From Polaribacter sp. Z022 (GTDB lineage: Bacteria; Bacteroidota; Bacteroidia; Flavobacteriales; Flavobacteriaceae), in assembly GCF_023555495.1 (NCBI RefSeq), contig NZ_JALCZO010000001.1, forward strand, positions 1 through 64,000: a DNA stretch of 64,000 nucleotides, written 5' to 3'. A program made the translations under genes and the position numbers. This document shows, piece after piece, positions 1 through 64,000 of this stretch (position 1 is the stretch's first letter; each line of letters opens with the position of its first letter). Under the pieces are notes generated by a model. That model worked only from the letters and a program-made list of their open reading frames with translations, had not been told where the DNA came from and did no database searches.

Positions 1-1742
1 AACTTGTTCATTGTACTTGGTAAACTAGTTAGATAATAAGTATAAATTCCGTTTTCATAAGAACGCATATTCTCTATATAAAGCTCTTTTAAACTTGATA
101 AATCACCTATCTCATCTGGTAAAACAGAAATCTTATTGTTCGAGCTATATTGTGATAAATGCAACTTCTCTAAACTTGTTAAACCTCCTATTGTTGTTGG
201 TAAAACTGTTAACTCATTACCTTGTAATTGTAATTCTATTAAACTCGTTAAACCATTTATGGTACTTGGTAAAGTTGTTAATCTGTTGTTATACAGTTTT
301 AATGATGTTAATTTATTTAGATTCCCAATATTAGTAGGTAATTTTGTTAATTGATTGTTATAAAGTGTTAACTCTTCTAAAAGTGCCAAATCACTTAAAT
401 CTTCAGGTAAATCAGTATTAAAACTTTGGTTATCTTCTCCTAATCTATTATTATGTAAACGCAAGTGTTTTAGCTTAGTAAAACCACCTAAACCAGCTAC
501 AACTTGTAATTCATTATTGTTTAAATACAAAGTTTCAAGTTCTTTTAAATTAGCAAAAGCTGCTGGAGTGTTTGATAATTGACAATTAGCAAAATCTAAA
601 TAAGTTAATTTCGTTAACAAACCTAATTCTGTTGGAATACTTGCAATATTATTTGGTGCTGCAACCAATCTTGTTAACTCTGTTAAATTTCCAATTTCTG
701 GAGGCAAAAGCGTAATTACTGTGTTACCAAATTCTAGTTTATTTAATTTAGACAAATTACCAATTGTTGTTGGTAACAAATCAATTTTAGTTTTATTAAA
801 AGTTAAAGAATTAAGTTCAGATAAATTACCAATACTTGTTGGCAAAGTTGTTATACTATTATTAATATCTAAATTTAAAAGTGTTAATTTAGAGATGTTT
901 CCTATTTCAGTTGGTAAATTATTTATGGAATTGGATGATAAATTCAATTCTAACAACTCAGTGAAATCATCAATTTCTTGAGGAATAGCTCCATTTAATC
1001 CCATACCAGACAAGTAAAGTTTGGTTATTTTTCTCACACCATTAAATTCTGATGTTTCAAATCCTTTTGTGTCTGTTGGTGAAGCTCCAGATGTTAATTC
1101 TGTACTAGAGTATGTTCTGTATGACCATGAATCTCCATTAGTTGCTACATAAATTGCTTGCAAAGCAGCTCTTTCTGAATCATCTAATTTTGACATACCA
1201 TTACAATTATCTGTAATTTTTACACCTAAATCAAAATTATCCATAGACAAATTATCATAATAACTTAAACTTGTTGTTGGCACTTCTACACATCCTAAAT
1301 TTGGTGTGTCTTTAATATTTAGAACTAATGATTTATGCAACTTCAAACTGCTTATTGCTGTATTGTTTAAAGTTAAATTTGTATAATAAATTGATTCTTG
1401 ACTTAAATCAACAACTCCAGAAATTGTTGAATTATTCCCCACATTTAATGCAGTTAATCTTGTTAAATCAGATAAACTTACCAAGATCCCTGATAAATTG
1501 TTTTGAGGTAAATTAATTTCTGTAACATAGTCTATTCCTGATATAGTAGTAATTACAATTCCATTCCATGTAGATACATCAGAAGAAGAATTAGGATCAG
1601 TATCCCAATTTGTATTATTAGTCCAGTTATCACCATCAGTAGCATTGTAAAAATTTATTAACGCTTGCCTTTCTGCTTGTGAAACTTGTGCTTTTATGGC
1701 TATAGAAATAAAAGCAAATAAGATTAGTAAATTAGTTTTCAT
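1..1742 (-). CDS. Secreted leucine-rich-repeat protein, 3' end outside window
   Basis: The frame is open from the ATG at 1742 to the window edge (580 codons), so the C-terminus is missing. The N-terminus is a signal peptide (MKTNLLILFAFISIAIKA, then QVSQAERQAL). Two blocks of the form 'ER.AL..iY.AT.GD.W' (around residues 24-34 and 180-192) resemble the cap found in front of bacterial and plant-type LRRs. From about residue 235 there are roughly a dozen repeats of about 23 residues with the pattern L-P-x-x-I-G-N-L-x-x-L-x-x-L-x-L-x-x-N. Such proteins in Bacteroidota are usually exported surface proteins, often with a type IX secretion tail, which would lie beyond the window. Ligand and role are unknown. 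It is divergent from asnS with 178 bp between them. Confidence 0.9.
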   Translation of the reverse strand, partial: MKTNLLILFAFISIAIKAQVSQAERQALINFYNATDGDNWTNNTNWDTDPNSSSDVSTWNGIVITTISGIDYVTEINLPQNNLSGILVSLSDLTRLTALNVGNNSTISGVVDLSQESIYYTNLTLNNTAISSLKLHKSLVLNIKDTPNLGCVEVPTTSLSYYDNLSMDNFDLGVKITDNCNGMSKLDDSERAALQAIYVATNGDSWSYRTYSSTELTSGASPTDTKGFETSEFNGVRKITKLYLSGMGLNGAIPQEIDDFTELLELNLSSNSINNLPTEIGNISKLTLLNLDINNSITTLPTSIGNLSELNSLTFNKTKIDLLPTTIGNLSKLNKLEFGNTVITLLPPEIGNLTELTRLVAAPNNIASIPTELGLLTKLTYLDFANCQLSNTPAAFANLKELETLYLNNNELQVVAGLGGFTKLKHLRLHNNRLGEDNQSFNTDLPEDLSDLALLEELTLYNNQLTKLPTNIGNLNKLTSLKLYNNRLTTLPSTINGLTSLIELQLQGNELTVLPTTIGGLTSLEKLHLSQYSSNNKISVLPDEIGDLSSLKELYIENMRSYENGIYTYYLTSLPSTMNK

Positions 1743-1764
1743 AATATTTGTTTTGAGTATTTTT

Positions 1765-1772
1765 CAAATATA
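1765..1772 (-). promoter_or_regulatory. Candidate -7 element for the LRR gene
   Basis: On the minus strand this reads TATATTTG, a full match to the Bacteroidota -7 consensus TAnnTTTG, 22 bp before the ATG at 1742. No convincing -33 TTTG was found at the expected 19-21 bp spacing, so this is tentative. Confidence 0.35.
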
Positions 1773-1920
1773 ATTGACAATTAACCTCTTTTCTATACCT
1801 ACTTATAAGGATATTTTTATAAAAAAACTACTTTGAAATATCATTGTAATTATAGTATCAAAAAAGTATCTTTACCCTTTAATAAAAGACAGATTTATAT
1901 CAATTTTAATATTTTAGGAT

Positions 1921-3357
1921 ATGATAAACAGTAATGTTGCCGAACTTTTAAAATCGGAAGGACTACTATTACAACAAGTACAACTTAAAGGATGGGTTAG
2001 AACATTTAGAAGCAATCGTTTTATTGCTTTAAATGATGGTTCTACCATAAATAATATACAATGTGTTTTAGATTTTGAAAACACAAATGAAGAAACGTTA
2101 AAAAGAATAAATACAGGAGCTGCCATTTCTATTAAAGGAACATTAGCCGAAAGCCAAGGAAGAGGACAATCTGTAGAAATACAAGTTTCTGAAATTGAAG
2201 TTTTAGGAGATTCTAATCCAGATGAATACCCAATTCAGCCTAAAAAACATAGTTTCGAGTTTTTACGTGAAAACGCTCACTTAAGAATGAGAACTAACAC
2301 TTTTAGTGCTGTAATGCGTGTACGTTCTAAATTGTCTTTTGCCGTTCATCAATACTTTCAAGAAAGAGATTTTAATTACGTAAACACTCCAATTGTTACT
2401 GGTTCTGATGCAGAAGGTGCAGGAGAAATGTTTAGAGTTACTACATTTAAAGACAATGAAGCTCCATTAACAGAAGATGGTAAGGTAGATTACACAAAAG
2501 ACTTTTTTGGTAAAGAAACTAACCTTACAGTTTCTGGACAATTAGAAGCAGAAGCTTATGCAATGTCTTTAGGTAAAGCCTATACATTTGGACCAACTTT
2601 TAGAGCAGAAAACTCTAACACAACAAGACATTTAGCAGAATTTTGGATGATTGAACCAGAAGTTGCTTTTATGGATTTAGATGGAAACATGGATCTTGCT
2701 GAAGACTTCATAAAATATGTTTTAAACTCTATTTTAGAAAGTTGTAAAGACGATTTAGCTTTTCTAGACCAACGTTTAACACAAGAAGAAAAAAGCAAAC
2801 CTCAAGCTCAAAGAAGCGAAATGAGTTTGTTAGAAAAACTTCGTTTTGTTGCAGATAACAATTTTAAAAGAGTTTCTTATACAGAAGCAATTGATATTCT
2901 TAGAAATTCTAAACCTAATAAAAAGAAGAAATTTCAATTTCCAATTAACGAATGGGGTGCTGATTTACAATCTGAACACGAACGTTATTTGGTAGAAAAA
3001 CACTTTAAATGTCCTGTAATTTTATTTGATTACCCAGCAAACATTAAAGCATTTTACATGCGTTTAAATGATGATGGAAAAACTGTAAGAGCTATGGATG
3101 TTTTATTTCCAGGAATTGGAGAAATTGTTGGAGGAGCTCAACGTGAAGAAAGGTATGATGTTTTAGTTGAAAAAATGAAAGCAATGAATATCGATGAAAA
3201 AGAACTTTGGTGGTATTTAGATCTTAGAAAATTTGGAACCGCAGTTCATTCTGGTTTCGGTTTAGGATTTGAAAGATTAGTTCAGTTTGTTACAGGAATG
3301 GGTAATATTAGAGACGTAATTCCTTTTCCAAGAACTCCACAAAACGCAGAATTTTAA
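1921..3357 (+). CDS. asnS: Asparaginyl-tRNA synthetase
   Basis: Charges tRNA-Asn with asparagine in the cytoplasm. At 478 residues it has the usual size of bacterial AsnRS. An N-terminal OB-fold anticodon-binding domain (about 18-105, with [15 protein letters not shown]) is followed by the class II catalytic core: motif 2 around residue 226 ([21 protein letters not shown] spans it) and motif 3 near residue 444 ([12 protein letters not shown]). The AsnRS rather than AspRS assignment rests on the compact length and the lack of a GAD insertion domain. The ATG follows a short AT-rich leader; rpoN starts 24 bp after the stop and is probably cotranscribed. Confidence 0.97.
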
Positions 3358-3381
3358 TCAGTTTTTTGTATATTTAAATCT

Positions 3382-4839
3382 ATGCTAAAACAAAGTTTAC
3401 AATATAAACTCTTACAAAAATTATCTCCTCAACAAATTCAGTTGATGAAATTAATTCAATTGCCTACACAAGCTTTTGAAGAACGTTTAAAACAAGAAAT
3501 TGAGGAGAATCCTGCTTTAGATACTGGTAAAGATGAATCTGATTCTTTTGATGAAGATTTATCTAATGAATATGATGATACTGGTAATGAAAAGATAGAG
3601 GCAGAAGACATTAATATTGATGAGTATTTAAGTGATGATGAAATACCAAACTATAAAACTCAAGCCAATAATTATTCGTCTGATGATGAAGAAAAAAGTG
3701 TTCCTTATGCAGCAGGAACAAGTTTTCATCAATCATTAAAAAATCAATTAAACACCTACAGTTTTGACGAAGAAGAAAAAGCTATTGCAGAGTTTTTAGT
3801 GGGTAGTATTGATGATAGTGGTTATATAAGAAGAGATATTTTAGACTTGGTAGATGATTTAGCATTTACAGCTAATGTTTTTACAACCGAAGAAAAAGTT
3901 ATTTCTATTTTAAAAAGAGTAATTCACACTTTAGATCCTATAGGTGTTGGTGCTAGAGATTTAAAAGAATGTTTAATTATTCAACTTAAAAGAAAAGAAA
4001 CAACTAAAATTAGAACATTAGCTATCAATGTTTTAGAATCTGCTTTTGACCATTTTGTTAAAAAACATTATAAAAAACTACAAGAAAAGTTTCATATTTC
4101 TGAGGATGAATTAAAAGAAGTTAATAACGAAATTTCTAAGTTAAATCCTAAACCTGGTAGTTCTTATGCTGGTAATAATAAAATTGCAGAACAGATTGTT
4201 CCAGATTTTTCTATAAAACTTGTAGATGGAGAATTAGATCTAACTTTAAATGCAAGAAATGCTCCAGAGTTGCATATATCTAGAGAGTACAACAATATGC
4301 TTAAAGGCTATCAAGAATCTACTGTTAAGAGCAAATCTCAAAAAGATGCAGTATTCTTTATCAAACAAAAATTAGATGCTGCAAAATGGTTTATTGACGC
4401 TATAAAACAACGTCAGCAAACTCTTTTGGTTACTATGAACACTATTATGCATTATCAATATGATTATTTTTTAACTGGAGATGAAAGAAAGTTAAAACCT
4501 ATGATTTTAAAAGATATTGCAGATAAAATAAATATGGATGTTTCTACAGTTTCTAGAGTTGCAAATAGTAAATATGTATCTACACCTTATGGTACAAAAT
4601 TGATAAAAGAATTCTTTTCTGAATCAATGAAAAATGAAAAAGGTGAAGATGTTTCTACTAAAGAAATTAAAAAAATATTAGAAAACGTAGTTGCAGAAGA
4701 AAACAAGAAAAAACCTTTAACTGATGAAAAATTAGCTACTATTTTAAAAGAAAAAGGATATCCAATTGCTAGAAGAACTGTTGCTAAATATAGAGAACAG
4801 TTAGATTTACCTGTAGCTCGTTTAAGAAAAGAAATTTAG
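3382..4839 (+). CDS. rpoN: RNA polymerase sigma-54 factor
   Basis: Alternative sigma factor that needs enhancer-binding ATPases to open promoters with -24/-12 elements. Region I is at the N-terminus (LKQSLQYKLLQKLSPQQIQL, residues 2-21), followed by an acidic region II (about 50-115), the core-binding domain, a helix-turn-helix around 378-400 (DIADKINMDVSTVSRVANSK), and the diagnostic RpoN box ARRTVAKYRE at about 463-472. Length 485 is normal. No sigma-54 activator is encoded in this window. The stop codon TAG overlaps the GTG start of the next gene by one base, which suggests translational coupling. Confidence 0.97.
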   Translation: MLKQSLQYKLLQKLSPQQIQLMKLIQLPTQAFEERLKQEIEENPALDTGKDESDSFDEDLSNEYDDTGNEKIEAEDINIDEYLSDDEIPNYKTQANNYSSDDEEKSVPYAAGTSFHQSLKNQLNTYSFDEEEKAIAEFLVGSIDDSGYIRRDILDLVDDLAFTANVFTTEEKVISILKRVIHTLDPIGVGARDLKECLIIQLKRKETTKIRTLAINVLESAFDHFVKKHYKKLQEKFHISEDELKEVNNEISKLNPKPGSSYAGNNKIAEQIVPDFSIKLVDGELDLTLNARNAPELHISREYNNMLKGYQESTVKSKSQKDAVFFIKQKLDAAKWFIDAIKQRQQTLLVTMNTIMHYQYDYFLTGDERKLKPMILKDIADKINMDVSTVSRVANSKYVSTPYGTKLIKEFFSESMKNEKGEDVSTKEIKKILENVVAEENKKKPLTDEKLATILKEKGYPIARRTVAKYREQLDLPVARLRKEI

Positions 4840-5438
4840 TGAAATTTTATAAATTCATATCAGTAATGTTACACCCAATTGTTATACCTACAATTGGAAT
4901 AATATTGTACTTTTTATTGATACCAAGTGGATTTAATAGTAACCAAAAATACGCAGTTTTGGGCTTAATTTTTGTTACAACTTATATTATACCTCTAGTT
5001 ATTCTAATACTTTTTAAGAAATTAAAATTAATTAAGTCTTTTAAAGCAGAAAGTATTAAAGAAAGAAAAGTGCCAATTGCAATGATGATTGTACTTTTTT
5101 ATCTTCTTGGAAATACATTAAAAGATATATCTAATTTATTTGATTTAGGATTACTTTTTTATGCTACAACTTTAGGTTTAATTTTTATTTATATATTTTT
5201 TGCATTTAAAATTAAAGCTAGCCTTCACCTACTTTCTTTAGGTCTAACAACAAGTTTCTTTATAATTCTTAATTATATATATAACGAAAATTTAAATATA
5301 ATAATTATAGGTTGTTTATTATTAGCAGGTATGCTTGGTACTGCAAGATTGCACTTAAAAGCACACACTCAAACTGAAGTTTATCTAGGTTTTCTTTTTG
5401 GATTTATATCTCCATTGATCGTTTTTTATATTTTATAA
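4839..5438 (+). CDS. PAP2-like integral membrane protein
   Basis: 199 residues with about six hydrophobic segments, so an inner-membrane protein. The C-terminal part contains R-L-H-L-K-A-H-T-Q-T-E-V-Y-L-G (from about residue 169), which has the R-x5-H-x3-D/E spacing of the third PAP2 phosphatase motif with Glu in place of Asp; the earlier KxxxxxxRP and PSGH motifs are not seen. I infer a divergent or inactive PAP2 relative rather than a proven lipid phosphatase. The GTG start at 4839 overlaps the rpoN stop (tagtg); the next in-frame ATG is at 4866. Its stop lies inside a long palindrome shared with the convergent gene. Confidence 0.7.
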   Translation: MKFYKFISVMLHPIVIPTIGIILYFLLIPSGFNSNQKYAVLGLIFVTTYIIPLVILILFKKLKLIKSFKAESIKERKVPIAMMIVLFYLLGNTLKDISNLFDLGLLFYATTLGLIFIYIFFAFKIKASLHLLSLGLTTSFFIILNYIYNENLNIIIIGCLLLAGMLGTARLHLKAHTQTEVYLGFLFGFISPLIVFYIL

Positions 5439-5449
5439 AATATAAAAAA
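5422..5449. terminator. 28-bp perfect AT palindrome over two convergent stop codons
   Basis: Positions 5422-5435 are the exact reverse complement of 5436-5449, with no spacer and no G or C. Both stop codons (5436-5438 plus, 5433-5435 minus) lie in it, and both proteins end in the same four residues FYIL because the same palindrome is read from both sides. With T6 runs on both strands it may act as a weak bidirectional terminator, although a hairpin with only A-U pairs would be weak. Confidence 0.55.
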
Positions 5450-6110
5450 TTAACCCAAATTTCAATATTTTAGTATTTATAGACTCTCCATTAATAGTAC
5501 TGTTTTCAAAAACTGGAGTTAAACCATAAAATACATTTATGTTAAACTCATCATATCCTGCAGAAAGAGTTAAACCATATTGCAATTTAGTAAAGCTTGT
5601 AATATTTGTATAATTATTACGAATATTATTAGTATCATCAAACTGAAAATTATTTGAAAGATTGTATATAAATTTAATCCCAGTATAAATTCTCCAAAAA
5701 TCATACTCATTTACAGAAGAAGTTCTCCATCTTAATTCTAAAGGAAATTCTAAATTATGAGATTTAAAAATATTACCACTTATTGAACTGTCACTAGAAA
5801 AATTAGAAATATTATTGATTTCTTCTACTTTTAAATTATGATTAAAATAATCAAACCCATAACCTACACCACCAGCAATAGAAATACTACCCTGTCTGTT
5901 TAAAATTATATCTTTTATAAAACCAGTAGAAAAAGAATAAGAAAAATTACTTTTTGATATTAGTGAGGGTTGGTCATAAAATTGTGCATAAGAAATAGAA
6001 GCATAAATTTGATCATCTGCATACTTATCACCTACATTTAAGGAATCTTTTTGTGCATTAGAAGAAATAATAAAACCCAATAAAAAAAATAAACTTACAA
6101 CTGTTTTCAT
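5433..6110 (-). CDS. Outer-membrane beta-barrel (porin-like) protein
   Basis: 225 residues from the ATG at 6110, chosen because it begins a clean signal peptide (MKTVVSLFFLLGFIISSNA-QKD); a longer frame to 6140 only adds residues before it. The mature part is made of alternating polar/hydrophobic strands with aromatic girdles (SISYAQFYDQP, GGVGYGFDYF, LQYGLTLSAGYDEFNINVFYG) and ends in a strand finishing with a hydrophobic residue, typical of the small PorT/OmpX-like barrels of Bacteroidota. Specific function unknown. It lies downstream of the ExbD operon but behind that operon's terminator, so it is probably transcribed alone. Confidence 0.7.
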   Translation of the reverse strand: MKTVVSLFFLLGFIISSNAQKDSLNVGDKYADDQIYASISYAQFYDQPSLISKSNFSYSFSTGFIKDIILNRQGSISIAGGVGYGFDYFNHNLKVEEINNISNFSSDSSISGNIFKSHNLEFPLELRWRTSSVNEYDFWRIYTGIKFIYNLSNNFQFDDTNNIRNNYTNITSFTKLQYGLTLSAGYDEFNINVFYGLTPVFENSTINGESINTKILKFGLIFYIL

Positions 6111-6177
6111 ATTCAAAATAAACGTACAATAAAGATACAATATTTCATAATTAACATCTAACTTAAAATAAAGTCAT

Positions 6178-6213
6178 AAAAAAAAGGATAATTCAAATGA
6201 ATTATCCTTTTTT
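6178..6213 (-). terminator. Intrinsic terminator of the exbB-exbD operon
   Basis: Arms 6186-6195 (GGATAATTCA) and 6198-6207 pair perfectly around a 2-nt loop, flanked by A8 (6178-6185) and T6 (6208-6213). On the minus strand the hairpin is followed by a U-rich run, 17 bp after the last exbD stop. Confidence 0.85.
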
Positions 6214-6230
6214 AAATTATATACTTTTAA

Positions 6231-6692
6231 TTATTCAGCTGTTTTAGAAGCAGAATAACTAATTTTAAGAGCGTTAACATCTCTTAATTTTAATCTAATA
6301 TCAGTAATAGTACCTACACTAGATTCTTTATCAGCTTTTATTGATGTTGTCATAAAAGGAACCTCAGCTTCAGAAACTTTAGATCTTGCATTTATAATAA
6401 ACGCTGGTACATCTTCTGGCTTACCAATCTTATCATTTAACTGAATTCTGTTATAACTAACACCATACTTTGCATCTTTAGCTTTACCTACATAAATTGT
6501 AGTAACTAAACTTTTATGCTCTAACTTTTTTACTTCTGATGCAGATGGTAATCTTGGAGTATCAATTTGTAAAGAAGTTTCTCTCATGGTAGTAGTAACC
6601 ATAAAGAAAAATAACAACATAAATACAATGTCTGGTAAGGCAGCAGTATTAACTGCTGGCATTCCTTTTTTCTTTTTTCTAAACTTAGACAT
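6231..6692 (-). CDS. exbD: Biopolymer transport protein ExbD/TolR
   Basis: 153 residues. A single transmembrane helix near residues 18-38 carries the conserved proton-path Asp (NTAALPDIVFMLLFFFMVTT, D21), followed by a periplasmic domain. With ExbB and the second ExbD it should form an inner-membrane proton channel that energises TonB for outer-membrane transport, or a Tol/gliding-type motor. The C-terminal VGTITDIRLKLRDVNALKISYS is the usual end of the Bacteroidota family. Last gene of a four-gene operon; 18 bp separate it from the upstream exbD. Confidence 0.93.
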   Translation of the reverse strand: MSKFRKKKKGMPAVNTAALPDIVFMLLFFFMVTTTMRETSLQIDTPRLPSASEVKKLEHKSLVTTIYVGKAKDAKYGVSYNRIQLNDKIGKPEDVPAFIINARSKVSEAEVPFMTTSIKADKESSVGTITDIRLKLRDVNALKISYSASKTAE

Positions 6693-6710
6693 ATTGTTAA
6701 ATTTTAAAGA

Positions 6711-7331
6711 TTAATTTGTAGGCTCAGCATCCGAAATAATTTGCGGATAACTTGTTTTGATAAAATCAACTTTCTTTTTTAAATCTTCATTGTTTTTATC
6801 ATCTTTATAAGCCTCTTCTAACTCAGCAAAAGGAATTCTGTATTTCTCAACACTTAACCTATTTCTTAATTTAGCATAAGCTTTTAACAACTGGTCTTGA
6901 ACTGTTAAATATGTTCCATACTCTGTTAACCTATCACTTTGTACCGAAATAATTGCTTTGTTTGGGTGATCTGAAGAAGACTCACTTTTTTCACCTTTAC
7001 AATAATTACACGGTCCAGTAGCGACACCATTTTCAACTTTACCTTCACCTCCACCATTATCAATGAAAGCAATAGCAGCTTCTTGAAGATCTTTAATTTC
7101 CATTCTTTCGCCTTCAACTAAAAGCTCATTATTTCTATTAATGTTTACTTCAAAAATGTTCTTCTCTTTAATAACCGGTGGCACATAATCTGCTGGCGGT
7201 TTTTCAGATAATTTTTTAGATACACCAGAATCTACATTCATGGTTGTTGTCACTAAAAAAAAGATTAACAGCAAGAAGGCAATATCTGCCATAGAACCTG
7301 CATTAATTTCGGGATTCTCTCTTCTTGCCAT
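6711..7331 (-). CDS. exbD: Biopolymer transport protein ExbD/TolR, long form with Cys-rich loop
   Basis: 206 residues. N-terminal motif INAGSMADIAFLLLIFFLVT with the channel Asp at residue 16, then a periplasmic domain longer than in the partner ExbD. Residues about 105-125 hold an extra loop with C-x2-C (GPCNYCKGEKSESSSDHPNK); two cysteines three apart in the periplasm could be redox-active or bind a metal, but nothing else supports that. Pairs of different exbD genes are common in Bacteroidota TonB operons. Four bp separate its start from the preceding gene's stop. Confidence 0.92.
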   Translation of the reverse strand: MARRENPEINAGSMADIAFLLLIFFLVTTTMNVDSGVSKKLSEKPPADYVPPVIKEKNIFEVNINRNNELLVEGERMEIKDLQEAAIAFIDNGGGEGKVENGVATGPCNYCKGEKSESSSDHPNKAIISVQSDRLTEYGTYLTVQDQLLKAYAKLRNRLSVEKYRIPFAELEEAYKDDKNNEDLKKKVDFIKTSYPQIISDAEPTN

Positions 7332-7335
7332 ACAG

Positions 7336-7791
7336 TTATGATTTTATAAGTCCTTTTACTAAGTCTAATACAAAGAACGCTCCTGCTACTAATAGCAATA
7401 AAACGCTATAGTAAATTCCTGTTCCTACCCATTGATTAGAAGATGCTCCTTCTTCTCCTCCTTCTAATATTTTACCAGCAGAGTCCATAACTACATTACT
7501 GTCTGCTAAGAAGTAAGCGAATACTAAAACAATTCCTAAAATAGCTACACCTAAAAATGTCTTTTTTAAATTATCAGGATTTCTAAAAAGTCCTAATAAA
7601 GAAAGAATTAAAGTTGCTCCAATAGCAAAGTATAACAACACTGTAGAGAAAGTAACAATACTTCCTACAGCACCACTCAATGCTTCTGTGTCATCACCAT
7701 CAGTTATAAAAATTCTGATGAAGAGAAACGCTCCAATTACAGCTATTAAAGCTATAAAAATGCTTAAAAATTTTGATAAATTACTCTTCAT
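7336..7791 (-). CDS. Four-helix membrane protein of the exb operon
   Basis: 151 residues with about four hydrophobic segments (FLSIFIALIAVIGAFLFIRI, IVTFSTVLLYFAIGATLILS, TFLGVAILGIVLVFAYFLAD, YYSVLLLLVAGAFFVLDLV). It sits between exbB and exbD with gaps of 8 and 4 bp. A small membrane protein in this place is a regular part of Bacteroidota exbB-x-exbD-exbD operons, so I infer a role in assembling or stabilising the channel; the family has no known biochemical function that I can name. Confidence 0.8.
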   Translation of the reverse strand: MKSNLSKFLSIFIALIAVIGAFLFIRIFITDGDDTEALSGAVGSIVTFSTVLLYFAIGATLILSLLGLFRNPDNLKKTFLGVAILGIVLVFAYFLADSNVVMDSAGKILEGGEEGASSNQWVGTGIYYSVLLLLVAGAFFVLDLVKGLIKS

Positions 7792-7799
7792 AATATATC

Positions 7800-8522
7800 T
7801 TATTTTTTATATTTTACTAATAAATCGATTAATTGAATAGACGCATCTTCCATGTTGTTTACGATACTATCAATTTTTGATACGATATAATTATAAAAAA
7901 TCTGTAAAATAATTGCTACAATTAAACCAAATACAGTTGTTAATAAGGCTACTTTAATACCTACTGCCACAACTCCTGGAGAAATATCATTTGCTACTGC
8001 AATCATATCAAAAGCCTGAATCATCCCGATTACAGTACCCATAAACCCAAGCATTGGTGCTAAAGCAATAAATAAAGATAACCAAGAAATATTTTTCTCT
8101 AAAAGTCCCATTTGAACTCCTCCATAAGAAACTACTGCTTTTTCAGCTGCATCAACTCCTTCATCTACTCTATCTAAACCTTGGTAAAAGATAGATGCTA
8201 CTGGTCCTTTTGAGTTTCTACAAACTTCTTTTGCTGCTTCTATACCTCCTGAACTTAAAGCATCATCTACTTTTGCTACTAATTTCTTAGTATTAGTTGT
8301 AGCCATGTTTAAATAAATAATTCTTTCAATTGCGATAGCTAAACCTAAAATTAAGGCTACTAATACAATTCCCATAAATTCTGGACCTCCTTCAATAAAA
8401 CGTTGTTTTAATTCTTGGTGGAAAGTTTTTGATTCTTCAGCTGCTTCTTGTGCGAAAGTTGATTGAATAGCTCCAAAAAACATAAATCCTGCTATAGAAA
8501 GGACATTTACTACTTTTTTCAT
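7800..8522 (-). CDS. exbB: MotA/TolQ/ExbB proton channel protein
   Basis: 240 residues. It begins with a signal-peptide-like segment (MKKVVNVLSIAGFMFFGAIQ...TFAQ), then TM1 (MGIVLVALILGLAIAIERII), a cytoplasmic loop (GLDRVDEGVDAAEKAVVSYG), and the conserved TM2-TM3 block (WLSLFIALAPMLGFMGTVIG and SPGVVAVGIKVALLTTVFGL) that lines the proton channel with the ExbD Asp. First gene of the operon 8522 to 6231. The 208 bp upstream show no clear TAnnTTTG promoter. Confidence 0.95.
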   Translation of the reverse strand: MKKVVNVLSIAGFMFFGAIQSTFAQEAAEESKTFHQELKQRFIEGGPEFMGIVLVALILGLAIAIERIIYLNMATTNTKKLVAKVDDALSSGGIEAAKEVCRNSKGPVASIFYQGLDRVDEGVDAAEKAVVSYGGVQMGLLEKNISWLSLFIALAPMLGFMGTVIGMIQAFDMIAVANDISPGVVAVGIKVALLTTVFGLIVAIILQIFYNYIVSKIDSIVNNMEDASIQLIDLLVKYKK

Positions 8523-8730
8523 CTTTGTTATAATTAATTTTAATAGTTAACGGGTTATAATGTAATAATATTTTATTTCAAAAAAATTAGAAAGCTAATT
8601 TAAAATTAAAATTTTAAGCATAACTTCCTTTTGTCTTTTTGAGACTGCCAAGTAACAAAAAATTATTGAGGATTTAAAAAAAAAATCAATCTATTTATGC
8701 ATTAAACGTTGATTTTCTTCAATTATACAA

Positions 8731-9777
8731 CTAAAAATGATATTTATCAGTTAATTCTCCTCTTAATGATTTTTCGAAAAACTTTTTAAATTCATCTTCT
8801 GATAGGTTTTTATTTAAAAGATACATTAATTTTGCTATGGCAGATTCTGTAGTTATATCTTTACCATTTATTACACCTATTTCTCTAAGTAACAAACTGG
8901 TATCATAATGACCCATTATTACATTACCGCTTTTACATTGTGTAACGTTTACTATTTTTATTCCTTTATCAATAGCATTTTTTAATAAGCTTATAAAGTC
9001 CTTTGAATTTGGTGCATTACCTGCTCCAAATGTTTCTAAAACTACACCTTTTAAGTTTGGTATGTTTAAAATACTCTCTACAACTAAATTTGAAATTCCT
9101 GGAAATAATTTTAAAACAACCACCTCATCTACCAAACTTTTTCTAACAATTAATTTATCATCTTCTTTATTAGATTTATAAATTAAATGTTCGTTAAATT
9201 TTAGATGCACTCCACTTTCTGCAAGAGGAGGAAAATTTAGAGATGTAAAAGCTTCAAACTGCTCAGAACTAATTTTAATTGTTCTATTTGCTCTATATAA
9301 TTTATATTCAAAATACAAACAAACTTCAGAAATTACAGGATTGTCATTTTTATAAGCACTAGCTACTTCTATTGATGTTATTAAATTTTCTTTTGCATCA
9401 GTTCTTAAATCACCAATTGGTAATTGAGAACCTGTAAAAATAATTGGTTTTTGTAAGTTTTCTAACATAAAACTAATTGCAGAAGAAGTATAAGACATGG
9501 TATCTGAACCCGTTAGCACTACAAAACCATCAAATTTTAGATAATTTTCATTAATTATATCAACAATATCACCATAATATTGGGTATTCATATTAGAAGA
9601 ATCTATTGGATCCTTAAAAGAAATACTATTTATATTACAGTTTAATTGCTGTAATTCTGGTATTTTTTCTACTATCTGACTAAAATCAAATGCTTTTAAT
9701 GCATTGGTTTTATAATCTTTTACCATACCAATAGTTCCGCCAGTGTAAACAAGTAATATATTAGGTTTCTTTGTCAT
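8731..9777 (-). CDS. ansA: Type I (cytoplasmic) L-asparaginase
   Basis: Hydrolyses asparagine to aspartate and ammonia. 348 residues from the ATG at 9777; a frame to 9798 adds only MWNKNDK. The N-terminal signature LLVYTGGTIGM carries the nucleophilic Thr and the second signature VVLTGSDTMSYTSSAISFML carries the Thr-Asp pair. Absence of a signal peptide points to the cytoplasmic AnsA type rather than the periplasmic AnsB type. Divergent from the zinc peptidase at 9872; no operon partner. Confidence 0.93.
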   Translation of the reverse strand: MTKKPNILLVYTGGTIGMVKDYKTNALKAFDFSQIVEKIPELQQLNCNINSISFKDPIDSSNMNTQYYGDIVDIINENYLKFDGFVVLTGSDTMSYTSSAISFMLENLQKPIIFTGSQLPIGDLRTDAKENLITSIEVASAYKNDNPVISEVCLYFEYKLYRANRTIKISSEQFEAFTSLNFPPLAESGVHLKFNEHLIYKSNKEDDKLIVRKSLVDEVVVLKLFPGISNLVVESILNIPNLKGVVLETFGAGNAPNSKDFISLLKNAIDKGIKIVNVTQCKSGNVIMGHYDTSLLLREIGVINGKDITTESAIAKLMYLLNKNLSEDEFKKFFEKSLRGELTDKYHF

Positions 9778-9871
9778 TTTGTCATTTTTATTCCACAAAT
9801 AATAAAATGGAATACTTTATGTTGTAAATTTATCAAACAAAAACGAAATAAAATTTAAAACTATATAAATT

Positions 9872-10570
9872 ATGATGATAGGAATGGAATATTACATTAT
9901 TATAGGTGTAATATCACTTTTTAGCTGGTTAGTGAGTAATACTTTAAAGAGAAAGTTTAAAAAATATTCTAAAATTCAACTTAGAAATGGAATGAGTGGT
10001 GCTGAAGTTGCTCAAAAAATGCTCGCTGATCATGGAATTTTTGATGTAAAAGTTGTTTCTACTCCTGGTAGTTTAACAGATCATTATAATCCACAGAATA
10101 AAACTGTTAATTTAAGTGAATCTGTTTACAATCAAAGAAATGCTGCTTCTGCTGCTGTTGCTGCTCATGAAGTAGGTCATGCAGTACAACATGCAAAGGC
10201 TTATAAATGGTTAACAATGCGTTCTCAATTAGTACCAATGGTAAATGTATCTTCTAAATTTTCTCAATATTTAGTAATGGGTGGTTTACTTTTAGGTGCT
10301 GCTTCTAGTTTAGGTTATTGGGTTTTACTTGCAGGTGTTGTACTAATGGGTATGGCAACTTTATTTAGTTTTATAACATTGCCTGTAGAATACGATGCTA
10401 GTAACAGAGCTTTGGCTTGGTTAAAAAATAAAAACATAGTTAGTAGAGAAGAATTTGAAGGTTCTAAAGACGCTTTAAAATGGGCTGCAAGAACTTATTT
10501 AGTTGCTGCTCTAGGTTCTTTAGCAATGTTAGCTTACTGGGTTTTAAGATTAATGGCAAGTAGAGACTAA
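9872..10570 (+). CDS. YugP-like membrane zinc metallopeptidase
   Basis: 232 residues. One N-terminal membrane helix (YYIIIGVISLFSWLVSN), a basic stretch, then the zinc motif HEVGHAVQH at about 99-107 and two or three more hydrophobic segments (LVMGGLLLGAASSLGYWVLL, VVLMGMATLFSFITLPVEYD). The order matches the YugP-type family (Pfam Zn_peptidase_2), whose substrates are unknown. TAAATTTA at 9825-9832 is a near match to the -7 consensus. Followed by its own terminator, so a single-gene unit. Confidence 0.88.
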   Translation: MMIGMEYYIIIGVISLFSWLVSNTLKRKFKKYSKIQLRNGMSGAEVAQKMLADHGIFDVKVVSTPGSLTDHYNPQNKTVNLSESVYNQRNAASAAVAAHEVGHAVQHAKAYKWLTMRSQLVPMVNVSSKFSQYLVMGGLLLGAASSLGYWVLLAGVVLMGMATLFSFITLPVEYDASNRALAWLKNKNIVSREEFEGSKDALKWAARTYLVAALGSLAMLAYWVLRLMASRD

Positions 10571-10596
10571 CAATAAAAATTTAGTTACTTTATATT

Positions 10597-10631
10597 AAAA
10601 AACACTCACTATATAATAATGAGTGTTTTTT
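10597..10631 (+). terminator. Intrinsic terminator
   Basis: Arms 10597-10608 and 10620-10631 (TGAGTGTTTTTT) form a 12-bp stem with an 11-nt loop, followed by further Ts, 27 bp after the zinc peptidase stop. Confidence 0.85.
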
Positions 10632-10728
10632 TTTAGTAACGTTTTACCAACTTAAAGCGTCTTTGTTTTAGAGGATAAATATTCAACCAAATATTAACCA
10701 ACTTTATCCTATTCAAAAAAAGCTAAAG

Positions 10729-13104
10729 ATGAAACCAACAATTACCACTATTTTAATACTTTTCTTGGGTTTAATTTCAATATCTGCTCAAAACTCAATT
10801 AGCGGAAAAATTATTGATGAACAAAACAACCCATTACCTTTTGCTAACATTATTTTACTAGAAATTGGAGAAAACAAAACCCCTAAAGGATTAGTATCTA
10901 ATGACAAAGGAGAGTTTAAATTTGAAAATGTTACTTCTGGAAAATACAAAATTGAAATTTCTATGTTAGGTTTTAAAACTCAAAAAATTAAAGAGTTTAC
11001 ATTAAAATCTAACAAAACACTTAACATCACTTTAATAGAAGAAAGTCAGCTTTTAAACGAAGTTGTTGTTAAAAGTAAACGACCAGTTATAAAACAAACT
11101 GCAGAAAAGTTAATTGTAGATTTAGAAAAATCTGAAATGACAAATACAAACTTGCAAGATGTAATGCGTAAAATTCCTGGTGTTTTAGTTACCAATAACG
11201 GAATATCTATTGCAGGTAATAGAGGTGTAAGAATTCTTATTAACGGAAAAACTACAGAATACATGGATGTAGAAACTTTGTTAAGAGATTTTCCTGCAGA
11301 TAATATATCTAAAATTGAAGTTGTAGAACAACCTGGTGCAGAATATGAAGCTTCTGGTTCTGGTGCAATTATTAATATTATTTTAAAGAAAAATGTACGT
11401 TTAGGAACTCATGGAAGTACCAATGTTTGGGTTGGTGAAGACCAAGGTTTTGAATATGGAGCAGGTTTTTCTATTGCTAGCTATAAAAATAAATTAAACT
11501 GGCAAGCAAGCACAAATTTCTCTGAACCAACTTGGAGAGAAGATTTATTTTTAGACAGAACTGTTGGCTCTGAAACTTATGACCAAGAAACAATTGAACC
11601 ATATAACCCAACAAATTTTAGAATTGGTGGTAGCATAGATTACTATATTAATGACAAGCATTCTTTTGGAATTGGAGGACGAATAAGCACAAGAACATCA
11701 GATAGAATTACAAGTAGTAAAACTATTATTTCTGATGCAACTACAACTAACACTTTGTTTTCGGAAAATAGATTTGATAGAGAACGAAAAAACTTTAACA
11801 TTAATCCATATTACGAATATAAAACAGATAAAGACAAGTTAGTTATAGACTTTAATTATGTAGATTTTGTAAACGATAATACAAACATTTTGGCAGATGT
11901 TGCAGGAAGTACAATTAATTATAATGATAGAAAATACATTCAAGATGGAAAATATACCATTAAAACTTACAAAGCAGATTATTCTAAAACTATCTCAGAT
12001 AATTTTAAATTAAGTGCTGGTACAAGATATGCTAATGTAAAAACTGATAATGATTTACAATCTTTTACCCATAACACAAATAATATTTTTGAATTTGATG
12101 AAGATGAAAGCAGTCAGTTTTTAATTAAAGAAAACATTTTTGCATTGTATTCTAAAATAAATGCAACATCAGGTAAATGGTCTTTTTCTGGAGGTTTACG
12201 TTATGAAAACAGTAATACTGATGGTACTTCTATTTTTATGGAAAATGGAACAGAAAAAATAGCAATTAAAAAAAGACCTATTAAAAAAGTGTTTCCAAGT
12301 GCTTCTTTAAGTAGAGAAATTACAGAAGTAATTAGCGCTAGTTTATCTTATAGTTATAGAATACAAAGACCTTCTTACAACAGTTTAAACTCTTTTGCCA
12401 CCTATTTAGACCCTTTTTCTGCTGGAGTAGGAAACCCTAATTTAACACCTGCATACACCAATAATTATCAATTTAATTTAACTTATGAAGGGCAACCTTT
12501 TTTTACAATTGGTTACAGTAAAACTGATGATGTAATTTTTGATTTGATAAAACAAGACAATACAACTGCACAAATTAGACAACAAGAAGTAAATGTAGAA
12601 AATAATGCCAACTGGAACTTTAGATTATTTGCGCCTTTAAGTTTTGCAAAAGGGTTAGAAGGTTATACTGGTGTTATTGTTACAAATACAGATTATCAAT
12701 CTTCAACTTTTGGAGTAGATTTAAATAAATGGAATTTAATTTGGTTTGTACAAGCTAGCTATCAATTGCCTTGGGATATCAATTTTGAATTAAGTGGAAA
12801 TTATGGAACAGGTGCTTTAGAAGGTCAGATTGATGTAGATTGGTTAGCTGGTTTAGATTTTTCTTTTGGTAAAAAGTTTTTAGACGATAAATTAAAAGTA
12901 AATCTTGGTTTTAATAAAATGCTAAACAGAGGTTTTGTTGGTAAAATAGATTATGGAAATGGTATTGCAGCAGTAGAAAGCAATGATTCTAGACAAAATA
13001 TACAATTAAGATTGGTATATAGTTTTGGTTCTAAATTTGGAAAGAAAAAATCTGGTAGAAATACAAATAGAGATGAAGAAAACAGAATTAGAGATACTAA
13101 TTAA
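10729..13104 (+). CDS. TonB-receptor-like outer-membrane protein (OMP_b-brl_3 type)
   Basis: 791 residues. Signal peptide (MKPTITTILILFLGLISISAQ), a carboxypeptidase-regulatory-like beta domain (about 22-105: ISGKIIDEQNNPLPFANIIL ... GFKTQ), a plug-like domain (about 110-220: LQDVMRKIPGVLVTNNGISI ... VEVVEQPGAEYEASGSGAI) and a large barrel. The barrel pattern and the basic tail (KFGKKKSGRNTNRDEENRIR) after the last strand fit the 'outer membrane beta-barrel family' related to TonB receptors, with no SusD partner beside it. Substrate unknown. Monocistronic between two terminators. Confidence 0.88.
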   Translation: MKPTITTILILFLGLISISAQNSISGKIIDEQNNPLPFANIILLEIGENKTPKGLVSNDKGEFKFENVTSGKYKIEISMLGFKTQKIKEFTLKSNKTLNITLIEESQLLNEVVVKSKRPVIKQTAEKLIVDLEKSEMTNTNLQDVMRKIPGVLVTNNGISIAGNRGVRILINGKTTEYMDVETLLRDFPADNISKIEVVEQPGAEYEASGSGAIINIILKKNVRLGTHGSTNVWVGEDQGFEYGAGFSIASYKNKLNWQASTNFSEPTWREDLFLDRTVGSETYDQETIEPYNPTNFRIGGSIDYYINDKHSFGIGGRISTRTSDRITSSKTIISDATTTNTLFSENRFDRERKNFNINPYYEYKTDKDKLVIDFNYVDFVNDNTNILADVAGSTINYNDRKYIQDGKYTIKTYKADYSKTISDNFKLSAGTRYANVKTDNDLQSFTHNTNNIFEFDEDESSQFLIKENIFALYSKINATSGKWSFSGGLRYENSNTDGTSIFMENGTEKIAIKKRPIKKVFPSASLSREITEVISASLSYSYRIQRPSYNSLNSFATYLDPFSAGVGNPNLTPAYTNNYQFNLTYEGQPFFTIGYSKTDDVIFDLIKQDNTTAQIRQQEVNVENNANWNFRLFAPLSFAKGLEGYTGVIVTNTDYQSSTFGVDLNKWNLIWFVQASYQLPWDINFELSGNYGTGALEGQIDVDWLAGLDFSFGKKFLDDKLKVNLGFNKMLNRGFVGKIDYGNGIAAVESNDSRQNIQLRLVYSFGSKFGKKKSGRNTNRDEENRIRDTN

Positions 13105-13208
13105 TACTACTGCTTACGCAGGATAAAAAAGCAAGTAAACTCTGTCTAATAATGAGATTACCACAGTTTACACAAAAGAAAACTTTGCAACAAGAAATAG
13201 CTTCTCAT

Positions 13209-13243
13209 AAAAAAACCTTCTTAATTTCTTAGGAAGGTTTTTT
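13209..13243. terminator. Bidirectional terminator between convergent genes
   Basis: Stem AAAAAACCTTC (13210-13220) with GAAGGTTTTTT (13233-13243), 12-nt loop, A and T runs on both sides. It can serve the OMP gene ending at 13104 and lepA ending at 13271. Confidence 0.85.
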
Positions 13244-13270
13244 ATTCTTATAAAATGGTTTTAAAATGAA

Positions 13271-15067
13271 TTAATCATTCAGTTTTAAAACCGCCATAAA
13301 TGCTTCTTGTGGAATTTCTACATTACCAACCTGACGCATTCTCTTTTTACCTTTTTTCTGCTTTTCTAATAACTTACGTTTACGAGAAATATCTCCTCCA
13401 TAACATTTTGCAGTTACATCTTTACGTAAAGCTTTGGTAGTTTCTCTAGCAATAATTTTTGCTCCAATTGCAGCCTGAATAGGAATATCAAACTGTTGCC
13501 TTGGAATTAATGTTTTTAATTTTTCTACAATCTTTTTACCAATTGTATAGGCATTATCTGCATGTAATAGTGCAGAAAGTGCATCTACAGAATCTCCATT
13601 TAATAAAATATCTACACGCACTAATTTAGATTCTTTCATACCTATTGGATGATAATCAAAAGAAGCATATCCTTTAGAAACTGTTTTTAAACGATCATAA
13701 AAATCGAAAACAATTTCTGCCAAAGGCATTTCAAAAATTAATTCTACTCTTTGTGTTGTTAAATACGTCTGATTTACTATTTGCCCACGTTTTTCTATAC
13801 ACAAACTCATTACTTGCCCAACAAAATCAGATTTTGTTACAATAGATGCTTTTATAAAAGGCTCTTCTACTCTATTTAATTTAGATGGTTCAGGTAAATC
13901 TGAAGGATTATTTACAATTAAAACTTCATTTGGTTCTTTATTAGTAAATGCGTGGTAAGATACGTTAGGAACTGTTGTAATTACAGTCATATTAAACTCT
14001 CGTTCTAAACGTTCTTGAATAATTTCCATGTGTAACATTCCTAAGAATCCACATCGAAAACCAAAACCTAAAGCTGCAGAACTTTCTGGTTGAAATACCA
14101 AAGAAGCATCATTTAATTGCAACTTTTCCATAGAATTACGCAATTCTTCGTAATCTTCTGTATCTACAGGATAAATACCTGCAAAAACCATGGGTTTTAC
14201 ATCTTCAAAACCATCAATTAAATCGGTTGTTGGATTTGCGAAATCTGTGATTGTATCTCCAACTTTTACCTCTTTTGCAGTTTTAATACCTGTAATTAAG
14301 TACCCAACATCACCTGTTTTAATTTCTTTTTTAACAACTTGTTCTAGCTTTAAAGTACCCACTTCGTCAGCACTATATTCTTTACCAGTTGCCATAAATT
14401 TGATTTGTTGATTCTTTTTTATAGAGCCATCAATCACCCTAAAATAGGTTTCAATACCTCTGTAAGAATTAAAAACAGAGTCAAAAATTAAAGCTTTTAA
14501 GGGCGCATCTGGATTTCCTTTTGGTGCAGGAACTCTATCTATAATTGCTGCTAAAATATTATCAACTCCAAAACCAGTTTTACCACTTGCATGAATAACT
14601 TCTTCTGGATCGCATCCTAATAAATCTACAATATCATCTGTTACTTCTTCTGGATTTGCAGATGGTAAATCTACCTTATTTAAAACCGGAATTATTTCTA
14701 AATCATTTTCTAAAGCTAAGTAAAGATTAGAAATTGTTTGTGCTTGAATACTCTGTGCAGCATCTACAATTAACAAAGCACCTTCACAAGCAGCAATAGA
14801 TCTAGAAACTTCGTAAGAGAAATCTACGTGACCTGGAGTATCAATTAAATTTAAAATATAATCTTCACCTTCAAAAGTATAATCCATTTGAATAGCGTGA
14901 CTTTTTATGGTAATTCCACGTTCGCGCTCCAAATCCATATTGTCTAATAACTGATTTTGCTTTTCGCGTTCAGTTACAGAGCCTGTATAATCTAATAATC
15001 TATCTGCTAATGTACTTTTACCATGATCTATATGTGCGATAATGCAAAAGTTTCTTATGTTCTTCAT
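13271..15067 (-). CDS. lepA: Elongation factor 4 (LepA), ribosomal back-translocase GTPase
   Basis: 598 residues from the ATG at 15067 ([20 protein letters not shown]), the canonical LepA length and start; a longer frame to 15091 adds eight atypical residues. G1 AHIDHGKS, G2 region [12 protein letters not shown]3 DTPGH, G4 NKVD are present, followed by domain II, EF-G-like domains III and V ([20 protein letters not shown]) and the LepA-specific C-terminal domain ([20 protein letters not shown]). Acts on stalled or mistranslocated ribosomes. Confidence 0.98.
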
Positions 15068-15127
15068 ACTTCGTTTTCTAACTACTTTCAACTGACAAAT
15101 ATATGCTATTTAGTATCCTTGTCAAAT

Positions 15128-15161
15128 AAAAAAAGTACAATGAAATTCATTGTACTTTTTT
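15128..15161 (-). terminator. Intrinsic terminator
   Basis: A7, arm 15135-15144 (GTACAATGAA), 1-nt centre, arm 15146-15155, T6. It lies 20 bp beyond the stop of the EF-hand gene (minus strand) and before the lepA start. Confidence 0.85.
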
Positions 15162-15180
15162 AACTTTAAAATGTGTCCTT

Positions 15181-15456
15181 TTATAAATCTCTTTCTAATT
15201 CTTCAATTGCAACTTTAAATTCTTCCCAACTTATTGTGTCATCACTAGATTTATCATAACCTTTTAACAATTCATTTGCCACAACTCCTCTTAAAAAACC
15301 ACTTATTTCTGCACTTCTTAATAATTTTTTAATCTCAGATTTTTTTAACCTTCCATCTTTATCAGAATCAAAAAAACTAAAGGCTTCTTCTGGAGAATCA
15401 AATTGGTTTGTAATTAAAATTCTAATTTTTCTTAAAATATTTTCTTTTGCTCCCAA
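15181..15456 (-). CDS. Small EF-hand calcium-binding protein
   Basis: 91 residues, no signal peptide. Two EF-hand loops are visible: DSDKDGRLKKSE (about 29-40) fits D-x-D-x-D-G-x-L-x-x-x-E fully, and DKSSDDTISWEE (about 70-81) fits with Ser at position 3. The pairing of two helix-loop-helix units is calmodulin-like. It is probably a cytoplasmic Ca2+-binding or sensor protein; partner unknown. It sits between lepA and a TolB-like gene with its own terminator. Confidence 0.82.
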   Translation of the reverse strand: MGAKENILRKIRILITNQFDSPEEAFSFFDSDKDGRLKKSEIKKLLRSAEISGFLRGVVANELLKGYDKSSDDTISWEEFKVAIEELERDL

Positions 15457-15540
15457 TAGTTTATTTTTTAAATAATTAATTAAGCAATTAAGATACTAAA
15501 TTTTGGCAATATTTTTATTAAATAAATCTAAAAAAAGCAA

Positions 15541-16647
15541 TTAATCTTGCCATTCTGCAATAAATAAATTGGTGTCATGTCCACCTCCATTATTTCTATT
15601 AGAAGAGAAAATTAATTTTTTACCATCATTAGAAAACACTGGAAAAGCATCAAAAGTTTCTCCATGAGTAACTCTTTCTAAATTTTTTCCATCTAAATCA
15701 ATCATATATAAATTAAAAGGGAATCCTCTTTCTGCTTCAAAGTTAGAAGAGAATAATATTTTCTTTCCAGAAGGATGAAAAAACGGGCTCCAATTTGCAT
15801 TTCCTAAATCTGTTAATTGTCTTAATTCAGATCCATCTGCATTACATATATACAATTCCATTTCTGTTGGTTGTACCAATCCTTCTTTTAATAAATCTTG
15901 ATATTCTTTAATTTCGGCTTCAGTTTTTGGTCTTGAAGAACGGAAAATTAATTTGGTTCCATCAGGAGAGAAAAATGCTCCACCATCATACCCTAATTGG
16001 TCTGTAATTTGTTTAACATCTGTTCCATCAATATTCATTGTAAACAATTCTAAATCTCCTGTTCTCATAGATGTAAAAACAATTTTATCTCCTTTAGGAG
16101 AAACTGTTGCTTCTGCATCATAACCAGGTTCTGTAGTTAATTGTTTGGTAATATTACCCTCTAAATCTGCTACAAAAATATCGTATGTTTCATAAATAGG
16201 CCATACATATTTACCTTCTCTTCTTAAAGGTGCAGGAGGACATTCTTTACCTCCTAAATGAGTAGAACCATAAACAAAACTTTTATTATCTGGTAAGAAG
16301 TAGGCACAAGTTGTACGTCCTAATCCAGTTGAAATCATTGGAGGTATAGAATCTTTAAAAGTATCTCCAACACTCATTAAAAACATTTGATCGCACTCTA
16401 CTCCCCATTCTTTATTATTAGATTGAAAAATTAATTGTTTGTCATCAAAACTCCAATAAGCCTCAGCATTATCTCCTCCAAAAGTAATTTGCTTCATCGA
16501 TTTAAAATGAGTCTCTTCTGGAAAAATTAAACCACCTTCCCATTTTTTAGTTTCTCCAGACTTTGCGTCAGTTTTGTCTTTTTTGTTGGTTTTACATGCC
16601 CCTAAAGCTAATGATATAGCTAGTATAAAAAGTATTTTAAATTTCAT
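15541..16647 (-). CDS. TolB-like beta-propeller lipoprotein
   Basis: 368 residues. Lipobox LALGAC with Cys at 18. At least five WD40-like (PD40) blades are visible, with cores such as GDKIVFTSMRTGDLELFTMN, DGTKLIFRSSRP, GKKILFSSNFE and DGKKLIFSSNRN, each followed by 'D-G-x-x-x-x-Q/R-L/V-T'. This is the TolB propeller fold without the TolB N-terminal domain. An acyl anchor suggests the periplasmic face of the outer membrane or the surface. It is not adjacent to tol-pal, so a Tol role is not implied. Divergent from the M28 peptidase (62 bp between starts). Confidence 0.85.
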   Translation of the reverse strand: MKFKILFILAISLALGACKTNKKDKTDAKSGETKKWEGGLIFPEETHFKSMKQITFGGDNAEAYWSFDDKQLIFQSNNKEWGVECDQMFLMSVGDTFKDSIPPMISTGLGRTTCAYFLPDNKSFVYGSTHLGGKECPPAPLRREGKYVWPIYETYDIFVADLEGNITKQLTTEPGYDAEATVSPKGDKIVFTSMRTGDLELFTMNIDGTDVKQITDQLGYDGGAFFSPDGTKLIFRSSRPKTEAEIKEYQDLLKEGLVQPTEMELYICNADGSELRQLTDLGNANWSPFFHPSGKKILFSSNFEAERGFPFNLYMIDLDGKNLERVTHGETFDAFPVFSNDGKKLIFSSNRNNGGGHDTNLFIAEWQD

Positions 16648-16709
16648 TTTTTATCTAATTCAATAAGTGATAATTATTCTCTAATTTTGCTAAAATAATA
16701 TTAATCATC

Positions 16710-17933
16710 ATGAGATACATCCTATTTTTAATCTTTTTCGGTTTTTTAGTTTCTTGTAAACCAGCAATTAATCAAGAAACAAGAATTAAAGAAGACGTTC
16801 ATTTTTTAGCTTCAGATAAATTAGAAGGTAGACAAACTGGTACAAAAGGCGAAAAAGCTGCTGCAGATTATATTGTAAAACGATTTAAAGAATTGGGATT
16901 AAACCCTAAAGGAACTGAAGGTTTTATACAACCTTTTACTTTTAAGCCAAAAACAAATCCACATGAAGAAGTTAAATTTGATGTTAATGGAGATGGAACT
17001 ATAACAGGAAATAATGTTATTGGATATACAGACAATAAAGCCAAAAATACTGTAGTAATAGGTGCACATTATGATCATTTAGGTTATGGTGGTGAAGGCT
17101 CTTTATACAGAGATTCTATTAAAGCTGTACATAATGGAGCTGATGATAATGCTTCTGGAATTGCAATTTTATTAAACTTAGCAGCAAAATTAAAAGGTAA
17201 AAACACCAATAACAACTACTTATTTATGGCTTTTTCTGGTGAAGAAATGGGGTTATTAGGTTCTAATTATTTTGTAAAAAACCCAACAATAGATACTAAA
17301 AAAGTATCTTATATGATTAATTTAGATATGGTTGGTAGATTAAAAAAAGACTCTGCTTTAGCTGTTTACGGAACAGGAACTTCGCCAATATTTAAACAAA
17401 CTTTAAAATCTCATAATAACAATTTTAAGTTAATTGAACATGAATCTGGTGTTGGACCAAGTGATTATACTAGTTTTTACTTAGCAGATATGCCTGTTTT
17501 ACATTTTTTTACTGGCCAACATGAAGATTATCATAGACCAAGTGATGATGCTGAAAAACTGAACTATGATGGTATGGAAATTATTAGTAAATACATTTTT
17601 AATATTATTACTGATTTAGATAATAATGGAAAATTAGCTTTTAGAAAAACAAAAAACGATAGTAATAATTCTCCTCGTTTTAAAGTAGGAATGGGTGTAG
17701 TTCCTGATTATATGTTTGATGGAAAAGGAATGAGAATAGATGGTATTTCTGAAGATAAACCTGCACAAAAAGCAGGACTAAAAAAAGGAGATATTGTTGT
17801 AAAACTTGGAGATAGCACTGTTGTTGATATGATGAGTTATATGCGAGCTTTATCTGTGTTTAAAAAAGGAGACAAAAGTAAAGTTGTTGTAAACCGAAAA
17901 GGGACAGAAGTAGAAAAAGACATTCAGTTTTAA
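16710..17933 (+). CDS. M28-family zinc aminopeptidase lipoprotein with C-terminal PDZ domain
   Basis: 407 residues. Signal peptide with lipobox FLVSC (Cys 16). The two-zinc site of family M28 is readable in order: H in GAHYDHLG (about 117-124), bridging D in NGADDNASG, catalytic/ligand E pair in SGEEMG, D in NLDMVGR, and the last H in HEDYHRPSDD. The last ~90 residues form a PDZ domain (GMGVVPDYMFDGKGMRIDGI ... KPAQKAGLKKGDIVVKLGD), likely for substrate or partner binding. Expected to remove N-terminal residues from peptides in the periplasm. Terminated right after its stop. Confidence 0.93.
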   Translation: MRYILFLIFFGFLVSCKPAINQETRIKEDVHFLASDKLEGRQTGTKGEKAAADYIVKRFKELGLNPKGTEGFIQPFTFKPKTNPHEEVKFDVNGDGTITGNNVIGYTDNKAKNTVVIGAHYDHLGYGGEGSLYRDSIKAVHNGADDNASGIAILLNLAAKLKGKNTNNNYLFMAFSGEEMGLLGSNYFVKNPTIDTKKVSYMINLDMVGRLKKDSALAVYGTGTSPIFKQTLKSHNNNFKLIEHESGVGPSDYTSFYLADMPVLHFFTGQHEDYHRPSDDAEKLNYDGMEIISKYIFNIITDLDNNGKLAFRKTKNDSNNSPRFKVGMGVVPDYMFDGKGMRIDGISEDKPAQKAGLKKGDIVVKLGDSTVVDMMSYMRALSVFKKGDKSKVVVNRKGTEVEKDIQF

Positions 17934-17935
17934 AT

Positions 17936-17966
17936 AAAAAGCCTTTCAAATTTGAAAGGCTTTTTT
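17936..17966. terminator. Bidirectional terminator
   Basis: Perfect inverted repeat: A5 + GCCTTTCAAA (17936-17950) against TTTGAAAGGC + T5 (17951-17965). Serves the peptidase on plus and the 59-residue membrane protein (stop 17968) on minus. Confidence 0.88.
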
Positions 17967-17967
17967 A

Positions 17968-18147
17968 TTATAAAATTCCTGATAAAGTTGTGGTAATTGC
18001 AACAATTATCCAAATTATAGTTACCAACCAATATGCATTAGGTTCGTATTTTCTATAAATAGGTCTAAATGTCCAAGTTACTCCATAATACATGTCATAC
18101 AATACCCAAATTAACAAACCAACTCCTATATAAAACCAAATATTCAT
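17968..18147 (-). CDS. Small two-helix membrane protein (59 aa)
   Basis: ATG at 18147, TAA at 17968. The protein starts MNIWFYIGVGLLIWVLYDMY, continues with a short Arg/Lys/Tyr-rich loop (RPIYRKYEP) and ends with a second helix (NAYWLVTIIWIIVAITTT). Two clean hydrophobic helices, a typical charged turn, and a position 12 bp after the radical SAM stop and directly before a terminator support a real gene. It is likely the last gene of the operon starting at the FNR-like promoter at 19935-19980. Function unknown. Confidence 0.7.
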   Translation of the reverse strand: MNIWFYIGVGLLIWVLYDMYYGVTWTFRPIYRKYEPNAYWLVTIIWIIVAITTTLSGIL

Positions 18148-18159
18148 AATTATTTTTTT

Positions 18160-19371
18160 TTAACTAAACATAAATTTTACTTTATCCGAAAAACTTGCAT
18201 TTTTATACCAAAACCACATTAATCCTTCTTCTAAATCTTGTGGAGACATTAATAAAGGTTGATAAACTGCATTGCTTCCCTCATATTTAGACCAATCTTT
18301 TGTTAATATTCTTCCTTCTGTTTCTAAACGATTAAATGTGTCAGATCCAGGAAATGGTATTACCAAATGAGGATAAACTTTATCTGCATTTATATCTTTT
18401 ACAAAATTTAATGTTTCTTCAAAAATTGAAGTATCATGTGCATCAAAACCAAACAAAAAATCACCAACAACTTCAATATTGTATTTCTTAATAATTTTTA
18501 CATATTCTTTTATTTTATTTGGTTTTACAAACGACTTACCTTGATCTTTTAATGCTTTTTCACTTGGTGTTTCTATACCGAACAAAAGTGCTTTAACTCC
18601 TGCTTTTTCTGCAGCTTCCAATAAACGTTCATCTCTTGCAATCATAATAGTTGTTTCTCCAAAAAAATTCATTTTTAGTGGTGCTATTGCCTCAAATAAT
18701 GCTATTGCATATTCTTTATCTTGCGTTAAATTATCCGAGTGTAATTCTACCCACTCTACACCAATTTCCTTCAAATGCTTTAACTCGCTTACTATATTTT
18801 CAATTGGTCGTAATTGAAATTTTTTAAAAAATTTGTGAACTAAACAAAAATCACATTTAAACGGACAACCTCTAGAAACTACAACAGACCAAGTATAATT
18901 ATAATGTTTTGGATGAATATAATTAGTTGGATAAGGCTTTAAATCTTTAAGATTAAAAACTGTATCTCTTTTATAGCTTTTTTTAAGAACTCCTTTTTTA
19001 AAGTCTTCTAAAAGTTGCTCCCATATACCTTCGATTTCACCAATTAAAATAGTATCTGCATGTTTACTAGCTTCTTCTTGCATAAAATAAGTGTGTAACC
19101 CCCCTAACACTATTGTTTTTCCCTTCTCAGAAAATTTATCTGCAATTTCATATGCTCGAAATGCATCTGGTGTAGACATAAAAACAGCTATAATATCTGC
19201 ATCAGAATTAAAATCTGTTTTCATACCAATAGTTTCATCACACATTTCAATTTCTACATTTTTTGGTGTTGTAGCTGCTGCAGAAAAAATATTTTGTGGT
19301 GGACCACCAGTTTCTGCTTTATACTTTGAATATTCACTTCCAGCAGAAGCTTTAATTAAATAGACTTTCAT
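18160..19371 (-). CDS. B12-binding-type radical SAM protein
   Basis: 403 residues. The first ~140 residues have the Rossmann-like B12-binding domain layout (DADIIAVFMSTPDAFRAYEI ... IVLGGLHTYFMQEEA ... DTILIGEIEGIW). The radical SAM [4Fe-4S] motif C-x3-C-x2-C is in SRGCPFKCDFCLVH near 168-176, followed by the half-barrel (EWVELHSDNLTQD, GVKALLFGIETPSEKALKDQ, VVGDFLFGFDAHD). Relatives include methylases and cyclases acting on unreactive carbons of lipids, hopanoids and natural products; the substrate here cannot be read from sequence. It is 31 bp behind the periplasmic gene at 19403 and under the same FNR-like promoter. Confidence 0.88.
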   Translation of the reverse strand: MKVYLIKASAGSEYSKYKAETGGPPQNIFSAAATTPKNVEIEMCDETIGMKTDFNSDADIIAVFMSTPDAFRAYEIADKFSEKGKTIVLGGLHTYFMQEEASKHADTILIGEIEGIWEQLLEDFKKGVLKKSYKRDTVFNLKDLKPYPTNYIHPKHYNYTWSVVVSRGCPFKCDFCLVHKFFKKFQLRPIENIVSELKHLKEIGVEWVELHSDNLTQDKEYAIALFEAIAPLKMNFFGETTIMIARDERLLEAAEKAGVKALLFGIETPSEKALKDQGKSFVKPNKIKEYVKIIKKYNIEVVGDFLFGFDAHDTSIFEETLNFVKDINADKVYPHLVIPFPGSDTFNRLETEGRILTKDWSKYEGSNAVYQPLLMSPQDLEEGLMWFWYKNASFSDKVKFMFS

Positions 19372-19402
19372 TGTTTTTATATTTTAAAATGACTATTAAA
19401 AT

Positions 19403-19864
19403 TTATCCTTTTACTAATGGATGATTATAAGATAATTTAAAATCTCTTGCTCTTTCTATGAAATGGTCTATTTGATTAAAACGTAAAAATTTTTTTGCTG
19501 AAATTACTTTCATAATTTTTCTAAAATATTTCTTTTGTAAACGTATCTTTTGTTTATCGTATTTTAATATATTTTTTAAAAAAACTGTAGCTTCTTTTTC
19601 ATTCATTTTTGTATAATCATGTAAAAACATATTTATTTCTTTATTAAGAATCTTTTCTTTTTTATTAAGGTATTCATCTAATAAAGGCCAAAAATAGGTA
19701 GCTTCAATTTTTGTAAACTCCATATTATTACTAACAATTACTTTATATTCATTATCTGCTATCTCTATAGCTTTAAGAATATTATCTTGAATGTTTTGTC
19801 CTTTAGTTGTTAAGTTAGACAATAAACACAATGTTACTATTAATGTTATTCTTAAAATTTTCAT
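19403..19864 (-). CDS. Secreted helical protein of unknown function
   Basis: 153 residues, signal peptide MKILRITLIVTLCLLSNLTT-KGQN. The mature part is predicted mostly helical and highly charged (EIADNEYKVIVSNNMEFTKI, KYDKQKIRLQKKYFRKIMKV, FLRFNQIDHFIERARDFKLS), reminiscent of Spy/CpxP-like periplasmic proteins but without LTxxQ repeats. First gene of the operon 19864 to 17968; the FNR-like operator is 107 bp upstream of the ATG. Confidence 0.72.
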   Translation of the reverse strand: MKILRITLIVTLCLLSNLTTKGQNIQDNILKAIEIADNEYKVIVSNNMEFTKIEATYFWPLLDEYLNKKEKILNKEINMFLHDYTKMNEKEATVFLKNILKYDKQKIRLQKKYFRKIMKVISAKKFLRFNQIDHFIERARDFKLSYNHPLVKG

Positions 19865-19934
19865 TCTTCTATTTTTAAAGATTAATTAAAGTAGAATTAT
19901 TTTTGGCCAATAAATATTCTATTCATTTATACCA

Positions 19935-19980
19935 CAAATTTCAAGAGTTTTTTTATATTTTCTTTTGATGTAAGTCAAAA
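19935..19980 (-). promoter_or_regulatory. FNR-like operator plus -7 element (site A)
   Basis: Operator TTTTGATGTAAGTCAAAA at 19963-19980 (core TTGAT-GTAA-GTCAA, centre 19971.5). On the minus strand GAAATTTG (19942-19935), one mismatch from TAnnTTTG, ends exactly 36.5 bp downstream of the centre. This is the spacing of a class II CRP/FNR-activated promoter and is identical to the sites at 24253, 26000 and 26408. Drives 19403-19864 and 18160-19371. Confidence 0.75.
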
Positions 19981-19999
19981 TAAAAAGTTAGAAAGAAAA

Positions 20000-21070
20000 T
20001 TATTTAGAATATTCTACCTCTACCAACTGTGTTAAAGGAATACTCTGACAACTTAAAATATATCCTTTCTCTACCTCAGATTCATCTAAAGAAAGGTTAT
20101 TTTTCATATGAACTTTACCTTGTTTTAGTTTACAAACACATGTAGAACAAACTCCACCTTCACATGAAAAAGGAGGGTTTAAACCTTTATCAATTAAAGT
20201 TCTTAATATTGTTTTTCCTTCTGGAACAGTAAGTTCTATTTGAGTATTGTTAATTTTTGCAATTAGTTTTGCATTTACTACTCCTTTTATATTAGAACCT
20301 TTAATGGTACCACCAAAACTTTCAGTAAATATTCTTGAATCTGGAACATCTATATTTTTAAGAGCTCTTTTGGTATTAGAAATCATAGATCCAGGACCAC
20401 AAATGTAATATTCTGCATTTTGAGCATAAGGTGGATATTCATTAATAAACCATTTTACCATACTAGAATCTATTCTTCCTTTTTTATAATTGTAACTACT
20501 AGAAGTTTTCCACAAATCGCTCCATGCATTTATTGGTCTACTTAAAGTATGTATAAGAATTAACCTGTCTTTAAAAGATTGCTTCAGTTCTTCTAGTTCT
20601 TTTTGAAACATAATTGATTCTTGATTTCTGTTTCCAAAAATTATATATACATAACTTCTTTCTTCAGTTAAAAGCACAGTTTTTAAAATGGATAAAATTG
20701 GTGTAATTCCACTTCCGGCAGCAAACAAATAATATGTTTTATAGTTTTCTTTTTTTATATCAGCAAAAAAACGTCCATCTGGAGGTAAAACTTCAACTAC
20801 ATCTCCAGCTTTAAGGTTATCATTAATATGGTTAGAAACCAATCCGTTTTTTACACGTTTTACTCCAATTTGTAAAGGTTCTTCTAAAACCGGAGAACTA
20901 CATAATGAATACGAACGACGTACTTGTTGTCCTTTCAGATTGAATTGTAACGTAAGAAATTGCCCTGGTTTGTAATTAAAAGCATCATACAATTCATAAG
21001 AAACATCAAAAGCTACTGAAACAGCATCTTTAGTTTCTTTTTTTACTTCTAAAACTTTTAAGGTATACAT
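20000..21070 (-). CDS. FAD/NAD(P)H oxidoreductase with plant-type [2Fe-2S] ferredoxin domain
   Basis: 356 residues. N-terminal FAD domain with RRSYSLCSSP, NAD domain with AAGSGITPILSIL and YICGPGSMI, and C-terminal ferredoxin with cysteines C303, C308, C311 and C341, exactly the C-x4-C-x2-C-x29-C pattern. This is the PaaE/Hmp-like reductase architecture that feeds electrons from NAD(P)H to an oxygenase. The Rieske oxygenase is two genes upstream in the same tight operon, so I infer it is that enzyme's reductase, and perhaps that of the diiron hydroxylase as well. Confidence 0.93.
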   Translation of the reverse strand: MYTLKVLEVKKETKDAVSVAFDVSYELYDAFNYKPGQFLTLQFNLKGQQVRRSYSLCSSPVLEEPLQIGVKRVKNGLVSNHINDNLKAGDVVEVLPPDGRFFADIKKENYKTYYLFAAGSGITPILSILKTVLLTEERSYVYIIFGNRNQESIMFQKELEELKQSFKDRLILIHTLSRPINAWSDLWKTSSSYNYKKGRIDSSMVKWFINEYPPYAQNAEYYICGPGSMISNTKRALKNIDVPDSRIFTESFGGTIKGSNIKGVVNAKLIAKINNTQIELTVPEGKTILRTLIDKGLNPPFSCEGGVCSTCVCKLKQGKVHMKNNLSLDESEVEKGYILSCQSIPLTQLVEVEYSK

Positions 21071-21078
21071 CTTACTTA

Positions 21079-21645
21079 TTATTTTAACTTGTAAATTTTC
21101 TTTGTCAAAATTTGAGTTGGAAAGCTATCAATATAATCTCCTTCTACTTTTATTCTATCACCTACTTTTAAAGAAATATAATTATCTCCTAAGTTAGGAA
21201 TACTCACTATCATATTATAAGCCTTATTATCTTTATCTCTAAGATGAATAGTTTCTCCGTCTTTTTCTCCAATTACTTTTGTTACTGTTAGTTCAGGTAA
21301 CTTTTTAAAAGTAGCTCTTTCTATTACTTTTATTTTTTTAGCAAAAATCTGTACAGGTTTATTCTCTGTATACTTTCCTGTAATTTTTACTTTATCTCCA
21401 ACATATAAACGCACATAATTTTCTTCTAAATTAGGAATACTTATTGTGCAAAAATATAAACTACCAGCTACATCTTTTAATGTTGCTGTGTAACCATCTT
21501 TTCCTTTGTAAATATCTATAACTGTTAATGTAGCATAGTCAGATAGCATATTTTTAATTTCTGAATTATTGTTATCTTTTTTGTCTTTGACCGAATTACA
21601 AGCTGTAATTGCTACTACTAATATTAATATAAACAAGTTCTTCAT
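21079..21645 (-). CDS. Lipoprotein with two tandem OB-like repeats
   Basis: 188 residues from the ATG at 21645 (MKNLFILILVVAITACNS, lipobox ITAC); the longer frame to 21696 overlaps the Rieske gene and only adds pre-signal residues. The mature part is an internal duplication: residues about 39-110 (LTVIDIYKGKDGYTATLKD ... SIPNLEENYVRLYVGDKVKI) and 114-185 (LTVTKVIGEKDGETIHLRD ... SIPNLGDNYISLKVGDRIKV). Each half has the strand order of a small OB-fold. It lies between oxygenase and reductase genes (gaps 28 and 8 bp), so it may be an envelope partner of the pathway. Role unknown. Confidence 0.8.
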   Translation of the reverse strand: MKNLFILILVVAITACNSVKDKKDNNNSEIKNMLSDYATLTVIDIYKGKDGYTATLKDVAGSLYFCTISIPNLEENYVRLYVGDKVKITGKYTENKPVQIFAKKIKVIERATFKKLPELTVTKVIGEKDGETIHLRDKDNKAYNMIVSIPNLGDNYISLKVGDRIKVEGDYIDSFPTQILTKKIYKLK

Positions 21646-21673
21646 ATCTTTTGTTTTATAATTAAGTACATGC

Positions 21674-22879
21674 TTATTGCTCCTTAAAAGCCCCATTTTT
21701 TTTCATCCATTTTTTTACTTCTTCTTGAAATCTTTGAATAGCATATTCTCCTTTTTTTGCTTGAGCACCTACTTTAAAATATGGAGATTGTAATGACTTT
21801 TGCTGTTGTTCACAAGCATAAATATCTTCTAACATAAAATCTCCACTTGCCATTGGGTCATTTTTATCTCCTTCGTATTTTCCTGTATTTCCTAATTTAG
21901 TCCACACATTACTTAAAGTTGATTTAGAGTACTGCTTTGTATATTCCCACTCACTAACATTCATTGTTTTAGAACGTATGGTTACTAAAGTTTTATCTGG
22001 TGCTAAGGGCAATACATGAAAAGTATTCCATGAACCTTCGCTTTCTGTAATTCCAATATTTGGAAATAACCAAGGAACATATGCTTTTATATTATCTTCT
22101 GGCATTTTATCTATTAAAGGAAAAGGAGAAGCTTTTTTTACTTCTTTTTGATAAATATCTACTAAAGGTTCCTGAAACCAATAATGAGGTCCAACCCAAC
22201 CAAATTCTGCTTTTTCATGATTGTACATATTGAGTGTACCTTCGTGTAAATGTGCTAAATGGTAATGGTCAATATAGTTTTCTACAACAATTTTCCAGTT
22301 GGCTTTTATTTCTTTACTATAAAAAGGTTCTCCTTTTTTAGTTTGATATTCTATCAATTCCTCTGGTATATGAGGCCCTAAGTATTGTTTAACGTTACCA
22401 AAATACTCCATAATATTTGGTGCATTTTTTTCTGGATGTACAAATAACATACCCTTAAAAATATCAACAGAAGCTTCATGTAAATTTAAATCACATTTAT
22501 GCAATTCTCCTTTTAGGTTTGGAAATTCTTCTTCTCTTTTAGGAACACTAATTAGTTTACCTTCTAAATTATAAGTCCAATCATGGTAAGGACAAGTAAT
22601 TGCTTTTTGTGCTTTACCTACTGCTCTTAATAATTGTGTGCCTCTATGTCTACAAATATTATGAAATGCGCGTAATCTATTATCACGTCCTTTTACAATA
22701 AATATGTTATTTAAACCAGCTTGTACACTAATATAATCTCCAGGTTTACTTACATCTTCTACCAAACCTGCAAATTGCCATGTTGTACTAAATAAATATT
22801 TTAATTCGGTATCAAACCATTCTTTTGAAGTGTATGCTTCTACAGGTAGAGCATGCATCATTTGATTATTTTTAAGCAT
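21674..22879 (-). CDS. Rieske non-heme iron oxygenase, alpha subunit type
   Basis: 401 residues. The Rieske [2Fe-2S] ligands are C76-x-H78 and C96-x2-H99 (CRHRG ... CPYHDW). The catalytic iron site has D204-x2-H207-x4-H212 (NYIDHYHLAHLH), where D204 is the bridging residue for electron transfer between subunits. The overall layout is that of ring-hydroxylating and choline/carnitine-type monooxygenases, which insert O2 oxygen or demethylate. No beta subunit is present, so an alpha3-type enzyme is likely. The substrate is not predictable from sequence. Alternative starts at Met7 or Met8 are possible. Six bp after the desaturase gene. Confidence 0.94.
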   Translation of the reverse strand: MLKNNQMMHALPVEAYTSKEWFDTELKYLFSTTWQFAGLVEDVSKPGDYISVQAGLNNIFIVKGRDNRLRAFHNICRHRGTQLLRAVGKAQKAITCPYHDWTYNLEGKLISVPKREEEFPNLKGELHKCDLNLHEASVDIFKGMLFVHPEKNAPNIMEYFGNVKQYLGPHIPEELIEYQTKKGEPFYSKEIKANWKIVVENYIDHYHLAHLHEGTLNMYNHEKAEFGWVGPHYWFQEPLVDIYQKEVKKASPFPLIDKMPEDNIKAYVPWLFPNIGITESEGSWNTFHVLPLAPDKTLVTIRSKTMNVSEWEYTKQYSKSTLSNVWTKLGNTGKYEGDKNDPMASGDFMLEDIYACEQQQKSLQSPYFKVGAQAKKGEYAIQRFQEEVKKWMKKNGAFKEQ

Positions 22880-22885
22880 ATTTTT

Positions 22886-23839
22886 TTATTTAGAAGGTGT
22901 CCAATCTGGTGGTTTAATTAAAACTTTAAATTTATTTACAACACCTTTAGTTTGCAATAGTTTGCTTCCTAATCTAGATAATCCATGAAAAAATACTTTT
23001 ATAGGATTAACACTGTTTAAAGGCTCTGAAATTCCATATCTAACTTTTTCAACTTCTGGCTCAAAAGTGCCTAAAAGTTTATCCCAAATAATTAAAATTC
23101 CTGCATAGTTTTTATCCCAATATTGTCTATTAGAACCATGATGTACCCTATGATGAGAAGGAGTATTAAATATTTTTTCAATTGGTTTTGGTAATTTCCC
23201 AATTATTTCTGTGTGTAATAGTGTTTGAAATACTTGTACAAATATTTCTGCTGCTAATATTAATATTGGGTCAAATCCTAGCATAACAATTGGTAATGAG
23301 AAAAGAATTGGAAACACTGCATCTAATGGTCCAAAACGATAAGCTACAGACATATTAAAGTGTTCTGAACTGTGGTGTACTGTATGTGTTGCCCATCCTA
23401 AACCAATTCTATGCATAGTTCTATGATCCCAATAATAAGCAAAATCTGCTAATAAAATTGCTCCTATAACTGTAACTATATTTAAAGGTAAATGCGGTAA
23501 ACTAAAATTATAATGAAGCCAATAATACACTTTAACAATTGCAAATAATGCTAAAATATATTCTATAACTATAAACGCTCCAAAAGTAATTACATTAGCT
23601 ATAGAATCTAAAATTACATCTTTTCCTAATTTTTTAATAACTCCATATCTAATAATTTCTATAAAAAAAAATGGAATAATTATATATATTAAACTTAAAT
23701 CATTTACAATATAAAACCAATATTCTACAGATTCTGGATATAAATCTGTTAGATTTAAAAAATTTGCAACTCCATGTACACTTCCTGTTATAACAGCTAT
23801 TACTAATATGCTATATATTAAAAGTCTAGTATTACTCAT
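22886..23839 (-). CDS. Sterol desaturase / fatty acid hydroxylase family membrane diiron enzyme
   Basis: 317 residues with about five to six hydrophobic segments. All histidine boxes are intact: H139-x3-H143 (DHRTMH), H152-x2-H155-H156 (HTVHH) and H230-x2-H233-H234 (HRVHH). The family uses O2 and electrons to hydroxylate or desaturate lipids, sterols or carotenoids in the membrane. Position 5 bp after the DUF2147 gene and 6 bp before the Rieske gene suggests that both oxygenases act in one pathway and share electron supply. Confidence 0.93.
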   Translation of the reverse strand: MSNTRLLIYSILVIAVITGSVHGVANFLNLTDLYPESVEYWFYIVNDLSLIYIIIPFFFIEIIRYGVIKKLGKDVILDSIANVITFGAFIVIEYILALFAIVKVYYWLHYNFSLPHLPLNIVTVIGAILLADFAYYWDHRTMHRIGLGWATHTVHHSSEHFNMSVAYRFGPLDAVFPILFSLPIVMLGFDPILILAAEIFVQVFQTLLHTEIIGKLPKPIEKIFNTPSHHRVHHGSNRQYWDKNYAGILIIWDKLLGTFEPEVEKVRYGISEPLNSVNPIKVFFHGLSRLGSKLLQTKGVVNKFKVLIKPPDWTPSK

Positions 23840-23844
23840 AAGTA

Positions 23845-24231
23845 TTATTTTAAAATATTTCTAGTCCAAGTTTCTTTATAAGGTTTACCATTTAAAGTCA
23901 TTAATACTTCTAACTTATTATGATCTTTTTTAGTAAAGATTACTTTATAAAAACTTCCATCTGGTAAATACATTTTACCATTAATATATTTACCTTCTTT
24001 ATATTCTACATCAGATAAAAAATAATCTTCTTTTTTATCTTTTCCTTTGTACTCTGTAATTCCATCATTATAATAATGTATTTTACCTATGTACTTTTTT
24101 TGGTACTTTACGATTTCATATTTAGCTTGGTATATATCTGTTTTCACATTCCAAACACCAACAATTACATCTTTTTGAGCACATGCACTAAAAGATATAA
24201 TCATTATTAAAATTGCTATTTTTTTCTTCAT
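23845..24231 (-). CDS. DUF2147 family envelope protein (paralog 1)
   Basis: 128 residues from the ATG at 24231, chosen because it starts a signal peptide (MKKKIAILIMIISFSACAQK, lipobox-like FSAC); the frame extends to 24351 but that part overlaps the operator and the upstream gene. DUF2147 signature: IVGVWNV near the start, YVGKI/YIGKI-HYYND in the middle and a final KETWTRN. It is a small beta-barrel-like fold of unknown function. Paralogous to 26498-26890. First gene of the oxygenase operon, 58 bp after FNR-like site B. Confidence 0.82.
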   Translation of the reverse strand: MKKKIAILIMIISFSACAQKDVIVGVWNVKTDIYQAKYEIVKYQKKYIGKIHYYNDGITEYKGKDKKEDYFLSDVEYKEGKYINGKMYLPDGSFYKVIFTKKDHNKLEVLMTLNGKPYKETWTRNILK

Positions 24232-24252
24232 GTCTTTCTTATATTTATAATG

Positions 24253-24298
24253 CAAATATCTAGTTAAATTTTTAAGTGTTTTTTGATTTAAGTCAAAT
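24253..24298 (-). promoter_or_regulatory. FNR-like operator plus -7 element (site B)
   Basis: Operator core TTGATTTAAGTCAA at 24283-24296 (centre 24289.5) and, on the minus strand, GATATTTG at 24260-24253, one mismatch from TAnnTTTG, ending 36.5 bp from the centre. The predicted start of transcription is about 24248, giving a leader of about 17 nt for the operon DUF2147 - desaturase - Rieske - OB lipoprotein - reductase. The operator covers the stop codon of the upstream membrane gene. Confidence 0.78.
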
Positions 24299-24521
24299 AA
24301 CTCCACATAGAATACAATGCTAAAAAAGACCAAATTAAAACCATAAACCAATATAGTTTGGGTGTTTCTATTTTAGAAACTGCTTCTACAAAATGAATTT
24401 CTCCACTTTTAATTACATGAATTAACCCAAGTAAAATAAAAAGAGCCCAAAACCAACTCCAGTTTAAATAAATAGCAATTGCCATTAAAATTAGAGCTAA
24501 TAAAGTTTTCCATTTTTTCAT
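24288..24521 (-). CDS. Small three-helix membrane protein (paralog 1)
   Basis: 77 residues with hydrophobic segments LLALILMAIAIYLNWSWFW, FILLGLIHVI and YWFMVLIWSFLALYSMW. Clearly paralogous to 26102-26368: both share W-[KR]-T-x-x-A-L-I-L-M-x-I-A-x-x-L-N-W-x-W, an x-K-S-G turn followed by an F-[VI]-E-[AP] stretch, and a final helix with [AM]-[LI]-Y-S. One bp separates it from the ABC membrane gene. Function unknown; recurring twice next to DUF2147 genes suggests they work together. Confidence 0.78.
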   Translation of the reverse strand: MKKWKTLLALILMAIAIYLNWSWFWALFILLGLIHVIKSGEIHFVEAVSKIETPKLYWFMVLIWSFLALYSMWSYLT

Positions 24522-24522
24522 T

Positions 24523-25377
24523 TTAAATTGATTTTAATCTAGAACTAATTTCTTGCAACCTAATTACCTGTTGAAAAACAATTGGCAGCATAAAAATACC
24601 ATTCGAAAATTCTAATATATAAGTAAGTGTTGCAAATATATCTCCAGCTGTTACGTTTAATGAGCTAGCTGAAATATATAATGTAAAAGTTGCTAAAAGG
24701 AATAATAATATTTCTATAATTCCAAAATTTAAAGTTTCAAGATCAGAAAGTTTAACCAACCATTTAGAAATATTTTTAAAATGACTAATTACTCCTATTT
24801 GATCTTTAGCTTCTAAAACAGTAATTCTATTTTCTAATTCATCATTTAACCCAATATTAAAATTATAAATTTTAGTATTACTTAACAAATAAATTATAAC
24901 AATTAAAACAATTGTAATTAGGCATGCTATAAAAATATACCAATTAAATAAGGTTAACATTATTAATGCACCAACAACACCAATTAAAGATGTAAAGGCC
25001 TGAGCAACATCGTGTTCAAAAAAATCTATCAATTCTTTTATTAAAGAACTTCTTGCTGCAATAGAAGATACTGAAATATTTTTTTGATGTTGAATATTTG
25101 TTATTTCTGAGGCAACTTTAGAATAAATAAATGTATAAATTCTTGTATCATAATAACGTCTTGCAATACCAACTAAAAAACCAAAACTGTAAAGTATACT
25201 AAAGAGCCAAAGACCGTCATTTTTCTTATTCAATAAATCATTAATTGCTATTCCTAAAACAAGAGGTTGTAATACTTTAGATACATTTTCGAAAATAAGA
25301 AGTATAAATGTAATTGATATTTTCAATTTAAATCTTTTAAAAATAGATTTTATAGCATATTGATTTCCTAATTCCAT
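24523..25377 (-). CDS. ABC exporter-type six-helix transmembrane protein without ATPase domain
   Basis: 284 residues with the six-helix layout of type I ABC exporters (PF13748-like stand-alone form), including the long cytoplasmic helices (IYSKVASEITNIQHQKNISV, IGLNDELENRITVLEAKDQI). The frame ends after the last membrane helix (RLQEISSRLKSI), where a Walker-type ATPase would normally begin; none is encoded next to it. It may be a degenerate or repurposed exporter half. No FNR-like promoter directly upstream; likely read through from site C past the hairpin at 25401. Confidence 0.8.
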   Translation of the reverse strand: MELGNQYAIKSIFKRFKLKISITFILLIFENVSKVLQPLVLGIAINDLLNKKNDGLWLFSILYSFGFLVGIARRYYDTRIYTFIYSKVASEITNIQHQKNISVSSIAARSSLIKELIDFFEHDVAQAFTSLIGVVGALIMLTLFNWYIFIACLITIVLIVIIYLLSNTKIYNFNIGLNDELENRITVLEAKDQIGVISHFKNISKWLVKLSDLETLNFGIIEILLFLLATFTLYISASSLNVTAGDIFATLTYILEFSNGIFMLPIVFQQVIRLQEISSRLKSI

Positions 25378-25400
25378 ATTAATTATATTTTTTATGATAA

Positions 25401-25428
25401 AAGGCTAGAGCCCTCCAACTCTAGCCTT
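25401..25428 (-). terminator. Hairpin terminator or attenuator
   Basis: AAGGCTAGAG (25401-25410) pairs with CTCTAGCCTT (25419-25428) around an 8-nt loop; on the minus strand it is followed by only a short U run (TTTTAT). Downstream of the barrel gene and 23 bp before the ABC membrane gene, so probably partial termination. Confidence 0.7.
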
Positions 25429-25461
25429 AAATTCATAGCAATTATTTATAGAATATCACTT

Positions 25462-25971
25462 TTACAAACTAAATTCTAAACCTATCCCAAAAGTTTTCCA
25501 TGTATTAGATTTTACTTTCAAACCTGTAAAAGAAGCGTTTATAGCTAGTAATTTAGATAATTTCCATCCAACTCTAGGTTTATACTGAAATCCATTTTTA
25601 ATTCCTTTACCAATACCAACTGTATATCCTAAATCTAATCCTAAATAAATATCATTTGTTGTATTATACCTAAATGCTCCCATAATAGGAATGTATTTTG
25701 CATTTCTATATGTAAAATGCTTTAAAGTATTATCTTCTGTATAAGAAACTTTTTTTCCTCCAAAATAAGAAACACCTGTAGAAGCTCCTATATTAAACTT
25801 ACCAGATTTTATAAATAAATACGTTGTTTCTAAACCAATTCCTACTTTTGAAACATCTTCTGTTTCTCCTAAAGGTATAGCTCCAAAAACCCCTACATTA
25901 ATAATTTTTTCTTGTGAAAAACCTATTAAACTAGTTAATGATAATACAAGTATTAGTGATACTTTTTTCAT
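25462..25971 (-). CDS. Small outer-membrane beta-barrel protein
   Basis: 169 residues, signal peptide MKKVSLILVLSLTSLIGFSQ. Repeated amphipathic strands (INVGVFGAIPLGETEDVSKV, FNIGASTGVSYFGG, IYLGLDLGYTVGIGKGIKNG) and a C-terminal strand ending in Leu (FGIGLEFSL) fit an 8-strand OmpX/OprF-like barrel. It has two FNR-like sites upstream (centres 26036.5 and 26084.5), the proximal one correctly spaced to a perfect -7 element, so it should be strongly regulated with the rest of the cluster. Confidence 0.78.
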   Translation of the reverse strand: MKKVSLILVLSLTSLIGFSQEKIINVGVFGAIPLGETEDVSKVGIGLETTYLFIKSGKFNIGASTGVSYFGGKKVSYTEDNTLKHFTYRNAKYIPIMGAFRYNTTNDIYLGLDLGYTVGIGKGIKNGFQYKPRVGWKLSKLLAINASFTGLKVKSNTWKTFGIGLEFSL

Positions 25972-25999
25972 GATATTATGTTTTAAATTATTTATAGTA

Positions 26000-26046
26000 C
26001 AAATTTAAAACTGATTAAAAAGAATTGTTTTGACTTATGTCAAAAC
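26000..26046 (-). promoter_or_regulatory. FNR-like operator plus perfect -7 element (site C)
   Basis: GTTTTGAC-TTAT-GTCAAAAC at 26027-26046 is a perfect inverted repeat (centre 26036.5). On the minus strand TAAATTTG (26007-26000) matches TAnnTTTG completely and ends 36.5 bp from the operator centre. Predicted transcription start near 25995 and leader of about 24 nt to the ATG at 25971. Confidence 0.82.
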
Positions 26047-26075
26047 TGAAAAAAAGAGATGTTTAATTGATGCTT

Positions 26076-26093
26076 TTTTGACATAAATCAAAA
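26076..26093 (-). promoter_or_regulatory. Secondary FNR-like operator (site D)
   Basis: TTTTGAC-ATAA-ATCAAAA, centre 26084.5, 48 bp upstream of site C. No -7 element lies at 36.5 bp on either side, so I infer an auxiliary upstream site for the 25971 promoter, as in tandem CRP/FNR promoters. Confidence 0.6.
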
Positions 26094-26101
26094 CAACCTA
26101 T

Positions 26102-26368
26102 TTAAAAGTAAAAGAGTTCTGAAATTGTTAGAAATAGTAGATAAAAAGAATAAATAGCCATTAAACCCCAAGAAATTATAATCAGCCAAAAAACAAAAGG
26201 GTTTTTATTTTTTGATATTGGTTCTATAAAAAAAGTAGTTCCAGACTTTAAATCTGGAATAACCCAAATTAAAAGAAAGAACCCCCAAATCCATTCCCAG
26301 TTTAAAAGAAGTGCAATATACATTAAGATAAGCGCAATAATTGTACGCCATTTTAAAGATGTTTTCAT
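26102..26368 (-). CDS. Small three-helix membrane protein (paralog 2)
   Basis: 88 residues: TIIALILMYIALLLNWEWIW, a short middle helix, KSGTTFFIEPISK turn, then FWLIIISWGLMAIYSFYLLF. Paralog of 24288-24521 with about ten more residues at the C-terminus. Divergent from the second DUF2147 gene, with FNR-like site E placed 36.5 bp from a one-mismatch -7 element in this direction too. Function unknown. Confidence 0.75.
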   Translation of the reverse strand: MKTSLKWRTIIALILMYIALLLNWEWIWGFFLLIWVIPDLKSGTTFFIEPISKNKNPFVFWLIIISWGLMAIYSFYLLFLTISELFYF

Positions 26369-26407
26369 TATTTTTTTTAGCTATTAAGGTACATTTTTTT
26401 TAAGATT

Positions 26408-26481
26408 CAAAACAATTAATTCTATAAATAATGCTTTTTGATATAGGTCAAAAAATAACATAATAATTCCGTCAATATTTG
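26408..26481. promoter_or_regulatory. Bidirectional FNR-like operator with two -7 elements (site E)
   Basis: Operator core TTGAT-ATAG-GTCAA at 26438-26451 (centre 26444.5). Plus direction: AATATTTG at 26474-26481 ends 36.5 bp away and precedes the ATG at 26498. Minus direction: TTGTTTTG at 26415-26408 also ends exactly 36.5 bp away and precedes the ATG at 26368. Each -7 box has one mismatch to TAnnTTTG. A single dimer could activate both units. Confidence 0.72.
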
Positions 26482-26497
26482 CAATAAATATTTAATT

Positions 26498-26890
26498 ATG
26501 AAAAAATTATTTTTAATTATTGTTTGCTTATTTTTTATGGTTTACTCAAAAAAAAATCATGAAATTATAGGGTTATGGAATGTAAAAAGCAATCACTACA
26601 AAGCCACCTATAAAATTGAATTTCAAGAAACTAAACTAGTTGGAAAAGTTATTTATTACAATGACGACACTACTGTTTTACATGAAACTGGCACAAAAAA
26701 AGATCTTTTTTTATTTAACCTTAAAAAAGAAAACAACATCTATGTAGATGCTGTTTCTGGAGCAACAAATACAGAAACTTATGCAACTACAATTAAAGAA
26801 AAACATAAAGATACTTTAGAAGTAACAACTTTTATTATGAAAAAACCTTTAATAGAAACTTGGATAAGAAACACTGAAAAACAACAATAA
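26498..26890 (+). CDS. DUF2147 family envelope protein (paralog 2)
   Basis: 130 residues with a signal peptide (MKKLFLIIVCLFFMVYS). DUF2147 hallmarks match paralog 1: IIGLWNVKSNHYKATYKIEF, LVGKVIYYND and the terminal IETWIRN. First gene of the six-gene operon 26498 to 30171, driven by site E with a leader of about 12 nt. Function unknown. Confidence 0.8.
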   Translation: MKKLFLIIVCLFFMVYSKKNHEIIGLWNVKSNHYKATYKIEFQETKLVGKVIYYNDDTTVLHETGTKKDLFLFNLKKENNIYVDAVSGATNTETYATTIKEKHKDTLEVTTFIMKKPLIETWIRNTEKQQ

Positions 26891-26892
26891 AC

Positions 26893-28023
26893 ATGAAAAA
26901 ACATTTTAGCCTTTTAGCATTAAGTATGTTATTATTTTTTAGTTGTGAAAACAACTTAAGAGACATTTCTGGTATAAAAAACCCAGTAGAAACTGTAACA
27001 GTAGAGCCAGTAGATATAAATATTGATGGTTTTGATTTTCTTGAAAAAATGCAAGGTCATTGGGTAGGTACAAATATGGTAATTACAGATGAATATCCTT
27101 GGTTTGCTTGGGATTATAGAGCCATCTCAAAATCTCACATACAAGGCATACATGAAGGTGGTTCTATGGGGAACTTATTTACTTCATTTTTTGTAACCAA
27201 CTACAAAAACAAGAGAACAATTATGGCAAGAAATGGTGGTCTTTTAAACGGTATTTATAGAACAAGTTATTTTGTATTAGACAAAGTAGAAACCTTGGCT
27301 GTTAATGATAAAAAATATCGTTTTGTAGATGCTATTGGTAACAAAGATATTATGCATTTCGAAATACGTTTTAAAGACAATGAAATATTCTTTAATGTTT
27401 ACACAAGTGGATTGGGGGCAAGAATTCCTTCTAGACATATGACTTTTAAAGGAAAAAAAGAACATTTAAGTTTAGCTCAAACTGCTGCTAACGAAACAAA
27501 TTTTCCTAAAAATGAAGTTGAAATTGATTTTGCAAATGGATTTAGAGAAGATTATTTATATGTAGAAACTGGTGCAGATAAAGCTAAATCTGCAACATTT
27601 TTAGCACAATCTACATCAAATGATGTTTATTCTATGGCTATAGAATCTGGAGATCCTTATACAATAACAGATCATCCTAAACTAGGTTCAATTCAAATTG
27701 ATATTAGTAGAAATAACGACATTTTAGATTCAAATTTATTTGTTTATCTATCTAAAGAACCATTAACAAATACAGATGGTCAATTAACATCAAATACAGC
27801 AGCTTTTAATTCAATACTACATTTCCCAACTTTAACAGAAAAAGAAAACAGTTTTTTGTTTACCTATATACATCCTGGATCTTATTATTTAACAATAATT
27901 GCTGATAAAAATAACGATTTAACAATTAGTAATGGAGATATAACAAATATAAGTACTGCTTTCACCTTAAATAATAAAGAACATAAAACATTAAGCGTAA
28001 ATAATATCAATTATCAAAATTAA
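26893..28023 (+). CDS. Lipocalin-like lipoprotein with extra C-terminal beta domain
   Basis: 376 residues, lipobox LFFSC (Cys 17). Residues about 48-195 look like a lipocalin/THAP4-like barrel: EKMQGHWVGTNM at the start, then strands such as SHIQGIHEGGSMGNLFTSFF and ARNGGLLNGIYRTSYFVLDK. The C-terminal half (about 220-375) contains two more beta-rich parts (SIQIDISRNNDILDSNLFVY, LTISNGDITNISTAFTLN). I infer binding of a hydrophobic ligand in the envelope. Two bp after the DUF2147 stop, so translationally linked. No close family recognised. Confidence 0.7.
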   Translation: MKKHFSLLALSMLLFFSCENNLRDISGIKNPVETVTVEPVDINIDGFDFLEKMQGHWVGTNMVITDEYPWFAWDYRAISKSHIQGIHEGGSMGNLFTSFFVTNYKNKRTIMARNGGLLNGIYRTSYFVLDKVETLAVNDKKYRFVDAIGNKDIMHFEIRFKDNEIFFNVYTSGLGARIPSRHMTFKGKKEHLSLAQTAANETNFPKNEVEIDFANGFREDYLYVETGADKAKSATFLAQSTSNDVYSMAIESGDPYTITDHPKLGSIQIDISRNNDILDSNLFVYLSKEPLTNTDGQLTSNTAAFNSILHFPTLTEKENSFLFTYIHPGSYYLTIIADKNNDLTISNGDITNISTAFTLNNKEHKTLSVNNINYQN

Positions 28024-28034
28024 TTCACAAAAAA

Positions 28035-28394
28035 ATGAAAAAACACTTAACTATTTTTCTTTTCAGCTTTAGTATGTTTTTAATTGCTAGTTGCACAAAA
28101 GCTTTTATTCCAGATATTGAAGACACTACAAATCCAATAACAAAAGTTATAAAATATAATACTGATGTAAAACAAATTATGACAAACAATTGTATTACTT
28201 GTCATGGAGGACCATCACCAAGTGATGGTTTAGATTTAACAACTTTTGCAAATGTTAAAAATGCAGCTTTAAATAGAAATTTAATAGAAAGGATGAATGA
28301 TGCTACTGCACCAATGCCTCAATCTGGTTTATTGCTTTTATCAACAAGAAAAATTATAGATAAATGGAAAGCTGATGGCTTTCTAGAAAACTAA
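28035..28394 (+). CDS. c-type cytochrome lipoprotein
   Basis: 119 residues, lipobox LIASC (Cys 19). One haem-binding motif CITCH in MTNNCITCHGGPSPSDGLDL and a Met-containing APMPQSGLLL downstream that can supply the sixth ligand; the C-terminal IIDKWKADGF is the usual last helix of Bacteroidota one-haem 'cytochrome c domain' proteins. It should carry electrons at the envelope and may connect the cluster's redox steps to the respiratory chain. Confidence 0.9.
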   Translation: MKKHLTIFLFSFSMFLIASCTKAFIPDIEDTTNPITKVIKYNTDVKQIMTNNCITCHGGPSPSDGLDLTTFANVKNAALNRNLIERMNDATAPMPQSGLLLLSTRKIIDKWKADGFLEN

Positions 28395-28399
28395 AAAAA

Positions 28400-28936
28400 A
28401 TGAAAAAAACACTTTTAATTTTAATGTTATTGTGCTTGCAATCAATTGTTGCGCAAAAATATATTACACGTTCTGGTATTACGTCTTTTAAAGCATCTGT
28501 TGCAACATTTGAACCAATAGAAGCAGTTCATAAAAGTTCTTCTGCAATTATAAACAGTAAAGGAGATGTTGCTGCCCTTTTATTAGTAAAAGGTTTCGGT
28601 TTTAAAGTAGCTTTAATGCAAGAACATTTTAATGAAAACTATATGGATTCTGATAGTTATCCTAAAGCTACCTTTAAAGGAATGCTGAAAGATTTTTCAT
28701 TAGAAAAACTAAAAACGAACCAAAAATTTTCTTTAGAAGGCACATTGTCTATAAAAGGAAAAACTAAAGAAATTAAAACAGAAGCCGTCGTTTTAAAACA
28801 ACAAGGAAAATTAATTTTTAAAACGTCTTTTTTGGTAACTCCTCAAGATTTTGATATAAAAATTCCTGGAATTGTTCGTAAAAAAATTGCAAAACAAATA
28901 GAAATTTTAATTGATTATGAACTTGAAAAGAAGTAA
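28400..28936 (+). CDS. YceI family (polyisoprenoid-binding) periplasmic protein
   Basis: 178 residues, signal peptide MKKTLLILMLLCLQSIVAQ. YceI layout: SGITSFKASVATFEPIEAVH at the start, ALLLVKGFGFKVALMQEHFN, the conserved Y-P-K-A-T-F-K-G (about 91-98), LEGTLSIKGKTKEI, and the end QDFDIKIPGIVRKKIAKQIE. Members bind long isoprenoids or quinones in a lipocalin-like barrel. Here it supports a lipid or isoprenoid substrate for the cluster. Six bp after the cytochrome gene; overlaps the next gene by 20 bp. Confidence 0.9.
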   Translation: MKKTLLILMLLCLQSIVAQKYITRSGITSFKASVATFEPIEAVHKSSSAIINSKGDVAALLLVKGFGFKVALMQEHFNENYMDSDSYPKATFKGMLKDFSLEKLKTNQKFSLEGTLSIKGKTKEIKTEAVVLKQQGKLIFKTSFLVTPQDFDIKIPGIVRKKIAKQIEILIDYELEKK

Positions 28937-29300
28937 AAATATTTTAATCACTATTTCTTTAATTAGTTTGATAGGTTTTGGTGGATATTCTTACATCTAC
29001 AAATCTCACAAAAAGATTGAATTTAAAAATGCTGATTTTGAAGGGAAAACAAATGATTTCTTTAAAATAACAAAAAAAGATTCAAATGTCTGGCTAGATA
29101 AAACAATTGTTTTAGAAGGAATAATTACTAAAATTGATAAAAAAGGAATTGTATTAGACAATTCTATTTATTGTCAATTTAACAATTTAAAAAATATAGA
29201 ATTATCAAAAAACAGTCTAATAAAAATAAAAGGGAATATGATTGGGTTTGATGATTTACTTGAAGAAATAAAACTAAATCAATGCATAATACTAAAATAA
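28917..29300 (+). CDS. Membrane-anchored OB-fold (tRNA_anti-like) protein
   Basis: 127 residues from the ATG at 28917 inside the YceI gene; a TTG at 28911 is the only nearby alternative. One N-terminal membrane helix (ILITISLISLIGFGGYSYIY), then a periplasmic OB-like domain (WLDKTIVLEGIITKIDKKGI ... SLIKIKGNMIGFDDLLEEI). The same type of domain is duplicated in the lipoprotein 21079-21645, which links both arms of the cluster. Confidence 0.72.
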   Translation: MNLKRSKNILITISLISLIGFGGYSYIYKSHKKIEFKNADFEGKTNDFFKITKKDSNVWLDKTIVLEGIITKIDKKGIVLDNSIYCQFNNLKNIELSKNSLIKIKGNMIGFDDLLEEIKLNQCIILK

Positions 29301-29310
29301 ATATTATAAA

Positions 29311-30171
29311 ATGAAAAAATCTATTATCATATTAATCACTCTAATTTGCAGTTTAAGTAGTTCTGCTCAAGATGATCTTTTAAATGAATTAAATAATGAA
29401 ATAAAAATAGAAAAATACCAATTACCTGCTTTTAAAGCAATGAAAATTGGAAACCTTCAATCTACAAAAATTGCAGAAAAAGGAGATTTATACATGATTG
29501 TTTCTCATAGATTTGGAACCTTAAAAAACGGAATAGAAACTTTTTTTGGATTTGATGATGCCAATACTAAAATGCAATTATTGTATAGTTTTATGAACGG
29601 TGTACAAGTTAGTTTAAGTAGAGAATCTTTAAACAGAACTTATGCAAGTGCATTAAAAGTTCGTTTATTTAAACAAACAAATCTATTTCCTGTAAATATG
29701 GTTTTGTATGGTACAGCAAATATAAATACGTTAATAAAAGAAGCTCAATATCCTGAATTAAAATTTTCAGATAAAATGAGCTATGCAACACAATTACTTG
29801 TTTCTAGAAGGGTTTCTAATAATTTGTCCTTACTTATTGCACCTTCTTTTGTAAGACAAAATCTACAAGATATTAGAGTAACAAAAGGCTTAAATCACAA
29901 CCAATTTATAATGGGTTTTGGTGGTAGAATAAAAGTTAGTAAACGCATGAGCATCAATGCAGATTATGCATATAATTTTAATAGAGAAAAGAAGTCTTTA
30001 TATCAAAATCCATTAACAATAGGGTTAGATATAGAAACTGGAGGACACGTTTTTCAATTATTATTTTCTAATGCACAATCTACAAATGAACCTGGTTTTT
30101 TAAGCAACGCAGAAGGAAATTGGGCAAATGGAAATGTATTTTTTGGATTTAATGTAGTTAGAGTTTTTTAG
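29311..30171 (+). CDS. DUF5777 family outer-membrane beta-barrel protein
   Basis: 286 residues, signal peptide MKKSIIILITLICSLSSSAQ. Recognisable family features: AFKAMKIGNLQSTKIAEKGD near the start, IVSHRFGTLKNGIETFFGFD, repeated barrel strands, and GHVFQLLFSNAQSTNEPGFL near the end. The family is Bacteroidota-specific and I recall it near YceI and cytochrome genes, but its function is not established. Last gene of the operon, terminated at 30187-30221. Confidence 0.85.
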   Translation: MKKSIIILITLICSLSSSAQDDLLNELNNEIKIEKYQLPAFKAMKIGNLQSTKIAEKGDLYMIVSHRFGTLKNGIETFFGFDDANTKMQLLYSFMNGVQVSLSRESLNRTYASALKVRLFKQTNLFPVNMVLYGTANINTLIKEAQYPELKFSDKMSYATQLLVSRRVSNNLSLLIAPSFVRQNLQDIRVTKGLNHNQFIMGFGGRIKVSKRMSINADYAYNFNREKKSLYQNPLTIGLDIETGGHVFQLLFSNAQSTNEPGFLSNAEGNWANGNVFFGFNVVRVF

Positions 30172-30186
30172 TGTTTGGTTGGTTAT

Positions 30187-30221
30187 AAAAGAGGTGTTTT
30201 GTTAAATCAAAACCCTCTTTT
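30187..30221. terminator. Bidirectional terminator between the DUF5777 gene and the regulator
   Basis: AAAAGAGGTGTTTTG (30187-30201) pairs with CAAAACCCTCTTTT (30208-30221) with one bulged T and a 6-nt loop, between stop codons at 30171 (plus) and 30223 (minus). Confidence 0.8.
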
Positions 30222-30222
30222 A

Positions 30223-30783
30223 TTATTTCCCTCTAATTCTACTTAGTGTTTCTTGGCTTATTCCTAACATTGAAGCAATATGTCCTAAATTTGCAATTTG
30301 AATAATATTAGGGTAAACAGAAAGTAATAAATTATATTTTTCTTTAGCAGATAAAAAATAATACCCTTTATAAAAATCATCTATTATAGCCAATTCTTGC
30401 TCCATAATAATTCTTCCATACCTATTAAGTTCTGGATATTTATCAAATAAATCTTGCCAGTCATCATAACTTAAAGACATTAAAACAGACTTTTCTGTTA
30501 ACTCTATATATTCTACAGATGGTTTTCTTAAATAATAACTATGCCAAGAAGTAAAAATAGTTTCATTAGGATAAACCCAATGTGTAACATCTTTTCCTTT
30601 TTGATAAAAAAAAGCTCTAGCAGTTCCTTCAGATAAGAAATACAATCTACTACAAACCTTTCCTTCTTTAACTATTTGATGGCCCTTAGCAACTTCTTCA
30701 ACTTTAACTAAATTACATATATCTTTCTCTGCATCAGCAGTTAAGTCTACATAACTCTTTATATTATCTATAAATCTTTCCAT
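30223..30783 (-). CDS. CRP/FNR-family transcriptional regulator
   Basis: 186 residues from the ATG at 30783 (MERFIDNIKSYVDLTADAEK); the frame runs on to 31014 but only as antisense of dusB. Residues ~20-110 form the cyclic-nucleotide-binding-like domain (GHQIVKEGKVCSRLYFLSEG) and the C-terminus is a short winged HTH ending in ISQETLSRIRGK. E178, S181 and R182 reproduce the E-x-x-S-R signature with which FNR contacts TTGAT half-sites. The N-terminal cysteine cluster of FNR is absent, so oxygen sensing by [4Fe-4S] is unlikely; the ligand is unknown. It is the obvious candidate regulator for sites A-E. No such site lies in front of itself. Confidence 0.92.
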   Translation of the reverse strand: MERFIDNIKSYVDLTADAEKDICNLVKVEEVAKGHQIVKEGKVCSRLYFLSEGTARAFFYQKGKDVTHWVYPNETIFTSWHSYYLRKPSVEYIELTEKSVLMSLSYDDWQDLFDKYPELNRYGRIIMEQELAIIDDFYKGYYFLSAKEKYNLLLSVYPNIIQIANLGHIASMLGISQETLSRIRGK

Positions 30784-30817
30784 ATAAAATATCTTACTGC
30801 AAAATAAATAAAAAAAG

Positions 30818-30825
30818 TAACTTTG
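30818..30825 (+). promoter_or_regulatory. -7 element for dusB
   Basis: TAACTTTG matches TAnnTTTG fully and ends only 4 bp before the ATG at 30830. With a start of transcription about 5 nt after the element, the dusB mRNA would have almost no leader. Confidence 0.5.
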
Positions 30826-30829
30826 CCAC

Positions 30830-31831
30830 ATGATTAAAATAGGCAATTTAGAACTACCAGACTTTCCATTATTATTAGCACCAATGGAAGACGTATCTGA
30901 TCCACCTTTTAGAGCTTTATGTAAAGAAAATGGTGCAGATGTGGTATATACAGAATTTATTTCTTCTGAAGGATTAATACGTGATGCAGCAAAAAGTGTA
31001 ATGAAACTTGACATCTATGAAAAAGAACGTCCAGTTGGAATTCAGATTTTTGGAGCCAATTTAGACTCAATGCTAAAAACAGTTGAGATTGTAGAAAAAT
31101 CGAAGCCAGATATTATTGATATTAATTTTGGTTGTCCTGTTAAAAAAGTTGTTTCTAAAGGTGCAGGAGCAGGTATTTTAAAAGATATAGATTTAATGGT
31201 TTCTCTTACAGAAGCTATGGTAAAACACACAAACTTACCAGTAACTGTAAAAACACGTTTGGGTTGGGATCATGAATCTATTAGAATTGTAGAAGTTGCA
31301 GAACGTTTGCAAGATGTGGGTTGTGCAGCAATTTCTATACATGGAAGAACTCGTGCACAAATGTATAAAGGTGAAGCAGATTGGAAACCTATTGCTGAGG
31401 TTAAAAATAACCAAAGAATGCACATTCCTGTTTTTGGAAATGGTGATGTTACATCTCCAGAAAAAGCTATGGAAATGAGAGATTCTTATGGTTTAGATGG
31501 TTGTATGATTGGTAGAGCTGCTATTGGTTATCCTTGGTTTTTTAACGAAGTAAAACATTACTTTAAAACAGGTAAACACTTAGCTAAACCAACAATTGCT
31601 CAACGTGTAGAAATGGCTAGAAGACATTTACAAATGTCTATTGATTGGAAAGGACCTGTTTTAGGTGTTTTTGAAACAAGAAGACATTACACAAACTATT
31701 TTAAAGGAATTCCTCATTTTAAAGAATACAGAATGAAAATGGTTACTTCTGATGATGCTAAAGATGTTTTTGCAGCTTTTGATGAAGTAGAAGCTAAATT
31801 TGGAAATGCAATTATTCCTGATTTTGAATAA
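30830..31831 (+). CDS. dusB: tRNA-dihydrouridine synthase
   Basis: Reduces uridines in the D-loop of tRNA with FMN. 333 residues. Start MIKIGNLELPDFPLLLAPME, then DINFGCPVKKVVSKGAGAGI with the catalytic Cys (FGCP), VTVKTRLGWD, AISIHGRTRAQMYKGEADW, and GCMIGRAAIGYPWFF. The general DusB type is clear; DusA/DusC are less similar in the start and length. Only 46 bp separate its start from that of the divergent regulator. Confidence 0.96.
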   Translation: MIKIGNLELPDFPLLLAPMEDVSDPPFRALCKENGADVVYTEFISSEGLIRDAAKSVMKLDIYEKERPVGIQIFGANLDSMLKTVEIVEKSKPDIIDINFGCPVKKVVSKGAGAGILKDIDLMVSLTEAMVKHTNLPVTVKTRLGWDHESIRIVEVAERLQDVGCAAISIHGRTRAQMYKGEADWKPIAEVKNNQRMHIPVFGNGDVTSPEKAMEMRDSYGLDGCMIGRAAIGYPWFFNEVKHYFKTGKHLAKPTIAQRVEMARRHLQMSIDWKGPVLGVFETRRHYTNYFKGIPHFKEYRMKMVTSDDAKDVFAAFDEVEAKFGNAIIPDFE

Positions 31832-31874
31832 GTTCTTTTATAGTAAAAGGTAGGTTAAAATAGTATCTCTATCA

Positions 31875-33077
31875 CTATTTCTCTATAAACTCTCTAGAAA
31901 TTCTACTACTAGCAATTTTTGATGCTATAAAACCTAAAATTGTAATTGTAACAATAACTATTAAAAGATTAGAAAATTTAAATTCTACAGGATAAGGTAA
32001 GTTATAAGTTATCATAAATAACCCAAATTTTTGCTGAATAAAGACTAATATAATTCCAAGAATTAAACCTATAGACATCCCTAAAACAGTTAGTAAAAAA
32101 CCTTGTAAAACAAATACTTTTTTAATTTCTTTAATTGTAGCTCCTAAACTAAAAAGTGTTTTTAAGTTCGATTTTTTATCAATAATCATCATAATTATTG
32201 CACCAATAACATTAAATAATGCAATAATAACAATTAGTGTAAAAATTAAATAGGAAACAAAATTTTCAGTATTAATTACTTTATAAAAAACCTCATTTAA
32301 TTGTTGTTTTGTTTGCACTTTAAATTGACTTCCTAATTCAGCTTGAATTTCATCTCGAAAAGAATCTGCGTCAATATTGTTGTTTAACTTTACTTCAATT
32401 CCTGTAATTTGATTCTCTTTAAATTTTAACAATTCCTTTGCATCGTTTAAAGAAACAAATACAAATTTACTTTCAAAGTCTTCTGTTCCAGAGTACAAAC
32501 CTACAATTTGTACATCAATTTTATAAAATGCGTTTAATGGATTTATAAAACCTGTTCCTGGTTTTGGAACCAAAATAGATAAGGGTTCTCCAAAGTTTAA
32601 AATCCCTAAAGATAGTTTTCTAGAAATTCCATTACCAATTACTGCAGTTTTGGGTTGCTCTTTGTATAACCAATTACCAACATTAATAACAGAATCTATA
32701 TTAGTTATAGAAGTGTAATTTTCTTCAACTCCTTTTATATAAGCTATTTCATTTTTATCATTATACTCTAAGAAAACACGTTCTTCAACAATTTTAGTAT
32801 AGGCATTAATTGAAACATTTTTATTTAAAACCTCATGTATATCTGAAGTAAATAAAAAAGATTTACCTTTTGTTGTTGTAATTTTAATATCTGGGTCAGA
32901 TACATCTAGTAAACTGTAACTAAATGTTCTTAATCCAGAAAAACCAGAAAGTATAATAAAAAGTGCTAAAGAACCAACTATTACTCCAAATGAAGCAATA
33001 ATAGTAATAATGTTTATGGCATTGTTACTGGTTTTAGAAAATAAATATCTTTTGGCTATGTATAAAGGAAAATTCAA
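31875..33077 (-). CDS. FtsX/LolC-type ABC transporter permease
   Basis: 400 residues. N-terminal helix (INIITIIASFGVIVGSLALF), a large periplasmic MacB-core-like domain (about 45-265), then three helices (LIFTLIVIIALFNVIGAIIM, VFVLQGFLLTVLGMSIGLIL, LLIVIVTITILGFIASKIAS). This is the layout of LolC/LolE-like lipoprotein-releasing permeases. No ATPase gene is adjacent. Its place directly downstream of rbfA (15 bp gap) is a common flavobacterial order. Confidence 0.88.
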   Translation of the reverse strand: MNFPLYIAKRYLFSKTSNNAINIITIIASFGVIVGSLALFIILSGFSGLRTFSYSLLDVSDPDIKITTTKGKSFLFTSDIHEVLNKNVSINAYTKIVEERVFLEYNDKNEIAYIKGVEENYTSITNIDSVINVGNWLYKEQPKTAVIGNGISRKLSLGILNFGEPLSILVPKPGTGFINPLNAFYKIDVQIVGLYSGTEDFESKFVFVSLNDAKELLKFKENQITGIEVKLNNNIDADSFRDEIQAELGSQFKVQTKQQLNEVFYKVINTENFVSYLIFTLIVIIALFNVIGAIIMMIIDKKSNLKTLFSLGATIKEIKKVFVLQGFLLTVLGMSIGLILGIILVFIQQKFGLFMITYNLPYPVEFKFSNLLIVIVTITILGFIASKIASSRISREFIEK

Positions 33078-33092
33078 ATGAGATTTCTGAAT

Positions 33093-33488
33093 TTATTTCT
33101 TTTGTCTTCTAGGAAGTACATCAGGATTTTTAATAGGATTAACATCCTCTCCTTTTAAAGATTTATCAATTTCTTCAATATAGTCTAGAGTATCATCACC
33201 AAAAAACAACAATTCAGGCATTCTACGTAATTGATGTTTTGTTCTAGCAGCCATTTCATGCCTAATTAAAGCTGTATTAGATTGTACACCTTTAATTAAT
33301 TCTTCTCTTTTTGCTGATGGAAAAACACTTAAATAAACTTTAGCAACACCTAAATCTGAAGTTACATGAACTTTAGAAACAGATATAATAACTCCTTTCA
33401 TTCCTTCTTGAGCTGCTTTTTGCAAAACATCTACTAAATCTTTTTGTAATACCCCTGCTATTTTACGTTGTCTATTCGTTTCTTCCAT
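33093..33488 (-). CDS. rbfA: 30S ribosome-binding factor A
   Basis: 131 residues; KH-type fold assisting 16S rRNA 5' end maturation and cold growth. Recognisable start MEETNRQRKIAGVLQKDLVD, central VHVTSDLGVAKVYLSVFP and RHEMAARTKHQLRRMPELLF, then FGDDTLDYIEEID. Starts 20 bp downstream of the response-regulator stop codon. Confidence 0.95.
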   Translation of the reverse strand: MEETNRQRKIAGVLQKDLVDVLQKAAQEGMKGVIISVSKVHVTSDLGVAKVYLSVFPSAKREELIKGVQSNTALIRHEMAARTKHQLRRMPELLFFGDDTLDYIEEIDKSLKGEDVNPIKNPDVLPRRQKK

Positions 33489-33508
33489 GCTGCAAATTTA
33501 CACTTTTT

Positions 33509-34153
33509 TTATGGAGTGTAAATTTTATTTTTTATAGCATACATAACCAAACCTACTCTGTTTTTTACATTTAATTTAGTAAACAAAACATCTCTATAAC
33601 CATCTATAGTTTTAGGGCTTAAGCACATTTTATCTGCTATTTCTTTATAGGTTAATTCTGAACAAGCATATTTCATAAATGATTTTTGTCTATCATTTAA
33701 TTTAACTTCTTCTTCTCCTTTTCCAGAAAGAGATTTCATTAATAAACTTGTAACACTTTTAGTATGATAAAATCCATTTTCTGCAATTTCTATCAGAGCT
33801 TTTTCTAAAACACTTTTTTCAGTATCCTTCAATAAATAACCAACTGCACCAACTTTTAACATTTTTAATATTGTTGCATCTTCATCTTCAACAGAAAGTG
33901 CCATAACATTAACGTTGTTATGATTTTTAGAAATCCAATCTGTAGTTTCTATACCATTCATTATAGGCATATTTATATCCATTAAAACCACATCTGGTAT
34001 AAATTTAGGAGATTCAGAAAACTTATCTATTAATTCTTGTCCGTTTTTACATGTATATAATACTTTAAATTTATCAAAAGTATTAACCATTGCAGCAATT
34101 GCCTGAGATAGTAATGTATGATCGTCTACAATTACAACTGAATATTTTATCAT
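33509..34153 (-). CDS. NarL/LuxR-family response regulator
   Basis: 214 residues. Receiver domain with the DD pair (VVIVDDHTLL), phospho-acceptor Asp in VLMDINMPIMNG (about 57) and Lys in YLLKDTEKS. C-terminal LuxR-type HTH (LNDRQKSFMKYACSELTYKE ... MCLSPKTIDGYRDVLFTKL). Overlaps the histidine kinase stop by 4 bp and is clearly its partner. Target genes unknown; the GGGG-N4-CCCC palindrome at 36294 upstream of the same operon is a candidate site. Confidence 0.95.
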   Translation of the reverse strand: MIKYSVVIVDDHTLLSQAIAAMVNTFDKFKVLYTCKNGQELIDKFSESPKFIPDVVLMDINMPIMNGIETTDWISKNHNNVNVMALSVEDEDATILKMLKVGAVGYLLKDTEKSVLEKALIEIAENGFYHTKSVTSLLMKSLSGKGEEEVKLNDRQKSFMKYACSELTYKEIADKMCLSPKTIDGYRDVLFTKLNVKNRVGLVMYAIKNKIYTP

Positions 34154-34902
34154 AATTTATATACTATTTTTAAAATTGTTCCTTTGTTTTTTTCTGATAT
34201 AAATACAGCTGATGCTCCTATTAATTTTGCTCTATTTTTTATATTTCCTAAACCTATACCTGTAGATTTATTTTCAGAAGTTGAAAAACCAATTCCATCA
34301 TCTTTAGCTTCTATTAACAATTCTTTATCCTTAAAATCTAATAAAACTTCTAAATTAGATGCTTTAGAATGTTTAATTGTATTCGAAAAAAATTCTTGTA
34401 AAATTCTAAAGATGATAATACTAGATTTTTCGTCAATTTTTTGTTCTTCTCCTAAAATATTTAAACTTGAACTAATAAAATTTAACCTATTAAATCTATC
34501 TATTTCTAATTGAATAGCATCCTTTAAATTTATATTTTTTATAGCTTCAGGATTAATTAATTTAGATAAAGCTCTTACTTCTGTTAGTCCTTTTGTTATT
34601 GTTTCTGAAACATCTTTTAAACTACCTGCGCTTGCACTTTGCAACTGAATTTTTGCTAAGGTTAACAATTGGCCAATATTGTCATGTAATTCCCAGCTAA
34701 TGTTTCTAAGCGTCTCTTCTCTTATTTCAATTTGAGTTTCAGAAATTTCTCTTTCAAATCTTTTTTTAGCTTCTTCTTGTTGCTGTAATAGTAAGTTTTT
34801 CCTTTTTTGAAAAAAACCAAATAATAACACAATAAAAATAACAAACAACACAATTATTAATGTTGTTGTAATTAAAATTATTACTCTTTCTTCTGACTCC
34901 AT
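34150..34902 (-). CDS. Membrane sensor histidine kinase (HisKA_3 type)
   Basis: 250 residues from the ATG at 34902. One N-terminal membrane helix (VIILITTTLIIVLFVIFIVL), a coiled-coil (about 40-70), the phospho-acceptor box LRNISWELHDNIGQLLTLAK, N-box EFFSNTIKHSKASNLEV, and G-box DDGIGF ... GIGLGNIKNRAKLIGA. No periplasmic sensor domain is present, so the signal is sensed in the membrane or through a partner, possibly the multi-helix protein encoded just upstream, whose gene it overlaps by 22 bp. Confidence 0.94.
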   Translation of the reverse strand: MESEERVIILITTTLIIVLFVIFIVLLFGFFQKRKNLLLQQQEEAKKRFEREISETQIEIREETLRNISWELHDNIGQLLTLAKIQLQSASAGSLKDVSETITKGLTEVRALSKLINPEAIKNINLKDAIQLEIDRFNRLNFISSSLNILGEEQKIDEKSSIIIFRILQEFFSNTIKHSKASNLEVLLDFKDKELLIEAKDDGIGFSTSENKSTGIGLGNIKNRAKLIGASAVFISEKNKGTILKIVYKL

Positions 34903-35531
34903 AATGCTCCAAATATAAAAATACAATACATAATTGTTACTAAAATATATTGAACATTAAACAATAAATGCACTTCAGATTTTGTTATGCTCTGCATAGA
35001 ATTCATTAATGTTGTAATTGGTATTGTACCCAAATAATATATTAATAAGCCTACAGTAATCCAAAATGAAAGTGATTTTTTAAAATTTAAAATACTGTCA
35101 GAATTTATAAAGTCTTTAAAAAATAAAAATATAGCTATAGTAACAGAAAAACTACCAGTAATAGAAGCTAAATCATTATATTTTAACAAATAATCACCCT
35201 GATAAATGGCATATAAGTTTGATGAAAAATAAATTATATTAAAAACTAAGATAATACCAATAACTATTTTTTTTGTCACTTTAAAAGGTAAAATTTCTCT
35301 TATGAAAAATAAAAGACAATTAAATTCAAAGAAAGTGAGTATATTATATACAGGAAGACTACTAAACTTTAAAACATGATTAAAGTAATATGCAATTCCC
35401 TCAAACAATAACATAAAAAATAAATATGCAGAAAAATATTTTAAATTTATATCAAATGTTTTTTTAAAAAAACATTTGATATAAATTAATGTTGAGATAA
35501 AATATAATGTATAAATTAGTTTAATAAACAT
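34881..35531 (-). CDS. Multi-helix membrane protein upstream of the histidine kinase
   Basis: 216 residues with six to seven hydrophobic helices (FIKLIYTLYFISTLIYI, YFSAYLFFMLLFEGIAYYF, VYNILTFFEFNCLLFFIREI, IVIGIILVFNIIYFSSNLYA, VTIAIFLFFKDF, WITVGLLIYYLGTIPIT, LFNVQYILVTIMYCIFIFGA). No family recognised. The gene overlap with the kinase and the lack of a sensor domain there make it a candidate signal input component (inference). Confidence 0.75.
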   Translation of the reverse strand: MFIKLIYTLYFISTLIYIKCFFKKTFDINLKYFSAYLFFMLLFEGIAYYFNHVLKFSSLPVYNILTFFEFNCLLFFIREILPFKVTKKIVIGIILVFNIIYFSSNLYAIYQGDYLLKYNDLASITGSFSVTIAIFLFFKDFINSDSILNFKKSLSFWITVGLLIYYLGTIPITTLMNSMQSITKSEVHLLFNVQYILVTIMYCIFIFGALWSQKKE

Positions 35532-35532
35532 A

Positions 35533-36147
35533 TTAATGAGGAGGAGAAGGTTCTAATTTATTTGCACCAGAACTAGGCAACAAATTAGTTTGTATACTCG
35601 TAAATGGCACAAATGAAGCTCTAGAAACCTTTTTAGTTTCATCACTACTAAATTTATTTAAAAATTTTGTAAACGGTATAGGTTGTCCTTTTTCAGAATA
35701 TAAAGGTTCAAAAGCAACATCATTTTTATTACCAATTTTTGCAGTTGGCATAAAAATTAAAGTTTCTCTTCCTCTTAAATCAGTTTGTTTATAATCTATT
35801 GGATAAGCAGCAGAAAATATTCTTAAACCAGTAAGCTTTATATCTTTATCATTTGATAATTTTTCTAAATATGCTATATATTGTTTTAAGTCTTCTAAAT
35901 TATAAAAATGAGATAAACTTTCTATAGAATCTTTACCATTTGTAAGTTTTGCTCTATACTTATCTAATACTATTTTTTGACCTTTATCATATGTATTAAA
36001 CATACTTGCCATTTCATTATAAGTTATTGCTTGTGCTGGTCTTGAGTTATTAATTTCTTTACTAACATGATTACAGTCTGATTTACAATTAGAAAAGATA
36101 AAAGATAACATTAGTAGTAATAATACTATTTTTTGATTTGGTTTCAT
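35533..36147 (-). CDS. Lipoprotein of unknown function in the two-component operon
   Basis: 204 residues, lipobox FSNC (Cys 21) after MKPNQKIVLLLLMLSF. The mature protein has DKYRAKLTNGKDSIESLSHF, LKQYIAYLEKLSNDKDIKLT and LRGRETLIFMPTAKIGNKND with no family I recognise; it ends in a Pro-rich tail (SGANKLEPSPPH). One bp upstream of the membrane gene 34881-35531, so it is the first gene of the operon ending in the response regulator and could be an envelope sensor component. Confidence 0.75.
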   Translation of the reverse strand: MKPNQKIVLLLLMLSFIFSNCKSDCNHVSKEINNSRPAQAITYNEMASMFNTYDKGQKIVLDKYRAKLTNGKDSIESLSHFYNLEDLKQYIAYLEKLSNDKDIKLTGLRIFSAAYPIDYKQTDLRGRETLIFMPTAKIGNKNDVAFEPLYSEKGQPIPFTKFLNKFSSDETKKVSRASFVPFTSIQTNLLPSSGANKLEPSPPH

Positions 36148-36449
36148 AAAAATTGGTTTGATTAATTTTTATAAAAATACAAATTTAATTTACTCAATTA
36201 TAAACACAAATAAAAAAACACCACAAACACTTGTTATACATTTAGTTACAACACTACAAATGAAGTATTCAATACATATACCTAAATAAAAAAGGGGTTT
36301 TCCCCCTATAAAAATAGAAGTAAATCACTCTTGTATAAAAACAATAAAATTTAAAAATTTGTATTGTATTAAGAAGTATGTAAAAATACACTAATAAGGG
36401 GAAATTGCTTAAAAACATCTTATAACTTTAAGGTGTTTTTTTTATACAA
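36148..36449. other. Gene-free region with structured elements
   Basis: No convincing reading frame on either strand. It holds a GGGG-N4-CCCC palindrome (36294-36305), an isolated AAGGGGAAA near 36396, and a hairpin whose arms AAAAACATCTT (about 36412-36422) and AAGGTGTTTTT (about 36430-36440) pair with one G-U and are followed by Ts on the plus strand. The last looks like a plus-strand terminator with no plus-strand gene before it. Confidence 0.5.
36294..36305. promoter_or_regulatory. GGGG-TTTT-CCCC palindrome
   Basis: A perfect GC dyad in otherwise almost pure AT DNA, about 147 bp upstream of the first gene of the lipoprotein - membrane protein - kinase - regulator operon. Inference: binding site of the encoded NarL-type regulator. 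Confidence 0.4.
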
Positions 36450-36483
36450 AAAAGCCTCAAAGTAAATATACTTTGAGGCTTTT
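36450..36483 (-). terminator. Terminator of atpD-atpC
   Basis: Arms 36450-36464 and 36469-36483 (15 bp, GCCTCAAAG core) with a 4-nt loop and flanking A/T, 19 bp after the atpC stop. Confidence 0.88.
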
Positions 36484-36502
36484 GAATATAAATTTTATAA
36501 AC

Positions 36503-36796
36503 TTAATCAGCTAAAATAATAGCTTTGTTATCATTTAATTCTAATGTACCAGAATTAATAACTAAAGTTAAAATTTTATCATCTGTAGTATCTGGAACCA
36601 ATTTTCCATTCAAATCATCTAATTGTATATTAGTTTGATTGTGAATATGAATTTTTATTGTTCCTTCTTTTAAATTAGAAACTACTGGTGCGTGATTATT
36701 TAGCATTTGAAACTCTCCATTTACACCTGGAACTGACATTGAGTCAATTTCTGATGAAAATAAAATAGCTTCTGGTGTTACAATTTCTAAATACAT
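36503..36796 (-). CDS. atpC: F1F0 ATP synthase epsilon subunit
   Basis: 97 residues: only the N-terminal beta-sandwich domain of epsilon (MYLEIVTPEAILFSSEIDSM, PGVNGEFQMLNNHAPVVSNL, INSGTLELNDNKAIILAD). The C-terminal helical inhibitory domain found in longer homologs is absent, as usual in Bacteroidota. 20 bp after atpD. Confidence 0.95.
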   Translation of the reverse strand: MYLEIVTPEAILFSSEIDSMSVPGVNGEFQMLNNHAPVVSNLKEGTIKIHIHNQTNIQLDDLNGKLVPDTTDDKILTLVINSGTLELNDNKAIILAD

Positions 36797-36816
36797 ATTT
36801 ATAATTTAAAAAATTA

Positions 36817-38364
<1,548 letters not shown>

Positions 38365-38454
38365 TCACTCTCATTTTCAGGAGGCAAAGGTAATTTTTTT
38401 GATTGGAAATAAAAAAGATTTTTTACTTAAAAACTTTAATTTAAGGATATAAAA

Positions 38455-38483
38455 AAAAGCCTCATCAATATGATGAGGCTTTT
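38455..38483 (-). terminator. Terminator of the OmpA/TSP3 gene
   Basis: AAAAGCCTCATCA (38455-38467) and TGATGAGGCTTTT (38471-38483), 3-nt loop, T/A runs on both sides, 21 bp after the stop. Confidence 0.88.
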
Positions 38484-38504
38484 GAATATTATAAAAGTAA
38501 GAAA

Positions 38505-39866
38505 TTAGTTTGTAACTTTAATCTCAACTCTTCTGTTATTAGCTCTTCCTGCTCTAGTTTTGTTAGAATCTACTGGTTTAGTTTCACCATATCCGTTAGC
38601 TTCTAATCTACTTGCATCAACACCTTTCTTAACTAAATAGTTTTTAACAGCGTTAGCTCTTTTTTCAGAAATTCTTTGATTAATTGCATCTCCTCCACTA
38701 CTATCAGTATGACCTTCAATAGCAAAAGTTGCTTTTGCATTTTTGTTCATAATATCAACAATTGCATTTAATTGCTTAGTAACTCCTGGTTTAAAAGAAG
38801 ATCTACCTGTATTAAATAAAATTGATTTAGCTGTAAAGTTTAATACTTCAATAGCTTCTTTAGTAATTACTTTTTCAGGACATCCACCTTCAGAAGCAAC
38901 ACCTGCAACTGTAGGACATTTGTCATCTTTATCTAATACACCATCACCATCAGTATCTGGCCAAGGACAACCTGCATTTGCAGCTGGACCAGCAACAGAA
39001 GCACATTTATCATCTTTATCTACAACACCATCTCCATCAGAATCAGGACAACCTTTGTTAGCTTTAGTTCCTTTTGAGTTAGGACACATATCATCTTTAT
39101 CAGCTACACCATCTCCATCAGAATCAGGACAACCATTCATTGCAGCTAAACCAGCAACGTTAGGACAAGCATCATCAGAATCTTTAACACCATCTCCATC
39201 AGCATCAGGACATCCGTTAAATTCTTTTAAACCTGCAACTTCTGGACAAGCATCTTCTTTGTCATATACACCATCACCATCAGTGTCTTTTCCTCCAAAT
39301 TTAATAACTAAACCTAAAGAATGTTGCCAATGATTTTGAACATTTTCGCTGAAAGCATGCTTAAATCCTGTATGAAAGTTTAAACCTACATTATTGTTAA
39401 ACCAAGTATTAAAACCAGCTCCTCCAGTTAGCATTCCTTCACCATTAGAATCAGCATTTACATAACTCCCTCCTAAATGAACATAAGGGTCAAACCACTG
39501 AGAAGTATCTCCTATTAAGTTATTTAAGTCATATAATACAGATAAATCACCTGAATAATATAAAAAGTCAGAATCATTTTCTGATAAAAAAGTTTCAATC
39601 TTATTAATTGAACCGGCTAATTGTAAGGTAAAACCTTTGTCTAAATATTTCCCTACAGAAATTCTTGAAATTGAAGGCAAAATATTCCAATCTGTATTTC
39701 CAAATAAATCTTTATAATGTTCTCCAGTAGTTATATCATGATGAATAAAGTCTACAGTATTTACACCAAAACCAACAGCCCATGGGTTATTTTCATCTTG
39801 TGCGTTTACGTTACCAACTGTTACCAACGTAAACAAAGCTATCACAGCTAATTTTAATCGTTTCAT
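38505..39866 (-). CDS. OmpA family protein with thrombospondin type 3 repeats
   Basis: 453 residues from the ATG at 39866 ([20 protein letters not shown], signal peptide ending NAQ). An N-terminal 8-strand-like barrel (about 20-195), five or six calcium-binding TSP3 repeats ([19 protein letters not shown] type, about 195-325) and a C-terminal OmpA peptidoglycan-binding domain ([40 protein letters not shown]). It ties the outer membrane to the cell wall; such proteins are among the most abundant outer-membrane proteins of flavobacteria. Confidence 0.95.
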
Positions 39867-40014
39867 TATCAAATTTTTAAATTAAAAGTTCGTTATTATT
39901 ATACGCAAAAGTAACCCCTTAAAACGTATTTACAAAGACAAATGTACAAAATATTTAAAAAACTTCATTTTTTAATAATTCTAAATAGCAATTAAACACC
40001 TAAAATTTTCATTT

Positions 40015-43000
40015 TTAAAAATTCACTTCAACAATATTAATATCATTATTAATATATATAAGTATTTTTTTTTCAACATTAAAGCCCATTGATTTTAATA
40101 CCCTTTCATACTTTAAAAGTTGTTGATGATGTTCTTTTGAGGGATTTCCTGTCTTATAATCTATGATAACAACATTGTTTTTAGTACTAAAAACCAATCT
40201 ATCTGGAATTATAGTTTGATTATCTACATCTACAATTTCTCTTTCATTAAACACAATTATATTATTTGAGTAGTAATGAGCTAATTCTTTATGATTGACA
40301 ATTTTTAAAATAGCTTCATTTATTGATTTAACTTGTTCATTATTTATAATACCATTTTGAGCATATTGATCAATTACAAAACTAACATCTTTCATTGTTT
40401 TTATTTTTCCAAAAATTTCATGAAGCAAGTTTCCAAAATCAATAGCATCACCTTGACCTGTATTCCACAATTTAGAAGCACCTGCTAACAAAACAATATT
40501 ATGTTGTTTCCAAGGAGTTGAAATAAATTTTTCATGTACTTCTCCAACAGAATCAACATTTTCTTTTCTGCTAACCCTTTGTTCATCACCAAAAGTATAT
40601 TCTAAAAGAGAATCTTGCCAAAGATTTATTTGCTTTAAATAATTTATAAAAACTCCTGAATAGAAATTAGTATTTTCTTCTCCTTTTGGTGATATTTTTT
40701 TCTCAGTAATTATATGCAACTGTTCTACTGCTCTAGTTAAAGTAACATACAATAAATTAAAATTATCTAATTCTAACTCTTCTCTTTGATTATTGTAAAT
40801 CTCGAGTCCTCGTTCACTAACAATACTCAAACTTTTATTATAATCTACTAATAATTCATTAAAGCCATTATAAGATTCTGGTAATTTATTTAACCAAGAT
40901 TTTGGTTTTATTTGCCTATATACATCTACATCACAAGGAAAAATAACAACAGGAAACTCAAGCCCTTTAGATTTATGAATGGTCATTACCTGAACTGCAC
41001 TTGAACTTTCTGGAGCTACAATACTTAATCTATCTTTTTTTAATTCCCAAAACTCTAAAAAATCAGCAATATCTGTAGCTTTTCTTTGCTGTTCTAAAAC
41101 AATATCTAAGAAAAATTGAATATAAGCATCAGACGAATTTACCAAATGGAAACCTCTAATTATGTACTCTATTTTTTCATAAAAAGGAAGTTCGTAAAAT
41201 TCTAAAATATCAAATGATATTCCATACTTATTTAGGCTTTCAAAAATTACATTATTATCTGCTTTTACAAGCTCATTAAAAAAATTGTGTTTTGGTTTTG
41301 CAATTTTTAAGTGATTATACAAAAAATACAACATATCAAAACGTATTTCTTCATCACTTGGGTTATGCAACACCTTTAATAAATCTATAACAAAAGAAAC
41401 TTTAGCGCTATTTTTTAATAATAATGTTTCAGACGAAACAATATTTATATCGTTTTCAGATAAATAATTTGCTACTGCAACACCATCTTTTCTTGTTCTA
41501 GTTAAAACACATATTTCATTTAAAGAAAAACTATCTTTTAACTTATTTATTTTTTCTAAAACTTTTTGTTGATATTTAATTCTATCTAGTTCTTTATCTT
41601 GTTCCTTATCTAAAAAACTTAAAGAAACATAACCTCCTTTTTTAGAGTTTTCTAACTGTTTATTTCCTTCTAAAAACAGATTTTTATAAGAATTATTTTG
41701 AAGAAAATTAGAAGTGTGTTGAAAAAAAGAATTATTAAAATTTATGATTTCTGAAAAACTTCTATAATTTGTATCTAAATTTTTTATCTCTTTATTTATA
41801 TGAAAAGGGTTTTCTTTGTCTGAACCTATATTAATAAACTGTTCCGCTTTTCCTCCACGCCATCTGTAAATAGCCTGTTTTCCATCTCCAACTATTAATA
41901 AATTACTATTTTCTTGTGCAAGTGCATTATCTATTAAAGGAATTAAATTTTGCCACTGCAATACAGAAGTATCTTGCATTTCATCAATAAAATAATTCTG
42001 AAAACGCTGCCCTATTCTCTCATAAATAAATGGCGCTGGTTGGTCTTTTATATTATCAGAAATTAGCTGATTAAACTCTGCATTTAACCTAATATTATTA
42101 TCTTCTTTTATTGCTTCTAACTCAGAATTTATATTATTTAAAACCGCTAAAGGAATAATACTCTTTAAAGCCAATTTATTCATTGAAAATTGTTGATAAA
42201 CAAGCTCAGATTCTTTAAAATAATGAATAATAACTGGTACAATATTATCTATTGACGATGCAATTGCATCTGTAGTAGATTTAGAATAATACTGATTATT
42301 TTCTATAGCCTTTTTTATAGTTTCACTACGTTTTATAAAATCTATATTTACAGATTTTTTACTTAAATCTAAAAAGAACTTAGGTATGGTTCCACGCATA
42401 AAATCTTTCTGAACCAAATCATTACTTTCTATAAGATCTAAACAATCTTTACCAATTTTAATTAATGATTGTTTTAATTCTTTTTGTTGCTGAAATAATT
42501 TAGATTTTAAATCTGTAAAATCATCCATTTTTTTATCAGCTAAACTTCTAAAATGTTTTACATCATCTTCATTTAACAATATTCTAGAAAACTCACTTAA
42601 ATCTCTAGAAATATCCCACGATTTATCATCATCGGTTTTATCTAAAGAATAATCAATTAATAGATTGGTTAATTTTTTATCAGTTCCAATTTTTGAAATT
42701 AAGACATCTACAGCTTCATTTAAAAGAGAAACAGCATCCATTTCTACCTCAAAATTTAGTGACAAGCCTAAATCAAAAGCAAAATTCTTTATTATTTTGT
42801 GAGTAAAACTATCTATAGTAGTTATTGAAAAGGCAGAATAATTTTGTAAAACAGCTTCTAAAATTTTCTTACTTCTTTGTTGAATTACAGATTTTTCTAC
42901 TTCTATTTCTTTAATTATAATTTTAAATAAATCATTTTCTTTTCCTATTGCAAAATCTTCTAGATTACTTAAAACACGTTCTTTCATTTCTCCAGCAGCC

Positions 43001-43149
43001 TTGTTTGTAAACGTGATTGCTAAGATTTTCTGAAAAGAAAAAACATCTTCAGTATTCAATAATACTTTAAGATATTCTTTTACTAATGTAAAGGTTTTAC
43101 CACTTCCTGCAGAAGCATTGTAAACTTGAAAAGTTGATGATTTTTGCAC
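40015..43149 (-). CDS. AddA/RecB-like UvrD-family helicase-nuclease
   Basis: 1044 residues. Walker A in NASAGSGKTFTLVKEYLKVL, motif Ia ITFTNKAAGEMKERV, Walker B IDEMQD in NYFIDEMQDTSVLQWQ, later QVMTIHKSKGLEFPVV and NLLYVTLTRAVEQLHI (motifs V-VI), and a C-terminal PD-(D/E)xK-type nuclease (IPDRLVFSTKNNVVIIDYKT ... HHQQLLKYE). This is the beta-subunit-like half of a RecBCD/AddAB end-processing complex. The expected AddB-like partner is not adjacent and would have to lie elsewhere. Confidence 0.92.
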   Translation of the reverse strand: MQKSSTFQVYNASAGSGKTFTLVKEYLKVLLNTEDVFSFQKILAITFTNKAAGEMKERVLSNLEDFAIGKENDLFKIIIKEIEVEKSVIQQRSKKILEAVLQNYSAFSITTIDSFTHKIIKNFAFDLGLSLNFEVEMDAVSLLNEAVDVLISKIGTDKKLTNLLIDYSLDKTDDDKSWDISRDLSEFSRILLNEDDVKHFRSLADKKMDDFTDLKSKLFQQQKELKQSLIKIGKDCLDLIESNDLVQKDFMRGTIPKFFLDLSKKSVNIDFIKRSETIKKAIENNQYYSKSTTDAIASSIDNIVPVIIHYFKESELVYQQFSMNKLALKSIIPLAVLNNINSELEAIKEDNNIRLNAEFNQLISDNIKDQPAPFIYERIGQRFQNYFIDEMQDTSVLQWQNLIPLIDNALAQENSNLLIVGDGKQAIYRWRGGKAEQFINIGSDKENPFHINKEIKNLDTNYRSFSEIINFNNSFFQHTSNFLQNNSYKNLFLEGNKQLENSKKGGYVSLSFLDKEQDKELDRIKYQQKVLEKINKLKDSFSLNEICVLTRTRKDGVAVANYLSENDINIVSSETLLLKNSAKVSFVIDLLKVLHNPSDEEIRFDMLYFLYNHLKIAKPKHNFFNELVKADNNVIFESLNKYGISFDILEFYELPFYEKIEYIIRGFHLVNSSDAYIQFFLDIVLEQQRKATDIADFLEFWELKKDRLSIVAPESSSAVQVMTIHKSKGLEFPVVIFPCDVDVYRQIKPKSWLNKLPESYNGFNELLVDYNKSLSIVSERGLEIYNNQREELELDNFNLLYVTLTRAVEQLHIITEKKISPKGEENTNFYSGVFINYLKQINLWQDSLLEYTFGDEQRVSRKENVDSVGEVHEKFISTPWKQHNIVLLAGASKLWNTGQGDAIDFGNLLHEIFGKIKTMKDVSFVIDQYAQNGIINNEQVKSINEAILKIVNHKELAHYYSNNIIVFNEREIVDVDNQTIIPDRLVFSTKNNVVIIDYKTGNPSKEHHQQLLKYERVLKSMGFNVEKKILIYINNDINIVEVNF

Positions 43150-43173
43150 AGAACTATTTTTACTGCAAAATAC

Positions 43174-43204
43174 AAAAAGCCAAACAGTAATTGTTTGGCT
43201 TTTT
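43174..43204. terminator. Terminator downstream of the ZIP-repressor operon
   Basis: AAAAAGCCAAACA (43174-43186) with TGTTTGGCTTTTT (43192-43204), 5-nt loop, 20 bp after the ZIP stop and just before the helicase-nuclease start. Confidence 0.87.
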
Positions 43205-43224
43205 AATTATATTTTTTTTGATTT

Positions 43225-44061
43225 TTATCCTAAACCAACATCTAAAGACATCATTACAATAAAGCCTCCTATAAAACCAAGAGTTGCAATATCTGTATAT
43301 TTATCTCTTTGTGTTTCTGGTATTACTTCTTCTACAACCACAAAAATCATAGCACCTGCTGCAAAAGCCAAAGCATAAGGTAATATTGGAGTAAAAAATG
43401 AAACTGCTAAGGCACCTAAAACTGCTGCAACTGGTTCTACAACTGCAGATAATTGTCCATACCAAAAACTCTTTAACCTACTAACACCTTGCCTTCTTAA
43501 TGGCATTGCCACAGCAAATCCTTCTGGAAAATTTTGAATTCCTATACCAATTGCCAATGAAATTGCAGCAATAATCATTTCTGTTTGTTCTACGCCAACA
43601 AGTGTTGAAGCTGCACCAAACAACACACCAACTGCTAATCCTTCTGGTATATTATGTAATGTAATTGCTAAAACCAACAAGGTAGATCTGTGCAATTCTG
43701 TTTTAACACCTTCTGCTTCATTTTCTTTAAAGTTAATGTGTAAATGAGGCAATATTTTATCCATTCCAAAAAGCGACAAAGCTCCTAAAGCAAAACCTAT
43801 TGCAGCTGGTAAAACTTTTACAAAACCTTCTCCTGGACTATTGTCTATTGCAGGTGCCAATAAACTCCAAAAACTTGCAGCTACCATTACTCCTCCTGTA
43901 AAACCTAACATTCCATCTAAAACTGCTCTATTTGCTTTCTTAAAAAAGAAAACCAAAGCTGCTCCTGCTGCTGTTAAACCCCAAGTAAAAAGGGAAGCAT
44001 ATAATGCTGCTTGAATTGGATGTTCTTTTCCAAACTCAACTAGTTGATCAAATGTACTCAT
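43225..44061 (-). CDS. ZIP family metal transporter
   Basis: 278 residues, about eight membrane helices. The two metal-path signatures are present: HNIPEGLAVGVLFGA (helix IV) and GIGIQNFPEGFAVAMPLRRQ (helix V, with N-F-P-E-G). The intervening loop is short and contains HLHINFKENEAEG. ZupT-like proteins import Zn2+, Fe2+ or Mn2+. It overlaps the DtxR/MntR-type gene by 4 bp, so it should be regulated by that repressor. Confidence 0.93.
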   Translation of the reverse strand: MSTFDQLVEFGKEHPIQAALYASLFTWGLTAAGAALVFFFKKANRAVLDGMLGFTGGVMVAASFWSLLAPAIDNSPGEGFVKVLPAAIGFALGALSLFGMDKILPHLHINFKENEAEGVKTELHRSTLLVLAITLHNIPEGLAVGVLFGAASTLVGVEQTEMIIAAISLAIGIGIQNFPEGFAVAMPLRRQGVSRLKSFWYGQLSAVVEPVAAVLGALAVSFFTPILPYALAFAAGAMIFVVVEEVIPETQRDKYTDIATLGFIGGFIVMMSLDVGLG

Positions 44062-44714
44062 GACTTTTTTATATATAAATTGTTTGCTATTTTATTTGAG
44101 ATTGATAATTTTATATCATCTATTCTTATAGTTAAAGAATCATCAAAATCTTCTTTTTCTAAAACTGTAATTTGTTTCCCTAATTTTATTCCTTTTTTAT
44201 CTAAGAACTTTAAAAACTCTGAAGATGAATCATTAACTCCTACACAAATTCCACTTTCATTTTTTAACAAAGTAGATAATAAGCTTTTTTCTATGGTATT
44301 TATATTTCCTTCCTTATCAGGTATTGGATCTCCATGAGGGTCATGAGTTGGAAAACCTAAAAAAGTATCTATCTGGTCTATTAATTTTGGAGATTTTATA
44401 TGTTCTAATTGTTCTGCAACATCATGTACTTCATCCCATGAAAAATTAAGTTTTTCAACCAAAAAGACCTCCCAAAGTCTGTGCTTTCTTACAATGTTAG
44501 CTGCTATTTTCTTTCCAAAATTGGTTAATTTAACTCCTTGATACTTTTTATAAACTACTACTTCCTTTTCAGAAAGTTTCTTAATCATATCTGTTACAGA
44601 TGAAGCCTTTGTAATTAACTTTTTAGCAATAGCATTTGTACTAATTCCTTTATCAGTATCTATTTCTAAATGATAAATAGCTTTTAAATAATTTTCTTCA
44701 GAAAGTGTAAACAT
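44058..44714 (-). CDS. DtxR/MntR-family metal-dependent repressor with FeoA-like C-terminus
   Basis: 218 residues. N-terminal winged HTH (LSEENYLKAIYHLEIDTDKG, SSVTDMIKKLSEKEVVVYKK), dimerisation domain (RKHRLWEVFLVEKLNFSWDE) and a C-terminal SH3/FeoA-like domain (about 140-215). The key metal site reads A-E-Q-L-E-H, with Glu where iron-type DtxR has Cys102 (as in Mn-type MntR), but the MntR N-terminal Asp8/Glu11 pair is replaced (N/K), so metal choice is ambiguous between Fe and Mn. It probably represses its own operon and the divergent TonB receptor via the box at 44770-44783. Confidence 0.93.
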   Translation of the reverse strand: MFTLSEENYLKAIYHLEIDTDKGISTNAIAKKLITKASSVTDMIKKLSEKEVVVYKKYQGVKLTNFGKKIAANIVRKHRLWEVFLVEKLNFSWDEVHDVAEQLEHIKSPKLIDQIDTFLGFPTHDPHGDPIPDKEGNINTIEKSLLSTLLKNESGICVGVNDSSSEFLKFLDKKGIKLGKQITVLEKEDFDDSLTIRIDDIKLSISNKIANNLYIKKS

Positions 44715-44731
44715 AAATATTATTTATAACA

Positions 44732-44800
44732 CAAATATACTACCTTTTTATTTGATTCAAAATATATTTTTAGGTTAGTCTAAAAATTTTATTATTTTTG
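44732..44800. promoter_or_regulatory. Divergent promoters around a DtxR/IdeR-type box
   Basis: TTAGGTTAGTCTAA at 44770-44783 lies in a larger dyad TTTTTAG-N6-CTAAAAA (44767-44786) and matches the left 14 bases of the DtxR/IdeR consensus TTAGGTTAGSCTAACCTAA except for the degenerate position. Plus: TATTTTTG at 44793-44800 is a perfect -7 element for the TonB receptor; the box covers the -17 to -30 region. Minus: TATATTTG at 44739-44732 with a TTG 18 bp upstream (44760-44758) serves the repressor; the box sits just upstream. Confidence 0.75.
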
Positions 44801-44867
44801 CTGAAATATATTTTTAACTTATTTATTCTAAATAAAAATTAAAGTGTATTTAACTATAAATATTATA

Positions 44868-47108
44868 ATGAAAAAATCATTCTCTTTATACTTACTACTT
44901 TTAATCAGTGTAAATTTATATTCTCAAAATAACAGCATTGCTGGAAAAATTTTAGCAGATAATGAAGTATTACCTTATGCAAACATTTATTTGAAGAAAA
45001 CTAAAATAGGAACCTCTTCTAATGAAAACGGTTATTATAGTTTAAAAAATATTCCTAATGGAAATTACACTTTAGTTATAAGTAGCATAGGTTTTAAAAC
45101 TAAAACTGTTAAAATAAAATTTTCTAATAATAAAAAATTATTCAGAAATTTTACTTTAAAAGAGAGCAACATTTTAGATGAAGTTGTTATTTCTGGAACG
45201 TTAAAACCCGTAACAAAAACAGCTAGTCCTGTTCCTGTTGAAGTTTATAGCAAGACTTTTTTTAAGAAAAATCCTGCTCCTTCAATTTTTGAATCGTTGC
45301 AAAATGTTAATGGAATTAGACCTCAGTTAAACTGTAATGTTTGTAATACTGGAGATATTCATATAAATGGCTTAGAAGGTCCTTATACTTTTGTTTTAAT
45401 TGATGGCATGCCCCTGGTTAGTGGTCTTTCTACAGTATATGGTTTAACAGGAATACCACAAGCTTTAATAGAAAGAGTTGAAGTAGTTAAAGGCCCTGCA
45501 TCTACTTTATATGGATCAGAAGCTGTTGGTGGCATCATAAATATTATCACAAAAAAACCTTCAAGTTCACCTGCTTTAACAACAGATTCTTATATAAGTT
45601 CTTGGGGTGAAGTAAATACAGATTTAGGTTTAAAATATAAATTATCACAAAAATCTCAAGGATTATTAGGTATTAATTACTTTAACTTTCAAAATAGAAT
45701 TGATAATAATAACGATGGCTTTACAGATTTAACACTTCAAAATAGAATATCTGTCTTTAATAAAATAAATATTGAGAGAAAAAGCAACAAGGTTTTTACA
45801 ATTGCTGGTAGATACGTGTATGAAGATAGATGGGGAGGTGAAATGGATTGGCAAAGAAAATATAGAGGTGGTAATGTAAAATACGGAGAAAGTATTTATA
45901 CAAATAGATGGGAAACTTTTGGAACCTATCAATTACCAACCTCAGAAAATATTAATTTTCAATTTAGTGCAAATGGGCATTATCAAGATTCATTTTACGG
46001 AACAGATGCTTATGATGCAGAACAATTTATTGGTTTTGGTCAGTTAGTTTACAATAAGCAATTAAAAGAAAAACACGATATACTTTTAGGTGTTGCTTAT
46101 AGATATACTTTTTATGATGATAATACCTTTGCTACACTACAAGAAGATGGTGTTACTAATAAAACATCTATAACTCATTTACCAGGAATTTTTCTTCAAG
46201 ATGAAATACATCTTAACAAACAAAATAAATTACTTATTGGAGCAAGATGGGATTATAATAGTTTACATGGTAGTATATTTTCTCCTAGATTAAATTACAA
46301 ATGGAATTCAAAAGACAAGTCAAATATTTTTAGATTTAGTATTGGAAATGGTTTTAGAGTTGCAAATATTTTTACTGAAGATCATGCAGCATTAACAGGT
46401 GCTAGAAAAGTAGAATTTGAAGGAGAATTACAACCAGAAACTTCTTGGAATACAAACCTTAATTATGTAAAAAAAATAAATACAGAAAACGCATTTATCA
46501 CATTTGATGCAAGTGCTTTTTACACTTATTTTAATAATAGAATTTTACCTGATTATGAAACAGATACTAATAAAATTATATATGCAAATTTAAATGGACA
46601 TTCAGTTTCTAAAGGTATATCATTAAATACAGACATAACCTATACTAATGGATTGGCCATAAATTTAGGAGCAACATTAATGGATGTTTCAATTACCGAA
46701 AATGAAATAAAAACAAAACAATTACTTACAGAAAGTTTTAGTGGAGTTTGGAGTATTTCATATAGATTTAAAAACAACTTAATTTTAGATTATACAGGAA
46801 ATGTATATGGTCCAATGCGTTTACCTTTATTAGGAGAAAAAGATACCAGAGCAGAAAATTCTCCTTGGTATAGCATTCAAAATATTCAATTAACTAAAAA
46901 GTTTACAAATAGTTGGGAAATGTATGGAGGTGTAAAAAACCTTTTAAACTTTACACCAGCTGCAAACAGTATAAACAATTCTCTAAATCCTTTTGATGTT
47001 GGTATAGACACAGAAAAAAATCCAGAATTGGCCTTTGACCCTAGTTATGTTTATGCCTCAAACCAAGGTATTAGAGCTTTTATTGGATTAAGATATACTC
47101 TCTTCTAA
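44868..47108 (+). CDS. TonB-dependent outer-membrane receptor, metal-regulated
   Basis: 746 residues from the ATG at 44868 (MKKSFSLYLLLLISVNLYSQ signal peptide); a GTG-started longer frame at 44844 is rejected. Carboxypeptidase-regulatory-like domain (about 22-105), plug domain with LNCNVCNTGDIHINGLEGPY and VEVVKGPASTLYGSEAVGGI, and a 22-strand-type barrel ending GIRAFIGLRYTLF. The position behind a DtxR-type box, divergent from the repressor, points to uptake of an iron, haem or manganese-containing substrate. The plug has an unusual C-x2-C (NCNVCN), possibly a metal or disulfide site. Confidence 0.93.
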   Translation: MKKSFSLYLLLLISVNLYSQNNSIAGKILADNEVLPYANIYLKKTKIGTSSNENGYYSLKNIPNGNYTLVISSIGFKTKTVKIKFSNNKKLFRNFTLKESNILDEVVISGTLKPVTKTASPVPVEVYSKTFFKKNPAPSIFESLQNVNGIRPQLNCNVCNTGDIHINGLEGPYTFVLIDGMPLVSGLSTVYGLTGIPQALIERVEVVKGPASTLYGSEAVGGIINIITKKPSSSPALTTDSYISSWGEVNTDLGLKYKLSQKSQGLLGINYFNFQNRIDNNNDGFTDLTLQNRISVFNKINIERKSNKVFTIAGRYVYEDRWGGEMDWQRKYRGGNVKYGESIYTNRWETFGTYQLPTSENINFQFSANGHYQDSFYGTDAYDAEQFIGFGQLVYNKQLKEKHDILLGVAYRYTFYDDNTFATLQEDGVTNKTSITHLPGIFLQDEIHLNKQNKLLIGARWDYNSLHGSIFSPRLNYKWNSKDKSNIFRFSIGNGFRVANIFTEDHAALTGARKVEFEGELQPETSWNTNLNYVKKINTENAFITFDASAFYTYFNNRILPDYETDTNKIIYANLNGHSVSKGISLNTDITYTNGLAINLGATLMDVSITENEIKTKQLLTESFSGVWSISYRFKNNLILDYTGNVYGPMRLPLLGEKDTRAENSPWYSIQNIQLTKKFTNSWEMYGGVKNLLNFTPAANSINNSLNPFDVGIDTEKNPELAFDPSYVYASNQGIRAFIGLRYTLF

Positions 47109-47110
47109 TT

Positions 47111-47575
47111 ATGACAAAAATTATATTTGTAGTTTTACTATTCTATTGCATTACTGTTCAGTCTCAAAGTGATAAAGAAATATTAAAAATATTTTCTTTT
47201 GAAGAAGTAGAAATTTTACAGAAACAAAACGCAAAACCAATTTTGGTTTATATTTATACAGATTGGTGTAAATTTTGTTTTGGAATGAATAAAAATACTT
47301 TTAGTGATAGAAAAGTAATCAAAAATCTAAATGATAAATTTTACTTTATAAAGTTAAATGCTGAAAATAAAAAAGATATTACTTTTTTAAACAAAACTTT
47401 TACTTATAAACCTTCAGGAATTAATACAGGTATACACGAATTGACTAATGAATTAGCATCAATAAAAAATAACGTGAGTTATCCTACAATAACAAAACTG
47501 AATCAAAATTTTGAGATAGAATTTCAAAAGGTTGGATTTATAAATAGTAAAAATTTATTACAATTTATAAAATAA
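47111..47575 (+). CDS. Exported thioredoxin-like protein
   Basis: 154 residues, signal peptide MTKIIFVVLLFYCITVQS. Thioredoxin fold with the active site WCKFC in IYTDWCKFCFGMNKNTFSDR (about 53-57) and a cis-Pro region NNVSYPTITKLN. Two bp after the receptor stop, so it is coregulated; it may keep the receptor's C-x2-C reduced or act in metal release (inference). Confidence 0.9.
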   Translation: MTKIIFVVLLFYCITVQSQSDKEILKIFSFEEVEILQKQNAKPILVYIYTDWCKFCFGMNKNTFSDRKVIKNLNDKFYFIKLNAENKKDITFLNKTFTYKPSGINTGIHELTNELASIKNNVSYPTITKLNQNFEIEFQKVGFINSKNLLQFIK

Positions 47576-47580
47576 GCTTT

Positions 47581-48138
47581 TTAGTGAGAGCTACTCCAAA
47601 GTCTAGGATTCAGAGTTCTAGAACCAAAACTATAAACCAAACCTATAGAAGTCATTGTATGTGATTTTTGACTCTGAAATTTATCTTGAGAATACTTATA
47701 CATAAACTGAAGATTTAATCCATATTTATCAGAGAACCAAAAAGTATTACCTACACCAAAATTTGCTGTTGGAGTTGTTACCACTTCTGCTTTAATAAAA
47801 CTTCCTCCTATAAATACATAAGGAACTACATTGTTTTGAGAAGTACCAAAATCATACCTAGCTAATCCATCAAAAGTTGTATATTTTTGACTATCGCCAA
47901 TAGAAGTAGAAATTGCTCCAACAAAAGTAATATTAGAAAACATATATTTTGATAAAGAAAATCTTGGAGATTGATTTATAAAACTACCTCCTATAACTTT
48001 TCCATCTGCTTCAGAATATTTAACTGAGGCTAAATCTATACCAAAAGTCCATTTATTATCTGCATTTTGACTAAAAACAGACGAAGTAATTAACAATAAA
48101 AATATTGCTAAATAATTGTATTTATTTTTCATTTTCAA
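47581..48138 (-). CDS. Small outer-membrane beta-barrel protein
   Basis: 185 residues with signal peptide (MKMKNKYNYLAIFLLLITSS-VFSQ); Met3 is an alternative start. Barrel-type strands (KWTFGIDLASVKYSEADG, FVGAISTSIGDSQKYTTFDG, GLNLQFMYKYSQDKFQSQ, TSIGLVYSFG), similar in order to the N-terminal barrel of the OmpA/TSP3 protein at 38505 but without its other domains. It is convergent with the thioredoxin gene, only 5 bp apart. Function unknown. Confidence 0.72.
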   Translation of the reverse strand: MKMKNKYNYLAIFLLLITSSVFSQNADNKWTFGIDLASVKYSEADGKVIGGSFINQSPRFSLSKYMFSNITFVGAISTSIGDSQKYTTFDGLARYDFGTSQNNVVPYVFIGGSFIKAEVVTTPTANFGVGNTFWFSDKYGLNLQFMYKYSQDKFQSQKSHTMTSIGLVYSFGSRTLNPRLWSSSH

Positions 48139-48154
48139 TAAGGGGGTTTAATTC

Positions 48155-48246
48155 ACAGTTATAAAACTGTTTAACGGCAAATATATTGTATTCTACAAGA
48201 AAACAAAATAGTTATGTGTTTTTTTAATTGTTAAGATTTACATTTG
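48155..48246. promoter_or_regulatory. Palindrome and mfd -7 element
   Basis: ACAGTT-ATAA-AACTGT at 48155-48170 is a perfect dyad 17 bp upstream of the barrel gene start (minus) and is a possible operator. TACATTTG at 48239-48246 matches TAnnTTTG for mfd, 17 bp before its TTG start. Confidence 0.45.
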
Positions 48247-48263
48247 CATAAAATATTACTCAG

Positions 48264-51200
48264 TTGAGCAAGCAGAACATTGTAAATCAATATCAAAAAT
48301 CTGCGAATGTTTCGCAGATAATTACAAAGCTTCAACAAGACAAAAACCAATTTCATATTTCGAATTTGGTTGGGTCTTCGTTGTCTTTTGTCATTTCAGA
48401 AACTTTTAAAAAAGCAGATAAACCTTATCTTTTAATTTTTAATGACAAAGAAGAAGCTGCTTATTATTTAAATGATTTAGAACAATTATTAGGCGATAAA
48501 AATGTATTGTTTTATCCAGGTTCTTACAGAAGACCTTATCAAATAGAAGAAACAGACAATGCCAATGTTTTATTACGTTCAGAAGTTTTAAATAGAATAA
48601 ATTCTAGAAAAAAACCTGCAGTAATTGTTACTTATCCAACTGCTTTATTTGAAAAAGTTGTCACAAAAAAAGAATTAGAAAAAAGTACTTTAAAAGTTGC
48701 TGTTGGTGAAGAATTATCACTCGATTTTGTAAATGAAGTTTTATTTGAATATAAATTTAAAAGAGTTGATTTTGTTACAGAACCTGGAGATTTTTCAGTT
48801 CGTGGTGGAATTATAGATGTATTTTCATTTTCTAATGATGAACCTTATAGAATAGAGTTTTTTGGCGATGAAATTGATAGCATTAGAACTTTTGATGTAG
48901 AAACTCAATTATCTAAAGAGAAACTGAAAAAAGTTTCTATAATGCCAAATGTAGAAAACAAAGCGCTTCAAGAAAACAGAGAAAGCTTCTTAAAATACAT
49001 TTCATCTAAAACAGTAGTTTTTGCTAAAAACATCGATTTAATTTCTGGAAAACTCGATAAATTTTACCAAAAAGCAGAAGAAGCTTTTAACGATTTATCT
49101 AAAGAAATTAATCATGCAAAACCTTCAGAATTATTTTGCGATGGTAACTTTATTAAAAATCAACTGCAAGATTTTTCATTAATCAGTTTTGGAAATTCAA
49201 ATTTAGAAAGCAAACCAGAAATAACTTTTAACACAAACCCACAACCTTCATTTAACAAGCAATTCAATTTATTAATTGATAATTTAGAAGAATACAATAA
49301 AGCAAAATTTACCAATTATATCTTTTGCGCAAACGATCAACAAGCTAAACGTTTTCACGATATTTTTGACGATGCAGAACAAGAAGTTCATTATGAAACT
49401 ATTGTTTTTCCTTTATATAAAGGGTTTGTAGATGTAGAACAGAAATTGGTTTGTTATACAGATCATGAAATTTTTGAACGTTATCATAAATTCCGATTAA
49501 AAAACGGATATGCTAAAAAGCAAGCCATTACACTTCAAGAATTAAACAAACTAGAAATTGGAGATTATGTAACACACATGGACCATGGAATTGGAAAATT
49601 TGGTGGTTTGCAAAAAATTGATGTTCAAGGTAAAAAGCAAGAAGCCATTAAGTTAGTGTATGGAGAAAGAGACATTTTATATGTAAGTATTCACTCATTA
49701 CATAAAATTTCTAAGTTTAATGGTAAAGATGGTAAAGCGCCTAAAATTTACAAATTAGGATCTGGTGCTTGGAAAAAAGTAAAACAAAAAACCAAAGCTA
49801 GAGTTAAACATATTGTTTATAATTTAATTCAATTATATGCTAAAAGAAAACTACAAAAAGGATTTTCTTTTGGACCAGATACACATATACAACATGAGTT
49901 AGAAGGTAGTTTTATGTATGAAGATACTCCAGATCAATTTACAGCAACACAAGATGTAAAAACTGATATGGAAAAAGAACAACCCATGGACAGATTGGTT
50001 TGTGGTGATGTTGGTTTTGGTAAAACTGAAGTAGCTGTAAGAGCAGCTTTTAAAGCTGTTGACAATGGTAAGCAAGTAGCAATTTTAGTTCCTACAACAA
50101 TTCTTGCTTTTCAACATTACAAAACATTTTCTGAGCGTTTAAAAAATTTTCCAATCAAGATTGATTATTTAAACAGATTTAGAACTGCAAAACAAAAAAC
50201 AAATGCTATTGATGGTGTAAATAAAGGTGAAGTTGATATTATTATTGGAACCCATCAATTAACAAATAAAAGAATTCAGTTTAAAGATTTAGGTTTATTA
50301 ATTATAGATGAAGAACAAAAATTTGGTGTTGCTGTAAAAGACAAGTTAAAAACATTAAAAGAAAATGTAGATACATTAACTTTAACTGCTACTCCAATTC
50401 CAAGAACTTTGCAATTTAGCTTAATGGCTGCAAGAGATTTATCTGTTATTAAAACTCCTCCACCAAACAGACATCCTATAGAAAGTAATGTTATTCGTTT
50501 TTCTGAAGAAACCATTAGAGACGCAATTTCTTATGAAATTTCTAGAGGTGGACAAGTTTTCTTTATTCATAACAGAATAGAAAACATAAAAGAAGTAGCA
50601 GGTTTGTTACAAAGATTGGTTCCGTCTGCAAAAATAGGAATTGGTCATGGACAAATGGAAGGTAAAAAATTAGAAGAATTGATGCTCGGTTTTATGAGTG
50701 GAGATTTTGATGTTTTGGTATCTACAACCATTATAGAAAGTGGATTGGATGTCCCAAATGCCAACACCATTTTTATTAATAATGCCAATAATTTTGGATT
50801 ATCAGATTTACACCAAATGCGTGGTAGAGTTGGTAGAAGTAATAAAAAAGCATTTTGTTATTTTATTACACCTCCTTATCATATGATGACTGATGATGCC
50901 AGAAAACGTATTGAAGCTTTGGTTTTATTTTCTGATTTAGGAAGCGGAATTAACATTGCCATGAAAGATTTAGAAATTCGTGGAGCAGGTGATTTATTGG
51001 GTGGTGAACAAAGTGGATTTATTAATGATATTGGGTTTGATACTTATCAAAAAATATTACAAGAAGCCATAGAAGAATTAAAAGAAAATGAGTTTAAAGA
51101 ACTCTATCCTACAGACAATTCTAAACCAAAAGAGTTTGTAAAAGAAGTACAAATTGATACCGATTTCGAAATACTTTTTCCTGATGATTATATCAATTCT

Positions 51201-51596
51201 ATTACAGAAAGACTTGCTTTATATAATAAATTAAGTACTCTAAAAACCGAAGATGAATTGCAAGTTTTTGAGACTGAAATTGTAGATCGTTTTGGCGAAA
51301 TTCCTACGCAAGTAGAAGTTTTATTAGATTCTGTTCGTATAAAATGGTTGGCAAAAGAACATGGTTTAGAAAAAATTATTTTGAAACAAAAAAGAATGAT
51401 TGGGTATTTTGTTTCTAATCAGCAAAGTGAATTTTATCAAACAGAAGCGTTTACAAAAATGCTTAAATACGTACAACAGAATCCTAAAAGTTGTGTAATG
51501 AAAGAAAAGCAAACAAAATCTGGATTGCGTTTATTAATTACATTTATTAGAATTGATACTGTTAAAACTGCTTTGTCTATTTTACAGAAAATTTAG
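48264..51596 (+). CDS. mfd: Transcription-repair coupling factor
   Basis: Removes RNA polymerase stalled at DNA lesions and recruits UvrA. 1110 residues. Order: UvrB-like N-terminal modules, RNA-polymerase-interacting domain (LEIGDYVTHMDHGIGKFGGL), RecG-like helicase with Walker A GDVGFGKTEVA, DEEQ box IIDEEQKFGV, TATPIPRT, STTIIESGLDVPNANTIFI and QMRGRVGRS, and the C-terminal D7 domain. The start is most likely TTG at 48264 (MSKQNIVNQYQKS); an in-frame TAA lies 12 bp upstream and no ATG is available until deep in the protein. Confidence 0.96.
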   Translation: MSKQNIVNQYQKSANVSQIITKLQQDKNQFHISNLVGSSLSFVISETFKKADKPYLLIFNDKEEAAYYLNDLEQLLGDKNVLFYPGSYRRPYQIEETDNANVLLRSEVLNRINSRKKPAVIVTYPTALFEKVVTKKELEKSTLKVAVGEELSLDFVNEVLFEYKFKRVDFVTEPGDFSVRGGIIDVFSFSNDEPYRIEFFGDEIDSIRTFDVETQLSKEKLKKVSIMPNVENKALQENRESFLKYISSKTVVFAKNIDLISGKLDKFYQKAEEAFNDLSKEINHAKPSELFCDGNFIKNQLQDFSLISFGNSNLESKPEITFNTNPQPSFNKQFNLLIDNLEEYNKAKFTNYIFCANDQQAKRFHDIFDDAEQEVHYETIVFPLYKGFVDVEQKLVCYTDHEIFERYHKFRLKNGYAKKQAITLQELNKLEIGDYVTHMDHGIGKFGGLQKIDVQGKKQEAIKLVYGERDILYVSIHSLHKISKFNGKDGKAPKIYKLGSGAWKKVKQKTKARVKHIVYNLIQLYAKRKLQKGFSFGPDTHIQHELEGSFMYEDTPDQFTATQDVKTDMEKEQPMDRLVCGDVGFGKTEVAVRAAFKAVDNGKQVAILVPTTILAFQHYKTFSERLKNFPIKIDYLNRFRTAKQKTNAIDGVNKGEVDIIIGTHQLTNKRIQFKDLGLLIIDEEQKFGVAVKDKLKTLKENVDTLTLTATPIPRTLQFSLMAARDLSVIKTPPPNRHPIESNVIRFSEETIRDAISYEISRGGQVFFIHNRIENIKEVAGLLQRLVPSAKIGIGHGQMEGKKLEELMLGFMSGDFDVLVSTTIIESGLDVPNANTIFINNANNFGLSDLHQMRGRVGRSNKKAFCYFITPPYHMMTDDARKRIEALVLFSDLGSGINIAMKDLEIRGAGDLLGGEQSGFINDIGFDTYQKILQEAIEELKENEFKELYPTDNSKPKEFVKEVQIDTDFEILFPDDYINSITERLALYNKLSTLKTEDELQVFETEIVDRFGEIPTQVEVLLDSVRIKWLAKEHGLEKIILKQKRMIGYFVSNQQSEFYQTEAFTKMLKYVQQNPKSCVMKEKQTKSGLRLLITFIRIDTVKTALSILQKI

Positions 51597-51607
51597 GCTA
51601 TTTTTTT

Positions 51608-51744
51608 GAAGCTATTTCCTGCTTTCGGCACTCGCTTTTTTTACTTTGTTCTCGATACAAATTTGTTCATTCTTCACAAATTTACTCGAACTGACAGTAA
51701 AAAAGAGCTCAAACAAATGCCTCTATCAGGGCTAGACTTGTTTG
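51608..51744 (+). repeat. Long intergenic repeat, left copy
   Basis: Starts GAAGCTATTTCCTGCTTTCG and ends with the block 51701-51744 (AAAAGAGCTCAAACAAA ... CTTGTTTG). The same two blocks occur inverted at 52023-52108 (first block 34 nt with two mismatches). Compared with the right copy it carries about 50 bp extra (51649-51696), itself with the TCTCGATACAA ... ACTCGAACTGACA form of a flavobacterial palindromic repeat. Confidence 0.8.
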
Positions 51745-51754
51745 GAAACTAAAG

Positions 51755-51785
51755 TTTGTCATTTCGACTTTATGGAGAAATCTAA
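51755..51785 (+). repeat. Palindromic repeat GTCATTTCGA-N7-GGAGAAATCT, copy 1
   Basis: TTTGTCATTTCGA, variable middle (CTTTATG), GAGAAATCTAA. Same family as 51838-51870 and, inverted, 57952-57980 inside leuS. Confidence 0.75.
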
Positions 51786-51837
51786 TAATAACCTGAGTTT
51801 AATTGTTATTTTACCTATAATTTACTAAAAGTCAACA

Positions 51838-51870
51838 TTTTGTCATTTCGACCTTGTGGAGAAATCTAAA
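51838..51870 (+). repeat. Palindromic repeat GTCATTTCGA-N7-GGAGAAATCT, copy 2
   Basis: TTTTGTCATTTCGA, middle CCTTGTG, GAGAAATCTAAA; direct repeat of copy 1, 83 bp apart. Confidence 0.75.
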
Positions 51871-52022
51871 TTACACAATTTTAAATAAAGAGATTCCTCT
51901 ATTTCGCTATCTCTACAATTGGAAAGACATTAAGTGTATTAAATGTTAGAAGTACAGAAATAAATTAATCGAACTCAGAAAACTAATAAATCATTAAAAA
52001 AACCTTGAAAAAAAATAGCCAG

Positions 52023-52108
52023 CAAACAAGTTTAGCCCTGATTGAGCGGTTTGTTTGAGCTCTTTTGAGGAACGAAAAAAGCGAGTAGCGAAAGCAGGAA
52101 ATAGCTTC
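52023..52108 (-). repeat. Long intergenic repeat, right copy (inverted)
   Basis: Reverse complement of the left copy without its 50-bp insertion. Its outer edge reaches base 52108, the last base of the MutS-like stop codon, as the left copy's edge lies 11 bp after the mfd stop. Confidence 0.8.
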
Positions 52109-53877
52109 TAAACAATTTCCATTTTCTTCAACAAAAATGAAGCATTCATGTTTTTACAAATTCCAGATTTTAAAGTGTAATCGAAATGCAGTTCATCATC
52201 TACAATTTCTGCATCAAAATAATAATTTTTAATGTCTGTAAACTCGTTTTCTAGTTCGCATAAACTAACATCATGAGTTGCAATGATACCTGTAGACTTT
52301 GATTTTGTTAGTTTTTCTACAAACTTTTTTGAGCCAATAGCTTTGTCTTTACTATTGGTTCCTTTTAAAATTTCATCTAAAATGATAAAATAATCTTTGG
52401 TTTCAATTTGGTCTACAATAAATTTTAAACGCTTTAATTCTGAATAAAAATAAGATTCATCTTCTGTAAGAGAATCTGTGGTTCTCATACTTGTAATTAA
52501 CTTAATTGGCGAATATTGAAAGTTTTTAGCACAAACAGGCAAACCACAATTGGCCATAACAATAGACAAAGAAACGGTTCTTAAAAAAGTACTTTTACCT
52601 GCCATATTTGCTCCTGTAACTATAAAAAATTGCTCCTTATTAATGTTAAAATTATTATCAACTCTTTTAGTTGCATCTAAAAGTGGATGCCCTAAATTGG
52701 TGGCTTTTATAATTTCTTTTTCTGGTGTTAAAACAGGAAAAACAAAACTTGTGTGGTTAAAATTAAAGTTTGCTAACGAGTTTTGAGCATCAAAAAATGC
52801 AACTACAGAAAACCATTTTTTTACAGTATGTTTATATTTAGAAATCCATTTTTCTACATTTACTGCTGTTCTAATTTCAGTTAAAAAAAGTCCATTACCA
52901 ACAACTGCAATAATTACATTATTTCTTTGATCAAAAGCATCTAAAAATCTTGAAAATTCTTTAAATATTAAAGAAGCCTTTTTGTTTTCTGTGTTGATTA
53001 TTGCTTGTTTTTCTTTTAATATTTTAGATACAAACTGCTCGTTTTCTATTTCATTTAAGAGGATATGATATTGCTTAAACGTTTCTCTTATTTTATCGGT
53101 TTCTGTGTAAAGATTATTTGTCTTTTTTAAGAATCTTCCTGTTATAAAAAGTCCAATAAAAAACCATATCAATAGATATGAAAATGAAACAATTCCTAAA
53201 GAAACCAAACCTATTAAAACTAATGAAATAACAGAAAACACAATTTGAATGGTTCCTAAAATTTTAGGCAATACAGTTTTATAATTATGAATCCAATCTA
53301 CAATAAAACCTGATGTATTTTTTGTAGTTACCAAACTTGCTAAAGCAGAAAAATGTTGTCTCCAAGTAACTTTTTTAGACAATTCTTTTATAGTATTTTG
53401 TTTTTCTAAAATAGCGTCAGTTTTGTTTTCTGTAAGAATTTTTGACAGATTAGTTTTTCCATCTATAGTTACTGTTCTGTTGATGTATTGAAAGAAAGAA
53501 CCAACTCCAAATAAATCAATATCGTTACTATAATAATGAGTTGGATTTATAAATTCTTTACCTGAATCTAATTGATGAAAATTTCTATTTAAAACCTCTA
53601 ATTCGGTTTTATTAATTTTAATTTTAGCATTAATAATTGCTCTTTTTCTTTGTAAATTAACGTGTTTTATCACTAAAAATGCAAATAAAACAACACCTAA
53701 AAAAGCAATGATAAATACATCTGGGTATGTACCAAATGTTAGATAAACTAAGAAACAAGTAGTTAAAAAAACAGCAAATCTAAAAACACTTAAGTTTACA
53801 GATTTCTTTTTTAAAGAAGCTGCTTGGTTTTCTAAATTTGACTTTTGTTCAGTATAAAAATTGAAAGGTTTTTTCAT
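52108..53877 (-). CDS. Membrane-anchored MutS-like ATPase
   Basis: 589 residues. The C-terminal ~200 residues are a clear MutS-family ATPase: Walker A TGANMAGKSTFLRTV, signature ESYFYSELKRL, Walker B DYFIILDEILKGTNSKDKAI and ATHDVSLCE. The mismatch-binding N-terminal domain of MutS is absent. Instead there are hydrophobic pairs at about 30-68 (FAVFLTTCFLVYLTFGTYPD, VFIIAFLGVVLFAFLVIKH) and 207-248 (IVFSVISLVLIGLVSLGIVS, LLIWFFIGLFITGRF), so it should sit in the inner membrane with the ATPase in the cytoplasm. A mismatch-repair role is not supported. Three bp after the next upstream gene. Confidence 0.88.
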   Translation of the reverse strand: MKKPFNFYTEQKSNLENQAASLKKKSVNLSVFRFAVFLTTCFLVYLTFGTYPDVFIIAFLGVVLFAFLVIKHVNLQRKRAIINAKIKINKTELEVLNRNFHQLDSGKEFINPTHYYSNDIDLFGVGSFFQYINRTVTIDGKTNLSKILTENKTDAILEKQNTIKELSKKVTWRQHFSALASLVTTKNTSGFIVDWIHNYKTVLPKILGTIQIVFSVISLVLIGLVSLGIVSFSYLLIWFFIGLFITGRFLKKTNNLYTETDKIRETFKQYHILLNEIENEQFVSKILKEKQAIINTENKKASLIFKEFSRFLDAFDQRNNVIIAVVGNGLFLTEIRTAVNVEKWISKYKHTVKKWFSVVAFFDAQNSLANFNFNHTSFVFPVLTPEKEIIKATNLGHPLLDATKRVDNNFNINKEQFFIVTGANMAGKSTFLRTVSLSIVMANCGLPVCAKNFQYSPIKLITSMRTTDSLTEDESYFYSELKRLKFIVDQIETKDYFIILDEILKGTNSKDKAIGSKKFVEKLTKSKSTGIIATHDVSLCELENEFTDIKNYYFDAEIVDDELHFDYTLKSGICKNMNASFLLKKMEIV

Positions 53878-53880
53878 TAT

Positions 53881-54354
53881 TTAATTTCTCTCTAAAAATT
53901 TAATTTCTAAGTTTTTGGCTAAATCTCTTCCATAAACTACAGCATCATCAATATTTTTAAAAGCCAAAGTATTGTACTTTTTATTCTTAATATCTATTAT
54001 GTTAACTTCACAATAACCTTTACTATTTACAAAAGTTGAAACACGATTTAATTCATTAAAATCTTCCCAATATCCATAGCCGAAAGCTCCAATATTAATA
54101 TATTCTCTATATTTTTTATTATCAAAATCAAATTCATGACTAGAAGTTAACGAAAATGAAAACCCTCCAACAAATAATGGTAATGCAACCATTAAAGTGG
54201 TGTAAATATTACCAAAATACCCTAAAGGATTTGAATAAATTACATTTTTAATATATAGAAAAATTACTGTTAAAAATGATGCATAAAAAATAGAAGCAAT
54301 AATTCTACTAATTATAGGTGGCTTACCTCTATAAATAAACACTTTACCTTTCAT
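53881..54354 (-). CDS. Two-helix membrane protein of unknown function
   Basis: 157 residues: basic N-terminus (MKGKVFIYRGKPPIISRI), helices around 20-38 and 50-70 (IIASIFYASFLTVIFLYIK, TTLMVALPLFVGGFSFSLTS), then a soluble domain (SHEFDFDNKKYREYINIGAF ... YNTLAFKNIDDAVVYGRDLA) that resembles a PH-like fold. It lies between the E1-like and MutS-like genes with gaps of 2 and 3 bp. No family recognised. Confidence 0.75.
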   Translation of the reverse strand: MKGKVFIYRGKPPIISRIIASIFYASFLTVIFLYIKNVIYSNPLGYFGNIYTTLMVALPLFVGGFSFSLTSSHEFDFDNKKYREYINIGAFGYGYWEDFNELNRVSTFVNSKGYCEVNIIDIKNKKYNTLAFKNIDDAVVYGRDLAKNLEIKFLERN

Positions 54355-54356
54355 AA

Positions 54357-55445
54357 CTAATAAGAAGAAACTCCACCAATTAAACTTGCTACTTTTAATT
54401 CTGGGTATTTACCTTTCAACAATTGTGTTGCTTTATAACTAGTTAAGCCTCTTTGACAAACCATAACATAGGTTTTATTAAAGTCTATACTTAGTTTATT
54501 TGCTTCAAATTTTTGAATTGGAATTATTTTATCAACTTTAAAAGGCAAATCTAAATTTGGTAAAACTGCAATTATTTCAAGACTTTTAGATTGTTTTTGA
54601 AGTGACAAAAGCTCTTTTAATTCATCTGAAGTAATTAACCAATCTGGGTTTTGAGTAGAACAAGCAGCATCAAAATAAGTTAGAGTATGAAAAAGTTCTT
54701 CAATTTTCTTATTAGAAAAAGAAGCTTTTAATTTCATTTTTAATTGTGAATTCTGAAGTGAATTATAAATTAACAATTCATTTATTAAAGGCTTTCCTAT
54801 ACCTGTAATCAATTTTAAAACTTCATTTACTTGTTGCGTTGCAATAATGCCTACAATTGAATTTAATGTACCTGCTTCTTCACAATTTGGTATATCTGTT
54901 GCCATTTTTGGAAATGCATCTCTTAAATTAGATGAATAAGTTCCATCATTTTGCAAGACATTAAATGTTGCTACATAACCATCAAATTTATATAAAGAAC
55001 CATAAACCAAAGGCTTGTTTTTAAGTACACAAGCATCGTTTAACAAGTATTTTGTTGGCAAAGAATCTGTACCATCAACAACAATATCATAATTAGAAAT
55101 CAATTTAAAAACGTTGTCTTTTGTTATTGGTTTGTTTGTAAAACTAACCTCAGTAAAAGGAGCTCTGTCTTTTATAAATTCTGATAATACTGCTGCTTTG
55201 GGTTTATCAATATCTTTTAAAGAATAAAAAACTTGTCTGTGTAAGTTTGAAACATCAACTGTATCAAAATCTACCAAATGAATTTTCCCAATTCCACTTG
55301 AAGCTAAATAAACTGCAATTGGACTTCCTAAACCACCACAACCAACTACTAAAACAGATGAGTTTTGTAATTTTTGTTGCCCTTCTTCACCAATTTCAGT
55401 TAAAGTAATTTGACGCTTAAAAAGTTGATTTTTTGATACCCTCAT
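54357..55445 (-). CDS. ThiF/MoeB-type adenylyltransferase with C-terminal rhodanese domain
   Basis: 362 residues from the ATG at 55445 (MRVSKNQLFKRQITLTEIGE). E1-like domain with the nucleotide motif VLVVGCGGLGSPIAVYLASS, DFDTVDVSNLHRQVFYS, DGTDSLPTKYLLNDACV and the Cys in PNCEEAGTLNSIVGI. The last ~90 residues form a rhodanese domain with the active loop CQRGLTS. The fusion is typical of MoeB/MOCS3-like proteins that adenylate and sulfurate a ubiquitin-like carrier (MoaD or ThiS). No moa or thi gene is adjacent, so the pathway cannot be fixed. Confidence 0.92.
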   Translation of the reverse strand: MRVSKNQLFKRQITLTEIGEEGQQKLQNSSVLVVGCGGLGSPIAVYLASSGIGKIHLVDFDTVDVSNLHRQVFYSLKDIDKPKAAVLSEFIKDRAPFTEVSFTNKPITKDNVFKLISNYDIVVDGTDSLPTKYLLNDACVLKNKPLVYGSLYKFDGYVATFNVLQNDGTYSSNLRDAFPKMATDIPNCEEAGTLNSIVGIIATQQVNEVLKLITGIGKPLINELLIYNSLQNSQLKMKLKASFSNKKIEELFHTLTYFDAACSTQNPDWLITSDELKELLSLQKQSKSLEIIAVLPNLDLPFKVDKIIPIQKFEANKLSIDFNKTYVMVCQRGLTSYKATQLLKGKYPELKVASLIGGVSSY

Positions 55446-55469
55446 TGAGGTGACAAGATAGTTAAATAA

Positions 55470-55500
55470 AAAAGTCATTACAATTATTGTAATGACTTTT
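55470..55500 (-). terminator. Terminator of the SemiSWEET gene
   Basis: Arms 55470-55484 and 55486-55500 (15 bp, GTCATTACAAT core) around a single base, with a U run on the minus strand, 23 bp after the SemiSWEET stop. Confidence 0.85.
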
Positions 55501-55523
55501 AATTTTATAAAGTATTATTTTAT

Positions 55524-55778
55524 TTACTTATATTTTATCTTTAAACCTATTAAAGTTAATGCAGATATTGCTGTTATAATATTGGCAACTATAATTGGAA
55601 TGCTTTTCAAATAAAAACCATAAACAACCCACATAGAAACACCAATAAAAAAAGACGTATACATTGTTAAAGACAATGCTTTTGTGTCTTTAGTTTTCCA
55701 TGTTTTATATACTTGAGGTAAAAAAGAAACTGTGGTTATAATTGCAGCTAATACACCTAAAATTTCGAAAAAGTTCAT
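55524..55778 (-). CDS. SemiSWEET-type sugar transporter (PQ-loop)
   Basis: 84 residues, three helices. The PQ-loop motif is in TVSFLPQVYKTWKTKDTKAL (about 17-36), followed by LSLTMYTSFFIGVSMWVVYG and IIVANIITAISALTLIGLKI. SemiSWEETs work as dimers and move small sugars down their gradient. Monocistronic. Confidence 0.9.
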   Translation of the reverse strand: MNFFEILGVLAAIITTVSFLPQVYKTWKTKDTKALSLTMYTSFFIGVSMWVVYGFYLKSIPIIVANIITAISALTLIGLKIKYK

Positions 55779-55875
55779 ACTATTTTTCTTTAATCATTCA
55801 TTTTTTTGGTCGTAAAAACCATAAAACTATTACATCACAAAATTAAAGAAATAGATTTTAAAAAATTACAAGTAT

Positions 55876-58800
55876 TTAACCTACAATATTTACAATTTTA
55901 CCTGGAACAATAATTATTTTTTTAGGAGTTCTACCATCTAATTGAGCAATCGTTTTTTCATGTGCCATTACTGTTTTTTCTATTTCATCCTTAGACATAT
56001 CTAAAGGAAGTTCTAGAGTAAAACGCATTTTACCATTAAAAGAAATTGGATAATTTTTAGCACTTTCTACCAAATGTTTCGCTTCAAAAACAGGAAACCC
56101 TGCTGTTGATATAGAATCTTTATGTCCTAATAAACTCCACAATTCTTCAGCAATATGAGGCGCATAAGGAGAAACTAAAACCGTTAAAGGCTCTAAAATA
56201 GCACGTTTGTTACATTTTAATGCAGTTAACTCATTTACAGCAATCATAAATGTTGATACTGAAGTGTTAAAAGAGAAATTCTCTATATCTTCTTCTACTT
56301 TTTTAATGGTTTTGTGTAAAGATTTTAATTCATCTTTTGTTGGTCCATCATCAGAAACTGATAACGTTTCTCCATCAAAAAACAATTTCCATAATTTCTT
56401 TAAGAAAGAAGAAACTCCAGAAATTCCAGAAGTTTTCCAAGGTTTAGCTTGTTCTAAAGGACCTAAAAACATTTCGAATAAACGTAAACTATCTGCTCCA
56501 TATTCTTCACAAATAGCATCTGGGTTTACAACATTGTATTTAGACTTAGACATTTTTTCTACTTCACGTCCAACTTTATAAACACCTTCTTCTAAAACAA
56601 ATTCTGCATTTTTATAATCTGCATTTAAAGGATGATTTTTAAATCCATCAATATCTAACTCATCAGAAGCATTTACCAAAGAAACATCAGAATGAATTGG
56701 TGTTTTAGTAATCATTACTAAATCTGCAAAATTTGGATCTAAAAGTTTATTATCTAATAAATAATTTTTTACAACAGTTTCAAACTCATCATCAGATTTA
56801 AATAAATTTTTAGAAACAAAAACCGTTGGTATTTTCTCAATTACATCATCATTCGATTTTTCATCTGCACAACCACAACCATTTTTAATAAAAGGAGTTG
56901 CTTTATAAACAAAAGCAGATGTTCCTAAAATCATTCCTTGGTTGATTAATTTTTTTGCAAATTCATCTACAGGAACAATCCCTTTATCAAACAAGAATTT
57001 TTGCCAAAAACGAGCGTACAATAAATGCCCTGTTGCATGCTCAGAACCACCAATATATAAATCTACCTCTTTCCAATATTCTAAAGATTCTTTGCTTGCA
57101 AACTCTGTAGAGTTTGTGGCATCCATATATCTATTAAAATACCAAGAACTACCTGCCCACCCAGGCATTGTGTTCAGTTCTAATGGATATACCGTTTTAT
57201 TTTTTAACTTATCGTTAGAAACAACTTTTTTGTTACGAGAATCCCAAGCCCATTCTGTTGCGTTTCCTAAAGGTGGTTTTCCATCTTCAGTTGGTAAGTA
57301 CTTTTCTACTTCTGGCAACACAATTGGTAAATGTTTATCATCAATCATTTGAGGCATTCCATCTTTGTAATATACAGGAAAAGGTTCTCCCCAATAACGT
57401 TGTCTGCTGAAAACAGCATCACGTAATCTGTAATTTATTTTACCATAACCAATACCTCTTTTTTCAAGTTCGTAAATGGCTAATTTTAAAGCTTTCTTGT
57501 ATTTTAAACCTGATAAAAAGTCTGAATTTGCAATTACAGTTCCTTCTTTATCTGTATGAGCAGCTTCAGAAATATCTACACCTTCAAAAATATTTGGAAT
57601 TGGAATATTAAAATATTTTGCAAAATCATAATCACGTTGATCACCACAAGGAACTGCCATAACTGCACCTGTTCCATAACTTGCTAAAACGTAATCTCCA
57701 ATCCAAATTTGAACTTTTTCTCCAGAAAAAGGATGAATTGCATAAGCACCTGTAAATGCTCCAGAAATGGTTTTTACATCTGCCATTCTATCACGTTCAG
57801 AACGTTTTGCTGTAGCTTCTACATAAGCTTCAACTTCTGCTTTTTGTGCTTCTGTTGTAATTTTTGCAACCAATTCATGTTCTGGTGCTAAAGTCATAAA
57901 ACTAACTCCAAAAATAGTATCTGGTCTTGTTGTAAAAACATCTATTTTGTGAGATTTTTCGACTTCGCTCGAAATGACATTCTGCTTGCTTTGTGTTTGC
58001 TCTACTTTTGGAAATTGAATTGCAAAATTAATTTCAGAAACAACTTTCACAACATTTTGTAGAACCTCTTCATTGGTAAAACGAATTACATTGAATCCTT
58101 CTTTATGAAAAAACGCTGTTCTTTCTGCTTCATCTTCCTTTCCTTCAAACTCTACAATTAAATTCTTTGCAACACAAACAAAATCTACTAAATAAGAACC
58201 TACTGTATATTTTTTTCTAAATTTTGTTGCGCCCTTTTTACCTTTTAATTCATCCCAAAGTGTTGTTTCTGCTTTCGATAAATTTTGACGTAATTCCTTT
58301 AATTCTTCTAACTCTTTGTAAGATAATTTTACATCAGAAGAAGTTTTTGTTGCATTATTTTCAACTTCAAAAGAAACCATAGCTCCTTGAGATCTACCAA
58401 TCCAGTTGGTTTGAGAATCTTTTAAAGGTTGTGGCCAATCTATATTTTCTAAACCATCTAACAAACGTTGTGCATATGCAGAAATTCGCATAGACCATTG
58501 TGTCATTTTTTTACGAACAACAGGATGACTTCCACGTTCTGAAACTCCGTTTACAATTTCATCATTTGCTAAAACTGTACCCAATGCAGGACACCAATTT
58601 ACTTCTGTATCTGATAAAAAAGTTAAACGATATTGTAGTAATATTTCTTCTTGTTCTTTCGTTGAAAAAGCTTTCCATTCATCAGCAGAAAAAACGGTAA
58701 TATCTTCATCAGAAACCGCATTTACTGTTGCATTTCCTTCTTTTTTAAAGATTTTTTCTAAAGTAGAAATATCTTCTGCTTTATCTGAATCTTTATTATA

Positions 58801-59238
58801 CCAAGAATTAAAAAGTTGAATAAAAATCCACTGAGTCCATTTATAATACTCAGGATTTGAAGTTCTTACTTCTCTGCTCCAATCAAAAGAAAAACCAATA
58901 TTATCTAATTGTCTTCTATAAGTTGCTACATTTTCTTCTGTAGTTTTTGCAGGATGTTGACCTGTTTGTATTGCATATTGTTCTGCAGGTAATCCAAAAG
59001 AATCATACCCTTGTGGATGCAATACATTAAAACCTTTATGACGTTTATAACGTGCATAAATATCACTTGCAATATAACCTAAAGGGTGACCAACATGTAA
59101 ACCTGCTCCAGAAGGATAAGGAAACATATCTAACACATAATATTTAGGTTTCTCAGAATTATTACTAGCTTTAAAAGTTTGGTTTTCTGCCCAAAATTTT
59201 TGCCATTTCTTTTCTATCTCTAAGTGATTGTATTGCAT
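55876..59238 (-). CDS. leuS: Leucyl-tRNA synthetase with an inserted DUF559 domain
   Basis: 1120 residues from the ATG at 59238 (MQYNHLEIEKKWQKFW); bacterial LeuRS is normally 800-950. Class I signatures HVGH (PYPSGAGLHVGHPLGY) and EKMSKSKYN, editing motif TTRPDTIFG and the C-terminal anticodon domain are intact. Between NWIGRSQGAMVSFEVEN and KIDVFTTRPDT, at the base of the CP1 editing domain, about 137 extra residues (about 293-430) form a DUF559 domain: LRQNLSKAETTLWDEL, KFRKKYTVGSYLVDFVC, NLIVEFEG and GFNVIRFTNEEV. The nuclease-type E-x-D-G reads E-F-E-G and the following H-containing stretch is shortened, so it is probably inactive. An in-frame palindromic repeat (VISSEVEKS) closes the insert. 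Confidence 0.95.
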   Translation of the reverse strand: MQYNHLEIEKKWQKFWAENQTFKASNNSEKPKYYVLDMFPYPSGAGLHVGHPLGYIASDIYARYKRHKGFNVLHPQGYDSFGLPAEQYAIQTGQHPAKTTEENVATYRRQLDNIGFSFDWSREVRTSNPEYYKWTQWIFIQLFNSWYNKDSDKAEDISTLEKIFKKEGNATVNAVSDEDITVFSADEWKAFSTKEQEEILLQYRLTFLSDTEVNWCPALGTVLANDEIVNGVSERGSHPVVRKKMTQWSMRISAYAQRLLDGLENIDWPQPLKDSQTNWIGRSQGAMVSFEVENNATKTSSDVKLSYKELEELKELRQNLSKAETTLWDELKGKKGATKFRKKYTVGSYLVDFVCVAKNLIVEFEGKEDEAERTAFFHKEGFNVIRFTNEEVLQNVVKVVSEINFAIQFPKVEQTQSKQNVISSEVEKSHKIDVFTTRPDTIFGVSFMTLAPEHELVAKITTEAQKAEVEAYVEATAKRSERDRMADVKTISGAFTGAYAIHPFSGEKVQIWIGDYVLASYGTGAVMAVPCGDQRDYDFAKYFNIPIPNIFEGVDISEAAHTDKEGTVIANSDFLSGLKYKKALKLAIYELEKRGIGYGKINYRLRDAVFSRQRYWGEPFPVYYKDGMPQMIDDKHLPIVLPEVEKYLPTEDGKPPLGNATEWAWDSRNKKVVSNDKLKNKTVYPLELNTMPGWAGSSWYFNRYMDATNSTEFASKESLEYWKEVDLYIGGSEHATGHLLYARFWQKFLFDKGIVPVDEFAKKLINQGMILGTSAFVYKATPFIKNGCGCADEKSNDDVIEKIPTVFVSKNLFKSDDEFETVVKNYLLDNKLLDPNFADLVMITKTPIHSDVSLVNASDELDIDGFKNHPLNADYKNAEFVLEEGVYKVGREVEKMSKSKYNVVNPDAICEEYGADSLRLFEMFLGPLEQAKPWKTSGISGVSSFLKKLWKLFFDGETLSVSDDGPTKDELKSLHKTIKKVEEDIENFSFNTSVSTFMIAVNELTALKCNKRAILEPLTVLVSPYAPHIAEELWSLLGHKDSISTAGFPVFEAKHLVESAKNYPISFNGKMRFTLELPLDMSKDEIEKTVMAHEKTIAQLDGRTPKKIIIVPGKIVNIVG
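57952..57980 (-). repeat. Palindromic repeat inside leuS
   Basis: On the minus strand: TGTCATTTCGA-GCGAAGT-CGAAAAATCTC, same family as the intergenic copies at 51755 and 51838. Translated in frame it gives NVISSEVEKSH, directly before the editing-domain strand KIDVFTTRP. Confidence 0.8.
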
Positions 59239-59331
59239 TTGTTTTTCTTTTAGAAGCTGCAAATTTACGTTTATTATAATAAAGATTAAAGTAAATTAAT
59301 TGTTCATTATTTTGAATTTATTGCATAAAAA

Positions 59332-59365
59332 AAGTCGAGATTTCAACATTATGAAATCTCGACTT
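59332..59365 (-). terminator. Terminator of the rimP-nusA-infB operon
   Basis: AAGTCGAGATTTCA (59332-59345) with TGAAATCTCGACTT (59352-59365), 6-nt loop; preceded on plus by an A run that becomes the U tract. 20 bp after the infB stop. Confidence 0.88.
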
Positions 59366-59385
59366 ATATTTAAGTTTAGAAATTA

Positions 59386-62259
59386 TTATTTTAATTTCTT
59401 TTTAACTGCTACTTCAGTATAAGCTTCAATTATATCTCCTTGAGCAATATCATTGTAGTTCTTAATTTGAATACCACAATCAAATCCTTTTTTAACTTCT
59501 CTTACATCGTCTTTAAAACGTTTAAGAGCTGTTAAAGAACCATCATGAACAACAATTCCTTCTCTAATAATTCTAATTTTAGAATCTCTTTGAATTTTAC
59601 CAGACATTACCATACAACCTGCAATGTTACCAACTTTAGAAATTTTATAGATCTCTCTAATTTCTACGTTACCAGTAACTTCTTCTTTCATTTCTGGAGA
59701 TAACATTCCTTCCATGGCATCTTTAAGGTCATTAATAGCATCATAAATAATAGAGTATGTTCTAATATCTACTTCTTCTTTGTCTGCTATTGTTCTTGCA
59801 TTTCCTTGAGGACGTACATTAAATCCAACAATAATTGCATCTGAAGCTGTTGCTAATAACACATCACTTTCAGTAATTGCTCCTACACCTTTATGTAAAA
59901 TATTTACTTGAATTTCTTCAGTAGATAATTTTTGGAAAGAGTTTGTTAATGCTTCTACAGAACCATCTACATCTCCTTTAAGAATAATGTTTAATTCTTT
60001 AAAGTCCCCTAAAGCAATTCTACGTCCAATTTCGTCTAACGTTAATGTTTTCTGAGTTCTTACAGATTGCTCACGTTGTAATTGAGATCTTTTTGATGCA
60101 ATTTGTTTTGCTTCACGTTCATCATCAAATACATTAAATTTATCTCCTGCTTGAGGTGCTCCATCTAAACCTAAAATTGATACTGGAGTTGATGGTCCAG
60201 CTTCTTTTAAGTTATTTCCTTTATCATCAAACATGGCTCTTACTTTACCACTGTTTTTTCCTGCAAGAATATAGTCTCCAATTTTTAAAGTACCTGCTTG
60301 TACCATTATTGTAGATACATAACCTCTTCCTTTATCTAAAAGCGCTTCTACAACTGTACCAACAGCATTTTTATTAGGATTTGCTTTTAATTCTAAAATT
60401 TCGGCTTCTAATAAAACTTTTTCTAATAACTCATCAATTCCTTGACCAGTTTTTGCTGATATATCTTGAGACTGAATGCTTCCACCCCATTCTTCAATTA
60501 ATAAATTCATTGAAGATAATTGAGTTTTTACATTATCTGGATTTGCATTTGGTTTATCAATCTTATTAATTGCAAAAATAATTGGTACACCTGCTGCTTG
60601 AGCGTGAGAAATTGCTTCTTTAGTTTGTGGCATAACATCATCATCTGCTGCTGCTACAATAATTACTAAATCTGTAACTTGTGCTCCACGTGCACGCATT
60701 GCTGTAAAGGCTTCGTGACCTGGTGTATCTAAAAATGCAATTTTTTGATCTCCTACATTTACAGAATAAGCACCAATATGTTGTGTAATTCCTCCACTTT
60801 CACCATCTACAATATTTGCTTTTCTAATATAATCTAATAAAGATGTTTTACCATGATCTACGTGACCCATAACTGTAATAATTGGTGCACGATTTACTAA
60901 ATCTTCTGGTTTATCAATTACTTCTTCAATAGATTCTTCTACTTCAGCACCAATAAACTCTACTTTATGATTAAATTCTTCAGCAACTATAACTAGAGTT
61001 TCTGCATCTAAACGTTGGTTCATTGTTACCATCATTCCTAACATCATACAAGATGAAATAATGTTGGTTACAGGAACATTCATCATTGTAGCAACTTCAC
61101 TTACAGTAACAAATTCTGTTACTTTTAAGATTTTGCTATCTAATGCTTGTGCTTCTAATTCTGCTTCTGTATGCTCTCTATGTGCATCTCTTTTGCTTCT
61201 TCTGTGTTTAGCACCTTTACCTCTAGAAGATTTACCTTGCAGTTTTTCAAGAGTTTCTCTTACTTGCTTTTGAATTTCTGCTTCTGTTGGCTCTTCTTTT
61301 TTAACTGCTGCTGGTCTTTGGTTTCCTCTACCACCTCTAAATCCTGGTCTATTATTTCCTGGACCTCTGTTGTTTCCTCCTCTATTACCTGGACCTCTGT
61401 TATTATTAGAGTTTGGTGTACCTGGTTTACTAATACGTTTACGCTTTTTCTTAGCATCTGCATTAGCATCTTTTTTAACCTCTGGTTTCTTCTTCTTAGG
61501 TCTTTCAAATTGCTTTAAATCAATTTTTTTACCTGTAAAGTTAGGACCATCTAATTTTTTATACTGAGTTTTAATCGCTTCAGCATTTTCTGGAGTAACA
61601 TCTTCAGTTTTATCTTCAGATTTTACACCTTCTTTTTTATTAACCTTAGGTTTTTCTACAACTTTAGAAACTACTTTTTCTATTTCTGAAACTGTTTTTT
61701 TAACTTCTACTTTTGGAGTTTTTGGAGCTTCAACAACAGGAGTTTCTTCAACAACTTTTTCTACTTTAGGAGCTTCAGGTTTTGGAGCTTCAACTACAGG
61801 AGTTTCAACTACAACTTTAGGCTCTTCTGCTTTTGGTTCTTCTGCAACTACCTTTGGTTCTTCTTTAACCTCTTCTGCTTTGTCTGAAGCTTTTTTACCA
61901 ATATTGTCAATATCGATTTTACCTACAGTTTTAAACTCTAATTTATCTGCTTTGGCTTTTAAAACTTCTTCTTTTTTAAGCTCTTCAGCTTTTTTCTTCT
62001 CTAACTTAGCTTCTAACTCTAAACGAATTGCTTCTTTCTCCTTACGTTTTTCCTCTCCAACTTCTTTAGATGCTGCTTTTTTATTAGCATCTGTTTCAAA
62101 GCCATCAAGTAAAACTTGATAGACGTCTCCTGGAATTTTAGTGGTTGGTCTTGCTTCTATTTCATGACCTTTATCCGCTAAATATTCAACTGCTCTATCA
62201 AGAGAAATATTTAATTCTCTTAAAACTTTATTAAGCCTCATTGTTTTGCCTACAGACAT
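59386..62259 (-). CDS. infB: Translation initiation factor IF-2
   Basis: 957 residues. N-terminal IF2_N-type helix bundle ([20 protein letters not shown] from residue 7), a long low-complexity linker rich in Glu, Pro, Val and Lys (about 70-260) and an Arg/Gly/Asn-rich stretch ([18 protein letters not shown]), then a second IF2_N (about 385-435) and the G domain ([29 protein letters not shown]), followed by the fMet-tRNA-binding C-terminal domains ([14 protein letters not shown] ... [18 protein letters not shown]). Start MSVGKT- kept because [12 protein letters not shown] is usual in flavobacteria. Confidence 0.98.
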
Positions 62260-62319
62260 ATATTCTTTTTAACTTTATAATTGTAAAAATATACTTTTTA
62301 CTTTACTTCTATACTATAC

Positions 62320-63576
62320 TTAGTCCTCGAATTCTTCTTTCAAAATTCTTTGAACATCCATAATTGTTTCTTCTTCTAAATCGGTTCTTTTTACCAATTC
62401 TGCAACACTAGTTTCTAATACGCTTCTTGCAGTATCTAAACCAATCTTTTTGAATTCTGTAATAACCCAATCTTCAATTTCGTCAATAAATTCTGTTAAC
62501 TCTACATCTTCTTCTTCTAAACCTTCTCTTTGAACGTCTATTTCGTAACCAGTTAACTCACTTGCTAAACGAATATTTACACCACCTCTACCAATTGCTT
62601 TAGAAACTTCTTCTGGTTTTAATAAAACGCTTACACGTCCTTTTTTACCATTTTTTTCTTCTTCGAACATTTCTATTTCCATTGAAGTCACTTTTGCAGG
62701 ACTTAATGCTCTAGAAATAAATAATTGTTCGTTTTTGGTATAGTTAATTACATCTATGTTTTCATTTCCTAATTCACGTACAATTCCATGAATTCTTGAT
62801 CCTTTTACACCAACACAAGCTCCAACAGGATCTATTCTATCATCATAAGAATCTACAGCTACTTTTGCTTTTTCTCCAGGAATTCTTGCAACTCCTTCTA
62901 CAGTAATTAAACCATCGAATACTTCTGGAATTTCTTGTTCGAATAATTTAGTTAAAAATGCAGGAGATGTTCTTGATAAAATTATAGCTGGTTTATTACC
63001 TCTTAATTCTACTGTTTTTATAACACCTCTAACAGAATCTCCTTTTCTAAAGAAATCTGAACGAATTTGCTCGCTTTTTGGTAATACTATTTCATTACCT
63101 TCATCATCTAACAAAATAATTGCATTATGACGAATATGATGTACTTCTGCACTGTATAAATCTCCTTCTAAGTCTTTAAATTGCTTAAAAATATTAGTGC
63201 TATCGTGTTCGTAAATTTTAGAAATTAAGTTTTGACGTAATGCTAAAATTGCTCTTCTTCCTAAGTCAATTAATTTAACTTCTTCAGATACATCTTCTCC
63301 AATTTCAAAATCTGGTTCAATTAATCTTGCTTCAGCTAATTCTATCTCTTCATTATCATCTTCAGAAAATCCATCTGCAACAACAACTCTATTTCTCCAA
63401 ATTTCTAAATCTCCTTTATCTGGGTTTATAATAATATCAAAATTATCATCAGAACCAAACTTACGTTTTAAGGCAGCTCTAAAAACCTCTTCTAAAATAG
63501 ACATTAATGTTACTCTGTCTATACTTTTATTATCTTTAAATTCTGAAAACGAATCAATTAATGCTATATTCTCCAT
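62320..63576 (-). CDS. nusA: Transcription termination/antitermination factor NusA
   Basis: 418 residues: N-terminal RNA-polymerase-binding domain, S1 domain (GDLYSAEVHHIRHNAIILLD), two KH domains (DPVGACVGVKGSRIHGIVRE, EEVSKAIGRGGVNIRLASEL) and a short C-terminal part without the acidic repeats of proteobacterial NusA, as usual in Bacteroidota. 11 bp after rimP and 60 bp before infB. Confidence 0.98.
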   Translation of the reverse strand: MENIALIDSFSEFKDNKSIDRVTLMSILEEVFRAALKRKFGSDDNFDIIINPDKGDLEIWRNRVVVADGFSEDDNEEIELAEARLIEPDFEIGEDVSEEVKLIDLGRRAILALRQNLISKIYEHDSTNIFKQFKDLEGDLYSAEVHHIRHNAIILLDDEGNEIVLPKSEQIRSDFFRKGDSVRGVIKTVELRGNKPAIILSRTSPAFLTKLFEQEIPEVFDGLITVEGVARIPGEKAKVAVDSYDDRIDPVGACVGVKGSRIHGIVRELGNENIDVINYTKNEQLFISRALSPAKVTSMEIEMFEEEKNGKKGRVSVLLKPEEVSKAIGRGGVNIRLASELTGYEIDVQREGLEEEDVELTEFIDEIEDWVITEFKKIGLDTARSVLETSVAELVKRTDLEEETIMDVQRILKEEFED

Positions 63577-63587
63577 TACATTTTTGC

Positions 63588-64000
63588 TTAAAATACAATC
63601 TTAACTTTTGTTTCTTTAATATCTTTATAGTCTAAAGTTACCGATTTTTGAACCGTAACTTTTCCTTTTCCTATTGGTTTTGGCTCTCTTGCTTTCCAAT
63701 TCAAAACAATTTTATCTTCATCTGCTTCTACTAAAGTTCCTTCAAATTCTTCTTCTGAAGTTTTTACTTTTAATATTCTACTGATGTTTTTTATATATTG
63801 TCTTTTAACTTTTAGTGGATGTGCAATATCTGGAGTGGTAACTTCTAAAGAAAAATCTTCTTCCTCTCTATCAAAATTACCATCTACACTCCTACTTATT
63901 CTTATACATTCACTTAAAGGAACTCCTTTATCTCCATCTACAGTAACTTGAATTTTATTATTTGCAGAAATAGTTAAATCTATTAAAAACAAAGAATCAT
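63588..64000 (-). CDS. rimP: Ribosome maturation factor RimP, 5' end outside window
   Basis: The frame is open to the window edge; the visible part starts with D-S-L-F-L-I-D-L-T and corresponds to about residue 20 onward of the ~153-residue family. Features: ANNKIQVTVDGDKGVPLSEC, DFSLEVTTPDIAHPLKVKRQ and the C-terminal SH3-like LVEADEDKIVLNWKAREPKP. A TTG at 63992 is not a real start. First visible gene of the rimP-nusA-infB operon. Confidence 0.93.
   Translation of the reverse strand, partial: DSLFLIDLTISANNKIQVTVDGDKGVPLSECIRISRSVDGNFDREEEDFSLEVTTPDIAHPLKVKRQYIKNISRILKVKTSEEEFEGTLVEADEDKIVLNWKAREPKPIGKGKVTVQKSVTLDYKDIKETKVKIVF

Follow-up and report, generated by a model that had tools for sequence, protein, structure and literature searches.

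Introduction

FNR of E. coli and its relatives (TTGATnnnnATCAA) combines a TTGA half-site with an E-x-x-S-R recognition helix and a class II site position, and in CAP, substitutions of Glu181 change the base preference at the half-site G. FNR-type boxes have also been given for the NO-responsive regulators HcpR (one group, TTGACnnnnGTCAA) and DNR (TTGATnnnnATCAA) in the available part of PMC1274295. CrpR1 of Riemerella anatipestifer occurs in forms of 179-197 residues, and the available text of that source (PMC13277301) contains neither 'palindrom' nor 'binding site'. Several short Crp/Fnr paralogues are often encoded in one Flavobacteriaceae genome, and for these no operator was found in the open-licence PMC literature; in the same literature, including the available parts of PMC1274295, PMC13277301, PMC12040651 and PMC6603298, no description of the operators reported below was found.

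Here, we analysed a window of 64,000 nucleotides of the marine flavobacterium Polaribacter sp. Z022, in which the gene of a short Crp/Fnr protein adjoins units that hold 18 genes, where the original prediction had counted about 16.

Results

Operators and -7 elements of the cluster

A scan of the window for TTGAY-N4-RTCAA found five palindromes in the cluster (19965, 24283, 26030, 26078 and 26438), all at the predicted positions, and two further ones outside it (1398 and 51037), while 0.62 are expected in shuffled window sequence (maximum of 3 over 100 shuffles). The spacer, predicted to be a free N4, is constrained to nTAn. Nor do all palindromes lie in non-coding gaps as proposed, because the one at 24283 shares bases with the stop codon of the 77-aa ORF 24288-24521 and is not purely non-coding. 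For four palindromes, the predicted -7 element was found: the octamers GAAATTTG, GATATTTG, TAAATTTG and AATATTTG end exactly 36.5 bp from the centres, an exact distance from operator centre to element end, with no mapped transcription start. The probability that nAnnTTTG stands at a single fixed distance in at least 4 of 10 site-directions is 7.6e-9, and 1.2e-7 when 16 distances are permitted. At palindrome 26078, TTTG is missing 36.5 bp away in both directions; this palindrome is the upstream member of two in tandem, spaced by 48 bp. The predicted sites are as follows.

19965-19978, minus strand: operator of unit 1, toward lower coordinates, exact TTGACTTACATCAA, conserved in L132
19935-19942, minus strand: -7 element GAAATTTG, 36.5 bp from the unit 1 operator centre
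24283-24296, minus strand: operator of unit 2, overlapping the stop codon of ORF 24288-24521
24253-24260, minus strand: -7 element GATATTTG of unit 2
26030-26043, minus strand: operator of unit 3
26000-26007, minus strand: -7 element TAAATTTG of unit 3
26078-26091, minus strand: second, upstream palindrome of unit 3, in tandem with the operator at 48 bp; same pair in L131 and L132
26438-26451, plus strand: operator of unit 4, perhaps common to unit 5 (minus strand)
26474-26481, plus strand: -7 element AATATTTG of unit 4
26408-26415, minus strand: weak opposite -7 element TTGTTTTG of unit 5, not seen in single-site relatives

The second element predicted for the last palindrome, in the opposite direction (TTGTTTTG), is present and also ends 36.5 bp from the centre, but it is without the A conserved in the other octamers. 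In 10 of 26 related loci two separate directed sites, 32-35 bp apart, stand at this place, and in L131, L134 and L149, where a single site precedes the small membrane gene, TTTG is missing at 36.5 bp on the side of that gene; a promoter at 26408 for unit 5 is therefore only weakly supported by these comparisons.

Genes of the cluster

The units and the regulator comprise the following genes.

17968-18147, minus strand: 59-aa small membrane protein (unit 1)
18160-19371, minus strand: radical SAM protein, BchE/HpnJ-like (unit 1); Pfam above cut-off, NCBIfam below cut-offs
19403-19864, minus strand: 153-aa exported protein (unit 1)
20000-21070, minus strand: FAD/NAD/2Fe-2S reductase, PaaE/GbcB-like (unit 2)
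21079-21696, minus strand: lipoprotein (unit 2)
21674-22879, minus strand: Rieske oxygenase (unit 2)
22886-23839, minus strand: membrane FA_hydroxylase (unit 2), present in 22 of 26 related loci
23845-24231, minus strand: DUF2147-like exported protein (unit 2), 19.9 bits, below the cut-off of 27; start placed at ATG 24231
24288-24521, minus strand: 77-aa small membrane protein (unit 3)
24523-25377, minus strand: ABC transmembrane domain protein, ABC_membrane_3 (unit 3)
25462-25971, minus strand: outer-membrane beta-barrel-like protein (unit 3), below Pfam cut-off
26102-26368, minus strand: 88-aa small membrane protein (unit 5)
26498-26890, plus strand: DUF2147-like exported protein (unit 4), 19.7 bits, below cut-off
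26893-28023, plus strand: 376-aa lipoprotein (unit 4), no Pfam match
28035-28394, plus strand: cytochrome-c-like protein (unit 4), below cut-offs
28400-28936, plus strand: YceI domain protein (unit 4)
28911-29300, plus strand: 129-aa tRNA_anti-like protein (unit 4), below cut-off
29311-30171, plus strand: DUF5777 beta-barrel protein (unit 4)
30223-30783, minus strand: regulator, short Crp/Fnr protein with E178-x-x-S181-R182

No listed NCBIfam model was above cut-off for ten cluster proteins (for one of them, 25 of 29 families were listed), and a PDB sequence search with the FA_hydroxylase gave nothing at E up to 1. The fold search with the 376-aa lipoprotein returned only weak matches, the best a lyase (E 2.7e-4, TM about 0.2), with nitrobindin-like barrels at about 1e-3, so no function is claimed for this protein. 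A tentative inference, which we hold with less than even confidence, is that the regulon oxidizes and handles an envelope lipid or another hydrophobic compound.

Specificity in the genome and conservation in related loci

Random occurrence of motif and spacing all over the genome would have refuted the prediction, and was not found: the 5 exact matches of TTGANNTANNTCAA-N26-TTTG in the 3.49 Mb genome all lie in this cluster. The bare palindrome is not enriched (40 sites versus 37 for the reversed pattern), which rules it out as the mark of a genome-wide FNR regulon. The genome's four other TA-centred palindromes (C10: 1398, 108245, 117247 and 243839) lack a TTTG at 36.5 bp and lie inside long ORFs, and were thus taken as chance. 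No site is present in the promoter of the regulator gene itself (30784-30829).

A site with the 36.5 bp spacing was found in all 26 orthologous loci, in 25 at cluster genes and in L145 away from them, and in front of 46 of the 52 cluster transcription units of these loci. Within 1.5 kb of 39 of 52 homologous regulators there is a TTGA palindrome followed at 36.5 bp by TTTG. Among the 13 homologues without a spaced site at this range, six belong to cluster loci whose sites lie farther off, L111, L121 and L220 have palindromes but no TTTG, and L117 keeps the E without a palindrome. The same pattern was absent from 30 L022-clade loci and from 30 loci of orthologues of the FNR-like L017. Across 299 genomes, it occurs in 39 of 47 with a homologue versus 42 of 252 without (p 1.2e-18), although p-values overstate the case since related sequences are not independent. 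With nAnnTTTG, the TTGA pattern is rarer outside the family (9/142 genomes versus 8/16 family genomes; phylum draw, counted by row). The analysis took in 60 of the 77 TTGA sites that lie far from any listed regulator; left out were 12 in G033, G083, G135 and G259 and five others (G147, G250, G021 and one each in G001 and G100). Two alignments were used, one of the window with 16 of 18 matches and one of the window with 15 of 24. The site logo, from which 14 intragenic sites and loci L101-L103 were excluded, has a conserved A in nAnnTTTG though only TTTG was demanded, and no conserved -33 box in the related loci. Comparative genomics thus supports the proposal of one system made up of the sites, their spacing and the adjacent regulator.

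The geometry by itself is no proof of activation, and some CRP/FNR proteins act as repressors; that this regulator blocks the promoters from its position is nevertheless very unlikely, as repressor sites are usually variable in position, whereas a single fixed spacing before many different genes and the lack of a conserved -33 box fit activation. We give equally little credence to a global regulator of FNR/DNR/HcpR type that senses oxygen or NO and is encoded elsewhere, such as L017 beside a ccoI-like gene, with the adjacent gene a bystander. By its consensus the palindrome counts as an FNR box, and the available part of PMC1274295 gives TTGATnnnnATCAA as the DNR box and TTGACnnnnGTCAA as that of one HcpR group; however, the genome has no exact spaced site outside the cluster, and the core targets include oxygen-dependent enzyme families. 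L017 itself is ruled out by the lack of the palindrome in its 30 orthologue loci and by its helix, E-S-A-I-R instead of E-x-x-S-R. Slightly less credible still is that the paralogue L023 of this genome, whose E-T-L-S-R helix has identical recognition residues, is the true regulator or uses the same sites too, since it adjoins its own site of the same 36.5 bp spacing but a different centre (TTAATTTCAATCAA), and in the minimal loci (L137, L142-L144, L147, L150, L152 and L156) it is the adjacent regulator, not L023, that stands directly before the FA_hydroxylase-unit operator, which is not a full test as regulator-less loci were not included. From these comparisons, the adjacent regulator is likely the activator of four, perhaps five, units, with their envelope and oxygenase genes.

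The regulator protein

The regulator matches PF00027, the cNMP-type barrel, with 29.2 bits (cut-off 27.5), and its fold matches include CRP and FNR chains; it is not among the 6 matches of HTH_Crp_2 (PF13545) in the genome. Its structure model ends in helix 177-185, with a helix-turn-helix present and the wing absent. The protein fits a short Bacteroidota Crp/Fnr clade (3DN7-like) of about 185-200 residues, whose members end just after the recognition helix, with similarity over the full length. In an alignment of 8 orthologues no cysteine is invariant, and a CRP-type phosphate-binding cassette was not evident by eye in its 8 rows, judged against the motif only. The E-x-x-S-R helix is present in 49 of 52 homologues. 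Among the ten cNMP-domain proteins of the genome, L023 (PETLSR) and L025 (REVISR) also carry it, which rules it out as proof of the link by itself; as it is not unique, the link between regulator and sites rests on adjacency and co-conservation. The term 'FNR-like' in the original prediction holds for DNA recognition but not otherwise, and with no invariant cysteine, no wing and targets in oxygen-dependent enzyme families, the protein is, as judged from these features, not an FNR proper.

Helix residue and operator base

The first residue of the E-x-x-S-R motif changes together with the operator: E goes with TTGA, V (also I and Q) with TTAA and T with TTTA. Outside the set chosen by TTGA, this rule holds in all 80 regulators with a TTnA operator, which was not found for the other 66 of 146; within that set, one exception occurs, an S protein that also has TTGA. 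The L022 clade, with V for E, might have been taken as siteless, but this is ruled out by TTAAC-N4-GTTAA at the same spacing in 17 of 30 loci (reversed control, 0). In 60 further loci, TTAA was found for 14 of 29 V proteins and TTTA for 7 of 21 T proteins, with no other TTnA operator among these V and T proteins. The clade sample comprised these 30 and 60 loci, not all matches; 3 of the 30 gave no protein, and four ORFs in the survey were unreadable at the helix. That the helix residues explain TTGA, as had been proposed, is supported by these homologues.

As far as the comparison reaches, one amino acid predicts, across the family, the DNA letter recognized. Short wingless Crp/Fnr proteins of Flavobacteriaceae often adjoin one operator of their own at 36.5 bp spacing. 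We think it fairly probable that, in this family, they make up a major class of activators that act locally on one operon, each adjoining a class II TTnA-N6-TnAA operator exactly 36.5 bp before the -7 end, in which E reads G, V (also I and Q) reads A and T reads T, with insulated paralogues, targets and operators predictable from the protein, and new ligands that are neither cyclic nucleotide nor oxygen. If one residue sets base n, paralogues within a genome would be insulated from one another.

Discussion

On sequence evidence, we consider it highly probable that the protein encoded at 30223-30783 is a short class II activator of the CRP/FNR superfamily, acting as a dimer on TTGAY-nTAn-RTCAA, and that by exact sites it serves four, perhaps five, units with 18 genes and nothing else. 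The dimer would bind through an FNR-type recognition helix, with glutamate E178 reading the G of TTGA, at a site whose centre lies 36.5 bp before the final base of the Bacteroidota -7 element, at about -41.5. It would there recruit RNA polymerase to promoters that lack a conserved -33 box, in response to a small-molecule signal sensed by the cNMP-like barrel. The sites, their spacing, their co-conservation with the regulator and the way in which helix residue and operator base change together are seen in the compared sequences; direct binding, the dimer, activation rather than repression, the small-molecule signal and its ligand are inferred, without binding, expression or start-site data.

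Provided that sequence reveals operator, promoter geometry and one-residue code, it becomes possible to predict what many unstudied regulators control and, for the short Crp/Fnr class, to predict the targets (efflux, lipid hydroxylases, oxidoreductases) from the protein alone. Envelope unknowns, namely DUF5777, the DUF2147-like proteins and the 376-aa lipoprotein, gain a first functional frame by their tie to the FA_hydroxylase and the Rieske oxygenase.

CrpR1 of R. anatipestifer is perhaps a short Bacteroidota Crp/Fnr relative, going by the available part of PMC13277301 and without sequence comparison. PDB 3DN7 of Cytophaga hutchinsonii matches the regulator by profile over nearly its full length (E 4e-29) and is its top fold match; the solved chain, as present in the fold library, comprises 146 residues, and the DNA-binding end may thus be unresolved. 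HcpR and DNR have similar FNR-type boxes, but differ in protein clade by length and sequence, and no hcp, nor or nir gene family was found in the Pfam scan of 19 cluster and flanking proteins. With FNR, the regulator shares the TTGA half-site, the E-x-x-S-R helix and the site position expected for class II, the TTGAT-N4-ATCAA box being met here as TTGAY-nTAn-RTCAA. In contrast to FNR, its chain ends in the recognition helix, its regulon is local rather than global, its spacer is nTAn and, with no invariant cysteine, it would have no Fe-S sensor. The E/V/T series resembles the Glu181 substitutions of CRP/CAP, but is natural, spread across paralogues and set in TTnA half-sites of Bacteroidota, and is known by comparison only. 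The code is directly testable by single substitutions and, if true, is a natural counterpart of the specificity mutants made in CRP.

The cluster and its spaced palindromes

The genome containing the window (3.49 Mb, 48 contigs) carries these features in the region:

17968-30171, gene cluster, 18 genes organised as four or five transcription units
30223-30783 (-), regulator gene, 186-aa Crp/Fnr-type protein, after the cluster, opposite strand
24523-25377 (-), ABC_membrane_3 protein (ABC transporter transmembrane region), 284 aa, within which Pfam reported no ATPase domain
17968-18147, 24288-24521 and 26102-26368 (all -), small membrane proteins, mutually similar in BLAST comparisons (the 88-aa one is matched at 40-44%)

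The longest ORF call for the regulator, 30223-31014 (-), overlaps the divergent dus gene by 77 codons; a start at 30783 fits the homologues. All five palindromes of the original prediction were located where it had placed them; in every one the spacer reads nTAn and TTGAC forms one or both halves. As it claimed, a Bacteroidota -7 element (nAnnTTTG) ends exactly 36.5 bp from the centre in four of them. The second octamer claimed on the other side of the last palindrome is present, but is a poorer match. Based on the cluster's own composition (27% GC), the chance of at least four of ten site-directions having nAnnTTTG at one fixed distance is 7.6e-9, or 1.2e-7 once 16 distances are allowed. The bare palindrome is not enriched across the whole genome (40 matches vs 37 for the reversed pattern). 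Random recurrence of motif and spacing throughout the genome, which would have refuted the prediction, was not found: TTGANNTANNTCAA-N26-TTTG has five exact matches, all inside the cluster.

Conservation at orthologous loci

Scanning named genomes with an alignment of the regulator yielded 26 loci, in Polaribacter, Tenacibaculum, Aquimarina, Flavobacterium, Leptobacterium, Sediminicola, Aureivirga and other Flavobacteriaceae, the closest regulator relative among those returned being from an uncultured Polaribacter (L131, 76%). All 26 contain a palindrome accompanied by TTTG at the 36.5-bp spacing; the reversed control gave the palindrome in 5 and the spacing in 0. Because the sole match in locus L145 lies several genes off, in front of an unrelated gene, sites stand at cluster genes in 25/26 loci. 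Counting the window as well, 52 transcription units contain cluster genes, and a directed site precedes 46 of them. Four of the six exceptions (L137, L142, L152 and L153) represent paralogues or a second set of the genes, and two, in L134 and L154, are cluster units. Across the 70 distinct palindromes of the window and these loci, 61 site-directions have TTTG at 36.5 bp; the next most frequent distances are 30.5 (20) and 43.5 (8).

The arrangement varies. One genome (G033) has the cluster genes on separate contigs, with the sites kept; Aquimarina loci consist of regulator, site, one or two small genes and FA_hydroxylase, and Leptobacterium has regulator, site, small gene(s), FA_hydroxylase and a Rieske pair. 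The 48 bp tandem palindrome pair upstream of 25971 appears again in L131 and L132, and two directed sites 32-35 bp apart lie beside the DUF2147-like gene in 10/26 loci, where the window has one.

The regulator that accompanies the pattern

Across 299 genomes of the family, 127 exact matches to the pattern fall in 81 genomes (reversed control, 10). It occurs in 39 of the 47 genomes that bear the 52 regulator homologues (E <= 1e-25) vs 42 of 252 others (p 1.2e-18, kinship ignored). A site lies within 150 bp of 34/52 regulators, against a chance expectation of 0.025 within 1.5 kb. When 1.5 kb was read on each side with any spacer allowed, the palindrome was near 42/52 regulators and had its 36.5-bp spacing in 39/52. 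Of the 13 without a spaced site, six are cluster loci (window included) with sites farther off, the palindromes of L111, L121 and L220 lack TTTG, and L117, L234, L237 and L238 lack the palindrome within 1.5 kb. No TTGA palindrome was found at 30 loci of orthologues of L017, the own-genome cysteine-bearing FNR-like paralogue, nor at 30 loci of the clade of another paralogue, L022.

Seventy-seven TTGA matches lie far from listed regulators. Of 60 fetched, 46 are intergenic and 14 within ORFs; 34 stretches, all intergenic matches, contain a Crp/Fnr-like ORF, 27 of them within 20 bp.

The regulator profile matches PDB 3DN7 (E 4e-29), which is also the top fold match. In the structure model (mean pLDDT 84.6, last 60 residues in blocks of 69-83), the chain is predicted to end in the recognition helix and to have no wing. 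Alignment of eight orthologues revealed no invariant cysteine, and a CRP-type phosphate cassette was not evident in it by eye.

A proposed residue-to-base code

E-x-x-S-R is kept in 49/52 homologues, and the three that have lost E (L234, L237, L238) lack the TTGA palindrome. A near-site beside L022 led us to test other half-sites. In the L022 clade (V-x-x-S-R), TTAAC-N4-GTTAA with nAnnTTTG at 36.5 bp was found in 17/30 loci, with none in the reversed control and 0/30 in FNR-like loci. When all 5-base half-sites were counted without bias, TTAAC was the only one among those listed for this clade, and in the regulator's clade TTGAT and TTGAC came top. L234, which carries Q and has lost R too, shows TTAA at 36.5 bp, and L237 (V) has a site one base away from TTAAC-N4-GTTAA.

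Sixty further L022-clade loci were then fetched; V with TTAA was predicted in advance, and the pairing of T with TTTA was first found in them and is provisional. V occurred with TTAA in 14/29, T with TTTA in 7/21 and I with TTAA in 1/9; one E-x-x-S-R, two E-x-x-S-K and one V-x-x-C-R protein had no operator. Of the 146 regulators that were not selected by site, 80 have a TTnA operator no more than 300 bp away, and the base matches the residue in 80/80: E with TTGA (39), V (31), I (2) and Q (1) with TTAA, and T with TTTA (7). None of 100,000 shuffles came near 80, the best giving 53. In the TTGA-chosen set, TTGA accompanies 26 E proteins (with TTCA as well in one case) and one S protein, four have no operator and three are unreadable. 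The reversed control gave a TTnA operator in 3/180. Operators lie on the regulator's strand in 109/111 cases and within 30 bp of its ORF in 92. With no spacing assumed, 36.5 bp remained the commonest distance, both for TTAAC in V loci (32, against 2 for the runner-up) and for TTTAC in T loci (6 against 1). Since related proteins are not independent, true residue changes are fewer than these counts; two cases within the regulator's own clade, L234 and L237, suggest that the residue changed more than once.

Two sites lie on contig C21 of the own genome. Behind L022 (L157, 1475-1488) is TTAACATATGTTAA with TAAATTTG at 36.5 bp, which, judged from sequence without binding data, is a predicted V-type operator. 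Directly behind a third paralogue, L023 (1968-2011), is the diverged TTAATTTCAATCAA with GTAATTTG at 36.5 bp, perhaps L023's own operator with another centre, again without binding data.

Target genes and possible function

FA_hydroxylase is the commonest target beside the regulator (22/26 loci); its single NCBIfam match, OlsE, scores 67 bits vs a cut-off of 475. It is accompanied by a Rieske oxygenase (13/26) and a PaaE/GbcB-like reductase (10/26); YceI and DUF5777, among others, each occur in 18/26, one of each being the paralogue set in L142. Still other families also accompany it. The left part of L142 holds this second YceI/DUF5777/cytochrome-like gene set, without a site. An anaerobic programme is argued against because FA_hydroxylase and Rieske enzymes use oxygen. 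Tentatively, and with limited confidence, we suggest that the regulon is an inducible system for oxidising and carrying an envelope lipid or some other hydrophobic compound.

The genes that come first after the operators of the 52 regulators include ones for an outer-membrane efflux protein (11; L112, L115, L116, L119, L120, L123, L125, L126, L129, L130 and L219), a small exported protein (7), a 107-112-aa membrane protein (6), a 203-212-aa membrane protein (4), a DoxX-like protein (2, below cut-off), what we take to be an NAD(P)H-quinone-reductase-like protein (2) and single cases. In L109, the only one of the seven small-exported-protein loci scanned, FA_hydroxylase follows; its hydroxylase is 73% identical to that of the window, the regulators 39%.

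Searches of open-licence PMC papers turned up no short Bacteroidota Crp/Fnr protein with such an operator or code. FNR boxes, class II activation and the Bacteroidota -7 element are already known. Boxes for HcpR and DNR are described in PMC1274295.
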